From the NCBI GenBank assembly GCA_947462335.1, contig OX381704.1:122570065-122634064 (forward strand): a DNA stretch of 64,000 nt, read 5' to 3'. How positions within the stretch are numbered: the stretch's first letter is position 1; every line of letters starts with the position of its first letter. This document shows positions 1 through 64,000 of the stretch, piece after piece. A program made the position numbers and the translations under genes. The DNA comes from Harmothoe impar. Lineage: Eukaryota > Annelida > Polychaeta > Phyllodocida > Polynoidae. The notes beneath the pieces were generated by a model. That model saw only the letters and a list, made by a program, of their open reading frames with translations, made no database searches and was not told the DNA's origin.

Positions 1-2560
1 TGCAGGGAGGCTGGCACCATTGTGTTGACTCCTGATCAGGTTAGAAAGTGGATCACATTAAGTTGCTGATCAGGGCTGACAGCCAGACCTCACTCTTACA
101 GCACACTCCTGCAGACAGACCTCACTCTTACAGCACATTCCTACAGATAGACTCTTGAGACAAATCCGGACAGCCTCTCATTTAACCTGTAAGGTACATA
201 GCGCTTTAATCCACTTTACTGTTTTGCCAGTCAGTATAAGGAAGGGGCAACCTAACTAAATATAACAAAATGCAAGACCCTATTCTGATGGATTTGATAA
301 AACCATTTTACATGTTCATATCAGTTGAAATTGATAAATTAGACGTTGATGTATTGTAGTAGAGAATGATGTATGTTATTTCTCATACATTTTAGGAGAG
401 GAATAAGAGCACCCTCTGTCTGTGAGCGCAGACAATGAGGACCCAGCCATCTCTCCACCTAAGTGTCTCAGACATGAGACCCTACATCACAGCCTACATA
501 AGACCCAACCATCTCCCCCACCCATAGTCCTTTAGTGTACACTGTACCCTGCTGGTGTCATGATGCATTCATACAGCCTCGGTGAGCCACTTGCCAGTGC
601 TGCATTAATGCATCATGCTAACCCTACGGGATCGAGTTACTCTCCAGTGCTGCCTTTGTGCTTTATGAAAACAGCACAAAATTGACAGGAAGCTTGAGCC
701 AGAGCCAGTTTAGAGACATGCGAGACGGGTGATCACCCACCTGGGGTTACACAAAGGCCCAATGTGGTCCTTTATCTTATACCAACTCAGGGAGGCATCA
801 ATCAGAGAACTAGCCATGAGTCTGTTATGGCACATTTTGAGAGATTTGTAGCTCATCATCCCAAACTCATTAGAACCTGATTCTGTCTGCATTAGGGCCA
901 GCTTTGTGTATATCAATAGCTTGAATTCCCTGATTTCCAAGATGGCCGTCATCAGCTGATGATAGATGGCGTTTAGTGACTCAGACATTGTCCTGTACAG
1001 ACTCGGGTCAGAACTACTGATGCTCCTGTACCTAGTGCATTTCATAACAATGAAAATTTAATAGTAACTACCCTTTAGGCATAATGGTATCCTCAACAAA
1101 TGCATTGGTTCGCAAATGCTTAAGAAAACTGACAATGCCTCATCCCACTTTGACCCTTAATTATTATCTACTTCCTGTGAGAATACCTGTCTGCCAGTGG
1201 CCAAAGAAGGTATTCAGTGCCACCTTAGGTGGAGATTCATATTTAGGGCTTCTGAGAAGAGCTGCCGTATTGTTAAAGAAAGTCCAGGCATGGGTAGACC
1301 CCCTGAGAATGTCTCTGTTAATGGATGAAGTAGAGTGCTTCTGACAGGGGTCAAGTGCCCACCATCCATGGACCCTCTGCTTTAGATATTGTACAACACA
1401 TGCACTAGTTAACGGATGTAAGAGCCTGCTATAGAGTGGAATTGAGGCAATCTCCATTGTTATCTAACATGGGGGAACTGGGGCCAGTTTGTAGCAAAGA
1501 ATTGCCTGTTCTTGTTAATGGTGACAGTTACACTATAACAGACTCCCACCCTTAATGCAGTAAGATAGGACTATTTCCTCCCTGAGGCCCGGTGGGAGTG
1601 TTGTGGCAGGTGTTCATAGAGCCCCGCGGGTGGAGGGGACCCCGGGGACTGGTACACAGGGGCATTGATCATGGTGCAGGGTACCATTATAGGGAGGGCG
1701 TGCTACAAGACATTAGGTGTGGTGATCAGCAGGGAGTAGGGCCTTAATCTGACCACCTCAATGCATCACTACCACATTGCTGTAAACAGGACATGTCGAA
1801 ATGCCGGGAATGCCGGAAATGCCGACAGAAGACACATGTAAATGGAGCCAAATTTATCGAATATCATGAAAGTGAATAAATTTGTTTAAACCCCCCCCCC
1901 CCAAAAAAAGTGCTGCGTTACAGTAGTAAACAACCGGGGAGTGAACTGGAGCGCTGTTGAAAGCAGGATACTCATGTTACTTTTCAGCTATTTATATTTT
2001 AAGAATATAGAAAATGCAAAACTAGTACAAAACTTATTGTGCCAAGTTGAAGTCTTATTCTTGCTCCCTACATTGTAAATCAGGAATGGTTTACAAATCT
2101 CTGTAGGCAAAACTCATGGAAAAAGGTTCTATTGAAAGATTTGTTTGGAGATGAGGAATATTGTCATTTGCTTGGCCAGAAGTGACATAGAATGAGAATT
2201 TCATGTTGCTATTAAGCCAGGACAGGCTTGATACGTGTGCATCAATCATTACAATTCCACCAGAGATTGAAGCAATCATTGTGACTTCTGTCTTAATTTC
2301 ACTGACCCATTCAGCATCCATAAATTCATCCCTGCCTTCAGCTTTTTATCCCTCACTCCATCAGTATTTCAATAGAACTTTGTTAACTCTCCCACCCCTC
2401 CTACTCCCTACCTCCCTCCCATTGCCCTACCCTACCATACCCTCCCCATTGCCCCAGAACACACACAGATATCTGCACGTACCTCTTGCGTTCCACACGT
2501 TTGGACTCCATGAGCACCGTCGTAGTCTCACCGGGATGGCTGTACGAGAGAGGACGGAGA
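1..2560. other. host DNA, mostly no recognisable gene
   Basis: This stretch is mostly single-copy DNA of mixed composition. Reading frames are short and none shows a family I recognise. A run of about 12 C followed by A7 lies near 1,892-1,908. The one stretch with coding character is the minus-strand candidate exon listed separately at 741-1025. A CT-rich stretch without clear periodicity lies at about 2,390-2,460. Confidence 0.5.
741..1025 (-). CDS. candidate internal exon, unknown protein
   Basis: On the minus strand a 285-bp open segment is bounded by an acceptor-like GGTACAG|GAG (AG at 1026-1027) and a strong donor-like CAG|GTGGGT (GT at 739-740). The length is a multiple of three, so the exon would be phase-symmetric. 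The roughly 95-residue translation is not low-complexity and has a helix-like hydrophobic pattern (for example the stretch AILEIREFKLLIYTKLALM). I recognise no domain. No partner exon was identified in the window, and the neighbouring DNA has no supporting reading frame. It may be an exon of a larger gene running off the left edge, or a chance open frame. The splice sites and composition are what the sequence shows; that it is an exon is inference. Confidence 0.22.
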
Positions 2561-3290
2561 GTGAGTAAAGGTAGACGTGTTAGTCCTGCACGGGCTGTCC
2601 ATAGTCACTACTAGCTATTGTAGTAGCAGCAGTAGTAGAAGTAGCAGTAGTAGTACTGTTAGAGCTCTAGCATTGAGTAAAGGTAGACGTGTTAGTCCTG
2701 CACGGGCTGGCGATAGTCACTACTAGTTATTGTAGTAGCAGTAGTAGCAGTTGTAGTAGTGGTAGTAGTAATAGTAACACTATTAGAGCTCTAGCAGTGG
2801 GTAAAGGTAACAGTGTTACACCAACTGTCCATAGTAACTAACTACAAGCTAATGTAGCAGTAGCAGTAGTAGTTGTAGTAGTCCTGGAACCTCTAGCAGT
2901 GAGCAAAGGTAGACTCGTTACACCAGCTGTCCATGGTCACTGACTACTAGCTATTGTAGTAGTAGCAGCAATAGCAAAGTGTGAATGGTTATAGATTTAG
3001 CATTAACAGTGTTAGTAGTGGTAGTAGTAGTGATAGTAGTCCAGGAGCCCCTTGTGGTAAGGGATGGTAGATGTTGTATAAGTCCAATAAGGGCTGTCTA
3101 TAACAACAGAATACTACATCAAGTACTAGTGCAGGAGCCCCCAGCAGTGGGTAAGCAATTCATGTACAGGTGCTGTACCATGTTATCGTGCTGGGGGACA
3201 GTGGTTGTTCTCAGTGCAGTGGTTGTAGTTAGTGCAGTAGTAGTAGTAGAAGCAGTAGTAGTAAACTGTCCAATACTCAAAGAGTAGCAG
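2561..3290. repeat. degenerate ~110-bp tandem repeat with TAG/GTA runs
   Basis: The phrase GTAAAGGTAGACGTGTTAG recurs about 115 bp apart (near 2,565 and 2,680), with more diverged versions near 2,800 and 2,905. Each is followed by a CACTACTAGCTATTGTAG-like segment and a run of TAG/CAG triplets. The array decays into GTAGTA triplets up to about 3,290. Confidence 0.6.
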
Positions 3291-4373
3291 CAGAGGTTAT
3301 ATCCTTTCTCAAGGAGTAGTGTTAGTACTAGTTATTATAATAATAACTAGGTGTTTTGAATAACCAGGACTGACACTGATGTTATTAGTATACACCCACC
3401 GTCAGGAGAACCTCATAGCAATAGTAAAAGTTGTGGAGGGGTAGAACTCCTTCCATGTCAGCAGGATTATAAAGGGGAGGTGTGTATAGGATTGGCTGTA
3501 TCCATGTGACAAGTGGTCAGGGGCTAGTGTCTCTACTAAAAGGTGCAGGTCTCGGTACCCCTCCAGCAGCAGTCGGAGTGGAGCAGGGACAGGTACTCAA
3601 CCCTATATATAGGGGCACTGGGGGTTTAAGCTACTGTCTCAGCAGTAGTCAGTAGTAGCAGGTACCCTAGTGTAGATGTCTAACAGTAGGAGAGTGGCAG
3701 CAGGTGATGGGGGCCTCCTATAAGCAGATAATCCTCCCTAGCACCCTAAGTAGATACAGCATTAGGTGGCAGCAGTCCGCAGCAGCCGTGTGCCCCACGC
3801 AGTGCTCCAGTGACTGATGCAACATGTAGTATTGTCTTTACATCAAGTCCCACATCCCTGCTTTAAGCTTCTACAATAAAAGTTAGAGTCTGAAGCATCT
3901 ATTGTAGGACCATGTTGTGTAGTGTAGGGACAGGGATGCCCATACTTCTATAGTGACTGTAGATACCTTCTTATAATAATCCGGTGCAGTGCTCCAGTGG
4001 TCGGTGCAATATGTAGTAGTCCAGGCAGTATTGACATCAATAAGCCACTAATTAACACTTCAACTTCAAAATAAATAGTTGGAGTTATTAGTAGGGCTGT
4101 TTACACACAGTGTAGTGTTGGGGCAGTGAGGCCTAAAACCCCTGTAGTGTCTGTAGATACCCTCTTGTAGTAATGCTCCGGCAGCTTTAGTGTACTGTAA
4201 TCTCTATAGTAATACTACTACTGAGGCCCCTTATAGTGCTCTTATACTGCTCCTACAGTCATCTCTATACTAGGGTGGGGAGCTGACAATAACTACAGCA
4301 TCATACCCTCACATCCTGATGCACCAAACCCCATGGGTAGGATTGACAGCAATCAGAGCCTTCCTTAAACCCC
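3291..4373. other. diverged repeat-rich spacer, no gene
   Basis: The stretch contains old, diverged duplicates. Phrases of the form GTGCTCCAGTG..TGCAA(C/T)ATGTAGTA occur near 3,800 and 3,990. Clauses resembling 'CCCCTGTAGTGTCTGTAGATACC' in shortened form recur near 3,955 and 4,140. No credible reading frame or RNA gene is seen. Confidence 0.4.
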
Positions 4374-6496
4374 CTGTAGCTGTAGTGTAGGGTAGCAGTG
4401 GCCGTCCACACCCCCTGTAGCTGTAGTGTAGGGTAGCAGTGGCCGTCCACACCCCCCGGTAGCTGTAGTATAGGGTAGCAGTGGCCGTCCACACACCCCG
4501 GTAGTTGTAGTGTAGGGTAGCAGTGGCCGTCCACACCCCCCTGTAGCTGTAGTATAGGGTAGCAGTGGCTGATCCCCCTAGTCCTCCATATGGTAGCTGT
4601 AGTATAGGGTAGCAGTGGCCGTCCACACCCACCGGTAGCTGTAGTATAGGGTAGCAGTGGCCGTCCACACCCCCCGGTAGCTGTAGTATAGGGTAGCAGT
4701 GGCCGTCCACACCCCCCGGTAGCTGTAGTATAGGGTAGCAGTGGCCGTCCACACCCCCCGGTAGCTGTAGTATAGGGTAGCAGTGGCCGTCCACACCCCC
4801 CTGTAGCTGTAGTATAGGGTAGCAGTGGCCGTCCACACCCCCCTGTAGCTGTAGTGTAGGGTAGCAGTGGCCGTCCACACACCCCAGTAGCTGTAGTATA
4901 GGGTAGCAGTGGCCGTCCACACACCCCGGTAGTTGTAGTGTAGGGTAGCAGTGGCCGTCCACACCCCCCGGTAGCTGTAGTATAGGGTAGCAGCGGCCGT
5001 CCACACCCCCCTGTAGCTGTAGTGTAGGGTAGCAGCGGCCGTCCACACCCCCCTGTAGCTGTAGTATAGGGTAGCAGTGGCCGTCCACACCCCCTGTAGC
5101 TGTAGTATAGGGTAGCAGTGGCTGTCCACACCCCCCGGTAGTTGTAGTATAGGGTAGCAGTGGCCGTCCACACACCCCAGTAGCTGTAGTATAGGGTAGC
5201 AGTGGCCGTCCACACCCCCCGGTAGTTGTAGTGTAGGGTAGCAGTGGCCGTCCACACACCCCAGTAGCTGTAGTATAGGGTAGCAGTGGCCGTCCACACA
5301 CCCCAGTAGCTGTAGTATAGGGTAGCAGTGGCCGTCCACACCCCCCGGTAGTTGTAGTGTAGGGTAGCAGTGGCCGTCCACACACCCCGGTAGCTGTAGT
5401 ATAGGGTAGCAGTGGCCGTCCACACCCCCCTGTAGCTGTAGTGTAGGGTAGCAGTGGCCGTCCACACCCCCCTGTAGCTGTAGTGTAGGGTAGCAGTGGC
5501 CGTCCACACCCCCCGGTAGCTGTAGTATAGGGTAGCAGTGGCCGTCCACACACCCCAGTAGCTGTAGTGTAGGGTAGCAGTGGCCGTCCACACCCCCCTG
5601 TAGCTGTAGTATAGGGTAGCAGTGGCCGTCCACACCCCCCTGTAGCTGTAGTATAGGGTAGCAGTGGCCGTCCACACCCCCCGGTAGCTGTAGTATAGGG
5701 TAGCAGTGGCCGTCCACACCCCCCTGTAGCTGTAGTATAGGGTAGCAGTGGCCGTCCACACACCCCGGTAGCTGTAGTATAGGGTAGCAGTGGCCGTCCA
5801 CACCCCCCGGTAGCTGTAGTATAGGGTAGCAGTGGCCGTCCACACACCCCAGTAGCTGTAGTATAGGGTAGCAGTGGCCGTCCACACACCCCTGTAGCTG
5901 TAGTATAGGGTAGCAGTGGCCGTCCACACCCCCCGGTAGTTGTAGTGTAGGGTAGCAGTGGCCGTCCACACACCCCAGTAGCTGTAGTATAGGGTAGCAG
6001 TGGCCGTCCACACACCCCAGTAGCTGTAGTATAGGGTAGCAGTGGCCGTCCACACCCCCCGGTAGTTGTAGTGTAGGGTAGCAGTGGCCGTCCACACACC
6101 CCGGTAGCTGTAGTATAGGGTAGCAGTGGCCGTCCACACCCCCCGGTAGCTGTAGTATAGGGTAGCAGTGGCCGTCCACACACCCCAGTAGCTGTAGTAT
6201 AGGGTAGCAGTGGCCGTCCACACCCCCCGGTAGTTGTAGTGTAGGGTAGCAGTGGCCGTCCACACACCCCGGTAGCTGTAGTATAGGGTAGCAGTGGCCG
6301 TCCACACCCCCTGTAGCTGTAGTATAGGGTAGCAGTGGCCGTCCACACACCCCAGTAGCTGTAGTATAGGGTAGCAGTGGCCGTCCACACACCCCAGTAG
6401 CTGTAGTATAGGGTAGCAGTGGCCGTCCACACCCCCCTGTAGATGTAGTGTAGGGTAGCAGTGGCCGTCCACACCCCCCGGTAGCTGTAGCAGTGG
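4374..6496. repeat. 42-bp minisatellite, ~50 copies
   Basis: The unit starts GTAGCTGTAGTATAGGGTAG and continues through CAGTGGCCGTCCACAC and a C-rich linker, 42 bp in all. Variants differ at the linker (CCCCCCG, ACCCCGG, ACCCCAG, CCCCCTG) and at TAGTATA/TAGTGTA. Because 42 is divisible by three and the unit lacks stops on the minus strand, all three minus frames stay open for about 2 kb and encode a 14-residue periodic peptide (VWTATATLYYSYRG type). This is a by-product of the period and not evidence of a gene. Confidence 0.95.
4566..4596. repeat. non-unit insert shared with array end
   Basis: A segment containing CCCTAGTCCTCCATATGGTAG interrupts the array here and recurs at about 6,496-6,524, where the array ends. 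The shared junction suggests the array grew by duplication of a block that included its own flank. Confidence 0.7.
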
Positions 6497-6524
6497 CTGA
6501 TACCCCTAGTCCTCCATATGGTAG

Positions 6525-7265
6525 GTGTGACTGAGTCCCCTTGTCACTGAGGCATGTAGCCCCTGGTCAGGTGTCAGTAGCAGTGGGTGTAGGGGCACTG
6601 TGTGTGGTGGGGGGAGGGGTGGCACATGGGCCTCCAGTGGGGGACGGAGGACAGCCCCCCTATAGCAGCATAGGGGGTACAGTCTGTGTGTATAGAGGGG
6701 ACCTTCTACATCAGCACATTACTGTACTATAACGTGTGTAAGGACAGAAGCAGGCTCTACAAGCAGGGTCCTACATGTCCCTCCTACGGCCCTGTATGTG
6801 AGGCAGCCTATTCTGTATGGTCTGTATAGTCTGTAGTGTAGTAGCACTGACAGACCCTACCCTACCTGCTACAGGTGCTACAAGGTCCTGTTACAGATGT
6901 GTAGAGGTGCCTCCTAGAACTCTGTATGGGGGTATGTATGGGGGTGCTTCCTATATCCCTGTATCTGAGGCAGCCTATTCTGTAGTGTAGTAGTACTGAC
7001 AGACCTCACCCTACCCTGCTACAGGTGCTACAAGGTCCTGTTACAGATGTGTAGAGGTGCCTCATAGAACTCTGTATGGGAATCATAAGGAATGCACTGA
7101 CAGCAACTACAGCCTTGTAGAGTCCATGTTTGGGCAGGATGGTGCTCTAGTGTTGTCCAACACCTGTACAGACAGTGACAGGTCCTACCCTACAGCTCCC
7201 TCCTATAGCCCTATACAGGTGCCAGACTGTACCCTCAGCTGTGCAGTGTACAGCCCTGCACTGTC
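6525..7265. repeat. diverged TGTAG/CAGTAG-rich DNA with a ~135-bp duplication
   Basis: The phrase CTACCCTGCTACAGGTGCTAC with its continuation through GTCCTGTTACAGATGTGTAGAGGTGCCTC is present near 6,860-6,912 and again near 7,005-7,062. No credible gene is seen; short open frames here have no family features. Confidence 0.45.
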
Positions 7266-7705
7266 TGTGGCAGCCCTATAAGTGCTATCCTGGTGTCTAA
7301 AGTCTGTCCCTGTAAAGGCCCTGTACATCAGGCCCTATGCTGCACTGTCTGTGGCAGCCCTACAGGCCCTATCCTGGTGTCTAAAGTCTGTCCCTGTAAA
7401 GGCCCTGTACATCAGGCCCTATGCTGCACTGTCTGTGGCAGCCCTACAGGCCCTATCCTGGTGTGTACAGTCTGTCCCTGTAAAGGCCCTGTACATCAGG
7501 CCCTATGCTGCACTGTCTGTGGCAGCCCTACAGGCCCTATCCTGGTGTGTACAGACTGCCCCTGTAAAGGCCCTGTACATCAGGCCCTGTGCTGCACTGT
7601 CTGTGGCAGGTGCTATCCTGGTGTGTACAGTCTGTCCCTGTAAAGGCCCTGTACATCAGGCCCTATGCTGCACTGTCTGTGGCAGGTGCTATCCTGGTGT
7701 GTAGA
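7266..7705. repeat. 84-bp minisatellite, ~6 copies
   Basis: Units containing CCTGGTGTCTAAAGTCTGTC, later CCTGGTGTGTACAG, recur at 84-bp spacing (about 7,290, 7,375, 7,459, 7,543), then at 76 bp (7,619 and 7,695). The last two units lack one CCCTACAGG block. Open frames over the array (SVPVKALYIRPYAALSVAAL type) are periodic artefacts of the 84-bp length. Confidence 0.9.
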
Positions 7706-8215
7706 GGAGGCACTGACATGCACCTCTCATGTCTGTGTGCAGGATGACACTGTAGGGCCTCTCCTACAGCCCCTCCAGGTGCAGTATGGTCCTTTTCTGT
7801 AGTGTAGTATCCTCCAATACGGTAGTGTTATAGCTCCATACCGGGCCTCGTATAGCCGGTCTAGCTCATGTAGCCAGGTCCCATATTGTGCAGTACCAGA
7901 GGTCCCTTCAGGGCCCTACTAGTGTCTTGTAGCAAGTTCACATACTGTGCAGTATTAGAGGCCCTTATACTGTGTAGCCCCTGTAGCCAGGTCCCATACT
8001 GTGTAATATCAGAGCTCCCTATAAGGTCCTGTAGCCAGGTCCTATCCTGCTATACTAGTGTCTTGTAGCCTGGTCCCATACTGTGTAATATCAGAGGTCC
8101 CTTCAAGGTGTGTAGTCCCTGTGGCCAGGTCCCATACTGTGTAATATCAGAGGTCCCTTCAAGGTGTGTAGTCCCTGTGGCTAGGTCCTATCCTGCTCCC
8201 CATGAGGAGGTGAGT
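7706..8215. repeat. diverged ~65-bp tandem repeats
   Basis: The phrase CCAGGTCCCATACTGTGTAA recurs near 7,986, 8,067 and 8,123 with older relatives at 7,872 and 7,930. Each is followed by TATCAGAGGTCCCTTCAAGG in the best copies. No gene is supported. Confidence 0.6.
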
Positions 8216-8340
8216 GTAGCTGTAGCTGCAGCTGCTGTGTGATGTCCTGGTGTGGAGGCCCTACAGGTGGTGCATGCTGCTCCAGCACTGCTCCTACTGC
8301 CACACTGCCACACTACAGGGGGAGCATGCAGCGGGGGTGG

Positions 8341-8341
<1 letters not shown>

Positions 8342-8380
<39 letters not shown>
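8342..8380. repeat. (CTG)n microsatellite, ~12 units
   Basis: An uninterrupted run of CTG triplets is followed directly by the compound CA array. Confidence 0.97.
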
Positions 8381-8548
8381 CTCATGCCCCCAGTACCTGC
8401 ATTAACACCCACACACTGACACACACACACACACACACACACTGACACAAACACACACACACACTGACACATGCCTCCAGTACCTGCATTAACACACACA
8501 TACACACACACACACACACACTGACACATGCCTCCAGTACCTGCATTA

Positions 8549-8579
<31 letters not shown>

Positions 8580-8654
8580 GACACACACACACACACTGAC
8601 ACACACACACACACACTGACACATGCCTCCAGTACCTGCATTAACACACACACT

Positions 8655-8691
<37 letters not shown>

Positions 8692-9068
8692 ACACACACA
8701 CGCACACACTGACACATGCCTCCAGTACCTGCATTAACACCCACACACACACACACACACTGACACACACACGCACACACTGACACATGCCTCCAGTACC
8801 TGCATTAACACACACCCACACCCACACACACACACTCACACACACACACACACTCACACACTGACACACACACCCACACACACACACACACTCACACACA
8901 CACAAACACATGCCTCCAGTATGTGCATTAACACACACACACACACACATACACACACACTGACACACACACTGACACACACACACACACACACTGACAC
9001 ACACACGCACACACTGACACATGCCTCCAGTACCTGCATTAACACACACCCACACCCACACACACACA

Positions 9069-9101
<33 letters not shown>

Positions 9102-9310
9102 ACACACACACCCACACACACACACACACTCACACACACACAAACACATGCCTCCAGTATGTGCATTAACACACACACACTGACACACACACACACACAC
9201 TCACACACAAACACAGACACATGCCTCCAGTACCTGCATTAACACACACACACACACTGACACACACACACACTCACACACACACTGACACATACCTCCA
9301 GTACCTGCAT

Positions 9311-9348
<38 letters not shown>

Positions 9349-9781
9349 ACACACAGACACATACCTCCAGTACCTGCATTAACACACACACTGACACATG
9401 CCTCCAGTACCTGCATTAACACACTCACACACACACACTCACACACACACACACTCACACAGAAACACTGACACATGCCTCCAGTACCTGCATTAACACA
9501 CACACACACACTGACACTCACACACACACACACACACACACTGACACATGCCTCCAGTACCTGCATTAACACCCACACACACACACACACTGACACACAC
9601 ACACACTCACACTGACACATGCCTCCAGTATCTGCATTAACACACACACACACTGACACTCACACACACACACACACACTGATACATGCCTCCAGTACCT
9701 GCATTAACACACTCACACACACACACTCACACACACACACACTCACACAGAAACACTGATACATGCCTCCAGTACCTGCAT

Positions 9782-9818
<37 letters not shown>

Positions 9819-10425
9819 GACACACTGACACACTCACACACACACACACACACTGACACACTCACACACACACACACACTGACACACTCACACACACACA
9901 CACACACACTCACACACACACACACTAACACACACACACACACTGACACATGCCTCCAGTACCTGCATTAACACTCACACTGACACACACACACACACTC
10001 ACACAGACACACTGATACATGCCTCCAGTACCTGCATTAACACACACACACACACACACATACACACACACTGACACACACACTGACACACACACACACA
10101 CACTCACACACACACACACACTGACACACACACACACACACATGCCTCCAGTACCTGCATTAACACCCACACACTCACACACACACACACACACTGACAC
10201 ATGCCTCCAGTACCTGCATTAACACACACACACACACAGACACACACACACACTGACACAAGCACAGGAACCCATCTACTGACACACCCATACACACACA
10301 CACACTCACACAAGCACAGGAGCCACACACACACTCATACACCCATTGACACACACACGGGGATCACACACCCTTACACACACACACACACAAACAGGGA
10401 CCACACACACACTTACATACCCACC
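8381..10425. repeat. compound (CA)n array with ~26-bp conserved spacer
   Basis: About 22 copies of a conserved element (ATGCCTCCAGTACCTGCATT followed by AACAC) are separated by CA runs of 15-150 bp. The CA runs are punctuated by TGACAC and CTCACA variants. Spacer variants (CATACCTCC, AGTATGTG, AGTATCTG) mark sub-lineages; for example the AGTATGTG form occurs at about 8,917 and 9,154 inside a duplicated block of about 235 bp. The open frames (cysteine/valine or threonine/histidine repeats) are artefacts. Confidence 0.93.
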
Positions 10426-11390
10426 CAAAGTTATGTCAAATTGGTTGAAGTCTTATAGGCCTCATTAGGATAATTTATGCATAACTGAGGATATATATGC
10501 ATACATTTCAACTATACTAGGGTAGTAAAAGAGGCAGGGGCTTTATTTCATGTGAAGAAACAAAGTTACTATGCTTAAGTGCTAAAATCACCGTTCTCCA
10601 CACCCCCGTGGAGAAACTGAAGCTCATTCTCCATGGCCTGTTTCTCCACGATGATAGCTATGAAACCGATCTTTAAATGTATATTTTAATCAAATTAATC
10701 TAGAATTACATAAAATAAATACAGAGGTCCACTCTAATCAGTCTGAACTCATGGTTTCTCCACTCGTGGTGCATTGGATCGCATCACAGGGGTGTATCCA
10801 TGGATGTCGTGTACCAAGCTAAATCTTGCGGGATATTCCGTGAATCATTATTATTTCAAAACAAACATGGCCATGCCTATAGTGCCATCAGGGTTAGCGC
10901 TATACCCTATACCGCAAGGCAGACCTAGCTGTGCTAATGTTGGACGATTACCGTGAACTGGGTCTGGCCCTATGTTATTGCAAGTAAAATAAACAAATTA
11001 AAAACAAAAATATACACCAAGGGCAGACCTAGCTGTTGGACCTCCACCTGCTGCTGCTGCCTGCAGGGCCTGTGGCATGGAGCTTCGTGGGAGAACTGCA
11101 GCCTATTCAACACACTCAGCGACACTATCATATTGCGTACAGGACCGAGAAGCAACACTGCCAATGTATAGGAATGCCCCGCACTACACACAGTGGTCAG
11201 ATGCCATCAACTTGTAGGAATGCCCAACATGTAATGCTTTCGGGATGGCAAAGTGAATGAATGCATCTTGGACTCGGTCGTCACGAAGCATGAATGCTAC
11301 ACTGGCCAGTAACTCTCTAGGGCTGCATTCAAGTATCAGAAGAACCCTATGGGGTCAAGACACTCTCGAAGGGTTGCATGATCAATGAGC
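10426..11390. other. unique host DNA, no gene recognised
   Basis: Mixed-composition DNA. A phrase around CAAGGCAGACCTAGCTG (10,914) recurs as AAGGGCAGACCTAGCTG (11,019), a short local duplication. CTCCAC...GTGGAG pairs at 10,595-10,660 could form weak hairpins. No credible exon was found. Confidence 0.4.
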
Positions 11391-11395
11391 TATGC

Positions 11396-11812
11396 AGCCC
11401 CTCCTCCCCCTCTCCTCCTCCTCCCTCTCCTCCCCCTCCCCCTATCCCCCTCTTCCCCCTCCCCCTCTCCCCCTCCCCCCTCTCCCTCCTCCTCCCCCTG
11501 CCCCTCCTCCTCCTCCTCCTCCCCCTCCTCCCCCTCTTCTCTCTCCCCCTCCTCCCCCCTTTCCCCCTCCTCCCCCTCCCCTCCCCCTCCCCCCTCCCCC
11601 TCCTCCCTCTCTCCTCCTCAAACTACTTCTCCTCCTCCTCCTCCTCCTCCTCCTCCTTTCTCTCCCACCCCTCCTCCTCCTCCTCCCCCTCCTCCCCCTC
11701 CTCCTCCTCCCCCTCCGCCTCCTCCCCCTCCTCCTCCTCCTCCAACTTCTCCTCCTCCGCCTCTCTCTCCCCCCTTCCTACTCCCCCTCCTCCTCCCCCT
11801 CCTCCTCCTCCT
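11396..11812. repeat. ~415-bp pyrimidine-only (CCT/CTC) tract
   Basis: The plus strand is almost exclusively C and T, built from CCTCCC/CTC units with rare interruptions (for example CAAACTAC near 11,618 and CAACTTC near 11,743). Proline/leucine/serine frames on this strand are compositional artefacts. Homopurine-homopyrimidine mirror symmetry of this kind can form triplex H-DNA. Confidence 0.93.
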
Positions 11813-12344
11813 GTGTTTGGTTTCAGAACCGAGCTAATCTGGACCCTACCCTAGTTTTGGTGACTCGGGCAGGATGAGACCTCAGTGTAGGACAGAGTTA
11901 ATGCACTAAGTACTATACGCGGACTCCACAAGGCATCAACAACTCACACCCCCTGGCTATTTAATGCATTAAATCACATTGCTGTGTAGCTTCAGCATTT
12001 TAACTTGTTGTTCTATTCACTGTTAGCAGTGTGCACCTGTACATGTATATTGCTTTTTTATCATTTCTAGTTGAACGAGGCAAATGCGTCATTAGTGGTT
12101 TACAATCAAACTATTGTCGAGGATTTCTTCCCGACCAAGTTGGAAAAGAGTATTTATTCAAATAGTCTAAGCAGTAATTGAAGAAATAACAATAATGAAT
12201 AAGACCATGAGTGACAGCAGCAGCAAATACATCAGAAGTAACGGATGTAGAAACAACAAGAAAAGCGAATGCAAAACGACAGCAGAGAGAATGACATTAG
12301 CAGCAGTAACAATAGAGGCCGCAATTAAATCAGTAGGGTAACAA
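11813..12344. other. unique DNA grading into the triplet array
   Basis: Single-copy sequence with no supported gene. From about 12,200 it becomes rich in AACAGCAG-like words, which are diverged precursors of the array that follows. Confidence 0.4.
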
Positions 12345-13180
12345 TAGCAGTAGTGGGATCAACAACAGTAGCAGCAGTAGTAACAACAGCAGTAGTAACA
12401 GCAGCAGTAGTAACAGCAGCAGTAGTAACAGCAGCAGCAGTAACAGCAGCAGTAGTAGCAGCAGCAGTAACAGCAGCAGTAACAGCAGCAGTAACAGCAG
12501 TAACAGCAGCAGCAGTAACAGCAGCAGTAGTAACAGCAGCAGTAACAGCAGCAGTAACAGCAGCAGTAACAGCAGCAGTAGTAACAACAGCAGTAGTAAC
12601 AGCAGCAGCAGTAACAGCAGCAGTAACAGCAGCAGTAACAGCAGCAGTAGTAACAACAGCAGCAGTAACAACAGCAGTAGTAACAGCAGCAGCAGTAACA
12701 GCAGCAGTAGTAACAGCAGCAGTAACAGCAGCAACAGTAACAGCAGCAGTAACAGCAGTAACAGCAGCAGCAGTAACAGCAGCAGCCGTAACAGCAGCAG
12801 TAGTAACAACAGCAGTAGTAACAGCAGCAGCAGTAACAGCAGCAGTAACAGCAGCAGTAGTAACAACAGCAGCAGTAACAGCAGCAGTAGTAACAACAGC
12901 AGTAGTAACAGCAGCAGCAGTAACAGCAGTAGTAGCAGCAGCAGTAGTAACAGCAGCAGTAGTAACAGCAGCAGTAGTAGCAGCAGCAGTAGTAACAGCA
13001 GCAGTAGTTACAGCAGCAGTAACAGCAGCAGCAGTAACAGCAGCAGTAGTAACAGCAGCAGTAACAGCAGCAGTAACAGCAGCAGTAGTAACAGCAGCAG
13101 TAACAGCAGCAGTAACAGCAGCAGTAACAGCAGCAGTAACAGCAGCAGTAACAGCAGCAGTAACAGCAGCAGCTGTTATA
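12345..13180. repeat. AACAGCAGCAGT(AGT) triplet-based array
   Basis: Units of 12 or 15 bp (AACAGCAGCAGT with optional AGT or AGC insertions) run for about 835 bp. All variation is in multiples of three, so frames in both strands remain open (Ala/Val/Thr or poly-Leu). That reflects the triplet structure and not a protein. Confidence 0.95.
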
Positions 13181-13884
13181 GTAGTAGAATACATCAGCGT
13201 GGCTTGAAGATGATCTGTCCCCAGATGATCGTCATGTGAGAGATCAGAGGCGGTGTTGGTGTGACAATCATAAATGGATCATCTGCCGGATGATGGGCTT
13301 GTAGGTGGTAGGGGAGGTGGGGGAGGTGGGGGGCAGCTTCCATCAGTAGTTCTACTGTACCAGGCTGTATCACGTGTGTGTATAGACACATATAGTCTGT
13401 TATAGTGTTCCTAGTTCCCAGGGGTGAGATGCATGTGGTGAGCTTCAGTATAGGATTACATAGGGAGTGCATGGTTTCAAGGAATTGTTTCCCCCTTAAA
13501 TCTCACATAAATGTTAAAGTTATACCTGCAATTACATATATAGAATATAGATAAACGTCCCAATATACATTTTTAGAGAGAGTTTATTTCATATATTGAA
13601 ACGGAGAGAGACATACATGTATAGCTTGCCAGAAACAGGCTACATTCCAAGATTGGACCAATATTACGTGGGAATTGCCTTTCCAGCGTATATGTAATTA
13701 TCCCGGGAACCGGTTACCTGGTACACCGTAACAGACTGTAACCTGAGGCACCCTGGTGTGTTATAACAGGACTGGACGCCATCTCCGCCCCCCTCTAAGG
13801 GAATGTCTATATTTAGCCACCAGGTGGGGATGACAGCACCCCAGCTTCTGACACCATTGATGCTCCCGCCGTGAAGCAAAAGGC
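13181..13884. other. unique host DNA, no gene recognised
   Basis: Contains a short GGTGGGGGAGGTGGGG purine run at about 13,310-13,335. No open frame shows family features. Confidence 0.4.
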
Positions 13885-14395
13885 AGCGTCACAATATGTA
13901 CAGCACATCCACCACCTTACACCGCTGATGCTAAATGAGGTATACAGGATGTCACAATATGTACAGCACATCCACCACCTTACACCGCTGATGCTGAATG
14001 ATGTCACAATATGTACAGCACATCCACCACCTTACACCGCTGATGCTGAATGAATGATGTCACAATATCTACAGCACATCCACCACCTTACACCGCTGAT
14101 GCTGAATGATGTCACAATATGTACAGCCCATCCACCACCTTACACCGCTGATGCTGAATGATGTCACAATATGTACAGCACATCCACCACCTAACACCGC
14201 TGATGCTGAATGATGTCACAATATGTACAGCACATCCACCATCTTACACCGCTGATGCTGAATGATGTCACGATATGTACAGCACATCCACCACCTTACA
14301 CCGCTGATGCTGAATGATGTATACAGCATGTCACAATATGTACAGCACATCCACCACCTTACCACAATATGTACAGCACATCCACCATCCGACCC
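13885..14395. repeat. 52-bp minisatellite, ~9 copies
   Basis: The unit contains CACAATATGTACAGCACATC then CACCACCTTACACCGCTGAT and ends GCTGAATGATGT. Spacing is 52 bp in the clean part (for example 14,113 and 14,165). Two units carry an extra GTATACAGCATGT-type insert (about 13,940 and 14,318). Confidence 0.93.
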
Positions 14396-14960
14396 CCTCC
14401 CCTCCCCATACCCTACCCTACAATGCTGTGTCATGCCAGCCATGCTACACCCTACCTTCCCTTTACCTACTCTGTGCTAGCCTAGCCTAGCCTAGCCTAC
14501 CCTACCCTACCCATACCCTGCCCTACCCTACAATGCTGTGTCATGCCAGCCATGCTATACCCTAGCTTTCCTTTACCTACTCTCCGCTAGCCTAGCCTAG
14601 CCTACCCTACCCTACCCATACCCTGCCCTACCCTACAATGCTGTGTCATGCCAGCCATGCTATACCCTAGCTTTCCTTTACCTACTCTCTGCTAGCCTAG
14701 CCTAGCCTAGCCTAGCCTAGCCTAGCCTAGCCTACCCTAGCCTAGCCTAGCCTAGCCTACCCTACTCTACCCTACCATACCCTACCCTACACTACCCCAC
14801 CCTACCCTACCCTGTGATTTACACCCTACTCTACCCTATCCTTACCTACCTGTGTTCCCTTCCCTACTCTGCCCTGTTATGTTTTACCTACCCTCCCTTC
14901 ACTTACTGTGTCCTGACCCTGCCCTGTTCTACCCTGCCCAACTCATGCCCTGTCCTATCC
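14396..14960. repeat. pentanucleotide (CCTAG/CCTAC)n array with ~108-bp higher-order repeat
   Basis: Three blocks beginning ACAATGCTGTGTCATGCCAG (about 14,420, 14,529 and 14,635) each end in GCCTA/CCCTA pentamers. The third runs into a 60-bp CCTAG tract and then diverged CCTAC words. The pentamers superficially resemble telomere repeats but are five bases and mixed. Confidence 0.85.
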
Positions 14961-15545
14961 TATGAGAGATTAGATATCATGCAGCAGGTAAGTGGTGATC
15001 CCGAGAATAAGTAAAAAGCAGTGAGAAGTGATTGAGATGCTTAAAGCGGCAGTCCCACCACTTGCCCGGCTACCACATAGTAGACTAGAACAGTACTAGA
15101 ATTGTGAGGGGGATACACTTGGTGATTATGACGCTTTAAGTCAGGTTATAGTTTCATTGTTTCTCTTGCCTCCTGAGGCTGAGTGCATGGGGGATGGGGT
15201 GAACACTGCTGACCTGACACGCAGTGGCAGAATCCTGAACTAGCCTCACACACCATGAATGTAAGCTGTGCTGCAGTGGGGATGGTCTCAGTAGTGACAT
15301 CTAGTAAGGACCACAGGAACTAGTCAAATAGCTACAGTATTGGTTGGACTTGTGAAATAGCCCATTTTGTAGTTGAGGCAAAAAATATCATGAACCATTA
15401 TGTTATATGAGCTGTGATAGGTGTAAGTACAGTGGCCCAAGAGGGTCAAAAAGTGATTTTGGGGGGGAAAAAGTGACCTTGAAGAAAAATATTATTTTGG
15501 GGGGACCTTTTTTTGAGAAAATCATTCTGTAAAATTGAAAAAAAA
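14961..15545. other. unique host DNA, no gene recognised
   Basis: No supported coding or RNA feature. The segment ends in G7 and A8 homopolymer stretches at about 15,460-15,550. Confidence 0.4.
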
Positions 15546-15564
15546 AATTTGAAAATGGATGCTG

Positions 15565-15672
15565 GAGGAGAAGGAGGGGGAGGAGGGGGAGGAGGGGGAG
15601 GAGGGGGGAGGGGAGGAGGAGGCGGGGGAGGGGAGGAGGGGGAGAAGGGGAGGAGGGGGATGGGGAGGGGGA
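15565..15672. repeat. purine-only (GGA)n tract
   Basis: About 105 bp of G and A on the plus strand in GGAGGG units. Glycine/glutamate frames are compositional. Confidence 0.93.
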
Positions 15673-16320
15673 AGCATATATATTCTCTCAGAGGGGCCTG
15701 ATTCAGGAGTTTAGGTTGGTATATCTCGATAATTATATTAGGTTTTAACATTGTATTCCAATGGGGGGCTAAAATGGATTTATACCGTGTGATCCCGTTG
15801 TATTTGGGCCGTATTGTTTTATAATTGTCTTATGATAGTGCTCCTTTAAATGATAAAACAATGGCGGACATCTGAGAAATTAGATTAACATTTTGTAGTG
15901 TCATTTTTTTGGGGTGAAAGTAATGCTTTACTGTCTAGACTCCTAATTAATCTTATGATGCAAAGGTTTAAATTTCTTTTCATCATTAAGGCAATCAATA
16001 GACTTCCTAACTTGTAGCTAGGAGTCTGTTGGCCCTTTTGGGCAGCATGTTGCTAAAGGGTGATATTTAATGTTATGATGCCCCAATACAGCCATAGTGA
16101 GTAACTTACCTGTAAAAGTGAGTTTAGTTAAACATTCCCCACAAGGTGGCAGCACCCACTGTACCATAAGGTAGCCTGTACCCTCCTCCATGTTGACATG
16201 TGTGCATGGCTACCATTAGCTACACTATGACGTCATTACTCAGGGTTACCTCTATGAGCAGTTTGGGATACGGAGGCTTCCCCCAGCAGAAAACGCTTGT
16301 GGTTAACTGTTTCCATTATC
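15673..16320. other. unique host DNA, no gene recognised
   Basis: AT-rich then mixed sequence without credible exons. It ends abruptly in the 29-bp array at about 16,320. Confidence 0.4.
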
Positions 16321-17708
16321 AGGATGGAGGCGGGTAGGCCTACATTATCAGGATGGAGGCGGGTAGGCCTACATTATCAGGATGGAGGCGGGTAGGCCTA
16401 CATTATCAGGATGGAGGCGGGTAGGCCTACATTATCAGGTTGGAGGCGGGTAGGCCTACATTATCAGGATGGAGGCGGGTAGGCCTACATTATCAGGTTT
16501 GCTGCGGGTAGGCCTACATTGTCAGGATGGAGGCGGGTAGGCCTACATTATCAGGATGGAGGCGGGAAGGCCTACATTGTCAGGATGGAGGCGGGTAGGC
16601 CTACATTATCAGGATGGAGGCGGGTAGGCCTACATTGTCAGGATGGAGGCGGGTAGGCCTACATTATCAGGATGGAGGCGGGTAGGCCTTCATTGTCAGG
16701 ATGGAGGCGGGTAGGCCTACATTGTCAGGATGGAGGCGGGTAGGCCTACATTGTCAGGTTGGAGGCGGGTAGGCCTACATTGTCAGGATGGAGGCGGGTA
16801 GGCCTACATTGTCAGGATGGAGGCGGGTAGGCCTACATTGTCAGGATGGAGGCAGGCAGGCCTACATTATCAGGATGGAGGCAGGTAGGCCTACATTATC
16901 AGGATGGAGGCAGGTAGGCCTACATTATCAGGATGGAGGCAGGTAGGCCTACATTATCAGGATGGAGGCAGGTAGGCCTACATTATCAGGATGGAGGCAG
17001 GTAGGCCTACATTATCAGGATGGAGGCAGGTAGGCCTACATTATCAGGATGGAGGCAGGTAGGCCTACATTATCAGGATGGAGGCAGGTAGGCCTACATT
17101 ATCAGGATGGAGGCAGGTAGGCCTACATTATCAGGATGGAGGCAGGTAGGCCTACATTATCAGGATGGAGGCAGGTAGGCCTACATTATCAGGATGGAGG
17201 CAGGTAGGCCTACATTATCAGGATGGAGGCAGGTAGGCCTACATTATCAGGATGGAGGCAGGTAGGCCTACATTATCAGGATGGAGGCAGGTAGGCCTAC
17301 ATTATCAGGATGGAGGCAGGTAGGCCTACATTATCAGGATGGAGGCAGGTAGGCCTACATTATCAGGATGGAGGCAGGTAGGCCTACATTATCAGGATGG
17401 AGGCAGGTAGGCCTACATTATCAGGATGGAGGCAGGTAGGCCTACATTATCAGGATGGAGGCAGGTAGGCCTACATTATCAGGATGGAGGCAGGTAGGCC
17501 TACATTATCAGGATGGAGGCAGGTAGGCCTACATTATCAGGATGGAGGCAGGTAGGCCTACATTATCAGGATGGAGGCAGGTAGGCCTACATTATCAGGA
17601 TGGAGGCAGGTAGGCCTACATTATCAGGATGGAGGCAGGTAGGCCTACATTATCAGGATGGAGGCAGGTAGGCCTACATTATCAGGATGGAGGCAGGTAG
17701 GCCTACAG
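16321..17708. repeat. 29-bp minisatellite, ~48 copies, two-phase
   Basis: The unit is AGGATGGAGGCGGGTAGGCC followed by TACATTATC (29 bp). Up to about 16,850 the copies are heterogeneous: GCGGG with TTATC/TTGTC alternation and rare GGTT, TTCATT and GGAAGG variants. From about 16,855 on, every copy reads GCAGG with TTATC, about 29 nearly identical units. Confidence 0.97.
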
Positions 17709-18574
17709 TTTAGGCTCATACACTGATGAAGTCTGGGTTAGGGTGTGGTCATTTATTCAAGTCAGGGTGATTACTCAGTTTTTCATTTTGTCCCTTTTAG
17801 GGAGTGTCAATTTTTTAACAATAGGGTGGTGGTGGATTTGGGGGGGGTAAAAAATCTATACCCCTTGACTGGTAGAGGGTTAGGCCAAAAAGAACGGTTT
17901 GCTCCAGGTCACCCAACAGACCCTCTAAACAGGGCAGACCCTACGTTTTTTACACAATTTTGAAGAAATCTCCGTATTCTTACCCTTTTTTTGACAATTT
18001 TAGGGTATGTGAAGAAACTGGCTAAAACATTCATGTTAAAAAAGAAAGGATTAAAAAAAAAGAATCCAACCTACTGACCCTACATTTCTCCACATTTTGG
18101 CCTTGGGTAAAGATTTCACCTATTTTGAGCAACAGAGCCCATGTTATTATGCAACAAAGGGATTGCGTGCAATTTTCGATTCCCCAGGGGGGGGGGGTAA
18201 AAATGTCTGACCCCTTGACTGCAGGTAGGGAAGAACATTTACATCCATTTTGTTGCAGCCTACCAGTATTTACTAGAAATAACATACAGGGAAGTAATTG
18301 AAACATAGCGTTGACAAAGTATCACCTTTATTACTGACAACAGCAAACGGCGAGAACATGTTGTCACCACTGCATAATACATCTGCTTTAAATAGCTTTA
18401 CAATTTGCTTAAAGTTGACTAATGTCGGACATTAAGCCTCTTTAAGCTTCTTTAAGCAAACTTGTCAGCAAAAATTAAAGAACCAAAAGTCGGAATTTAA
18501 TCAACCTTTAATGACGCTTAATGGCCTTCTTTCTGATGGTCCAAAAGATGATTAAAGTCAGAGTTAGGGCATGT
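17709..18574. other. unique DNA with a ~45-bp dispersed duplication
   Basis: A G-run followed by GTAAAAA then a pyrimidine word and ACCCCTTGACTG occurs at about 17,838-17,872 and again at 18,187-18,222. The two copies are about 350 bp apart in direct orientation. From about 18,390 the sequence fills with TTTAAG/TTAAAG words leading into the next array. No gene is supported. Confidence 0.5.
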
Positions 18575-19080
18575 TTAAAGGTGTTTAAAGAAGGACTTGG
18601 GGCTTGCTTATAGTGGATTAAAGGTGTTTAAAGAAGGACTTGGGGGTTGCCTCTAGTGGGTTAAAGGTTATTAAAGAAGGACTTGGGGGTTGCCTCTTGT
18701 GGGTTAAAGGTGATTAAAGAAGGACTTGGGGGTTGCCTCTTGTGGGTTAAAGGTGATTAAAGAAGGACTTGGGGGTTGCCTCTTGTGGGTTAAAGGTGAT
18801 TAAAGAAGGACTTGGGGGTTGCCTCTTGTGGGTTAAAGGTGATTAAAGAAGGACTTGGGGTTGCCTCTTGTGGGTTAAAGGTGATTAAAGAAGGACTTGG
18901 GGTTGCCTCTTGTGGGTTAAAGGTGATTAAAGAAGGACTTGGGGGTTGCCTCTTGTGGGTTAAAGGTGATTAAAGAAGGACTTGGGGGTTGCCTCTTGTG
19001 GGTTAAAGGTGATTAAAGGAGGGCTTGGGGTTCGCTTAAAGTAGGTTATAGGTGATTAAAGAAGGACTTGGGGTTTAATT
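18575..19080. repeat. 43-bp minisatellite, ~11 copies
   Basis: The unit contains GGTTGCCTCTTGTGGGTTAA then AGGTGATTAAAGAAGGACTT and a G-run of four to six. Spacing is 43 bp with one-base slippage in the G-run. Edges degenerate at both ends. Confidence 0.94.
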
Positions 19081-19207
19081 AAAGTAGCTTATATTTGATC
19101 TTATATAGACTGTAGATTAGCTTAGCTTATACTTCATACTTGGAATATTGAGTTCTTACTATTGTATTCAGTGGCAGATAAAAACTCATCAATTGGTAGA
19201 CTTTTCT

Positions 19208-21215
19208 GGGTTGTGGAGGCAGGCCCTGGGTTGTGGAGGCTGGGGCCGGGTTGTGGAGGCTGGGGCCGGGTTGTGGAGGCTGGGGCCGGGTTGTGGAGGC
19301 TGGGGCCGGGTTGTGGAGGCTGGGGTCGGGTTGTGGAGGCTGGGGTCGGGTTGTGGAGGCAGAGGCTGGGTTGTGGAGGCTGGGGCCGGGTTGTGGAGGC
19401 TAGGGTCGGGTTGTGGAGGCTGGGGCCGGGTTGTGGAGGCAGAGGCTGGGTTGTGGAGGCTGGGGCCGGGTTGTGGAGGCTGGGGCCGGGTTGTGGAGGC
19501 TGGGGCCGGGTTGTGGAGGCTGGGGCCGGGTTGTGGAGGCTAGGGTCGGGTTGTGGAGGCAGAGGCTGGGTTGTGGAGGCTGGGGCCGGGTTGTGGAGGC
19601 TGGGGCCGGGTTGTGGAGGCTGGGGCCGGGTTGTGGAGGCTGGGGCCGGGTTGTGGAGGCTAGGGTCGGGTTGTGGAGGCAGAGGCTGGGTTGTGGAGGC
19701 TGGGGCCGGGTTGTGGAGGCTGGGGCCGGGTTGTGGAGGCTGGGGCCGGGTTGTGGAGGCTGGGGCCGGGTTGTGGAGGCTAGGGTCGGGTTGTGGAGGC
19801 TAGGGTCGGGTTGTGGAGGCTGGGGCCGGGTTGTGGAGGCAGAGGCTGGGTTGTGGAGGCTGGGCCGGGTTGTGGAGGCTGGGGCCGGGTTGTGGAGGCA
19901 GAGGCTGGGTTGTGGAGGCTAGGGTCGGGTTGTGGAGGCTAGGGTCGGGTTGTGGAGGCAGAGGCTGGGTTGTGGAGGCTGGGGCCGGGTTGTGGAGGCT
20001 GGGGCCGGGTTGTGGAGGCTGGGGCCGGGTTGTGGAGGCTGGGGCCGGGTTGTGGAGGCTGGGGCCGGGTTGTGGAGGCAGAGGCTGGGTTGTGGAGGCT
20101 AGGGTCGGGTTGTGGAGGCTAGGGTCGGGTTGTGGAGGCAGAGGCTGGGTTGTGGAGGCTGGGGCCGGGTTGTGGAGGCTGGGGCCGGGTTGTGGAGGCT
20201 GGGGCCGGGTTGTGGAGGCTGGGGCCGGGTTGTGGAGGCAGAGGCTGGGTTGTGGAGGCTGGGGCCGGGTTGTGGAGGCTGGGGCCGGGTTGTGGAGGCT
20301 GGGGCCGGGTTGTGGAGGCTGGGGCCGGGTTGTGGAGGCTAGGGTCGGGTTGTGGAGGCAGAGGCTGGGTTGTGGAGGCTGGGGCCGGGTTGTGGAGGCT
20401 AGGGTCGGGTTGTGGAGGCTAGGGTCGGGTTGTGGAGGCAGAGGCTGGGTTGTGGAGGCTGGGGCCGGGTTGTGGAGGCTGGGGCCGGGTTGTGGAGGCT
20501 GGGGCCGGGTTGTGGAGGCTGGGGCCGGGTTGTGGAGGCAGAGGCTGGGTTGTGGAGGCTGGGGCCGGGTTGTGGAGGCAGGGGCCGGGTTGTGGAGGCA
20601 GGGGCCGGGTTGTGGAGGCTGGGGCCGGGTTGTGGAGGCTGGGGCCGGGTTGTGGAGGCTGGGGCCGGGTTGTGGAGGCTAGGGTCGGGTTGTGGAGGCT
20701 AGGGTCGGGTTGTGGAGGCAGAGGCTGGGTTGTGGAGGCTGGGGCTGGGTTGTGGAGGCTGGGGCCGGGTTGTGGAGGCTGGGGCCGGGTTGTGGAGGCT
20801 GGGGCCGGGTTGTGGAGGCAGAGGCTGGGTTGTGGAGGCTGGGGCCGGGTTGTGGAGGCTAGGGTCGGGTTGTGGAGGCTGGGGCCGGGTTGTGGAGGCT
20901 GGGGCCGGGTTGTGGAGGCTGGGGCCGGGTTGTGGAGGCTGGGGCCGGGTTGTGGAGGCTGGGGTCGGGTTGTGGAGGCTAAGGTCGGGTTGTGGAGGCT
21001 GGGGCCGGGTTGTGGAGGCTGGGGCCGGGTTGTGGAGGCTAGGGTCGGGTTGTGGAGGCTAGGGTCGGGTTGTGGAGGCAGAGGCTAGGTTGTGGAGGCT
21101 GGGGCCGGGTTGTGGAGGCTGGGGCCGGGTTGTGGAGGCTGGGGCCGGGTTGTGGAGGCTGGGGCCGGGTTGTGGAGGCTGGGGCCGGGTTGTGGAGGCT
21201 GGGGCCGGGTCCTTG
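19208..21215. repeat. 20-bp G-rich minisatellite, ~100 copies, higher-order structure
   Basis: The unit is GGTTGTGGAGGCTGGGGCCG. Three main variants differ in the second half: TGGGGCCG, AGAGGCTG and TAGGGTCG. Around 19,441-19,800 they follow a 120-bp pattern (one AGAGGCTG unit, four TGGGGCCG, one TAGGGTCG), with less regular mixtures later. One 19-bp unit near 19,860 shifts the register. The plus strand is very G-rich over 2 kb. Open frames (WRLGPGCGG type) are artefacts. Confidence 0.97.
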
Positions 21216-21374
21216 AGGCTGGGCAGTCAGGTGGGCAGCTGGGCAGGCAGTCTGGCAGAGCTTCGGCAGGCAGCAGGTAGATTGTAGAAGCAGGAGGTGT
21301 TTTCAGGAGCCCAGGCACTGGTGAAGTGAGGACCTCCCTCAGCAGGACCCCCCATTATAAAGAGGTGCTATTAT

Positions 21375-21386
21375 GGTCACGTGACC
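21375..21386. promoter_or_regulatory. E-box palindrome, copy 1
   Basis: A perfect 12-bp palindrome GGTCACGTGACC with a CACGTG core, the consensus core for USF/MITF/TFE3-type bHLH-zip factors. An identical copy lies 44 bp downstream, with GATTGGC (an inverted CCAAT core) between them. The arrangement resembles a compact promoter, but no coding exon was recognised nearby. Confidence 0.4.
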
Positions 21387-21418
21387 GCCGCGAGACCTCT
21401 CTCTGATTGGCTAGAGGT

Positions 21419-21430
21419 GGTCACGTGACC
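21419..21430. promoter_or_regulatory. E-box palindrome, copy 2
   Basis: Second perfect GGTCACGTGACC. See the copy at 21,375; the pair brackets an inverted CCAAT core at about 21,405. Confidence 0.4.
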
Positions 21431-21674
21431 TCTGATGTGCACTGATGCAGATCAGTGTACCATTGGCAGTCATTGGGTGCGGATTGTGGAGCTTCTAGAG
21501 GGGCTAGGGAGTTCCAGGAGGACTCTTTGTAAAGCCCCCGGGCCTCCCAATATGCCCAAGTATAAATCTCACTGTGCTCCAATTCGTTCTGGAGCTATAT
21601 CTATAAATGTGTATTAAAGCTCTAGGGGTGCTTTGGGAATTAATATACATGATAAAGTAAAATAGAGGGTGTCC

Positions 21675-22255
21675 ACAGCTACCTGCACTCCCAGGGCGCG
21701 GAGAAGGCGTCATATGCTCCCTCCTGGCGGCTCTATACTGCCACAAACACGGCCACACCTCTCCCCCAGCTACCTGCACCTCCAGGGCGCGCACAAGCCG
21801 TCATATGCTCCCTCCTGGCGGCTCTATAGTGCCCCGAACACGGCCACACCTTTCCCCCAGCTACCTGCACCTCCAGGGCGCGCACAAGCCGTCATATGCT
21901 CCCTCCTGGCGGCTCTATAGTGCCCCAAACACGGCCACACCTCTCCCCCAGCTACCTGCACCTCCAGGGCGCGCACAAGCCGTCATATGCTCCCTCCTGG
22001 CGGCTCTATACTGCCACAAACACGGCCACACCTCTCCCCCAGCCACCTGCACCTCCAGGGCGCGCACAAGGCGTCATACGCTCCCTCCTGGCGGCTCTAA
22101 AATGCCACACAGACCGCCACACCTGTCCCCTAGCTGCCTGCACTCCCAGGGCGCGCACAAGGCGTCATACGCTCCCTCCTGGCGGCTCTATAGTGCCACA
22201 AACACGGCCACACCTCTCCCCAAGCTACTTGCACTCCCAGGGCGCACAGAAGGGG
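21675..22255. repeat. 91-bp minisatellite, ~6 copies
   Basis: The phrase GTCATATGCTCCCTCCTGGC (or GTCATACG) recurs at 21,709, 21,800, 21,891, 21,982, 22,073 and 22,165, an exact 91-bp period except for the last step. Units also share CCAGGGCGCGCACAAG. Because 91 is not a multiple of three, open frames shift from unit to unit. Confidence 0.93.
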
Positions 22256-22505
22256 CTTAAAGAAGATTAAAGTTGCAAAAAGGCAGGCACTGCTTAAAGA
22301 AGGTTAAAGCTGGTGACAAGGTGCTTGTCCTTCTTTAAGCAGCTTTGAGCACCTTTGCTGATCATTAAACAAGGAATTAAAGATGCAGGAAAGTAGATAC
22401 TGCTTAAAGTAGGTTAAAGTATATCAAAGGTGCTGACAAGCTGCGGCTCCTACTTTAAGCACCTCGACTGCTGCTTTAAGCACTGACAAAAGGGGTTTAA
22501 ATTCG
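22256..22505. repeat. TTAAAG-rich diverged repeats
   Basis: Words such as TTAAAGAAGGTTAAAG and CTTCTTTAAGCA occur in both orientations, with near-duplicates at about 22,290 and 22,400. The vocabulary matches 18,390-19,080 on the other side of the 20-bp and 91-bp arrays, so the two may once have been contiguous. Confidence 0.5.
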
Positions 22506-23121
22506 AATTATTATGCAGTGCACATATCAATGTAACAATCAATGCAACACAAAATCAGAATAACACCAGAACTGTTCATGTGTCTACAATTAATAACAAG
22601 ACAATATACACAAGGTAGAAGCTAAAATGACCCAAGCTGCCCTGGTGACTTAAAAGAGAGGATCTGTATCTATCTCAGGGTATTTACTGTAAATATTTGA
22701 GAAACAATCATATAGTATGTAAGATGAGGCGTCTGTACGCTTTGAACACGACCACGCTTTTGAAATCAAGTTTCGGAATATTCCCGGGTTTAGAGAGATC
22801 CAATCCCTAGCCTGACATAAACCATCGCTGATTGGTCAATAGGCCAACCATCAGAGGGAGATTGTCTCTGATTGGTCCAGAGATCTGGGCTCCCTCTGCT
22901 AGTACCCAGTCCTGCATCAGTTTACACCTAACTAAAACACAGGGCCCAGCATATCCAGGTCAGCAGTGCCAGGGTTTGACACCAGAGGGAGACCTGGTCT
23001 ATTTTACCTACTGTACATTGGCCTAGTATGCTAACTGCAGCTACCAGCATAGGGGATGACTGTTTTAGCTACAGTCCAAGGGGTGGCAGCACCTAGCTCT
23101 CTGCTGAAAGTCAGGTTGGGG
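22506..23121. other. host flank left of the palindromic element
   Basis: Single-copy DNA. CTGATTGGTC occurs twice near 22,830 and 22,870 (inverted CCAAT cores). No credible exon is seen. Confidence 0.4.
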
Positions 23122-23127
23122 AAGGCT
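23122..23127 (+). repeat. target-site duplication, left (AAGGCT)
   Basis: AAGGCT directly precedes the left terminus of the palindrome and is repeated in direct orientation at 54,127-54,132 directly after the right terminus. Outside these six bases the two flanks are unrelated. This is the classical footprint of transposition with a 6-bp staggered cut. Confidence 0.8.
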
Positions 23128-26100
23128 AGTAGTTAGTAGTGAGGGTCAATGTCATACTTTGGTTAAATGAAGAATTTTTAGATAGAACCATAATGAATAT
23201 GGTTTTGATTCTTACATGTATGAATTGGAAATATGCTAAGGTGTCTGAATATGCAATAAAAGTCAAAGTAATGGAAATATAAATGGAGTAGTTAGAAGGT
23301 GGTTATTGGAAGATTTTCCATGATGTTCACCTAGTGTCAGTAGATGGTGAAATGTTAAAAGAAGAGGTATGGTTGGATTGGCTGAAAGGAATTACTTGAT
23401 TCTTTGTGATAACATGCCTTATGTGAAGATACATGTGTATGTGAGATTTAAGGAGGATTGGAGATCAATTAAGGGAGTAATTAAAGACTCAATATTGTAG
23501 AGTGTGGAGAATCCAAGATGGCCGCCCTCAGTGCTGGTTGCTGGCACCCAACCGGTTGACCTACATCTGGTCTGGAGCGGTTGACCTACATTTCACTTGA
23601 ATGGTGTGGCTGGGTGACTTGAATTCAGTTGGGTAATCGTGGCTCATCTGATGGCATACATGTGACTTGCAAAACAATGTTGAATGGAGTTTAACTGGGG
23701 GAGTAATTAAAGATTGAGTGTATGATACTTTTGTGTATGGAGGAGAATGCAACATGGCTGCCACCAGTGCTAGGTGCCGGCACCCCAACCAGTTGACCTA
23801 CATCTGTTTTAAAACAGTTGACCTATATTCCGTTTGAAAGATGTGGCTAAGTGAGTTTTGGTGGAAAGTCTGTTGGCATACTTGTAGCTTACAAAACAAC
23901 AATGAAATAAAATTCAATTTAATTACTTATTGAAGATAAGAAATATATGTTACTCCTTTCTATGGTAGAGAAACCAAGATGACAGTATCCGGGGGGAGTT
24001 GTTATGTCTGGTGGATAATTCAAATAATGGGGCAAACAACCACTGCACCTAGCTGACCTGTTGTCAGTTGAGTTTTGAGCGGGAAGTCAGTTGCCATGCT
24101 GTCAGAGTTTGGTTAAGGGAAAGGTTTACAGATACTATGAATATGCTTTTGATCTTTGCATGTACTTGTTGGGGAGAAGTTAAGAAATCTGAAGATGCAA
24201 TAACAGTTGAAGGAATTAAAGTATAAATGATGAAGTTGGGGTGTAGAGGTGGAATGATTTGGGGTGATTTTCAGCTGTACTCTGTGGATCGTGAAATGAT
24301 AAAACAAGAGCTAGCATTGGTTAGTTAAAGGGAATTACTGATTGCTTTAAGATATGTTTTCTGCTTTATGTCTAGATGCATAAGTATGTGATATTAAGGC
24401 TGATTGGAATCCAATTATGGGAGTAATTCAAGATTCAATGTATGCATTTCAATGTATGCTGTATAAGCATGTATTTGGCGTCCAAAACAATAATATAGTT
24501 GAATAGAATTATATCTAGAAAGTTATAATATGTTGCTCCTCTCTATAGTACAGAATCAAAGATGGAAGTACCCAGTTGCAGTTGTTATGTCTGGTGGATT
24601 ATTCAAACGATGGGGCAGACAACAACTGCACCTAGCTGACCTGTTGTCAGTTAAGTTTTGGCGGGAAGTCAGTTGACATGCTGTCATAGTTTGGTTAAAG
24701 AAGGGATTTAGAGACCAGTACAGTGAATATGTTTTTGATTGCTATGTATATATTTCTGATCAATTTTAAGCCTTAAGGTGTCTGAATATGTAATATAAGT
24801 TGAATCAAAAATATAAATAGTGTAGTTTGAGAGTGAAAGTGGGATGATTTTGGCTGACATTCCGCTAGTGTCAGTATATGCTGAAATGTTGAAAGAAAAG
24901 AATAGGTTGAATGGAATTACTTATGATTTTGAGTTATGTTGCTTCATGTGCGTATACAAATGTATTTGAGAATCAAAGTTAATTCAAGTTCAATTAAGGG
25001 AGTAATTAGAAATTAAAGTATGATACTTATGTCTATGGTAGAGAATCCAAGATGGCTGCATGCAGTGCTGGGTGCCACCACCCCAACCTACATATAGGAC
25101 TTACATATATTTTGGAGCAGTTGACCTACATTCTGTTTGAATGGTGTGACTGGGTGACCTTTAGTCAGTTAAGTTTTGGCTGGAATGATGGCATGTATGT
25201 TTGCAAAACAATTATGTACATGAATAGAATTCTATTAGGAAGTTGCTATGGATAAAGTATATGTTACCCTTATTATATGGAACAGAACCCAGGGTGGAAT
25301 TGACTAGTTGTAGTTGTTATGTCTGGTGGATTATTCAAACAATGGGGCCAACAACTAATGCACCTAGGTGACCTATTGTCAGTTGGGTTTTGGCGGCAAG
25401 TCAGTTGACATACTGTCATAGCTTAGTTATAGGAAGAATTTAGAAAGAACTAGAGAGACTATGGTCTCTATTGGTATGTGTTGGAAAAACTTATGGCAGC
25501 TGAATATGCAAGAATTAGAATATATATGCTATAGTTTGAGGCTAAAATTTGGATGATTTTGGATAATTTTCATTTATTTGAATCTTTTTAAAATTTATTT
25601 GCATATTTCGATCTCAGCAGTTTCACAACACATAAATATAGCAATCAAAGCCACATTCACATTATTCGTCTCCTTCCCTTTACCAAACTATGATAGCATG
25701 ACTTCCCACCAAAATTCAACAGACAACAAATCAACTAGGTGCATTGATTGTCTGCCCCATTATTTGAACAACCTAATTAGACATACCACCTTCCACTAGC
25801 CACTGTCATCTCAGACTGTATACCCTAAACAAGACTGACATATATTTCATTATCAACTTACTGCCCAAAACTCAACTGAATGCAAATCACCCTATAAAAC
25901 TGTTCAAACTAAATGTAAGTCAACTGTTCCAAAACAGATATGAGTCAGCTATTGGGGTGCTGGCACTTGGCCTTGGAGACAGCCATCTTGGATTCTCCAT
26001 TGTATAAGCAATAGCATACACCTAATCTTGATTACTCCCTTAATTAGACTCCAACCAACTTTAATCCTCACAAACATATGTATGCATACATGAAGCACCA

Positions 26101-26535
26101 TATCACAAATACATAATAAGTATATAAGTGTATTGTTAACTTCCCGCCCAAAACTCAACAGACTAAGTCAACTAGGTGCATTGATTCTCTGACACATTGC
26201 TTAAAATTAATAACACACATAACACCTACCACTAGCCACTTCATCTTGGACTCTGTACCTTAGACAAGAGTGACATTTGCTCCACCTTTAGCAACTGCTC
26301 AAGACTCAACTGAATGCAGCTCATATGGTCAGACTAACAGAATGTAGGTAGTGGGTGTTATGTCTGGTGGTAAGTTCAAAACAATGGGGCAGTCAGCCAG
26401 TGCACCCAGTTGACCTGTTGTCAGTTGAGTTTTGGTGGGAAGTCAGTTGACATGTATGTAGTTTGAATTGTAGCTAGCAGGTTTGAATGCTGTTTGCAGG
26501 TTATATTCATGGTATAGAATACTAGACCAACAGAG
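23128..26535. repeat. left subterminal repeats of the element
   Basis: Diverged direct repeats of roughly 580-730 bp. Landmarks are GAGAATCCAAGATGGC (23,508; 25,042), GGAGTAATTAAAGA-like words (23,475; 23,700; 24,420; 25,000), and GTTATGTCTGGTGGATTATTC with a TGCACCTAGCTGACCTGTTG clause (24,003; 24,583; 25,315). From about 25,570 the same landmarks appear in reverse orientation up to about 26,170, so the arm itself contains a smaller inverted structure. No gene is credible here. Confidence 0.75.
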
Positions 26536-29500
26536 TGGGAGGATGAGGTAGGTAGGTAAAGGGCTAGATAGATAGAGAGCTAGGTTGATTGATAACCAGG
26601 CTGATACAGAAGTAGGTAGATGAACTCGTGAAGGGAGAGGTAGAAAGATAGAGAGATAACCAGATAGAGATGTAAGCAGATAAAGAGTTTGCAAGGTAAG
26701 CAGATAGGCAGGTAGGCAGAGAGAGAAATAGGCATATAGAGAGGTAGGCAGGTGGACAGGTAGGCATGTAGGTAGGCAGATAAACAGTACGTATACAGAG
26801 AAATAGGAAGGTAGGCAGATAGGGAGGTAGGCAGATAGAGCGAGGGAGATAAGCAGATAAGGAGGTAGGTAGAGAGAGAGAGGGAGGTAGGCAGATAGGG
26901 AGGTAGGCAGATAGAGAGAAGGACGGAGGCTGATAAAGAGATAGGAAGGGAGGCAGATACAAAGGTAGGCAGATAGGGAGGTAGGCATGTAGAGAAATAG
27001 GCAGATAGAGAGGCATAAATGTAGGTAGAGGGGGATGTAGGCAGGTAGTGAGGTAGGTAGGCAAAGAGAGAGGGGGGTAGGCAGATAAAGAGGTAGGAAG
27101 GTAGGCAGATAAGGAGGTATGTAGATACAGAGGTGTGCAGATAGAGAAAGGGAAGTAGGCTGATAAAGAGGCAGGAAGGGAGACAAATAGGGATGTAGGC
27201 ATATATAAAGAAATGGGCAGATAGAAAGGAAGGCAGATAGGGAGGTAGCTAGTGAGAGGGGGAAAGTAGGTAGATAATTGCTGTAATTTCAGTTTTGAAT
27301 CAAATGTTTTGCACTCTTGCTTCTCTCTTACCCCTTGCTTTACTGAAAAACATAAAGAGCTAGATGCATAGAGAGCTAAGTCAATTGATAAGTAGAGGCA
27401 GAACTAGGTATATGAGAGAGGTAGGAAGATAGAGAGAGAAAAATAGGGAGATAGAGAGGTAGGCAGCTGGACAGATAGGAAGGTAGGCAGCTAAGTGGTA
27501 GGTACATAGAGAAATGGGGAGGTAAGAAAGTAGACAGATAGGGAGGTAGGCAGATAGAGAAGTAGGCGGATAGAGAGATAGGAATGTAGGCAGATATGGA
27601 GGAAGGTAGGCAGATGGGGAGGTAGGCAGATAGAGAGAGGGAGGTAAGCAGATAGGGAGGTAAGCATACAGAGAAATGTGCAGATAGAGGGATAGAAAGG
27701 TAGACAGACAGGGATGTAGACAGGTAGGGAGGTAGGAAGAGAGAGGGGAGTGGGCAGATAAAGAGGTAGGATGGTAGGTATATAGGGAGGTATGCATATA
27801 TAGATAAATAGGCAAATAGAAAGGTCGGGAGATAGGCAGGTAGGCAGATAGGGATGTAGCAGATAGAGAGGGAGGGAGGTAGGTAGAGATAGGAAGGTAG
27901 GCAGAGAGGGAGGTATGCATATAGATAAATAGGTAAAATAGAAAGGTAGGAAGATAGGGAGGTAGGCAGATAGGGAGGTAGCAGATAGAGGGGGGTATGT
28001 AAAGAGATAGAAAGGTAGGCAGATAGGGAGGTAGGCAGATAGATTGGTAGGAAGGTAGGCATATAAAGGGAAATAGGTAGCTAGGGAGGTGTGCATATAG
28101 ATCAATAGGCAAAGAGAAAGGTAGGAAGATAGGCAGGTAGGCAGATAGGGAGGTAGGCAGATAGAGAGAGGGAGGTAAGCAGATAGGGAAGTATGCAGAT
28201 AGAGAGAAGGAGGTAGGCTGATAAAAAGGTAGATAGGGAGGTAGGCAGATAGGGGGTAGGAAGGTAGGCAGGCAGATCTAGGATTGGATAATGCATTGTG
28301 TTGACAAATGCTTTATAAATGAGTTTAATGCACTGCGATCAGGACTGCATTCAAGCACCATGATGATCAAGGACATGATGCATTAATGCATTATGCCATC
28401 CTTAAAGGGTTAAGATATTGTAACTGGGGATGAACACCACTTACACTTTCCACTAACAATGCTAATTGTCAAGCAGCCTCCATACTCCAACTGCCATTTT
28501 AAAGAAACTGTGTGGTTATAGTTCATTTGATCATAGGCACCCAGTTGAAAATACACCTCAAGCAGTATAGGTGGTTTGAAAGCTGTCACTGTTTGGGGAC
28601 ACAGTTACAGTTACGTCGATGTTAGGGGTCACGTAAAGTAAACTACCCTGCTGGGTCACATTTGTTTATCTGCAGGGACAGAGCGGTTATTTTGATTTCC
28701 TGCACATGTGCGACCTGCTTACTGACTGAGGGTGTGGTATCAAAAACACAGGGATGGAGCCCTACATCTTTTGGTTTCCTCATAACAGACTCCTTGTCTA
28801 TCGACTCTTAAGACATCCAAGCAAAAGGAGATACAGAATAATCTCTCCATAAGACATACTGCATATATATATTATAAACAGTATTGTAAAATCAGTTTTG
28901 TGCTGTAAGAAAGGTTTTCATGCAGAGAAATGAGAAGATAGGCAGACAGAGAGGGGTAGGCACATGTATAATGAGGTGAACATGTAGAGAGATATGCAGA
29001 TAGGGAGTAGGCAGATAGAGAAATGGGCATATAGAGAGTTTGGAAGATGGCAGATAGAGAGGTATGCTGATAGAGAGGTAGGCAGATAGAGAATATGAAG
29101 AGAAAGAGGTAGGAAGGTAGGCATATAGAGAAATAGACATATAGAGAGACAGGAAGATGGGCAGATAGGGAGTAGGCAGATAGAGAAATAGGCATAGAGA
29201 GAGGTAGGAAGGTAGGCAGACAGGGATGTAGACAGGTAGGGAGGTAGGCAGATAGGTAGGAAGGTAGGCAGATAGGGAGGTATGCATATAGATAAATAGG
29301 AAATAGGCAGATAGGGATGTAGGCAGAGAGAGAGGGAGGTAGGTAGAGAGACAGGAAGGCAGGCAGATAGGGAGGTAGGCATATAGAGAAATAGGCATAG
29401 AGAGAGGTAGGAAGATAGGCAGACAGGGATGTAGACAGGTAGGGAGGTAGGCAGATAGGTAGGAAAGTAGGCAGATAGGGAGGTATGCATATAGATAAAT

Positions 29501-29906
29501 AGGGAATAGGCAGATAGGAATGTAGGCAGCTGGAGAGGGAGGTAGGTAGAGAGGCAGGAAGGCAGGCAGATAGGGAGGTAGGCATATAGAGAAATAGGCA
29601 GACAGATAGGTAGGAAGATAGGCATATAGAGAAATAGGCAGATAAATAGGTAGGAAGGTAGGCAGATAGAGCTAGGCAAATAAAGAGAGGGAGATGTGCA
29701 GATAGAGAGGTATGCAGATAGAGAGGTAGACATATAGAGAATTAGGCAGACAGAGAGGTAGGAAGGTAGGCAGATAGGGAGATGTGTAGATTGAGAATTA
29801 TGCAGACACCATATAGAGAGGTATGAAGATAGGCAGATAGGGAGTAGGCAGATATAGAGAGGGAGGTAGGCAGATAGGGAGCTATCCAGTTAGAGAGGTA
29901 AGCATA
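26536..29906. repeat. left-arm GGTAGGCAGATA-type tetranucleotide-based repeat
   Basis: Words built on GGTAGGCAGATAGGGAGG and AGGTAGGCAGATAGAGA fill 26,536-27,270, 27,360-28,280 and 28,925-29,906. They are interrupted by single-copy blocks at about 27,270-27,360 and 28,280-28,920. The tract resumes after the LINE at 35,881 and ends near 36,560. Minus-strand frames rich in YLPTSLSAYLPICLP are artefacts of the repeat. Confidence 0.9.
28280..28920. other. single-copy block inside the left-arm repeat
   Basis: No reading frame with family features. It contains GCATTAATGCATTATG-like words near 28,380. Its mirror lies at about 48,335-48,970. A similar TGCATTAATGCATCATG word occurs in host DNA at about 602, so this may be a widespread genomic repeat. 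Confidence 0.4.
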
Positions 29907-29910
29907 TAGA
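29907..29910 (+). repeat. LINE target-site duplication, left (TAGA)
   Basis: TAGA precedes the LINE and is repeated at 35,881-35,884. The uninterrupted mirror locus at 47,343-47,346 has it only once, which proves the duplication. Confidence 0.85.
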
Positions 29911-30048
29911 ACAATGCAAGATGGCGGCAACCAGCTAAGGCGCGGCAAGATCGGGCTCCTGAGATTTTGAAGGATTAACCTAAGTCAAACTAAACAGTGA
30001 GACTGGAAACTAAACAATATAAGTGTATGAACACCTAGAGAAGTCGAT
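29911..30048 (+). promoter_or_regulatory. LINE 5' leader with YY1-like site
   Basis: AAGATGGCGGC at 29,918-29,928, eight bases into the element, matches the YY1 core. Mammalian L1 carries a YY1 site at a similar position, where it sets the transcription start. An internal promoter role here is inferred from position. The leader ends at the ORF1 ATG in GATATGGC context. Confidence 0.5.
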
Positions 30049-31503
30049 ATGGCAGGAGCTGGAAGAGGAGGAGGCAGGAGACAGGCAAACAGAGCGACGA
30101 AGGAAGATGAACTACTACCGATGGACGCAAGCCCTACTGATGTCATACTAGCCGTCAACGCGCTGGCCAAACGCCTGTCACTACAAGAGACAGCCACTGT
30201 CGGCATACTGGCCACGATTAAAACACTGAATGAGACTGCTGTCAAGAACGCCAAAACCTTCGAGAGCATCCACACGAGGCTTACAGACACAGAGGGAGCC
30301 ATGGAAGGTATTACTGACTCATTAGCTGAATCTCAAAATGCCTTTAAAAAACATGCCGAGGTGTCAAGCGCCCAAACACGTATGTTGACAGCGCACCAAA
30401 ACAGATTCGAGAAGATCGACGAAGACTACAAAAAGCAAGTCGTTATTTTAGATGGTGTGGCCGAAAGTGAAGGAGAAAATCTACACACCATTATAAGTGG
30501 CTTATTTAATGACACGAGAGTAGGATGGAATATTGAGCAGGTTGAATCGGTAACGCGCATTGGCAGAACCCAGATACGAAACAACCCAAGACCAAACCGG
30601 AACCAAGATGGCGGCGCCCATGCAGGTCAGCACGAAGGAGGCAGACCACAACGTAAACAACGCATACGCTCGATCAAGGTAGTGTTTCTCAAGAAAACCG
30701 TCAAATCCGAGCTCATGAAAAGTCTCAAGTTCCTGAAACATAATGTCAAGTGGACAAATGTATCGGTGGGAGACGAATTAAATGAGAAGGAAAGACGTGA
30801 GTTTATTGATCTCCGATCGGTCTACTTCTTGGCTAAGGAATGTGGCTATGACGCAAAGCTGAGACAACGCGCTGTGATTATAGAGAGAGAAAGCTTCGCA
30901 CACTACCGCCTGAATAATCTTCCTTTTGAGGATTTGAACCTGGAACTGGCCACACAAGTCTATACTGATGATGGACTCATGTTCAGGTCGAGCCACCATA
31001 GGCTATCTAACCTCTACCCCGTCAAAATCAGTTATGACGGTAGCGACTACAATTGCGTCGAGCAGGCATATCAAGCAACGAGAGCAAAGAAATGTGGTAC
31101 CCAGAAGCTGCACGACGAAATCATGATTCAGGAATGCCCCTACGAGATGATGAATCTGTCCAAACAAGTCAAGGATAGCCAGGCTTGGGGCAAAATGGCT
31201 GAAAAGACTCTATATGACATCAACAAGATTAAATTCTCCCTCCCAGAGTTCAAGGAATACCTGCAGACCACCGAAGACCTACGGTTGTATGAAGCAAGCT
31301 TCCACCCGGTATGGGGGTGTGGGTATCACTTGGGGCAATCCGCCCAATGTGTCGACGGGAACATTCCTGGTGCAAATCTACATGGCAAGAACTTAGAGAA
31401 AATCAGAGCCGAGCAGCGCCCAGACCAGCCAGACCAACCTGATCCTCCCGAGGACGCAGAGATACAACAAGATGAAGCTGAGCAGCCCGTCCCTGATACT
31501 TGA
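30049..31503 (+). CDS. LINE ORF1 protein fused to NADAR-like domain
   Basis: A 484-residue protein. Residues 1-25 are Gly/Arg-rich (AGRGGGRRQANR). About 35-135 is heptad-like and probably coiled coil. About 138-300 resembles the RRM plus C-terminal domain of L1-type ORF1 nucleic-acid chaperones (VVILDGVAESEGEN; RSIKVVFLKK; LNEKERREFIDLRSVYFLAKE). A basic, disordered insert lies at about 180-205. Residues 305-460 match the NADAR fold seen in YbiA-type N-glycosidases: RLSNLYPVKISYDG (319-332), CVEQAYQATRAKKC with E338, LYEASFHPVWGCGYHLG with W422, and a C-terminal GANLHGKNLEKIRAEQ. The tail is Asp/Gln/Pro-rich. Known NADAR enzymes remove ADP-ribose from guanine or NAD derivatives. The usual Asp just before WGxG appears replaced in a one-residue-shorter segment, so activity is uncertain. 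The start is the first ATG of the element; the frame is intact. Confidence 0.75.
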   Translation: MAGAGRGGGRRQANRATKEDELLPMDASPTDVILAVNALAKRLSLQETATVGILATIKTLNETAVKNAKTFESIHTRLTDTEGAMEGITDSLAESQNAFKKHAEVSSAQTRMLTAHQNRFEKIDEDYKKQVVILDGVAESEGENLHTIISGLFNDTRVGWNIEQVESVTRIGRTQIRNNPRPNRNQDGGAHAGQHEGGRPQRKQRIRSIKVVFLKKTVKSELMKSLKFLKHNVKWTNVSVGDELNEKERREFIDLRSVYFLAKECGYDAKLRQRAVIIERESFAHYRLNNLPFEDLNLELATQVYTDDGLMFRSSHHRLSNLYPVKISYDGSDYNCVEQAYQATRAKKCGTQKLHDEIMIQECPYEMMNLSKQVKDSQAWGKMAEKTLYDINKIKFSLPEFKEYLQTTEDLRLYEASFHPVWGCGYHLGQSAQCVDGNIPGANLHGKNLEKIRAEQRPDQPDQPDPPEDAEIQQDEAEQPVPDT

Positions 31504-32627
31504 ATGATACAACACACTCACAGCCAACTCACCTACCTGCTTTGTAACATTTCCTGATTTAAATATTATTTTACTAATTTATGTTCTAATAAGAATTTTA
31601 TTAGATTTCACAAATTAAATAGTTAAAAGGAAAATTCTATGTATGTATGTGTATCACCTAGTTTATTCTAATAATGTGACTTACTGGTAGAAATAAACCT
31701 CAATATAATTTTAACATATAATTATATGTAATGTGTATCATGTAGTTTCACCCCATTATGTGGCTTACCGGTAGTAAAAAAACATAACTTTATAAAATCA
31801 AATTGTCAAATAAGGGTCCAACGAATCTCATTGTGAAAACATTCAGATTAAATAGCACTATAATTATCGTGAGTCAATAACTGTGTAAATATGCTGACGC
31901 TGTATACTATGTACTAGAGTATGTCCAAATTAGAATTTTATCGGACTTCATAAATTAAATAGTTAAATTGAAAATTCAACATAAGACTGAGTAGTCACAT
32001 TTGTCTACTTCATATAGACGACCTACCGGGTAGTAATTAACTTTAACTTTTAAGGAATCAATCTGTCAAATAGCGTTCACAAAATCTCATTGTAAAATGC
32101 ATTTTGGTTAAAAGCTCCGTGTTCATCATGGGTCTAAATCCAAGCATCTACATGTCATATGTGTGTATGTATTGAATATACAATGTACCGGTACTAAACA
32201 ACTTGTATGTTTTTCTGGTGATCAATATAGAATTACAATGAATCTAATGGTAGATCAAGATTGACATGCAACCCACATGGTGTCGTCGTGGGCTGTTTAC
32301 ATTATGTTTACCGGTATTTAGATGGGTAATGATGTATCTATATACTTGCTACACCTACCCAGCTCACAAAATGTAAAATGTGTATGTAACGGGAGACCCT
32401 ATTCAAGCTGATCTCCCTAGCTTGTATCGATAGTTCATGGGTGGCCAACAGAGCCGAAAACCTGTGAGGGGGGATATTATTTGGGGCTTTTTTCTTTTTT
32501 CATGTTTTTTTCACTTCGTCATAAGTTGGTCATCAAGCTCAAGACTGTATGCAGCGATGAAGACTAAGAGATCAGGCTGCTTCATGTACTTTTATTTCAT
32601 GGAAATCCTAAATCCAATCTAGGCGAG
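31504..32627 (+). other. LINE inter-ORF spacer with internal repeats
   Basis: A 1.1-kb AT-rich region without a frame. A block starting TTCTAATAAGAATTTTATTAG (31,582) recurs as CCAAATTAGAATTTTATCGG (31,924), about 342 bp on. Both are followed by CATAAATTAAATAGTTAAA-type sequence and, later, an ATCTCATTGT clause. An ACCGGTA-like core (TACCGGTAG at 31,766; TACCGGGTAG at 32,024; TACCGGTAC near 32,186; TACCGGTAT near 32,309) recurs four times. Such a long spacer is unusual for this LINE group. Confidence 0.6.
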
Positions 32628-34469
32628 ATGCCAAACTTTAAAAAGGGGTTCTCCATAGTGCACTTAAACGCCAGAAGTGTTAGAAATAAACGCACAGGAA
32701 TTAATTTGGAATTTAAAGATAAGGATATTGATATTATTTTATTTTCTGAAACATGGCTAAACGATGACGATGAGGATGGCTTGTATACTTTTCCTAGATA
32801 TAATATGTATAGACTGGATAGAGTCAGTGTGTATCGAGGAGGAGGACTATGTGCGCATGTCGATGAGGGTGTGTCATACTCGGCTGATGTACTGAGCCAC
32901 TTAAATAGATCTAACGATGACATAGAGATACAGTGGTTACTATCTTTTAAGGGGAACAGTAAGAAGACTATCGTATGTAATGTGTACCGACCCCCTGGAG
33001 GTTCATTAATTAATTTCTGTGACACAATTAAGGCACTGTTCTTGCAAGTCCAAAACCTAGCTGCTTATGAACTGTATATTTTAGGGGACTTTAATGTAAA
33101 TGTACTAGTAAATGACGCTCAAAAAGACATGTTATATGAATGTTTTGATTTGATAAATTGTAGACAACTTATTCATGAGGTTACCACTACCTCAGGGACA
33201 AATACTTGTATAGATCTCGTTTTTACAAATTGTTTAGACGTCACCTCCAGTGGGGCTTTGAACATGCATTTAAGTGACCACTTACCGGTACATGTTATTA
33301 AAAAACACGAGTATGTTAAACCGAGTTATAGGACTTTTGTTGGTAGATCTTACAGAAATTTTGATAAAAAGAAATATCTCGCTAGCTTGGAAACATGTGA
33401 CTGGACATACTTTGATGAATGTGAGGATCCAGATGAATGTTGGAACGTGTATGAGAACATGTTGAAGAGGATGTTAGACGTGCCATGCCCTGTAAAAACT
33501 TTTAAAATACAAGATAAATCTGAGCCCTGGATGACAAATTACTTAATTGAACGTTCTACTGATAAAAATAACTTACTTTTGGAAGCCAGGAACGCAGCAT
33601 GTATTGTTACATGGCGAAGAGCTAGGGATTTAAGAAATGTTGTAAACCAGGAGCTCGATGTAGCTAAAAAAAAGTATTATAGTGAACTTTCAGAAAACAA
33701 TATTAAGGATTCTAAAAATTTTTGGGCCATAATTAAAAACATAATTCCTTCAAAAAAATCAGGTTCTAAAAAAATCAATTTGGTGAATGATGAGGGCAAC
33801 CCTGTAGCAGGGGATGACACGTCAGCATTTATTAACACATTCTTCGCTCAGATTGGGCCCAAGCTGGCAGAAAAGCATAATGAACGCTTTGAGTTCAAGG
33901 GCACGAGATGTCACACAGACATGACCGACATGTTTTTCTCTGATGAAGATATCATCAAGTGTGTACAAGACCTAGACACTTCTAAGTCTTCGGCAATACA
34001 ATACTTACCAACCACTATATTTAGGGATGCTGTATTGAACAAACCCTCCAGGTTCATAAAGATAATTCGCTTGTGTGTGGAAAATGACAAATTCCCTGAC
34101 AGTTGGAAAATCGCGACAGTCACCCCCCTTCCCAAGGGCGGGGACTTGACCGATGTATCTAACTATAGGCCCATAAGTGTGCTACCTGCACCAGGAAAGA
34201 TACTTGAGCGCTTGGTTCACACGGCAATGTCTGTACACATAGAAGAAAATAATATTTTGACAAAAAAACAGGGAGGGTACCAAAAAGGAAAGTCAACTTT
34301 AGATTCGATTTCAAATTTTGTAGATGATATTTTAGAAAATAGAAATAAGGGTAATATTAGTCTGGCAGCCTTCATCGATATCAAGAAGGCTTTTGATTCC
34401 GTAAATTACATAATATTACTAAATAAATTAGAAGAATATGGGATAAGAAATAAAAACTTAGGCTCGTGA
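32628..34469 (+). CDS. LINE ORF2, 5' part: endonuclease and start of reverse transcriptase
   Basis: This part (613 residues) opens with ATG in GAGATGCC context. It contains an apurinic-type endonuclease: HLNARS with N14, SETWLN with E41, NVYRPPGG, LGDFNVNV at 152-159 and LSDHLP with D217/H218. All expected catalytic blocks are present. The linker at 230-480 is Lys/Asp-rich. Reverse transcriptase begins near 495 with TPLPKGGD, NYRPISVLPAPGKILERLV, GGYQKGKSTLDSI and motif A FIDIKKAFDSV near 582. The frame ends at TGA (34,467-34,469), just after the GIRNKNLG segment, where related enzymes continue. The remainder is in the next frame from about 34,460, so one base has been gained or lost between roughly 34,450 and 34,466. 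This is a disabling mutation in this copy unless it is a sequencing error. Confidence 0.85.
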   Translation: MPNFKKGFSIVHLNARSVRNKRTGINLEFKDKDIDIILFSETWLNDDDEDGLYTFPRYNMYRLDRVSVYRGGGLCAHVDEGVSYSADVLSHLNRSNDDIEIQWLLSFKGNSKKTIVCNVYRPPGGSLINFCDTIKALFLQVQNLAAYELYILGDFNVNVLVNDAQKDMLYECFDLINCRQLIHEVTTTSGTNTCIDLVFTNCLDVTSSGALNMHLSDHLPVHVIKKHEYVKPSYRTFVGRSYRNFDKKKYLASLETCDWTYFDECEDPDECWNVYENMLKRMLDVPCPVKTFKIQDKSEPWMTNYLIERSTDKNNLLLEARNAACIVTWRRARDLRNVVNQELDVAKKKYYSELSENNIKDSKNFWAIIKNIIPSKKSGSKKINLVNDEGNPVAGDDTSAFINTFFAQIGPKLAEKHNERFEFKGTRCHTDMTDMFFSDEDIIKCVQDLDTSKSSAIQYLPTTIFRDAVLNKPSRFIKIIRLCVENDKFPDSWKIATVTPLPKGGDLTDVSNYRPISVLPAPGKILERLVHTAMSVHIEENNILTKKQGGYQKGKSTLDSISNFVDDILENRNKGNISLAAFIDIKKAFDSVNYIILLNKLEEYGIRNKNLGS

Positions 34470-35455
34470 AAAATTATTTAGAAAATAGGAAACAGTGTAC
34501 AGTGGCTAACAACATCAAATCAGCTATCCTTCCTCTCACATGTGGCGTTCCTCAGGGGTCGATATTGGGTCCCTTATTTTTCCTGCTATATATAAATGAT
34601 TGTATTTCTGTAAATGACACTCACACCACTGTATTATATGCAGACGATTCTGTATTGTATGTGACTGGTAAAAACCTCCAGACTCTAGCAACTAGGTTGG
34701 AGGCCTCTCTAGCATGTTTTGTTAAGTGGACTAAGATTAACAAACTCACCATTAATGAAAAAAAAACGAAGGTTATGACTTTTGCTTCTAGGAAAAAGTT
34801 AAATAAGCTAAATAAGCCCAAAATTTTAATGAATAATGTTGAACTTAAGTCTGTAATTTCATACAAATATTTAGGAGTTATCCTCGACGAAGAACTTAAC
34901 TTCAATATACATGTCAGGAATCTGATAAAAAACTTGAGGTTCAAATCTATATTAATGTACAAAGTCAAGGATTATATGCAAGAATCCGCCCTTTTACATG
35001 TCTATAAATCTCATGTCACACCTGTGATAGATTACTGTGATATTTTGTACACTGGCAGCAAAGTCGACTTGTTAAACCAATTACAAAGGGTTCAAAACAA
35101 ATGTCTGAAAACCTGTATGTCTTTAAATATTCTGACTCCTACCGAGACTGTACATGCCAAGGCAAATCTGCCCACCTTAGAAAATAGAAGGATCTTCCAT
35201 ACTAAGCTTTATGCTCATAAACGGTCTAAACTAGAAAAATATAGAAAACCTGTAAATAGAACCACTCGTCTGTCTGTAGCTCCATTGCTGAGATATGATA
35301 TACCAAAATGTAGGTCGTATGAGTTTAGCCCAAAGGTTGTTTGTGCACGGGAATGGAACTCCTTAGACACTGATGTAAGGAAAGAGACTGACCAGGAATT
35401 GTTTAAAAGCCTGTCGAGAATAAAAATGATGGAAAGTATCCCAAAGCTAGAGTAA
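34466..35455 (+). CDS. LINE ORF2, 3' part: reverse transcriptase continued
   Basis: Continuation of ORF2 in the shifted frame. It opens within KNYLENRKQC, followed by motif B-type GVPQGSILGPLFFLLYIND and the catalytic YADD at 34,637-34,648. The thumb-like YKYLGVILDEELNFNIHV follows, then a C-terminal region with RVQNKCLKTCMSLN and AREWNSLDTDVRKETDQELF, typical of CR1/Jockey-group enzymes. No RNase H or C-terminal zinc knuckle is seen. The TAA at 35,453-35,455 precedes the 3' UTR. With part 1 it would give an ORF2 of about 940 residues. Confidence 0.85.
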   Translation: MKNYLENRKQCTVANNIKSAILPLTCGVPQGSILGPLFFLLYINDCISVNDTHTTVLYADDSVLYVTGKNLQTLATRLEASLACFVKWTKINKLTINEKKTKVMTFASRKKLNKLNKPKILMNNVELKSVISYKYLGVILDEELNFNIHVRNLIKNLRFKSILMYKVKDYMQESALLHVYKSHVTPVIDYCDILYTGSKVDLLNQLQRVQNKCLKTCMSLNILTPTETVHAKANLPTLENRRIFHTKLYAHKRSKLEKYRKPVNRTTRLSVAPLLRYDIPKCRSYEFSPKVVCAREWNSLDTDVRKETDQELFKSLSRIKMMESIPKLE

Positions 35456-35880
35456 GTTAAGCCATTGACGAGATGAAATATTTTTTAAAGTAGTTTTTGT
35501 CTTAAAAGGGGGGAATTATGCGAGTGTTAAAACTAGAAGCAAATGTGCCGCTATTCTTTCAAGCAGACTATTGTTATTTTCGTGTACTAAAGTATGTGTA
35601 GAAGCAACTCATACAATGGTTGTAGCAAGCAACAGTTTAACTGACCGCTGCAATCATTAACTTTATTTCACTGAATATACGTGACAAAAAGTTCCTCTGT
35701 ACATTTATATGAGTGTAAGAATGATACAGATCTATATTAGTATGACTGACGAACAATGTACAAACACATCAAATTATCAATTTTTATTTTACATAGCATT
35801 TTGTGAGGAACAACAAGGAAAATTCGCTGTTACAAGACTCCATCTATGGTGAAATAAAGTTGAAATTATTACTTAAAAAA

Positions 35881-35884
35881 TAGA
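35881..35884 (+). repeat. LINE target-site duplication, right (TAGA)
   Basis: Second copy of TAGA, directly after the LINE's terminal A6, where the arm sequence resumes (TAGAGAAATAGTCAG). Confidence 0.85.
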
Positions 35885-36560
35885 GAAATAGTCAGATAGA
35901 GAAATAGGCAGGTAGGCATATAGTGAGGTAGGCATATAGAGAAATAGGCAGGTAGACACAAAGAGAGGTAGGAAGAGGAACATATAGGAAGGTAGGCAGA
36001 TTGAGAAATATGCAGATTGAGAGGTAGGAAGGTAGGCAGATAGGGAGCTAGGTAAATATAGAGAGGTAAGCAGATAGAGAGGTAGGCATTTAGGGAAATA
36101 GGCAGAGAGAGAAATAGACAGGTAGGCAAGTAGAGAGCTATGAAGGGGGGAGATAGGGAGGTAGGCATATAGAAAGGGATGTAGGCAGATAGAGAGGCAG
36201 GAAGGGAGGCAGACAGGGAGGTAAGCAGATATGGAGCTAGGCAGATAGAGAAAGGGAGGTAGATAAAGAGGTAGGCAGGTAGGTAGATAGGGGGATGATC
36301 TCAGAATAAATAAATAGATCAGCAAATAGAAAGATAGACAAATAGAAAGGTAGAAAGTAAATAGGGAGGCAGAAAGAGAGGTAGACAGATAGGGATGTAG
36401 GTGGAAACAGTGGAAGACATATAGAAAACTTAAAGGGGACAGATGTAGCCAGATAAGGTGGTAGGCTGTCCAACTGTAGGCAGATAGAGAGGTATGTAGA
36501 TAGTAAGACAAGTCCATAGAGGTAGGCAGATAGTGAGGTAAGCATAGGGATATAGAGAGA
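35885..36560. repeat. left-arm tetranucleotide-based repeat, continued
   Basis: Continuation of the GGTAGGCAGATA-type repeat split by the LINE. It includes a short block of AATAGA(C/T)AAATAG words near 36,310-36,365. Mirror at about 46,667-47,342. Confidence 0.9.
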
Positions 36561-37282
36561 TGGGTTTGAAAGTTACTAGTGTTTGGGGACATTAAGTTTT
36601 CATGACATTTATGCACACAAACTGCCCATTTGGGACATGATGATTATCTGCAGAGACTTACTGGATTTCCTGCACATGTGTGTCCTGTTTCTAGCTATTT
36701 TGAACACTAGTCAAAAGAATTTAAGTTTGCTTTTTTCTCAGTCATCTGACTAGGTATCTGGGTAATCATACTAGGGATGTAAATTCTTTCAAAAAAGAAA
36801 AAGGTCAATCCCTTACTAATTTTCTGATTTTCAAGTTCTATGCATTTCAACACATCCTGAACAACTCTTTCAAAAATCTATTTATTAAGGGAAATTAGAA
36901 GAGTACCAATATACTTAATTGACTGTAAAATGTTGGCCATGTTGAATTGATAACAGATATTTCCTCTGTCATTTTCTATTGTTCTCTGATGGAAGTTTCC
37001 ATTGTGATGATTATAATGGGGTGGAGGGAGTTAAATGGAACAGCCCATTGAGACGGGGTTGTAAGGTGGGGGGGGGGGGGGGAGATGCTCTTAACCTATG
37101 CACATGGGAGTTGAGCTCATAACACAGCTGGCATTTGAGAAGATCACAGACCTCTTAGGGTATTATCACTTGTACACTGGAGCAGACACTATACATGAAT
37201 CACAGCTCTTGTTGATTGGATTAACATATTTACCGATCGCGTCACTCAATTGTACTTGGAGCTAATTAGTCCTGAAACATAA
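36561..37282. other. left-arm single-copy block, no gene
   Basis: No credible frame. It contains a G-run of about 14 at 37,067-37,082. Its mirror at about 46,145-46,160 differs in homopolymer length. Confidence 0.4.
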
Positions 37283-37661
37283 ATGGCTTTACTGATTGAA
37301 ATACTTCCAACAATGGATGTAGACCAGACCAGTTTCTCAGTAGGACCTGTTGAGAATGGAGATCCAGTAAGTTGCGACATTTTTAGTATATATAGGTAGA
37401 ATATTAGAACAAACATCCACATTAATCTGAGTATTCAAATATGTAATAGTTGAAAAATGTGTATATCATTATATCATTGATTCCCTACTAAACATTTATG
37501 TATTTGAATCACTTGAATATTTTTTCAAGTCTCCACCACTACAGAGGTGTTTCAATTTCCAGTTCCAGAATAAGAAGTGCTTGCAGTATGGCACGAGCTT
37601 CCCTACCAGTGTGGGATGGAAAAGCATCAAGGCCGTTGCAATGGACATACTATATGAGTAG
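37283..37661 (+). CDS. candidate two-exon small gene, left arm
   Basis: Exon 1 is 37,283-37,366 (ATG, 28 codons) and ends GATCCA|GTAAGT, a canonical donor. Exon 2 is 37,545-37,661 and follows a pyrimidine-rich acceptor (CCACCACTACAG|AGG). Exon 1 is 84 nt, so the frame is kept, giving a 66-residue product with a TAG stop. The exon 2 product starts RCFNFQFQNKKC and is rich in K, F and Q. No domain is recognised. It could be the first part of a longer transcript running into the 190-aa gene downstream. Support is limited to the splice-site quality, the preserved frame and conservation in the other arm, which is uninformative because the arms are near-identical. Confidence 0.3.
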
Positions 37662-38226
37662 TAGGAGTACCTCTCAATCCCACTCACAATAATCAATTAT
37701 TTCTGATGGGGTCATTCAGCAGATTTTTAGCTCAAGTTATCACCTACTGGAGAGGGGTGGTGGAAGTGTTGGTGTAATCCTCAACCACATCAGGCGGATT
37801 GAATAGACCATGACAAATTGAGAACACCAACCACATTTGGTATCAAGTACACTGCAAGGATGAATCAATACATCATTTTAATTAGTTTTGTCTGAGTGTA
37901 GTAAATCGGTTATTCAAACACACTTGTTAACCCACATGCAAACACACACCCTACACAATAACTCTTCATGTTTCATAATAAGCACTCACCATTGTGTTAA
38001 GTAACCCAGAACTGTGAGTTGTATGAGCACATGCATCATATGTATATCATATGGACCATATTAGACACTGAATGTGTTCTAAAATGCTGGTCACAGAGGA
38101 CAGTGATGGTGATAAATGGTATAATGATTATTGATTATGGCTCAACCATTTACATCTGGCTTGCCCTCCAGTGATATTGTTGCTGTCCGAAAATGAAAGA
38201 AAAACTATTTTGAACATCATAGGATA

Positions 38227-38799
38227 ATGGGTGACTTTACAGGAGATGGAGAATTATTACTAATACTAGAAGATGCTACAGATGATGGAATGGATTGTTT
38301 GGAAGGAGATTACGTACCAGAAAATAACGTATTTTCTTATGATAGTACTAAGTTGATCACATTTGTATTAAAGTCTGATCTGATGGATGAAGTAAAGTCA
38401 ATATGGGATGGAGGAGAAATGAATATAATTTCTGAGGAATTATATCGATTTGCATCCAGTTTACATTCTATTACTTGTATGATGAATAGCAATGTAGATT
38501 ATTTTGCTGTGGAATGGCATAATGATCAGAATGAGACATCAAAGTCGATGTCATTGGTTTTACATGGCGGTGGGAATGTACACAACCCAGAGGATGGTTG
38601 TTTAGTAAATGTGATTAATACAAAAGAGTATGCTGAACTACTCCAAGCTGGAGAACACGCCAATTTAGAATCTTTTAAATGTCACTCAATTGAGTCAAAA
38701 AGTGATTTTAGAACCACTTTGAAACTTATGTGTGAATATTCTACCACATTCATGACTGATATGGAGTGGTTATGGGCGTTTCATGGGTGGAGTAAGTAA
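38227..38799 (+). CDS. orphan acidic protein, 190 aa, left arm
   Basis: An intact single-exon frame starting ATGGGTGAC. Its product is strongly acidic at the N-terminus (GDGELLLILEDATDDGMDCL), then mixed alpha/beta in character. Notable segments are LITFVLKSDLMDEVKSIWDG, YFAVEWHNDQNE, MSLVLHGGGNVHNPEDG and a C-terminal MEWLWAFHGW. There is no signal peptide or membrane segment. I recognise no family. The last codons read ...GGTGGA|GTAAGTAAC, a perfect donor at 38,792, so the true 3' end may be spliced. An acceptor-like TTGCCCTCCAG lies 56 bp upstream of the ATG. The gene lies 213 bp ahead of the 174-aa gene on the same strand. The mirror copy (44,429-45,001) differs by one E-to-K change. Confidence 0.65.
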   Translation: MGDFTGDGELLLILEDATDDGMDCLEGDYVPENNVFSYDSTKLITFVLKSDLMDEVKSIWDGGEMNIISEELYRFASSLHSITCMMNSNVDYFAVEWHNDQNETSKSMSLVLHGGGNVHNPEDGCLVNVINTKEYAELLQAGEHANLESFKCHSIESKSDFRTTLKLMCEYSTTFMTDMEWLWAFHGWSK

Positions 38800-38952
38800 C
38801 TAAACAGATGACCAGAGATACATCCTTCACTGCAATCCTACGACCTGATAATCTAGTATGTAGTGAAGTTGTTTATAACTATATAGCTACTTCAGTTTGA
38901 CCCTTGTATAAGTCTACACTTGCCATGACTCTGGATACATATGTTGTATAGC

Positions 38953-38958
38953 TATAAA
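38953..38958 (+). promoter_or_regulatory. TATA box of the 174-aa gene, left arm
   Basis: TATAAA within GCTATAAAACTC lies 55 bp upstream of the ATG at 39,013. It predicts a start near 38,983 and a leader of about 30 nt. This supports an independent promoter for this gene. Confidence 0.5.
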
Positions 38959-39012
38959 ACTCAGACATCTTAGATTTAGTTCATAGCCTCCTCATCTGCA
39001 CTGTGATTCACA

Positions 39013-39537
39013 ATGGCGTCATCTGGTCCAGGTATTAAGCTTACTATCAAGGTGTGGCCATGTGCAGAAAATGAACTCCATGCTGAAGAGATAAGGTTTG
39101 AATATAAACTATCTTCATCTCTTAGACTTCATATTGTGCAAAAAGAAGGCAGTGTTGTGCATGTGATATTCAACAACAATGGAAGAGAGAATTATCTTTG
39201 TTTGGCCACATGGAAGGACTTAATCAACAAGTCTGAAGATATAGCTCGTTTGTATGAATGCTCTGCACATCTTTTTGAGAGAGTGAAACTGAAGAAGTAC
39301 CATGTTGTTAAACTAGAGCAATCAACTGTTTACTTTATATCTCAAGTAAACAGTGATAGATTTGCAATGTCTAAGGAAGAAATGGTTGTTTTCCTGGTCA
39401 CTATGAAAGAAGCAGAGAGGATGCGAGCAGATGATTTCCTCAGCTTTGCTAAAGAAAGGGCAAAAGAAGAGGAATTAAGAAGAGCTGAAGCACAAAAAAA
39501 TGAAGAAAATGTTAAGAAGAAATCAAAAGAAAAGTAA
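39013..39537 (+). CDS. 174-aa protein, possible PC4-like ssDNA-binding protein, left arm
   Basis: An intact frame opening MASSGPGIKL. Residues about 28-80 (FEYKLSSSLRLHIVQKEG, VVHVIFNNNGRENYLCLATW, KDLINKSEDIARLYE) have the strand-strand-strand-helix pattern and the L-x-W-x-x-L feature of PC4/p15 C-terminal ssDNA-binding domains. The match is weak and by eye. The C-terminal 40 residues are a charged helix (FAKERAKEEELRRAEAQKN) ending KKKSKEK. A canonical intron (GTAAGT at 39,534; TTTATCTATTTCAG ending at 39,806) splits the last lysine codon, and splicing gives the same lysine followed by TGA. Spliced and unspliced mRNAs therefore encode the same protein. AATAAA lies at 40,094. The mirror copy differs by V-to-G near residue 48. 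Confidence 0.65.
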   Translation: MASSGPGIKLTIKVWPCAENELHAEEIRFEYKLSSSLRLHIVQKEGSVVHVIFNNNGRENYLCLATWKDLINKSEDIARLYECSAHLFERVKLKKYHVVKLEQSTVYFISQVNSDRFAMSKEEMVVFLVTMKEAERMRADDFLSFAKERAKEEELRRAEAQKNEENVKKKSKEK

Positions 39538-39619
39538 GTTTAACTACCAATTAAATATGTACCTAACGTATTGATATCAATATTATAAATATATATATAT
39601 ATTTACTTAGCATAGCCCT

Positions 39620-39664
39620 ATGTATGTATGTATGTATGTATGTATGTATGTATGTATGTATGTA
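39620..39664. repeat. (ATGT)n microsatellite, left arm
   Basis: About eleven TGTA units inside the candidate intron of the 174-aa gene. The mirror tract (ACAT) at about 43,543-43,609 is 24 bp longer. Confidence 0.95.
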
Positions 39665-40526
39665 TAAACCCTGGAGTAGGGAGCCATTTGGCGCCCTAAG
39701 ACATTCATATATTTAGTGTGGTTTATAACTAGTAATATATCATGTGTATTTGGATAGTTTTAATAGATGTCAAATATCAACAATAATAAATGTTTATCTA
39801 TTTCAGATGATGTCATTGGGCTAACTGTTGGCTAAGTCACACACAAAGTGGTGTTGAACCTGATTTAAATCTGATGCATCAGAAACTACACAACTGAAAT
39901 TGAACTGAAATTGAACTGTGGTGATGATGCAGCTAACACTCCTATAACATTGATAGTTGAGTGATATAACCAATATAATCACAATTGACGTCATATATTT
40001 TGTATTGTAATTTCTTTTATTTATCCTGGCAAGGATATATGACCTAGTAGGTTGTCTGACACAAACACCAGCAGTTTCCTGATGATTGGAGATAATAAAA
40101 GGCAATTAAGCCTTTGTCTTTAGTTGTATAGCAGGAAAATGCGCATTTAGGAGCATGTTCCTGCCATGTATACCTTACCTCGATTGTTGGATACTTAGAT
40201 ATTAAAGATCATGTATTTTGATTAAATTCATTGTGTTGTTGGAATCTTTATCACACATTACATGGTTGTGCATAGGATGGATTTGAGAAAGTAATAACCC
40301 AAGAATGTAAAAAGATGTCAAAGAAAGGAGAACAGGGGAATAACAACATTTCATTAATCTAGTAAAATCAGAGAAAACAAACTAGTGGGTTGTATTGAAC
40401 TGTAGATGATACATTATTTATTACTCTGGAATCATCCCCACATCTATACATCTGGACTACATTAACAATAATCATTATCAATACCAATAAACATGTTAGA
40501 TATAGAAGTGTCACACAGATACAATC

Positions 40527-41414
40527 TCAGCTAATTGACTGATTGTTATGGACCAATTCCTCTTCTGGTATCCAGGTGTCATATTGGTCTGACCAGCCTA
40601 GCCAGCTGACTAGGACCTCCTGTCTCCTTTGATTCCCAAGTACTACGGTCCTCCACATCAGAATGTCTTCAACTTCATACACATTTTCTTCACTGATGAC
40701 ATCAGGTGTTGGGAGGGGACTCTCTGCTCTTGTAGACTCTACTTCTGGGCTTGTACTATTCTTTGGATTAGGATCATTCTGGAGTTGCAAGCGGGAAGCT
40801 GGTGGTTCTTCTTTAATGCTGATTCTTGTCTCCTTTACATCATTAGGGATGTTCTGTCTCTCCGAACTGTGATGCATAAAATTTAAGCCGTGCACTGTCC
40901 CCTGTTTAGTAGATACAGAATTCCTCTGCAAGTTGGAAAGGTTTCTTACCTTGCTTGATGCATTGGAACAAAAACAAGATAATTGGGTAGAACGCCCTTC
41001 TAGTTCAGGTGGTCTGGAGGCACCTTGCACTGTCACTGGTGCTACTGCCAGCTCCTCTCTCAATTCCCACAGTGCTTTTTGGAGCTCAGCATGGGATACT
41101 GTGTCTTCTATTCCCTTGCTTCCTTTGCTCTGATGCTTGATAGGGGTGCAGATCTTGTCAGGGAGGGGATATGCTTCAGGCATGGTCGACCTGTCTTCAA
41201 TCCACTGGTGTTTCCCAGCTTCTTTAGACCTTTGGCAATGGTTGAGATGTCTCAATAAGTCAGATCAGCGAGCAGTGGAATAACCACACGCTTCTGGGCA
41301 GAGCCACCCCTCCTGAACACTGCCATGTATCAAAGAGATATGTCTTGTTAGACTATACTTTTTGGTGAAAAACTTTGCGCAATCAGGACAGAAATACCTC
41401 TTTTTCGGCTTCAT
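40527..41414 (-). CDS. C2H2 zinc-finger and chromodomain-like protein with internal stop, left arm
   Basis: Mirror copy of the gene at 41,790-42,677; see there for domains. It is read leftward from the ATG at 41,414, with TATA-like TATAAG at 41,486-41,491 and AATAAA (as TTTATT) at 40,417-40,422. The in-frame TGA in finger 2 is present here too. Only a silent difference in the first 40 codons was noticed between the copies (CTC here, CTT in the other arm). It converges on the 174-aa gene; the two poly(A) signals lie about 320 bp apart. Confidence 0.65.
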
Positions 41415-41485
41415 GGTGATCTGTTGCCTTGTTGTGTCTTCTCTGGTACTGTGTTCAGCTCTGTTGAGAATGTCTCTAGGCTCAG

Positions 41486-41491
41486 CTTATA
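41486..41491 (-). promoter_or_regulatory. TATA-like box, left zinc-finger gene
   Basis: CTTATA on the plus strand, read TATAAG on the minus strand, 72-77 bp before the ATG at 41,414. It mirrors 41,713-41,718. Confidence 0.45.
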
Positions 41492-41492
41492 T

Positions 41493-41711
41493 TCCTCTGC
41501 ATGCGGAGGTGTGATGCAGAGGAGCAGTGTGGAGGGGGCATCTCACCTTCTATTCCTCCGCATGCGGAGATGTGGTGCAGAGGAGCCGGAGGAACAAATC
41601 TTAGCCCTGCTCCTCCGGCTCCTCTGCACCACATCTCCGCATGCGGAGGAATAGAAGGTGAGATGCCCCCTCCACACTGCTCCTCTGCATCACACCTCCG
41701 CATGCAGAGGA
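41493..41711. promoter_or_regulatory. palindrome core and divergent promoter region
   Basis: A 219-bp core between the two TATA-like boxes. It holds the axis spacer (41,594-41,610). Each side has nested smaller palindromes: CTCCGCATGCGGAG (perfect 14 bp) at 41,556-41,569 and 41,635-41,648, and CCTCTGCATGCGGAGG at 41,493-41,508 and its mirror. The words GATG(C/G)AGAGGAGC recur twice per arm. The two zinc-finger genes start divergently 375 bp apart, so this short region must drive both. Confidence 0.6.
41594..41610. other. 17-base axis spacer
   Basis: ACAAATCTTAGCCCTGC is the only non-palindromic sequence at the centre. The flanks GAGCCGGAGGA and TCCTCCGGCTC are perfect mirrors. It has the size and position expected of the loop of a closed hairpin end, or of the join between two inverted monomers. 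Confidence 0.85.
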
Positions 41712-41712
41712 A

Positions 41713-41718
41713 TATAAG
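41713..41718 (+). promoter_or_regulatory. TATA-like box, right zinc-finger gene
   Basis: TATAAG in GGAATATAAGCTGAGCC, 72-77 bp upstream of the ATG at 41,790. A start near 41,743 (CATTCTCAACA) would be initiator-like. Confidence 0.45.
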
Positions 41719-41789
41719 CTGAGCCTAGAGACATTCTCAACAGAGCTGAACACAGTACCAGAGAAGACACAACAAGGCAACAGATCACC

Positions 41790-42677
41790 ATGAAGCCGAA
41801 AAAGAGGTATTTCTGTCCTGATTGCGCAAAGTTTTTCACCAAAAAGTATAGTCTAACAAGACATATCTCTTTGATACATGGCAGTGTTCAGGAGGGGTGG
41901 CTTTGCCCAGAAGCGTGTGGTTATTCCACTGCTCGCTGATCTGACTTATTGAGACATCTCAACCATTGCCAAAGGTCTAAAGAAGCTGGGAAACACCAGT
42001 GGATTGAAGACAGGTCGACCATGCCTGAAGCATATCCCCTCCCTGACAAGATCTGCACCCCTATCAAGCATCAGAGCAAAGGAAGCAAGGGAATAGAAGA
42101 CACAGTATCCCATGCTGAGCTCCAAAAAGCACTGTGGGAATTGAGAGAGGAGCTGGCAGTAGCACCAGTGACAGTGCAAGGTGCCTCCAGACCACCTGAA
42201 CTAGAAGGGCGTTCTACCCAATTATCTTGTTTTTGTTCCAATGCATCAAGCAAGGTAAGAAACCTTTCCAACTTGCAGAGGAATTCTGTATCTACTAAAC
42301 AGGGGACAGTGCACGGCTTAAATTTTATGCATCACAGTTCGGAGAGACAGAACATCCCTAATGATGTAAAGGAGACAAGAATCAGCATTAAAGAAGAACC
42401 ACCAGCTTCCCGCTTGCAACTCCAGAATGATCCTAATCCAAAGAATAGTACAAGCCCAGAAGTAGAGTCTACAAGAGCAGAGAGTCCCCTCCCAACACCT
42501 GATGTCATCAGTGAAGAAAATGTGTATGAAGTTGAAGACATTCTGATGTGGAGGACCGTAGTACTTGGGAATCAAAGGAGACAGGAGGTCCTAGTCAGCT
42601 GGCTAGGCTGGTCAGACCAATATGACACCTGGATACCAGAAGAGGAATTGGTCCATAACAATCAGTCAATTAGCTGA
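41790..42677 (+). CDS. C2H2 zinc-finger and chromodomain-like protein with internal stop, right arm
   Basis: From the ATG the frame encodes a clear C2H2 finger (YFCPDCAKFFTKKYSLTRHI, C-x2-C-x12-H-x4-H) and the start of a second finger (C39-x3-C43). An in-frame TGA at 41,937-41,939 then falls inside the finger, at codon 50. Past it the same frame runs 245 codons and supplies the missing ligands H56 and H59/C60 at the expected spacing. A disordered, Ser/Pro-rich middle follows, then a C-terminal chromodomain-like segment (about 244-290) with YEVEDIL at Y246, VLVSWLGW at W271/W274 and DTWIPEEEL. The WxGW and TWIP style resembles chromodomains at the ends of Polinton and other transposon integrases. 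No integrase core is present. Reinitiation at ATG 42,021 would give a 218-residue protein lacking the fingers. AATAAA is at 42,782. Confidence 0.68.
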
Positions 42678-43542
42678 GATTGTATCTGTGTGACACTTCT
42701 ATATCTAACATGTTTATTGGTATTGATAATGATTATTGTTAATGTAGTCCAGATGTATAGATGTGGGGATGATTCCAGAGTAATAAATAATGTATCATCT
42801 ACAGTTCAATACAACCCACTAGTTTGTTTTCTCTGATTTTACTAGATTAATGAAATGTTGTTATTCCCCTGTTCTCCTTTCTTTGACATCTTTTTACATT
42901 CTTGGGTCATTACTTTCTCAAATCCATCCTATGCACAACCATGTAATGTGTGATAAAGATTCCAACAACACAATGAATTTAATCAAAATACATGATCTTT
43001 AATATCTAAGTATCCAACAATCGAGGTAAGGTATACATGGCAGGAACATGCTCCTAAATGCGCATTTTCCTGCTATACAACTAAAGACAAAGGCTTAATT
43101 GCCTTTTATTATCTCCAATCATCAGGAAACTGCTGGTGTTTGTGTCAGACAACCTACTAGGTCATATATCCTTGCCAGGATAAATAAAAGAAATTACAAT
43201 ACAAAATATATGACGTCAATTGTGATTATATTGGTTATATCACTCAACTATCAATGTTATAGGAGTGTTAGCTGCATCATCACCACAGTTCAATTTCAGT
43301 TCAATTTCAGTTGTGTAGTTTCTGATGCATCAGATTTAAATCAGGTTCAACACCACTTTGTGTGTGACTTAGCCAACAGTTAGCCCAATGACATCATCTG
43401 AAATAGATAAACATTTATTATTGTTGATATTTGACATCTATTAAAACTATCCAAATACACATGATATATTACTAGTTATAAACCACACTAAATATATGAA
43501 TGTCTTAGGGCGCCAAATGGCTCCCTACTCCAGGGTTTATAC

Positions 43543-43609
43543 ATGTATACATACATACATACATACATACATACATACATACATACATACATACATACAT
43601 ACATACATA
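43543..43609. repeat. (ACAT)n microsatellite, right arm
   Basis: Longer counterpart of 39,620-39,664. It begins ACATGTATAC, a small variant, then pure ACATAC tetramers. The 24-bp difference shifts all mirror coordinates outward of this point. Confidence 0.95.
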
Positions 43610-43690
43610 GGGCTATGCTAAGTAAATATATATATATATTTATAATATTGATATCAATACGTTAGGTACATATTTAATTGGTAGTTAAAC

Positions 43691-44215
43691 TTACTTTTCT
43701 TTTGATTTCTTCTTAACATTTTCTTCATTTTTTTGTGCTTCAGCTCTTCTTAATTCCTCTTCTTTTGCCCTTTCTTTAGCAAAGCTGAGGAAATCATCTG
43801 CTCGCATCCTCTCTGCTTCTTTCATAGTGACCAGGAAAACAACCATTTCTTCCTTAGACATTGCAAATCTATCACTGTTTACTTGAGATATAAAGTAAAC
43901 AGTTGATTGCTCTAGTTTAACAACATGGTACTTCTTCAGTTTCACTCTCTCAAAAAGATGTGCAGAGCATTCATACAAACGAGCTATATCTTCAGACTTG
44001 TTGATTAAGTCCTTCCATGTGGCCAAACAAAGATAATTCTCTCTTCCATTGTTGTTGAATATCACATGCACACCACTGCCTTCTTTTTGCACAATATGAA
44101 GTCTAAGAGATGAAGATAGTTTATATTCAAACCTTATCTCTTCAGCATGGAGTTCATTTTCTGCACATGGCCACACCTTGATAGTAAGCTTAATACCTGG
44201 ACCAGATGACGCCAT
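43691..44215 (-). CDS. 174-aa protein, possible PC4-like, right arm
   Basis: Mirror of 39,013-39,537. It is intact and differs from its twin by one residue (G in place of V near residue 48). The mirrored candidate intron is 43,398-43,694, and splicing again leaves the protein unchanged. The mirrored TATA box lies at about 44,270. See the left copy for domain discussion. Confidence 0.65.
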   Translation of the reverse strand: MASSGPGIKLTIKVWPCAENELHAEEIRFEYKLSSSLRLHIVQKEGSGVHVIFNNNGRENYLCLATWKDLINKSEDIARLYECSAHLFERVKLKKYHVVKLEQSTVYFISQVNSDRFAMSKEEMVVFLVTMKEAERMRADDFLSFAKERAKEEELRRAEAQKNEENVKKKSKEK

Positions 44216-44428
44216 TGTGAATCACAGTGCAGATGAGGAGGCTATGAACTAAATCTAAGATGTCTGAGTTTTATAGCTATACAACATATGTATCCAGAGT
44301 CATGGCAAGTGTAGACTTATACAAGGGTCAAACTGAAGTAGCTATATAGTTATAAACAACTTCACTACATACTAGATTATCAGGTCGTAGGATTGCAGTG
44401 AAGGATGTATCTCTGGTCATCTGTTTAG

Positions 44429-45001
44429 TTACTTACTCCACCCATGAAACGCCCATAACCACTCCATATCAGTCATGAATGTGGTAGAATATTCACACAT
44501 AAGTTTCAAAGTGGTTCTAAAATCACTTTTTGACTCAATTGAGTGACATTTAAAAGATTTTAAATTGGCGTGTTCTCCAGCTTGGAGTAGTTCAGCATAC
44601 TCTTTTGTATTAATCACATTTACTAAACAACCATCCTCTGGGTTGTGTACATTCCCACCGCCATGTAAAACCAATGACATCGACTTTGATGTCTCATTCT
44701 GATCATTATGCCATTCCACAGCAAAATAATCTACATTGCTATTCATCATACAAGTAATAGAATGTAAACTGGATGCAAATCGATATAATTCCTCAGAAAT
44801 TATATTCATTTCTCCTCCATCCCATATTGACTTTACTTCATCCATCAGATCAGACTTTAATACAAATGTGATCAACTTAGTACTATCATAAGAAAATACG
44901 TTATTTTCTGGTACGTAATCTCCTTCCAAACAATCCATTCCATCATCTGTAGCATCTTCTAGTATTAGTAATAATTCTCCATCTCCTGTAAAGTCACCCA
45001 T
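44429..45001 (-). CDS. orphan acidic protein, 190 aa, right arm
   Basis: Mirror of 38,227-38,799. Intact, with K in place of E in the segment after GEHANL. Function unknown; see the left copy. Both copies keep an open frame, so neither has yet decayed. Confidence 0.65.
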   Translation of the reverse strand: MGDFTGDGELLLILEDATDDGMDCLEGDYVPENNVFSYDSTKLITFVLKSDLMDEVKSIWDGGEMNIISEELYRFASSLHSITCMMNSNVDYFAVEWHNDQNETSKSMSLVLHGGGNVHNPEDGCLVNVINTKEYAELLQAGEHANLKSFKCHSIESKSDFRTTLKLMCEYSTTFMTDMEWLWAFHGWSK

Positions 45002-45566
45002 TATCCTATGATGTTCAAAATAGTTTTTCTTTCATTTTCGGACAGCAACAATAGCACTGGAGGGCAAGCCAGATGTAAATGGTTGAGCCATAATCAATAA
45101 TCATTATACCATTTATCACCATCACTGTCCTCTGTGACCGGCATTTTAGAACACATTCAGTGTCTAATATGGTCCATATGATATACATATGATGCATGTG
45201 CTCATACAACTCACAGTTCTGGGTTACTTAACACAATGGTGAGTGCTTATTATGAAACATGAAGAGTTATTGTGTAGGGTGTGTGTTTGCATGTGGGTTA
45301 ACAAGTGTGTTTGAATAACCGATTTACTACACTCAGACAAAACTAATTAAAATGATGTATTGATTCATCCTTGCAGTGTACTTGATACCAAATGTGGTTG
45401 GTGTTCTCAATTTGTCATGGTCTATTCAATCCGCCTGATGTGGTTGAGGATTACACCAACACTTCCACCACCCCTCTCCAGTAGGTGATAACTTGAGCTA
45501 AAAATCTGCTGAATGACCCCATCAGAAATAATTGATTATTGTGAGTGGGATTGAGAGGTACTCCTA

Positions 45567-45945
45567 CTACTCATATAGTATGTCCATTGCAACGGCCTTG
45601 ATGCTTTTCCATCCCACACTGGTAGGGAAGCTCGTGCCATACTGCAAGCACTTCTTATTCTGGAACTGGAAATTGAAACACCTCTGTAGTGGTGGAGACT
45701 TGAAAAAATATTCAAGTGATTCAAATACATAAATGTTTAGTAGGGAATCAATGATATAATGATATACACATTTTTCAACTATTACATATTTGAATACTCA
45801 GATTAATGTGGATGTTTGTTCTAATATTCTACCTATATATACTAAAAATGTCGCAACTTACTGGATCTCCATTCTCAACAGGTCCTACTGAGAAACTGGT
45901 CTGGTCTACATCCATTGTTGGAAGTATTTCAATCAGTAAAGCCAT
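45567..45945 (-). CDS. candidate two-exon small gene, right arm
   Basis: Mirror of 37,283-37,661. Exon 1 is 45,862-45,945 and exon 2 is 45,567-45,683, with the same donor and acceptor. Same caveats as the left copy. Confidence 0.3.
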
Positions 45946-46666
45946 TTATGTTTCAGGACTAATTAGCTCCAAGTACAATTGAGTGACGCGATCGGTAAAT
46001 ATGTTAATCCAATCAACAAGAGCTGTGATTCATGTATAGTGTCTGCTCCAGTGTACAAGTGATAATACCCTAAGAGGTCTGTGATCTTCTCAAATGCCAG
46101 CTGTGTTATGAGCTCAACTCCCATGTGCATAGGTTAAGAGCATCTCCCCCCCCCCCCCCACCTTACAACCCCGTCTCAATGGGCTGTTCCATTTAACTCC
46201 CTCCACCCCATTATAATCATCACAGTGGAAACTTCCATCAGAGAACAATAGAAAATGACAGAGGAAATATCTGTTATCAATTCAACATGGCCAACATTTT
46301 ACAGTCAATTAAGTATATTGGTACTCTTCTAATTTCCCTTAATAAATAGATTTTTGAAAGAGTTGTTCAGGATGTGTTGAAATGCATAGAACTTGAAAAT
46401 CAGAAAATTAGTAAGGGATTGACCTTTTTCTTTTTTTAAAGAATTTACATCCCTAGTATGATTACCCAGATACCTAGTCAGATGACTGAGAAAAAAGCAA
46501 ACTTAAATTCTTTTGACTAGTGTTCAAAATAGCTAGAAACAGGACACACATGTGCAGGAAATCCAGTAAGTCTCTGCAGATAATCATCATGTCCCAAATG
46601 GGCAGTTTGTGTGCATAAATGTCATGAAAACTTAATGTCCCCAAACACTAGTAACTTTCAAACCCA
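45946..46666. other. right-arm single-copy block, no gene
   Basis: Mirror of 36,561-37,282, including a C-run of about 13 at 46,146-46,159. No credible frame. Confidence 0.4.
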
Positions 46667-49600
46667 TCTCTCTATATCCCTATGCTTACCTCACTATCTG
46701 CCTACCTCTATGGACTTGTCTTACTATCTACATACCTCTCTATCTGCCTACAGTTGGACAGCCTACCACCTTATCTGGCTACATCTGTCCCCTTTAAGTT
46801 TTCTATATGTCTTCCACTGTTTCCACCTACATCCCTATCTGTCTACCTCTCTTTCTGCCTCCCTATTTACTTTCTACCTTTCTATTTGTCTATCTTTCTA
46901 TTTGCTGATCTATTTATTTATTCTGAGATCATCCCCCTATCTACCTACCTGCCTACCTCTTTATCTACCTCCCTTTCTCTATCTGCCTAGCTCCATATCT
47001 GCTTACCTCCCTGTCTGCCTCCCTTCCTGCCTCTCTATCTGCCTACATCCCTTTCTATATGCCTACCTCCCTATCTCCCCCCTTCATAGCTCTCTACTTG
47101 CCTACCTGTCTATTTCTCTCTCTGCCTATTTCCCTAAATGCCTACCTCTCTATCTGCTTACCTCTCTATATTTACCTAGCTCCCTATCTGCCTACCTTCC
47201 TACCTCTCAATCTGCATATTTCTCAATCTGCCTACCTTCCTATATGTTCCTCTTCCTACCTCTCTTTGTGTCTACCTGCCTATTTCTCTATATGCCTACC
47301 TCACTATATGCCTACCTGCCTATTTCTCTATCTGACTATTTCTCTATATGCTTACCTCTCTAACTGGATAGCTCCCTATCTGCCTACCTCCCTCTCTATA
47401 TCTGCCTACTCCCTATCTGCCTATCTTCATACCTCTCTATATGGTGTCTGCATAATTCTCAATCTACACACCTCCCTATCTGCCTACCTTCCTACCTCTC
47501 TGTCTGCCTAATTCTCTATATGTCTACCTCTCTATCTGCATACCTCTCTATCTGCACATCTCCCTCTCTTTATTTGCCTAGCTCTATCTGCCTACCTTCC
47601 TACCTATTTATCTGCCTATTTCTCTATATGCCTATCTTCCTACCTATCTGTCTGCCTATTTCTCTATATGCCTACCTCCCTATCTGCCTGCCTTCCTGCC
47701 TCTCTACCTACCTCCCTCTCCAGCTGCCTACATTCCTATCTGCCTATTCCCTATTTATCTATATGCATACCTCCCTATCTGCCTACTTTCCTACCTATCT
47801 GCCTACCTCCCTACCTGTCTACATCCCTGTCTGCCTATCTTCCTACCTCTCTCTATGCCTATTTCTCTATATGCCTACCTCCCTATCTGCCTGCCTTCCT
47901 GTCTCTCTACCTACCTCCCTCTCTCTCTGCCTACATCCCTATCTGCCTATTTCCTATTTATCTATATGCATACCTCCCTATCTGCCTACCTTCCTACCTA
48001 TCTGCCTACCTCCCTACCTGTCTACATCCCTGTCTGCCTACCTTCCTACCTCTCTCTATGCCTATTTCTCTATCTGCCTACTCCCTATCTGCCCATCTTC
48101 CTGTCTCTCTATATGTCTATTTCTCTATATGCCTACCTTCCTACCTCTTTCTCTTCATATTCTCTATCTGCCTACCTCTCTATCAGCATACCTCTCTATC
48201 TGCCATCTTCCAAACTCTCTATATGCCCATTTCTCTATCTGCCTACTCCCTATCTGCATATCTCTCTACATGTTCACCTCATTATACATGTGCCTACCCC
48301 TCTCTGTCTGCCTATCTTCTCATTTCTCTGCATGAAAACCTTTCTTACAGCACAAAACTGATTTTACAATACTGTTTATAATATATATATGCAGTATGTC
48401 TTATGGAGAGATTATTCTGTATCTCCTTTTGCTTGGATGTCTTAAGAGTCGATAGACAAGGAGTCTGTTATGAGGAAACCAAAAGATGTAGGGCTCCATC
48501 CCTGTGTTTTTGATACCACACCCTCAGTCAGTAAGCAGGTCGCACATGTGCAGGAAATCAAAATAACCGCTCTGTCCCTGCAGATAAACAAATGTGACCC
48601 AGCAGGGTAGTTTACTTTACGTGACCCCTAACATCGACGTAACTGTAACTGTGTCCCCAAACAGTGACAGCTTTCAAACCACCTATACTGCTTGAGGTGT
48701 ATTTTCAACTGGGTGCCTATGATCAAATGAACTATAACCACACAGTTTCTTTAAAATGGCAGTTGGAGTATGGAGGCTGCTTGACAATTAGCATTGTTAG
48801 TGGAAAGTGTAAGTGGTGTTCATCCCCAGTTACAATATCTTAACCCTTTAAGGATGGCATAATGCATTAATGCATCATGTCCTTGATCATCATGGTGCTT
48901 GAATGCAGTCCTGATCGCAGTGCATTAAACTCATTTATAAAGCATTTGTCAACACAATGCATTATCCAATCCTAGATCTGCCTGCCTACCTTCCTACCCC
49001 CTATCTGCCTACCTCCCTATCTACCTTTTTATCAGCCTACCTCCTTCTCTCTATCTGCATACTTCCCTATCTGCTTACCTCCCTCTCTCTATCTGCCTAC
49101 CTCCCTATCTGCCTACCTGCCTATCTTCCTACCTTTCTCTTTGCCTATTGATCTATATGCACACCTCCCTAGCTACCTATTTCCCTTTATATGCCTACCT
49201 TCCTACCAATCTATCTGCCTACCTCCCTATCTGCCTACCTTTCTATCTCTTTACATACCCCCCTCTATCTGCTACCTCCCTATCTGCCTACCTCCCTATC
49301 TTCCTACCTTTCTATTTTACCTATTTATCTATATGCATACCTCCCTCTCTGCCTACCTTCCTATCTCTACCTACCTCCCTCCCTCTCTATCTGCTACATC
49401 CCTATCTGCCTACCTGCCTATCTCCCGACCTTTCTATTTGCCTATTTATCTATATATGCATACCTCCCTATATACCTACCATCCTACCTCTTTATCTGCC
49501 CACTCCCCTCTCTCTTCCTACCTCCCTACCTGTCTACATCCCTGTCTGTCTACCTTTCTATCCCTCTATCTGCACATTTCTCTGTATGCTTACCTCCCTA

Positions 49601-50717
49601 TCTGCTTACCTCCCTCTCTCTATCTGCCTACCTCCCCATCTGCCTACCTTCCTCCATATCTGCCTACATTCCTATCTCTCTATCCGCCTACTTCTCTATC
49701 TGCCTACCTCCCTATCTGTCTACTTTCTTACCTCCCCATTTCTCTATGTACCTACCACTTAGCTGCCTACCTTCCTATCTGTCCAGCTGCCTACCTCTCT
49801 ATCTCCCTATTTTTCTCTCTCTATCTTCCTACCTCTCTCATATACCTAGTTCTGCCTCTACTTATCAATTGACTTAGCTCTCTATGCATCTAGCTCTTTA
49901 TGTTTTTCAGTAAAGCAAGGGGTAAGAGAGAAGCAAGAGTGCAAAACATTTGATTCAAAACTGAAATTACAGCAATTATCTACCTACTTTCCCCCTCTCA
50001 CTAGCTACCTCCCTATCTGCCTTCCTTTCTATCTGCCCATTTCTTTATATATGCCTACATCCCTATTTGTCTCCCTTCCTGCCTCTTTATCAGCCTACTT
50101 CCCTTTCTCTATCTGCACACCTCTGTATCTACATACCTCCTTATCTGCCTACCTTCCTACCTCTTTATCTGCCTACCCCCCTCTCTCTTTGCCTACCTAC
50201 CTCACTACCTGCCTACATCCCCCTCTACCTACATTTATGCCTCTCTATCTGCCTATTTCTCTACATGCCTACCTCCCTATCTGCCTACCTTTGTATCTGC
50301 CTCCCTTCCTATCTCTTTATCAGCCTCCGTCCTTCTCTCTATCTGCCTACCTCCCTATCTGCCTACCTCCCTCTCTCTATCTACCTACCTCCTTATCTGC
50401 TTATCTCCCTCGCTCTATCTGCCTACCTCCCTATCTGCCTACCTTCCTATTTCTCTATATACGTACTGTTTATCTGCCTACCTACATGCCTACCTGTCCA
50501 CCTGCCTACCTCTCTATATGCCTATTTCTCTCTCTGCCTACCTGCCTATCTGCTTACCTTGCAAACTCTTTATCTGCTTACATCTCTATCTGGTTATCTC
50601 TCTATCTTTCTACCTCTCCCTTCACGAGTTCATCTACCTACTTCTGTATCAGCCTGGTTATCAATCAACCTAGCTCTCTATCTATCTAGCCCTTTACCTA
50701 CCTACCTCATCCTCCCA
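46667..50717. repeat. right-arm tetranucleotide-based repeat, uninterrupted
   Basis: Complement of the left-arm repeat: words such as CTGCCTACCTCCCTATCTGC. Single-copy blocks at about 48,335-48,970 and 49,895-49,985 mirror those on the left. The LINE is absent. Plus-strand YLPTSLSAYLP frames are artefacts. Confidence 0.9.
47343..47346. other. empty LINE target site
   Basis: TCTA (TAGA on the minus strand) occurs once, in the mirror of the LINE insertion point. The uninterrupted sequence here gives the pre-insertion state of the left arm. Confidence 0.85.
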
Positions 50718-53700
50718 CTCTGTTGGTCTAGTATTCTATACCATGAATATAACCTGCAAACAGCATTCAAACCTGCTAGCTACAATTCAAACTACATACA
50801 TGTCAACTGACTTCCCACCAAAACTCAACTGACAACAGGTCAACTGGGTGCACTGGCTGACTGCCCCATTGTTTTGAACTTACCACCAGACATAACACCC
50901 ACTACCTACATTCTGTTAGTCTGACCATATGAGCTGCATTCAGTTGAGTCTTGAGCAGTTGCTAAAGGTGGAGCAAATGTCACTCTTGTCTAAGGTACAG
51001 AGTCCAAGATGAAGTGGCTAGTGGTAGGTGTTATGTGTGTTATTAATTTTAAGCAATGTGTCAGAGAATCAATGCACCTAGTTGACTTAGTCTGTTGAGT
51101 TTTGGGCGGGAAGTTAACAATACACTTATATACTTATTATGTATTTGTGATATGGTGCTTCATGTATGCATACATATGTTTGTGAGGATTAAAGTTGGTT
51201 GGAGTCTAATTAAGGGAGTAATCAAGATTAGGTGTATGCTATTGCTTATACAATGGAGAATCCAAGATGGCTGTCTCCAAGGCCAAGTGCCAGCACCCCA
51301 ATAGCTGACTCATATCTGTTTTGGAACAGTTGACTTACATTTAGTTTGAACAGTTTTATAGGGTGATTTGCATTCAGTTGAGTTTTGGGCAGTAAGTTGA
51401 TAATGAAATATATGTCAGTCTTGTTTAGGGTATACAGTCTGAGATGACAGTGGCTAGTGGAAGGTGGTATGTCTAATTAGGTTGTTCAAATAATGGGGCA
51501 GACAATCAATGCACCTAGTTGATTTGTTGTCTGTTGAATTTTGGTGGGAAGTCATGCTATCATAGTTTGGTAAAGGGAAGGAGACGAATAATGTGAATGT
51601 GGCTTTGATTGCTATATTTATGTGTTGTGAAACTGCTGAGATCGAAATATGCAAATAAATTTTAAAAAGATTCAAATAAATGAAAATTATCCAAAATCAT
51701 CCAAATTTTAGCCTCAAACTATAGCATATATATTCTAATTCTTGCATATTCAGCTGCCATAAGTTTTTTCCAACACATACCAATAGAGACCATAGTCTCT
51801 CTAGTTCTTTCTAAATTCTTCCTATAACTAAGCTATGACAGTATGTCAACTGACTTGCCGCCAAAACCCAACTGACAATAGGTCACCTAGGTGCATTAGT
51901 TGTTGGCCCCATTGTTTGAATAATCCACCAGACATAACAACTACAACTAGTCAATTCCACCCTGGGTTCTGTTCCATATAATAAGGGTAACATATACTTT
52001 ATCCATAGCAACTTCCTAATAGAATTCTATTCATGTACATAATTGTTTTGCAAACATACATGCCATCATTCCAGCCAAAACTTAACTGACTAAAGGTCAC
52101 CCAGTCACACCATTCAAACAGAATGTAGGTCAACTGCTCCAAAATATATGTAAGTCCTATATGTAGGTTGGGGTGGTGGCACCCAGCACTGCATGCAGCC
52201 ATCTTGGATTCTCTACCATAGACATAAGTATCATACTTTAATTTCTAATTACTCCCTTAATTGAACTTGAATTAACTTTGATTCTCAAATACATTTGTAT
52301 ACGCACATGAAGCAACATAACTCAAAATCATAAGTAATTCCATTCAACCTATTCTTTTCTTTCAACATTTCAGCATATACTGACACTAGCGGAATGTCAG
52401 CCAAAATCATCCCACTTTCACTCTCAAACTACACTATTTATATTTTTGATTCAACTTATATTACATATTCAGACACCTTAAGGCTTAAAATTGATCAGAA
52501 ATATATACATAGCAATCAAAAACATATTCACTGTACTGGTCTCTAAATCCCTTCTTTAACCAAACTATGACAGCATGTCAACTGACTTCCCGCCAAAACT
52601 TAACTGACAACAGGTCAGCTAGGTGCAGTTGTTGTCTGCCCCATCGTTTGAATAATCCACCAGACATAACAACTGCAACTGGGTACTTCCATCTTAGATT
52701 CTGTACTATAGAGAGGAGCAACATATTATAACTTTCTAGATATAATTCTATTCAACTATATTATTGTTTTGGACGCCAAATACATGCTTATACAGCATAC
52801 ATTGAAATGCATACATTGAATCTTGAATTACTCCCATAATTGGATTCCAATCAGCCTTAATATCACATACTTATGCATCTAGACATAAAGCAGAAAACAT
52901 ATCTTAAAGCAATCAGTAATTCCCTTTAACTAACCAATGCTAGCTCTTGTTTTATCATTTCACGATCCACAGAGTACAGCTGAAAATCACCCCAAATCAT
53001 TCCACCTCTACACCCCAACTTCATCATTTATACTTTAATTCCTTCAACTGTTATTGCATCTTCAGATTTCTTAACTTCTCCCCAACAAGTACATGCAAAG
53101 ATCAAAAGCATATTCATAGTATCTGTAAACCTTTCCCTTAACCAAACTCTGACAGCATGGCAACTGACTTCCCGCTCAAAACTCAACTGACAACAGGTCA
53201 GCTAGGTGCAGTGGTTGTTTGCCCCATTATTTGAATTATCCACCAGACATAACAACTCCCCCCGGATACTGTCATCTTGGTTTCTCTACCATAGAAAGGA
53301 GTAACATATATTTCTTATCTTCAATAAGTAATTAAATTGAATTTTATTTCATTGTTGTTTTGTAAGCTACAAGTATGCCAACAGACTTTCCACCAAAACT
53401 CACTTAGCCACATCTTTCAAACGGAATATAGGTCAACTGTTTTAAAACAGATGTAGGTCAACTGGTTGGGGTGCCGGCACCTAGCACTGGTGGCAGCCAT
53501 GTTGCATTCTCCTCCATACACAAAAGTATCATACACTCAATCTTTAATTACTCCCCCAGTTAAACTCCATTCAACATTGTTTTGCAAGTCACATGTATGC
53601 CATCAGATGAGCCACGATTACCCAACTGAATTCAAGTCACCCAGCCACACCATTCAAGTGAAATGTAGGTCAACCGCTCCAGACCAGATGTAGGTCAACC

Positions 53701-54126
53701 GGTTGGGTGCCGGCACCCAGCACTGAGGGCGGCCATCTTGGATTCTCCACACTCTACAATATTGAGTCTTTAATTACTCCCTTAATTGATCTCCAATCCT
53801 CCTTAAATCTCACATACACATGTATCTTCACATAAGGCATGTTATCACAAAGAATCAAGTAATTCCTTTCAGCCAATCCAACCATACCTCTTCTTTTAAC
53901 ATTTCACCATCTACTGACACTAGGTGAACATCATGGAAAATCTTCCAATAACCACCTTCTAACTACTCCATTTATATTTCCATTACTTTGACTTTTATTG
54001 CATATTCAGACACCTTAGCATATTTCCAATTCATACATGTAAGAATCAAAACCATATTCATTATGGTTCTATCTAAAAATTCTTCATTTAACCAAAGTAT
54101 GACATTGACCCTCACTACTAACTACT
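50718..54126. repeat. right subterminal repeats of the element
   Basis: Mirror of 23,128-26,535, with the same diverged landmarks in opposite orientation and the same internal inversion near 51,680. It ends CCCTCACTACTAACTACT. One 1-bp indel relative to the left arm lies between about 51,680 and 52,000. Confidence 0.75.
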
Positions 54127-54132
54127 AAGGCT
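54127..54132 (+). repeat. target-site duplication, right (AAGGCT)
   Basis: Direct copy of 23,122-23,127, immediately outside the right terminus. Confidence 0.8.
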
Positions 54133-54744
54133 AAGCTATATCACTAAAAAGAGGTATTACTCAGTCCTGTTGGTTAAAAAAAACTAGTTTTTTTCTAGTA
54201 ACCTCTTCAGGTGAAATACATTTACAAACAAACAATCATATAGGCCTACTTCTTCATGCTACCCTCGGGAACAACTTTCTCTACACATTTACATTGTGAC
54301 TCTCATTTCTACCATGTAATATAACGTGTGTCTACAACATCTGCCAGATACTCACACAAGTAAATATAGTCATTCACAGGACAATGATAAAAAAAGAAAT
54401 GCTCCAAGTATATAAATAAGTGCCCTCTGACCGGTTAAAATGTGGGTGACAATATGAGTACAAGCATGGCTCTTCTTACTAGAGCCACATTGTCCATACC
54501 CTTATGTTGAACCTTGCAAGCTTCACATCATATGTACAACAGTGTATTGGACTGCACCATAATGTCGAACTAGAATAGAGTGCAACATTACTAATGCCGT
54601 GTTGCTCTATGGACACTTAACATACACATCGTCAGGATTTAGAGACTAAATATTTATAAGATGGAAAATTATACAGCACTTTTTGTGGAGTAAATTGAAT
54701 CCCCACGATTAATGATTTTTGCTGCATAAAACCAACATAAACAT
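54133..54744. other. host flank right of the element, no gene
   Basis: AT-rich single-copy DNA with no supported gene. Confidence 0.4.
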
Positions 54745-56190
54745 ATCGAAGCACCGTGCTGCCCCCGTAGGTGTTGAAGCACCGTGCTGCCCCCGTAGGT
54801 GTTGAAGCACCGTGCTGCCCCTACAGGTGTGTTGAAGCATCGTGCTGCCCCCACCATGCTGCCCCCTCAGGTGTGTTGAAGCATCATGCTGCCCCTACAG
54901 GTGTTGAAGCACCGTGCTGCCCCCACCATGCTGCCCCTACAGGTGTTGAAGCACCGTGCTGCCCCTACAGGTGTTGAAGCACCACACTGCCCCCTCAGGT
55001 GTGTTGAAGCATCATGCTGCCCCTACAGGTGTTGAAGCACCGTGCTGCCCCCACCATGCTGCCCCTACAGGTGTTGAAGCACCGTGCTGCCCCCACCATG
55101 CTGCCCCTACAGGTGTTGAAGCACCATGCTGCCCCTACAGGTGTGTTGAAGCATCATGCTGCCTACAGGTGTTGAAGCACCATGCTGCCCCCACCATGCT
55201 GCCCCTACAGGTGTTGAAGCACCGTGCTGCCCCCATCATGCTGCCCCTACAGGTGTTGAAGCACCGTGCTGCCCCCACCATGCTGCCCCTACAGGTGTTG
55301 AAGCACCATGCTGCCCCTACAGGTGTGTTGAAGCATCATGCTGCCCCTACAGGTGTTGAAGCACCGTGCTGCCCCCACCATGCTGCCCCTACAGGTGTTG
55401 AAGCACCGTGCTGCCCCCACCATGCTGCCCCTACAGGTGTTGAAGCATCATGCTGCCCCTACAGGTGTTGAAGCACCGTGCTACCCCCACAGGTGTTGAA
55501 GCACCGTGCTGCCCCTAGGGTGTTGAAGCACCATGCTACCCCTGCAGGTGTTGAAGCACCATGCTGCCCCTACAGGTGTTGAAGCACCGTGCTGCCCCCA
55601 CCATGCTGCCCCTACAGGTGTTGAAGCATCATGCTGCCCCTACAGGTGTTGAAGCTCCATGCTGCCCCTACAGGTGTTGAAGCATCATGCTGCCCCTACA
55701 GGTGTTGAAGCACCGTGCTGCCCCTACAGGTGTGTTGAAGCACCGTGCTGCCCCTACAGGTGTTGAAGCAGCGTGCTGCCCCTACAGGTGTTGAAGCACC
55801 GTGCTGCCCCTACAGGTGTTGAAGCACCGTGCTGCCCCTACAGGTGTTGAAGCACCGTGCTGCCCCTACAGGTGTTGAAGCAGCGTGCTGCCCCTACAGG
55901 TGTTGAAGCACCGTGCTGCCCCCGTGGGTGTTGAAGCACCGTGCTGCCCCCGTGGGTGTTGAAGCACCATGCTGCCCCTACAGGTGTTGAAGCACCGTGC
56001 TGCCCCTACAGGTGTTGAAGCACCATGCTGCCCCTACAGGTGTTGAAGCACCGTGCTGCCCCTATAGGTGTTGAAGCATCGTGCTGCCCCTACAGGTGTT
56101 GAAGCACTGTGCTGCCCCCGCGGGTGTTGAAGCACTGTGCTGCCCCGCGGGTGTTGAAACACCGTGCTGCCCCTGCGGGTGTTGAAGACT
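54745..56190. repeat. 28-bp minisatellite, ~50 copies
   Basis: The unit is GTGTTGAAGCACCGTGCTGC followed by CCCTACAG. Variants carry CATC, CATG, GTGTGTTG or an extra CCCACCATGCTGCC block. The extra-block form dominates 54,840-55,640 and the simple form dominates after 55,680. The last units have CCCGCGGG or CCCGTGGG linkers. Confidence 0.95.
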
Positions 56191-56622
56191 GAGATTTCCC
56201 AGTCGTGCTCTAGATGGATTAATGCAGTATGTTATTTAGGTTCTTTGACGAGTTGTAAAAGGATTATACCGCCCTATAATTGTTAGTGTTCCCCGGTTGG
56301 CGTGTATTATAGCAGCATGCTGCCCTATAAGGGTTAGTCCCCGGTTTCCCCGGTGGGCGCATTGTCTCGGTGCGGCTTGCTGCACGTGCTGTTAACTACC
56401 ACATGATCTGCAACGACACAGCACCAACTTGTAATAATGTACAGACAACAATGAATTGTTTTCTTCTTTTTTTCTTTAAAGCATTTTAAGCAAAAAGCAG
56501 TATCTAGATAATGCTCATATCATACCTAGATAAAAATACTTAATGAATTGAAAATAAACAATTGAGAGATGTACTGTATTTTTGAGGATCACTTTGAGGC
56601 AATAAAAATACTTGATGAATTA
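56191..56622. other. single-copy spacer, no gene
   Basis: Contains a short duplication around GCCCTATAA...GTTAGTGTTCCCCGGT (56,270) and GCCCTATAAGGGTTAGTCCC (56,323). No credible exon. Confidence 0.4.
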
Positions 56623-59600
56623 TATAAACCATGCCATTACCTGGTGTTTGGTGTGTGGTATTTAATATACACCATGCCACTACCTGGTGTGGTGTGTGGT
56701 ATTCAATATAAACCATGCCACTACCTGGTGTGGTGTGTGGTATTTAATATAAACCATGCCACTACCTGGTGTGTGGTGTGTGGTATTTAATATAAATCAT
56801 GCCACTACCTGGTGTGTGGTGTGGTATTTAATATAAATCATGCCACTACCCGGTGTGTGGTGTGTGGTGTGTGGTGTGTGGTGTGTGGTATTTAATATAC
56901 ACCATGCCACTACCTGGTGTGTGGTGTGTGGTATTTAATATACACCATGCCACTACCTGGTGTGTGGTGTGTGTGGTGTGTAATATTTAATATAAACCAT
57001 GCCACTACCTGGTGTGTGGTGTGTGGTGTGTGTGGTATTTAATATAAATCATGCCACTACCTGGTGTGGTGTGTGGTATTTAATATAAATCATGCCACTA
57101 CCTGGTGTGTGGTGTGTGGTGTGGTGTGGTATTTAATATAAAGCATGCCACTACCCGGTGTGTGGTGTGTGGTGTGTGGTGTGTGGTGTGTGGTATTTAA
57201 TATACACCATGCCACTACCTGGTGTGTGGTGTGTGGTGTGTGGTGTGTGGTATTTAATATAAACCATGCCACTACCTGGTGTGTGGTGTGGTATTTAATA
57301 TAAACCATGCCACTACCTGGTGTGTGGTGTGAGGTATTTAATATACACCATGCCACTACCTGGTGTGTGGTGTGAGGTATTTAATATACACCATGCCACT
57401 ACCTGGTGTGTGGTGTGTGGTATTTAATATAAACCATGCCACTACCTGGTGTGTGGTGTGGTATTTAATATACACCATGCCACTACCTGGTGTGTGGTGT
57501 GTGGTATTTAATATAAACCATGCCACTACCTGGTGTGTGGTGTGGTATTTAATATAAACCATGCCACTACCTGGTGTGTGGTGTGTGGTGTGAGGTATTT
57601 AATATACACCATGCCACTACCTGGTGTGTGGTGTGTGGTGTGTGGTATTTAATATAAACCATGCCACTACCTGGTGTGTGGTGTGAGGTATTTAATATAC
57701 ACCATGCCACTACCTGGTGTGTGGTGTGTGGTGTGAGGTATTTAATATACACCATGCCACTACCTGGTGTGTGGTGTGTGGTGTGTGGTGTGTGGTGTGT
57801 GGTATTTAATATACACCATGCCACTACCCGGTGTGTGGTGTGTGGTGTGTGGTGTGTGGTGTGTGGTATTTAATATACACCATGCCACTACCTGGTGTGT
57901 GGTGTGTGGTGTGAGGTATTTAATATACACCATGCCACTACCTGGTGTGTGGTGTGTGGTGTGTGGTGTGTGGTGTGTGGTATTTAATATACACCATGCC
58001 ACTACCTGGTGTGTGGTGTGTGGTGTGTGGTGTGTGGTGTGTGGTGTGTGGTATTTAATATACACCATGCCACTACCTGGTGTGTGGTGTGTGGTATTTA
58101 ATATACACCATGCCACTACCTGGTGTGTGGTGTGTGGTGTGTGGTGTGTGCTGTGAGGTATTTAATATACACCATGCCACTACCCGGTGTGTGGTGTGTG
58201 GTGTGTGGTGTGTGGTGTGTGGTATTTAATATACACCATGCCACTACCTGGTGTGTGGTGTGTGGTGTGTGGTATTTAATATAAACCATGCCACTACCTG
58301 GTGTGTGGTGTGTGGTATTTAATATACACCATGCCACTACCTGGTGTGTGGTGTGTGGTGTGTGGTGTGTGGTGTGTGGTATTTAATATACACCATGCCA
58401 CTACCTGGTGTGTGGTGTGTGGTGTGTGGTGTGTGCTGTGAGGTATTTAATATACACCATGCCACTACCCGGTGTGTGGTGTGTGGTGTGTGGTGTGTGG
58501 AGTGTGGTATTTAATATACACCATGCCACTACCTGGTGTTTGGTGTGTGGTATTTAATATACACCATGCCACTACCTGGTGTGTGGTGTGTGGTATTTAA
58601 TATACACCATGCCACTACCTGGTGTGTGGTGTGTGGTGTGTGGTGTGTGGTGTGTGGTATTTAATATACACCATGCCACTACCTGGTGTGTGGTGTGTGG
58701 TGTGTGGTGTGTGGTGTGTGGTATTTAATATAAACCATGCCACTACCTGGTGTGTGGTGTGTGGTGTGTGGTATTTAATATAAACCATGCCACTACCTGG
58801 TGTGTGGTGTGTGGTGTGTGGTATTTAATATAAATCATGCCACTACCTGGTGTGTGGTGTGTGGTGTGTGGTATTTAATATAAACCATGCCACTACCCGG
58901 TGTGTGGTGTGTGGTGTGTGGTGTGTGGTGTGAGGTATTTAATATACACCATGCCACTACCTGGTGTGTGGTGTGTGGTGTGTGGTATTTAATATAAACC
59001 ATGCCACTACCTGGTGTGTGGTGTGTGGTGTGTGGTGTGTGGTGTGTGGTATTTAATATAAACCATGCCACTACCTGGTGTGTGGTGTGGTATTTAATAT
59101 AAACCATGCCACTACCTGGTGTGGTGTGTGGTGTGTGGTGTGTGGTGTGTGGTGTGTGGTGTGTGGTGTGTGGTGTGTGGTATTTAATATACACCATGTC
59201 ACTACCTGGTGTGTGGTGTGTGGTATTTAATATAAACCATGCCACTACCTGGTGTGTGGTGTGAGGTATTTAATATACACCATGCCACTACCTGGTGTGT
59301 GGTGTGTGGTATTTAATATAAACCATGCCACTACCTGGTGTGTGGTGTGAGGTATTTAATATACACCATGCCACTACCTGGTGTGTGGTGTGTGGTATTT
59401 AATATAAACCATGCCACTACCTGGTGTGTGGTGTGTGGTGTGAGGTATTTAATATAAACCATGCCACTACCCGGTGTGTGGTGTGTGGTGTGTGGTGTGT
59501 GGTGTGTGGTATTTAATATAAACCATGCCACTACCTGGTGTGTGGTGTGAGGTATTTAATATACACCATGCCACTACCTGGTGTGTGGTGTGTGGTGTGT

Positions 59601-60036
59601 GGTGTGTGGTGTGTGGTATTTAATATACACCATGCCACTACCTGGTGTGTGGTGTGTGGTGTGTGGTATTTAATATAAACCATGCCACTACCCGGTGTGT
59701 GGTGTGTGGTGTGTGGTGTGTGGTGTGTGGTATTTAATATAAACCATGCCACTACCCGGTGTGTGGTGTGTGGTGTGTGGTGTGTGGTGTGTGGTATTTA
59801 ATATAAACCATGCCACTACCCGGTGTGTGGTGTGTGGTGTGTGGTGTGTGGTGTGTGGTATTTAATATAAACCATGCCACTACCTGGTGTGTGGTGTGGT
59901 ATTTAATATAAACCATGCCACTACCCGGTGTGTGGTGTGTGGTGTGTGGTGTGTGGTGTGTGGTATTTAATATAAACCATGCCACTACCTGGTGTGTGGT
60001 GTGGTATTTAATATAAACCATGCCACTACCTGGTGG
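56623..60036. repeat. variable-length minisatellite with GGTGTGT heptamers
   Basis: The unit core is GGTATTTAATATAAACCATG (or ATACACCATG) followed by CCACTACCTGG and a variable number (one to about nine) of GGTGTGT heptamers. The array spans 3.4 kb with roughly 60 cores. On the minus strand every unit carries CACCAG|GTAGTGG, a donor-like sequence. The last unit abuts the candidate exon at 60,030. Confidence 0.95.
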
Positions 60037-60148
60037 GTGGGGTAGAGGCCCACCATCCAGCACGCAAATGGTGATGAGGATGACGAGACACATCACCGCC
60101 ATGACGAACATAACGCACAGACACCGGCCCGACATGTACCGGCACCAC
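60030..60148 (-). CDS. candidate exon with a transmembrane segment
   Basis: A minus-strand 119-bp open segment with acceptor-like CCTGTTATGACAG|GTGG and donor-like CCCACCAG|GTAGTGG. Its translation reads RWCRYMSGRC, then a hydrophobic stretch of about 20 residues (LCVMFVMAVMCLVILITICV), then LDGGPLPHP. Short basic N-side plus a single hydrophobic span is the pattern of a type II signal anchor, such as Golgi glycosyl- or sulfotransferases. The family is not identifiable. The continuation exon would lie to the left, beyond the 3.4-kb minisatellite or even the palindromic element. Confidence 0.35.
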
Positions 60149-60530
60149 CTGTCATAACAGGAAATGTCATACATGTATATGTAACAATCGGATAGTCCTT
60201 GACCGGGTGATGTCTTTGACCGGGGAGCGTCATTTCATCATAAATTAGAACTATATAGTAAGAAATGGGTGTAAAAAGTCGAAGGATATTAATTTTTGAC
60301 CTGATGTAAAAGGAAATTTATTTAACGTTTGTTATATTTATAAATAGGCCCTTTTACACGCATTAAAGCATTATGTTATATTTTTTCCTTTGCCCAGTCA
60401 AAGACATCACTATCTATACCATGTGGAAATTTTTGAAGAGCTACACTGTCCAAAGTATTATGCAATAACCATCCGCATGTTTTAGAGATATGGTAAAAAA
60501 TAATTCTAAAATTGCCTTTTCTAGCCTGCC
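60149..60530. other. spacer with inverted single copies of the 17-bp unit
   Basis: TTGACCGGGTGATGTCTTTGAC at 60,200-60,223 and GTCAAAGACATCAC at 60,398 are isolated relatives of the next array, the first in inverse orientation. No gene otherwise. Confidence 0.5.
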
Positions 60531-60885
60531 GGTCAAAGATGTCACACGGTCAAAGATGTCACATGGTCAAAGAGGTCACACGGTCAAAGATGTGACACGG
60601 TCAAAGATGTCACATGGTCAAAGACGTCACACGGTCAAAGATGTCACACAGTCAAAGATGTCACACGGTCAAATATGTCACACAGTCAAAGATGTCACAC
60701 GGTCAAAGATGTCATACTGTCAAAGATGTCAAACGGTCAAAGAAGTCAAATGGTCAAAGACGTCAAATGGTCAAAGACGTCAAATGGTCAAAGACGTCAC
60801 ACAGTCAAAGACATCACATGGTCAAAGACGTCATAAGGTCAGAGATGTCACACGGTCAAAGACGTCACACGGTCAAAGATATGTA
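60531..60885. repeat. 17-bp minisatellite, ~20 copies
   Basis: The unit is GGTCAAAGATGTCACAC (17 bp), with variants GACGTCAC, CACAG and CATGG. The open frames (VTRSKMSHGQR type) repeat every 51 bp and are artefacts. Confidence 0.95.
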
Positions 60886-61239
60886 GCAGCAAAGCTTGAT
60901 CAAAGCATGCAATCACTGGAGGCAAAAGCAAATCACCTTTTTTATAATCAAACGAAATAATATATCACCCGTTGAATACACCCAATCCCAAAGGTCTAAT
61001 ATGATCTACTGTAGCCCAAATTGGTCAAAATATAGATTTTTTATGCCAAAAGATGTTTTAATGATTCTCAGCAGTGGGTCTGTTATCCACGTTATCAGAA
61101 TAAAACGCCCCAAATAGTGATGAGTTTGGGGTGCAAAGCCGGCCAAAAGTTTTGAAAAGATCACTTTGCTAACTATGAATGATCACCTGGTAAATGGACG
61201 ATCGGTCACTCTACTAACCTGTTTTCCTCTTGTCTGTCG
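60886..61239. other. single-copy DNA before the gap, no gene
   Basis: No supported feature. Confidence 0.4.
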
Positions 61240-61439
61240 NNNNNNNNNNNNNNNNNNNNNNNNNNNNNNNNNNNNNNNNNNNNNNNNNNNNNNNNNNNNN
61301 NNNNNNNNNNNNNNNNNNNNNNNNNNNNNNNNNNNNNNNNNNNNNNNNNNNNNNNNNNNNNNNNNNNNNNNNNNNNNNNNNNNNNNNNNNNNNNNNNNNN
61401 NNNNNNNNNNNNNNNNNNNNNNNNNNNNNNNNNNNNNNN
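61240..61439. other. assembly gap, 200 N
   Basis: Exactly 200 unknown bases, probably a fixed-size placeholder. Features cannot be traced across it. Confidence 0.99.
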
Positions 61440-62437
61440 TATAAGCGCAGGGATGCTTGAACAAGCCATTATGGTATAATCTTGTTACTCTGTTTTCAAT
61501 CTCGTTGCTTCGCATTCTATCTCATACATAATCGGTTTGCGACTGTATTCGCTCCATTTAACTGTAACATTTCAATATTGGTACACGGTCAAATTAACAA
61601 AGTTTCTATAATACTTTGCCATAATTTCATATTAGAATATAAAACTGTTGTTTCCAGATCCATTTCTTTAATATAAAGTTCTGTGAATCACTCAGTAACC
61701 TGCCCCGGATTAGACATGTAGTATCAACCATTGGGATTTATTGATATTTCAATGCAAACATATGCTTTAAATCAATATTTCTATTTGTAAACAATGACCG
61801 ATTGAAACAGATTGCACATGCTCTCACTACCACCCCACCCACACCCCCCCCCCCCCCCCCCTTCGCGTTGTTCCCACCCTGTGTATAAAGCTACACTAAC
61901 CGTGCCAATCAGAGACGGCATCCTGAGATAGTAGAGACGTAGTTATACAACGGCCGGATAACAGCGTCCGGATAACCGGCCGCCCAACGACTCATGTAGT
62001 GTGTGTTGTATGTAATCTGTGTATGGCATGTTAGTACCTAGTTATCAGACAAATATAATCTACGCGCCTGTAACAATCATGTTCTTATCTCAGCCGGGAG
62101 CTCAGCGTAGCCTTGGCTTAACCCTGTCCCGCAGAATTGCATTCTATATCTCGGATAAATCAAATCCCACCTGACACACTTTGGGATTAAGAAAGTTTGA
62201 CTAAGGACCACCCCTTAGGACCACCCCTTGTTGTTTTTTCTACAAGGAAGGTTCTTTTCAGATTTACATGTTGACGATGTGGAGTAACTAGTTAGTACTA
62301 GTATTGATATAAGAATTAAAGACTGAATTTCATAAAAATTTCCTAAGCTTTCAACACTACGCTACCATTCCCCGTGATGTTTTCAGTCTGTGAGAAGTAT
62401 GCCGCAGCGCTGTGTGGATCTTGGAGCGCACGCTGCA
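61440..62437. other. single-copy DNA, GC-richer, no gene recognised
   Basis: Contains a C-run of about 20 at 61,843-61,861 and an imperfect hairpin (CGGCCGG...CCGGCCG, about 61,951-61,983) enclosing a repeated CCGGATAAC. A tandem GGACCACCCCTT pair lies at 62,206-62,228. No exon with family features. Confidence 0.4.
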
Positions 62438-62739
62438 TTACTGTAAACGTATATATTTTCGCGCAGCTAAATTTTCGCGCACCTACCATAGAAAGACATG
62501 TTCGCGCAATCACATTTTCGCGCACCTGTATGCATCACATATTTAGCTACATGTCATTTTTTACGGTTTTTAAATCGGACAATTATTAAGGATATTAGAG
62601 CCAAAAAAGTTTCATCCTACATATAGTGTCACACATCATTGGGCATAATTTTCGCGCACATCATAATTTCGCGCATTTAAGCATATGCGCGAAAAACGCG
62701 AAAATATGTACTGAGCGAAAGTTAATACGTTTACAGTAA
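62438..62739. mobile_element. MITE, ~300 bp, TA-flanked
   Basis: Terminal inverted repeat TTACTGTAAACGTAT at the left and ATACGTTTACAGTAA at the right. Interior is rich in TTTTCGCGCA/TGCGCGAAAA words in inverted orientation. If the outer TA is the target duplication, this is a non-autonomous Tc1/mariner-type element. Similar TACTGTAAACG/TTTTCGCG repeats are widespread in invertebrate genomes as I recall them. Confidence 0.75.
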
Positions 62740-62788
62740 CTCCTGCTGCCTGTTTGGTGCACGGAGCCGCTAAAGGTGGCCTTTACAA

Positions 62789-62801
62789 AGGTCAAAGGTC
62801 A
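62789..62801 (+). promoter_or_regulatory. DR1 nuclear-receptor-type site
   Basis: AGGTCAAAGGTCA is a perfect direct repeat of AGGTCA with one-base spacing, the consensus for HNF4 and RXR heterodimers. It is a sequence match only; no gene start was identified nearby. Confidence 0.35.
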
Positions 62802-63202
62802 CTCCCCCTGTCAGTCTAGTTCTGTAAGGGCCCTGTAGGGGGCGCGCGGTGCTCACAGACCGAGGTAACGCAGCTGGCAGAGACCCCTACTGGCACCGCC
62901 TCAAACTAACTCTTTATATGTCCCGGGTAAAACGTTGTGTAGTCGACGTAGAGATCTGCACTCATCAGTAGATTCAACACTATAACAGCCGCGTAATACA
63001 GCATGCCGTTTGTCTTTAGGCAGTACTGTAGATTCCCGCGTATAACCGGCACCTTCCCTATTCTGTGGCCCTATTCAGGATTACTCGTTCTAGGGCCACT
63101 CTAAGAATACCATACTCCATAGGGTCTCACATGTAAGCCGCCGCTTGTACACGAACCAGAACCAGCTTTTATTTGATACGAAACATCCCTACTTGGTATA
63201 TA
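62802..63202. other. single-copy DNA, no gene recognised
   Basis: GC-richer stretch containing GGGGGCGCGCGG near 62,836. No exon with family features. Confidence 0.35.
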
Positions 63203-63372
63203 CAGTAAAGTTCCGCTACAACGAATTCGGTTATAACGAATTTTCGGATATAACAAACAAATTGCTGTGCCCAAAACCCTTTCCATACATTCCTATAGTA
63301 AAACAATCTTGTTATAAGGAATCTTTTCAGGGGTAAATTCGTTTATAACGAATTATTTTTGGCCAGTTACTG
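63203..63372. mobile_element. TATAACGAA-type short DNA transposon remnant
   Basis: Begins CAGTAAAGTTCCGCTACAAC and contains TATAACGAATT four times in related forms. It ends GGCCAGTTACTG, inverted relative to the start over CAGTAA. The pattern recalls pogo/Tigger-like non-autonomous elements. A TA precedes it, but no clear TA follows. Confidence 0.45.
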
Positions 63373-64000
63373 AATCTTCTCTTTGATATCTCCTCGCCTG
63401 GGGCGAGGTACAGAAGCACTAAGGCCGGGTACAGAGCCACAGGACTTCTGGCTTTGATATTCACTCATTTGAGGCCGGGTACAGAGACAGTAGGGCCGGG
63501 TACAGAGCCACAGGCCCGGGGGGGGCACTGACTCTTTGTGGGTGAGTGGCAACTGCCGCGGTACCGCCCCTCCTCCTCAAATTGGGGATGCTGAGGGGAT
63601 ATCTGACCGCCCCTCCTTTTCCATACTGAGGAAAATTGTGTGAGTGACCACCCCCCCTGGTCCCCCCCCCTAAACAGGCTAAATGAAATCTAAGCCCTCT
63701 GCTTTTATCCCCTCTGAGCATTAGATGCCAGACATAACAATGGCAAACTTACCAATTAGCACTTTATAACATGTTTGTGCTGCAATATTGCTGTATATAC
63801 ACAGATACTTTCATCAAGAAGGGGTTGATCCCCTACTTTTGATGATTTAAGGCAGGGGGGGGGGGGGGGGGGGTTACCACCCCTCATTTTCACTGTAAGA
63901 GGGACTGACCGCCCCTACATTTCATCCTCTCTGTCAATCCACCGCCACCGCTTCTGAGAGAGGTGCGGCAGTGGTTATCCAAAACATACCTCAGAGCCCC
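63373..64000. repeat. GC-rich end with GGCCGGGTACAGAG repeats and a G-run
   Basis: GGCCGGGTACAGAG occurs at about 63,423, 63,474 and 63,494, with a diverged version at 63,402. GACCGCCCCTCC- and CCACCCC-type words recur at 63,560-63,660 and about 63,880-63,920. A G-run of about 18 lies at 63,856-63,873. No gene is supported. Confidence 0.5.

Follow-up and report, generated by a model that had tools for sequence, protein, structure and literature searches.

Among described systems, the closest to the locus analyzed here are the Mavericks (Polintons), the Galileo/Foldback elements of the P superfamily and the snapback genomes of adeno-associated virus (AAV). Intact vertebrate Mavericks, as described in passages of PMC8097293, measure 12.7-24.6 kb in whole, have terminal inverted repeats (TIRs) of 46-1,447 bp, carry 6-bp target duplications and end most commonly in 5'-(AGT)2//(ACT)2-3'; accessory regions with diverse open reading frames flank their core, capsid homologues are encoded, and particles have not been observed. 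In passages of PMC4168063, Galileo/Foldback elements are described with very long TIRs, internal tandem repeats, identical target duplications and a missing transposase; the longest Galileo copy of D. willistoni measures 9,021 bp, of which TIRs take up 4.2 and 4.7 kb, and lacks any transposase segment. In snapback genomes one end is inverted-duplicated and some genes are missing; they form a major class of packaged defective AAV genomes, and those of the 5' type replicate with Rep and helper functions (passages of PMC8235507). Among the papers listed in literature searches, judged by title and abstract opening, none describes a palindromic or non-autonomous Maverick.

The locus lies in a window of 64,000 nucleotides of the Harmothoe impar genome (the whole stretch of DNA that was analyzed), and its features are listed in Table 1. 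Self-BLAST and a position list of differences confirmed what the first-pass annotation had described, a 31-kb palindrome of two near-identical inverted arms, each of about 12.5 kb with a LINE left out, meeting at a 17-base spacer. Within the spacer, four of eight opposed positions are mismatched. Two inverted blocks were recovered, one pairing 23127-29910 with 54127-47343 at 99.9% and the other pairing 35880-47347 with itself at 99.3%, centre included. Over 12,497 comparable left-arm bases, a count that leaves out the LINE and includes its 5-base target duplication twice, the arms differ by 14 substitutions (8 transitions, about 0.11% substitution) and three indels, two of a single base and one of 24 bp. 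The 24-bp length change falls in a TATG/ATAC microsatellite (39619-39665 and 43539-43609) and is the sole larger difference between the arms besides the LINE. The 200 Ns of the window all lie outside the palindrome, at 61240-61439.

Table 1. Coordinates of the palindrome, its parts and the LINE within the window
Feature	Position	Strand	Basis
Left arm (12.5 kb plus LINE)	23128..41593	+	self-BLAST, position list of differences
Spacer, 17 bases, centre	41594..41610	.	arm comparison, fold
Right arm	41611..54126	-	self-BLAST, position list of differences
Target-site duplication AAGGCT, left copy	23122..23127	+	abutting k-mer comparison
Target-site duplication AAGGCT, right copy	54127..54132	+	abutting k-mer comparison
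Left terminus AGTAGTTAGTAGTGAGGG	23128..23145	+	sequence match
Right terminus, AGTAGTTAGTAGTGAGGG inverted	54109..54126	-	sequence match
Subterminal repeats, imperfect, in direct and inverted orientation (72-87% similar), 3.3 kb, right arm	50800..54126	-	repeat comparison
Subterminal repeats, left arm	23128..26440	+	mirror of right arm
Degenerate tandem arrays with AGGTAGGCAGATAGGG-related units, interspersed with non-array islands, right arm	46827..50618	-	repeat analysis
Left counterpart of tandem-array stretch, split by LINE	26646-29909 and 35880-36376	.	repeat analysis
ORF B, 200 codons, right arm	44432..45031	-	open frame; no Pfam family; one relative, P0001
ORF B, left arm	38197..38799	+	open frame
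ORF C, 176 codons, right arm	43694..44221	-	open frame; without relative; one Pfam match below cut-off
ORF C, left arm	39007..39537	+	open frame
Finger-chromodomain ORF (C2H2 zinc fingers, C-terminal chromodomain), 295 codons, right arm	41790..42677	+	Pfam zf-C2H2, Chromo
Finger-chromodomain ORF, left arm	40527..41414	-	translation identical to right-arm copy, same stop
LINE, left arm only	29911..35879	+	ATAGA both sides; gap between self-BLAST blocks
LINE ORF1	30031-31503	+	NADAR domain, Pfam E 2.4e-18
LINE ORF2, two overlapping frames	32568-34469, 34454-35455	+	matches to endonuclease and reverse transcriptase

The 6.0-kb LINE is present in one arm only and thus inserted after the palindrome existed, so that its arrival certainly followed the arm duplication; the 14 arm-to-arm substitutions probably arose after the duplication as well. 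Its ATAGA flanks can be read from the sequence itself and from the 5-base overlap of the self-BLAST blocks. A NADAR domain in ORF1 has already been reported for oyster Tx1 LINEs (passages of PMC12477816); this would suit an invertebrate host, whereas the Maverick end motif discussed below comes from work on vertebrates.

Both ends of the palindrome are the same 18-mer, AGTAGTTAGTAGTGAGGG, in inverted orientation, and AAGGCT adjoins both as a direct repeat. When abutting k-mers at the two outer junctions were compared for k = 2 to 12, they were equal solely at k = 6, and among 200,000 random draws of flank points just 59 gave matching 6-mers, which bears out the earlier claim of real ends flanked by a 6-bp direct repeat. 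This duplication has the length described for Mavericks/Polintons, and the termini carry the (AGT)2//(ACT)2 end motif described in vertebrates (passages of PMC8097293), a tighter match than the 5'-AG previously claimed. No third match to the terminus was present in the window at up to three mismatches (0.10 expected). Three IMG/VR contigs also matched the 18-mer; the matches lie at inner positions, the contigs show no similarity to the arm (E 1e-3), and these occurrences were taken as chance.

Near-identical arms are a place where assemblers err, and an assembly fold-back, or a plain segmental inverted duplication, was one rival considered. We consider either highly improbable because the LINE sits in one arm, the 14 substitutions and three indels are scattered, a 6-bp direct repeat lies outside the ends and the ends carry a known motif; the first-pass annotation had already disfavored this explanation on the strength of the direct repeat, and the one-armed LINE and point differences agree.

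The AAGGCT copies outside both ends indicate that the two ends of the palindrome became attached to the chromosome together, in a single event. Palindrome and duplication together call for one of two histories: a molecule that was symmetrical before it inserted, once, or a later rebuild between the ends. We lean, with modest confidence, towards the former, in which the palindrome would be a helper-dependent snap-back derivative of a Maverick that entered the chromosome already palindromic, in one piece, through a Maverick-type integrase acting in trans. The main rival is a rebuild in place, whereby an ordinary Maverick would have inserted, a later break in one half would have been mended with the other half as template, by way of the TIR, and the palindrome would never have moved as one. 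Such a rebuild also preserves the outer ends and the duplication, and recruitment of non-TIR sequence into TIRs is reported for Galileo in passages of PMC4168063; however, it requires that about 12 kb were copied, that copying stopped at a 17-base asymmetric spacer and that no remnant of the other half was left, and we regard it as rather unlikely.

A further candidate is a fold-back element belonging to a different superfamily of DNA transposons and mobilized by a cut-and-paste transposase in trans, since long TIRs, internal tandem repeats and the lack of a transposase fit the repeat-rich arms of Galileo/Foldback elements and tandem arrays are present in the arms here. The duplication and ends speak against it. 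Galileo duplications are 7 or 8 bp, whereas the palindrome has a 6-bp duplication, carries ORFs and ends in the Maverick motif, with arms over twice the length of the longest TIR given in passages of PMC4168063. IS3EU/GingerRoot elements do have 6-bp duplications, but their termini are reported as mostly TA..TA and occasionally TG..CA, and the ends here are AG..CT. Dada elements are reported to target small RNA genes, with Dada-U6 and Dada-U1 lacking TIRs, whereas TIRs are present here and an Rfam scan of the window gave zero matches at the gathering threshold and thus no small RNA gene. An origin in another superfamily is therefore improbable in our assessment.

Each arm is built, from the outside in, of about 3.3 kb of imperfect repeats, 3.8 kb made up largely of degenerate tandem arrays, ORFs B and C, and an ORF encoding zinc fingers and a chromodomain, with ORFs B and C pointing toward the centre and the finger-chromodomain ORF pointing outward. 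All three ORFs are present in each arm, in agreement with the earlier statement that every gene is carried twice. Matches to zf-C2H2 and Chromo were found for the finger-chromodomain ORF and also for its unbroken relative, and the 34 PDB sequences that matched the ORF with an E of 0.1 or lower (the best at 5.3e-5) were chromodomain proteins such as CBX8. The right-arm copy is interrupted by a single in-frame stop at 41937-41939, after which the Chromo match (E 6e-8) is located. Because the same stop occurs in the left arm, the nonsense codon probably predates the arm duplication or was spread by conversion between the arms.

Chance is an unlikely source of ORFs B and C: when 42700-46600 was dinucleotide-shuffled 300 times, no frame reached 176 codons (the largest had 143), and both ORFs exceed every shuffled frame. 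Neither ORF gave a convincing family match. A Phage_integrase match to ORF C was weak (E 0.0098, below the Pfam cut-off) and was not believed. In fold searches with ORF C no hit reached E 0.001, the best (1.6e-3) being an uncharacterised phage protein, and nothing useful was found among PDB sequences (best E 0.74) or in a PHROGs search (best E 0.0071, unknown function). The predicted structures were poor, with a mean pLDDT of 31.5 for the relative of ORF B and 45.4 for ORF C, and no fold is claimed for either.

In order to examine the arm for Maverick core genes, the right arm was scanned against Pfam in six frames as three overlapping pieces (18 frame scans). With a threshold of E 0.05, the families detected were Chromo, MSL3_chromo-like and zf-C2H2 alone, Chromo (2.6e-7) serving as an internal positive control, and no family of protein-primed polymerase B or RVE integrase was found at that threshold in 41602-54126. 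Capsid, protease and ATPase genes likewise gave no Pfam match in the right arm, a result that depends on Pfam covering Maverick capsids, so that the absence of a capsid gene is less certain than that of polymerase and integrase. The earlier claim that the usual replication and capsid genes are lacking thus holds for polymerase and integrase and is weaker for the capsid. The locus differs from the vertebrate Mavericks of PMC8097293 in giving no match to a polymerase or integrase family, in TIRs that at 12.5 kb fall outside the size range given there and in a body that is palindromic throughout. Going by its ends, the element is best classed as Maverick-type, palindromic and non-autonomous; its genes do not make it a Maverick. 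Set against whole Mavericks of 12.7-24.6 kb, an arm of 12.5 kb with no detected core gene implies that the parent was unusually large or that the arm later became swollen.

The snap-back reading would proceed from a linear Maverick copied by protein-primed strand displacement. The growing strand would fold back near the present centre and copy itself back to its own start, yielding a linear molecule with the same end on both sides, and so with the same replication origin and integrase site, while the genes of the other Maverick half would be lost. Both like ends would be competent for copying and integration, and a helper Maverick would copy and integrate the snap-back genome as parents do for defective viral genomes; a palindromic adenovirus-SV40 hybrid offers a precedent. 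On this account the duplication would come first and the LINE, probably along with the substitutions, afterwards. The inverted duplication around a short loop that marks snap-back defective genomes is found here, and each arm would correspond to one end of a larger genome. The likeness to AAV has its limits, as ITRs are nicked by Rep there (passages of PMC8235507), whereas here a protein-primed parent is presumed and the product is inserted in a chromosome.

Such an origin would bring together the observed palindrome, ends, duplication, lack of a polymerase or integrase family in the arm and order of LINE insertion, with the snap-back step, the helper and the identity of the integrase being presumed. 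The first-pass annotation had offered either a giant fold-back form of a Maverick or a wholly new class. The former stands as to palindrome, ends and 6-bp repeat, and becomes conditional where a snap-back origin and a helper are added; the new class is unneeded, as a snap-back Maverick derivative would explain the anatomy. If this is correct, a snap-back molecule fixed in the chromosome would be a fossil of Maverick replication, implying that copying runs through a linear intermediate with strand displacement and that two like ends suffice for the integrase, and showing that self-synthesising transposons have defective satellites.

Searches of about 5.8 billion proteins yielded one relative for ORF B (P0001, the only one among 34 candidates), one for the finger-chromodomain ORF (P0002, the only one among 237) and none for ORF C among 83 candidates, and an IMG/VR search with ORF B and P0002 returned no relative. 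P0001 differs from the left-arm copy of ORF B at two of 190 residues and from the right-arm copy at three, the left arm keeping the P0001 state at the one comparable residue where the arms differ. P0002 is unbroken and differs from the finger-chromodomain ORF at one residue besides the stop. From these sequences, other copies or alleles appear to exist, at least one of them unbroken, and the family looks narrow at the search sensitivity used. The two proteins sit on two contigs of about 1.1 kb, both from one kind of source and too short to show palindromy, and these may be alleles of the palindrome locus. The contigs could also be sister copies in a standing lineage of Maverick satellites whose normal genome would be one 25-kb palindrome with genes carried twice and two identical protein-primed ends, parasitising full Mavericks; we hold this only tentatively, and if true it would be the DNA-transposon counterpart of defective-interfering viruses.

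Finally, the centre of the palindrome was considered. As computed for single-stranded DNA, bases 41540-41664 form one hairpin with a folding energy of -74.4 kcal/mol (z -19.6), and with the nested short palindromes beside the centre this would suit an integrated head-to-head replication dimer, whose parent would have had one AGT-type end and one hairpin end resembling a parvovirus or poxvirus telomere. Against this, any palindrome centre folds into such a hairpin, and the short palindromes lie a short way upstream of an ORF that has a TATA-like stretch, where they may act as a promoter. We know of no parent with one AGT-type and one hairpin end, and a dimer of this kind seems very unlikely.

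Two further sets of repeats were recorded. A 16-bp near-palindrome, CCTCCGCATGCAGAGG, occurs at 41494-41509 and in mirror image at 41695-41710, on either side of the centre, with a similar sequence closer to the centre and a TATA-like stretch ahead of the finger-chromodomain ORF; judged from its sequence, this region may be a promoter serving both ORF copies or a dimeric binding site. Outside the palindrome, the flanks contain unrelated minisatellite arrays at 4370-6490, 16314-17707, 19208-21223 and 56622-60040, with units of 42, 29, 20 and about 43/64 bp.
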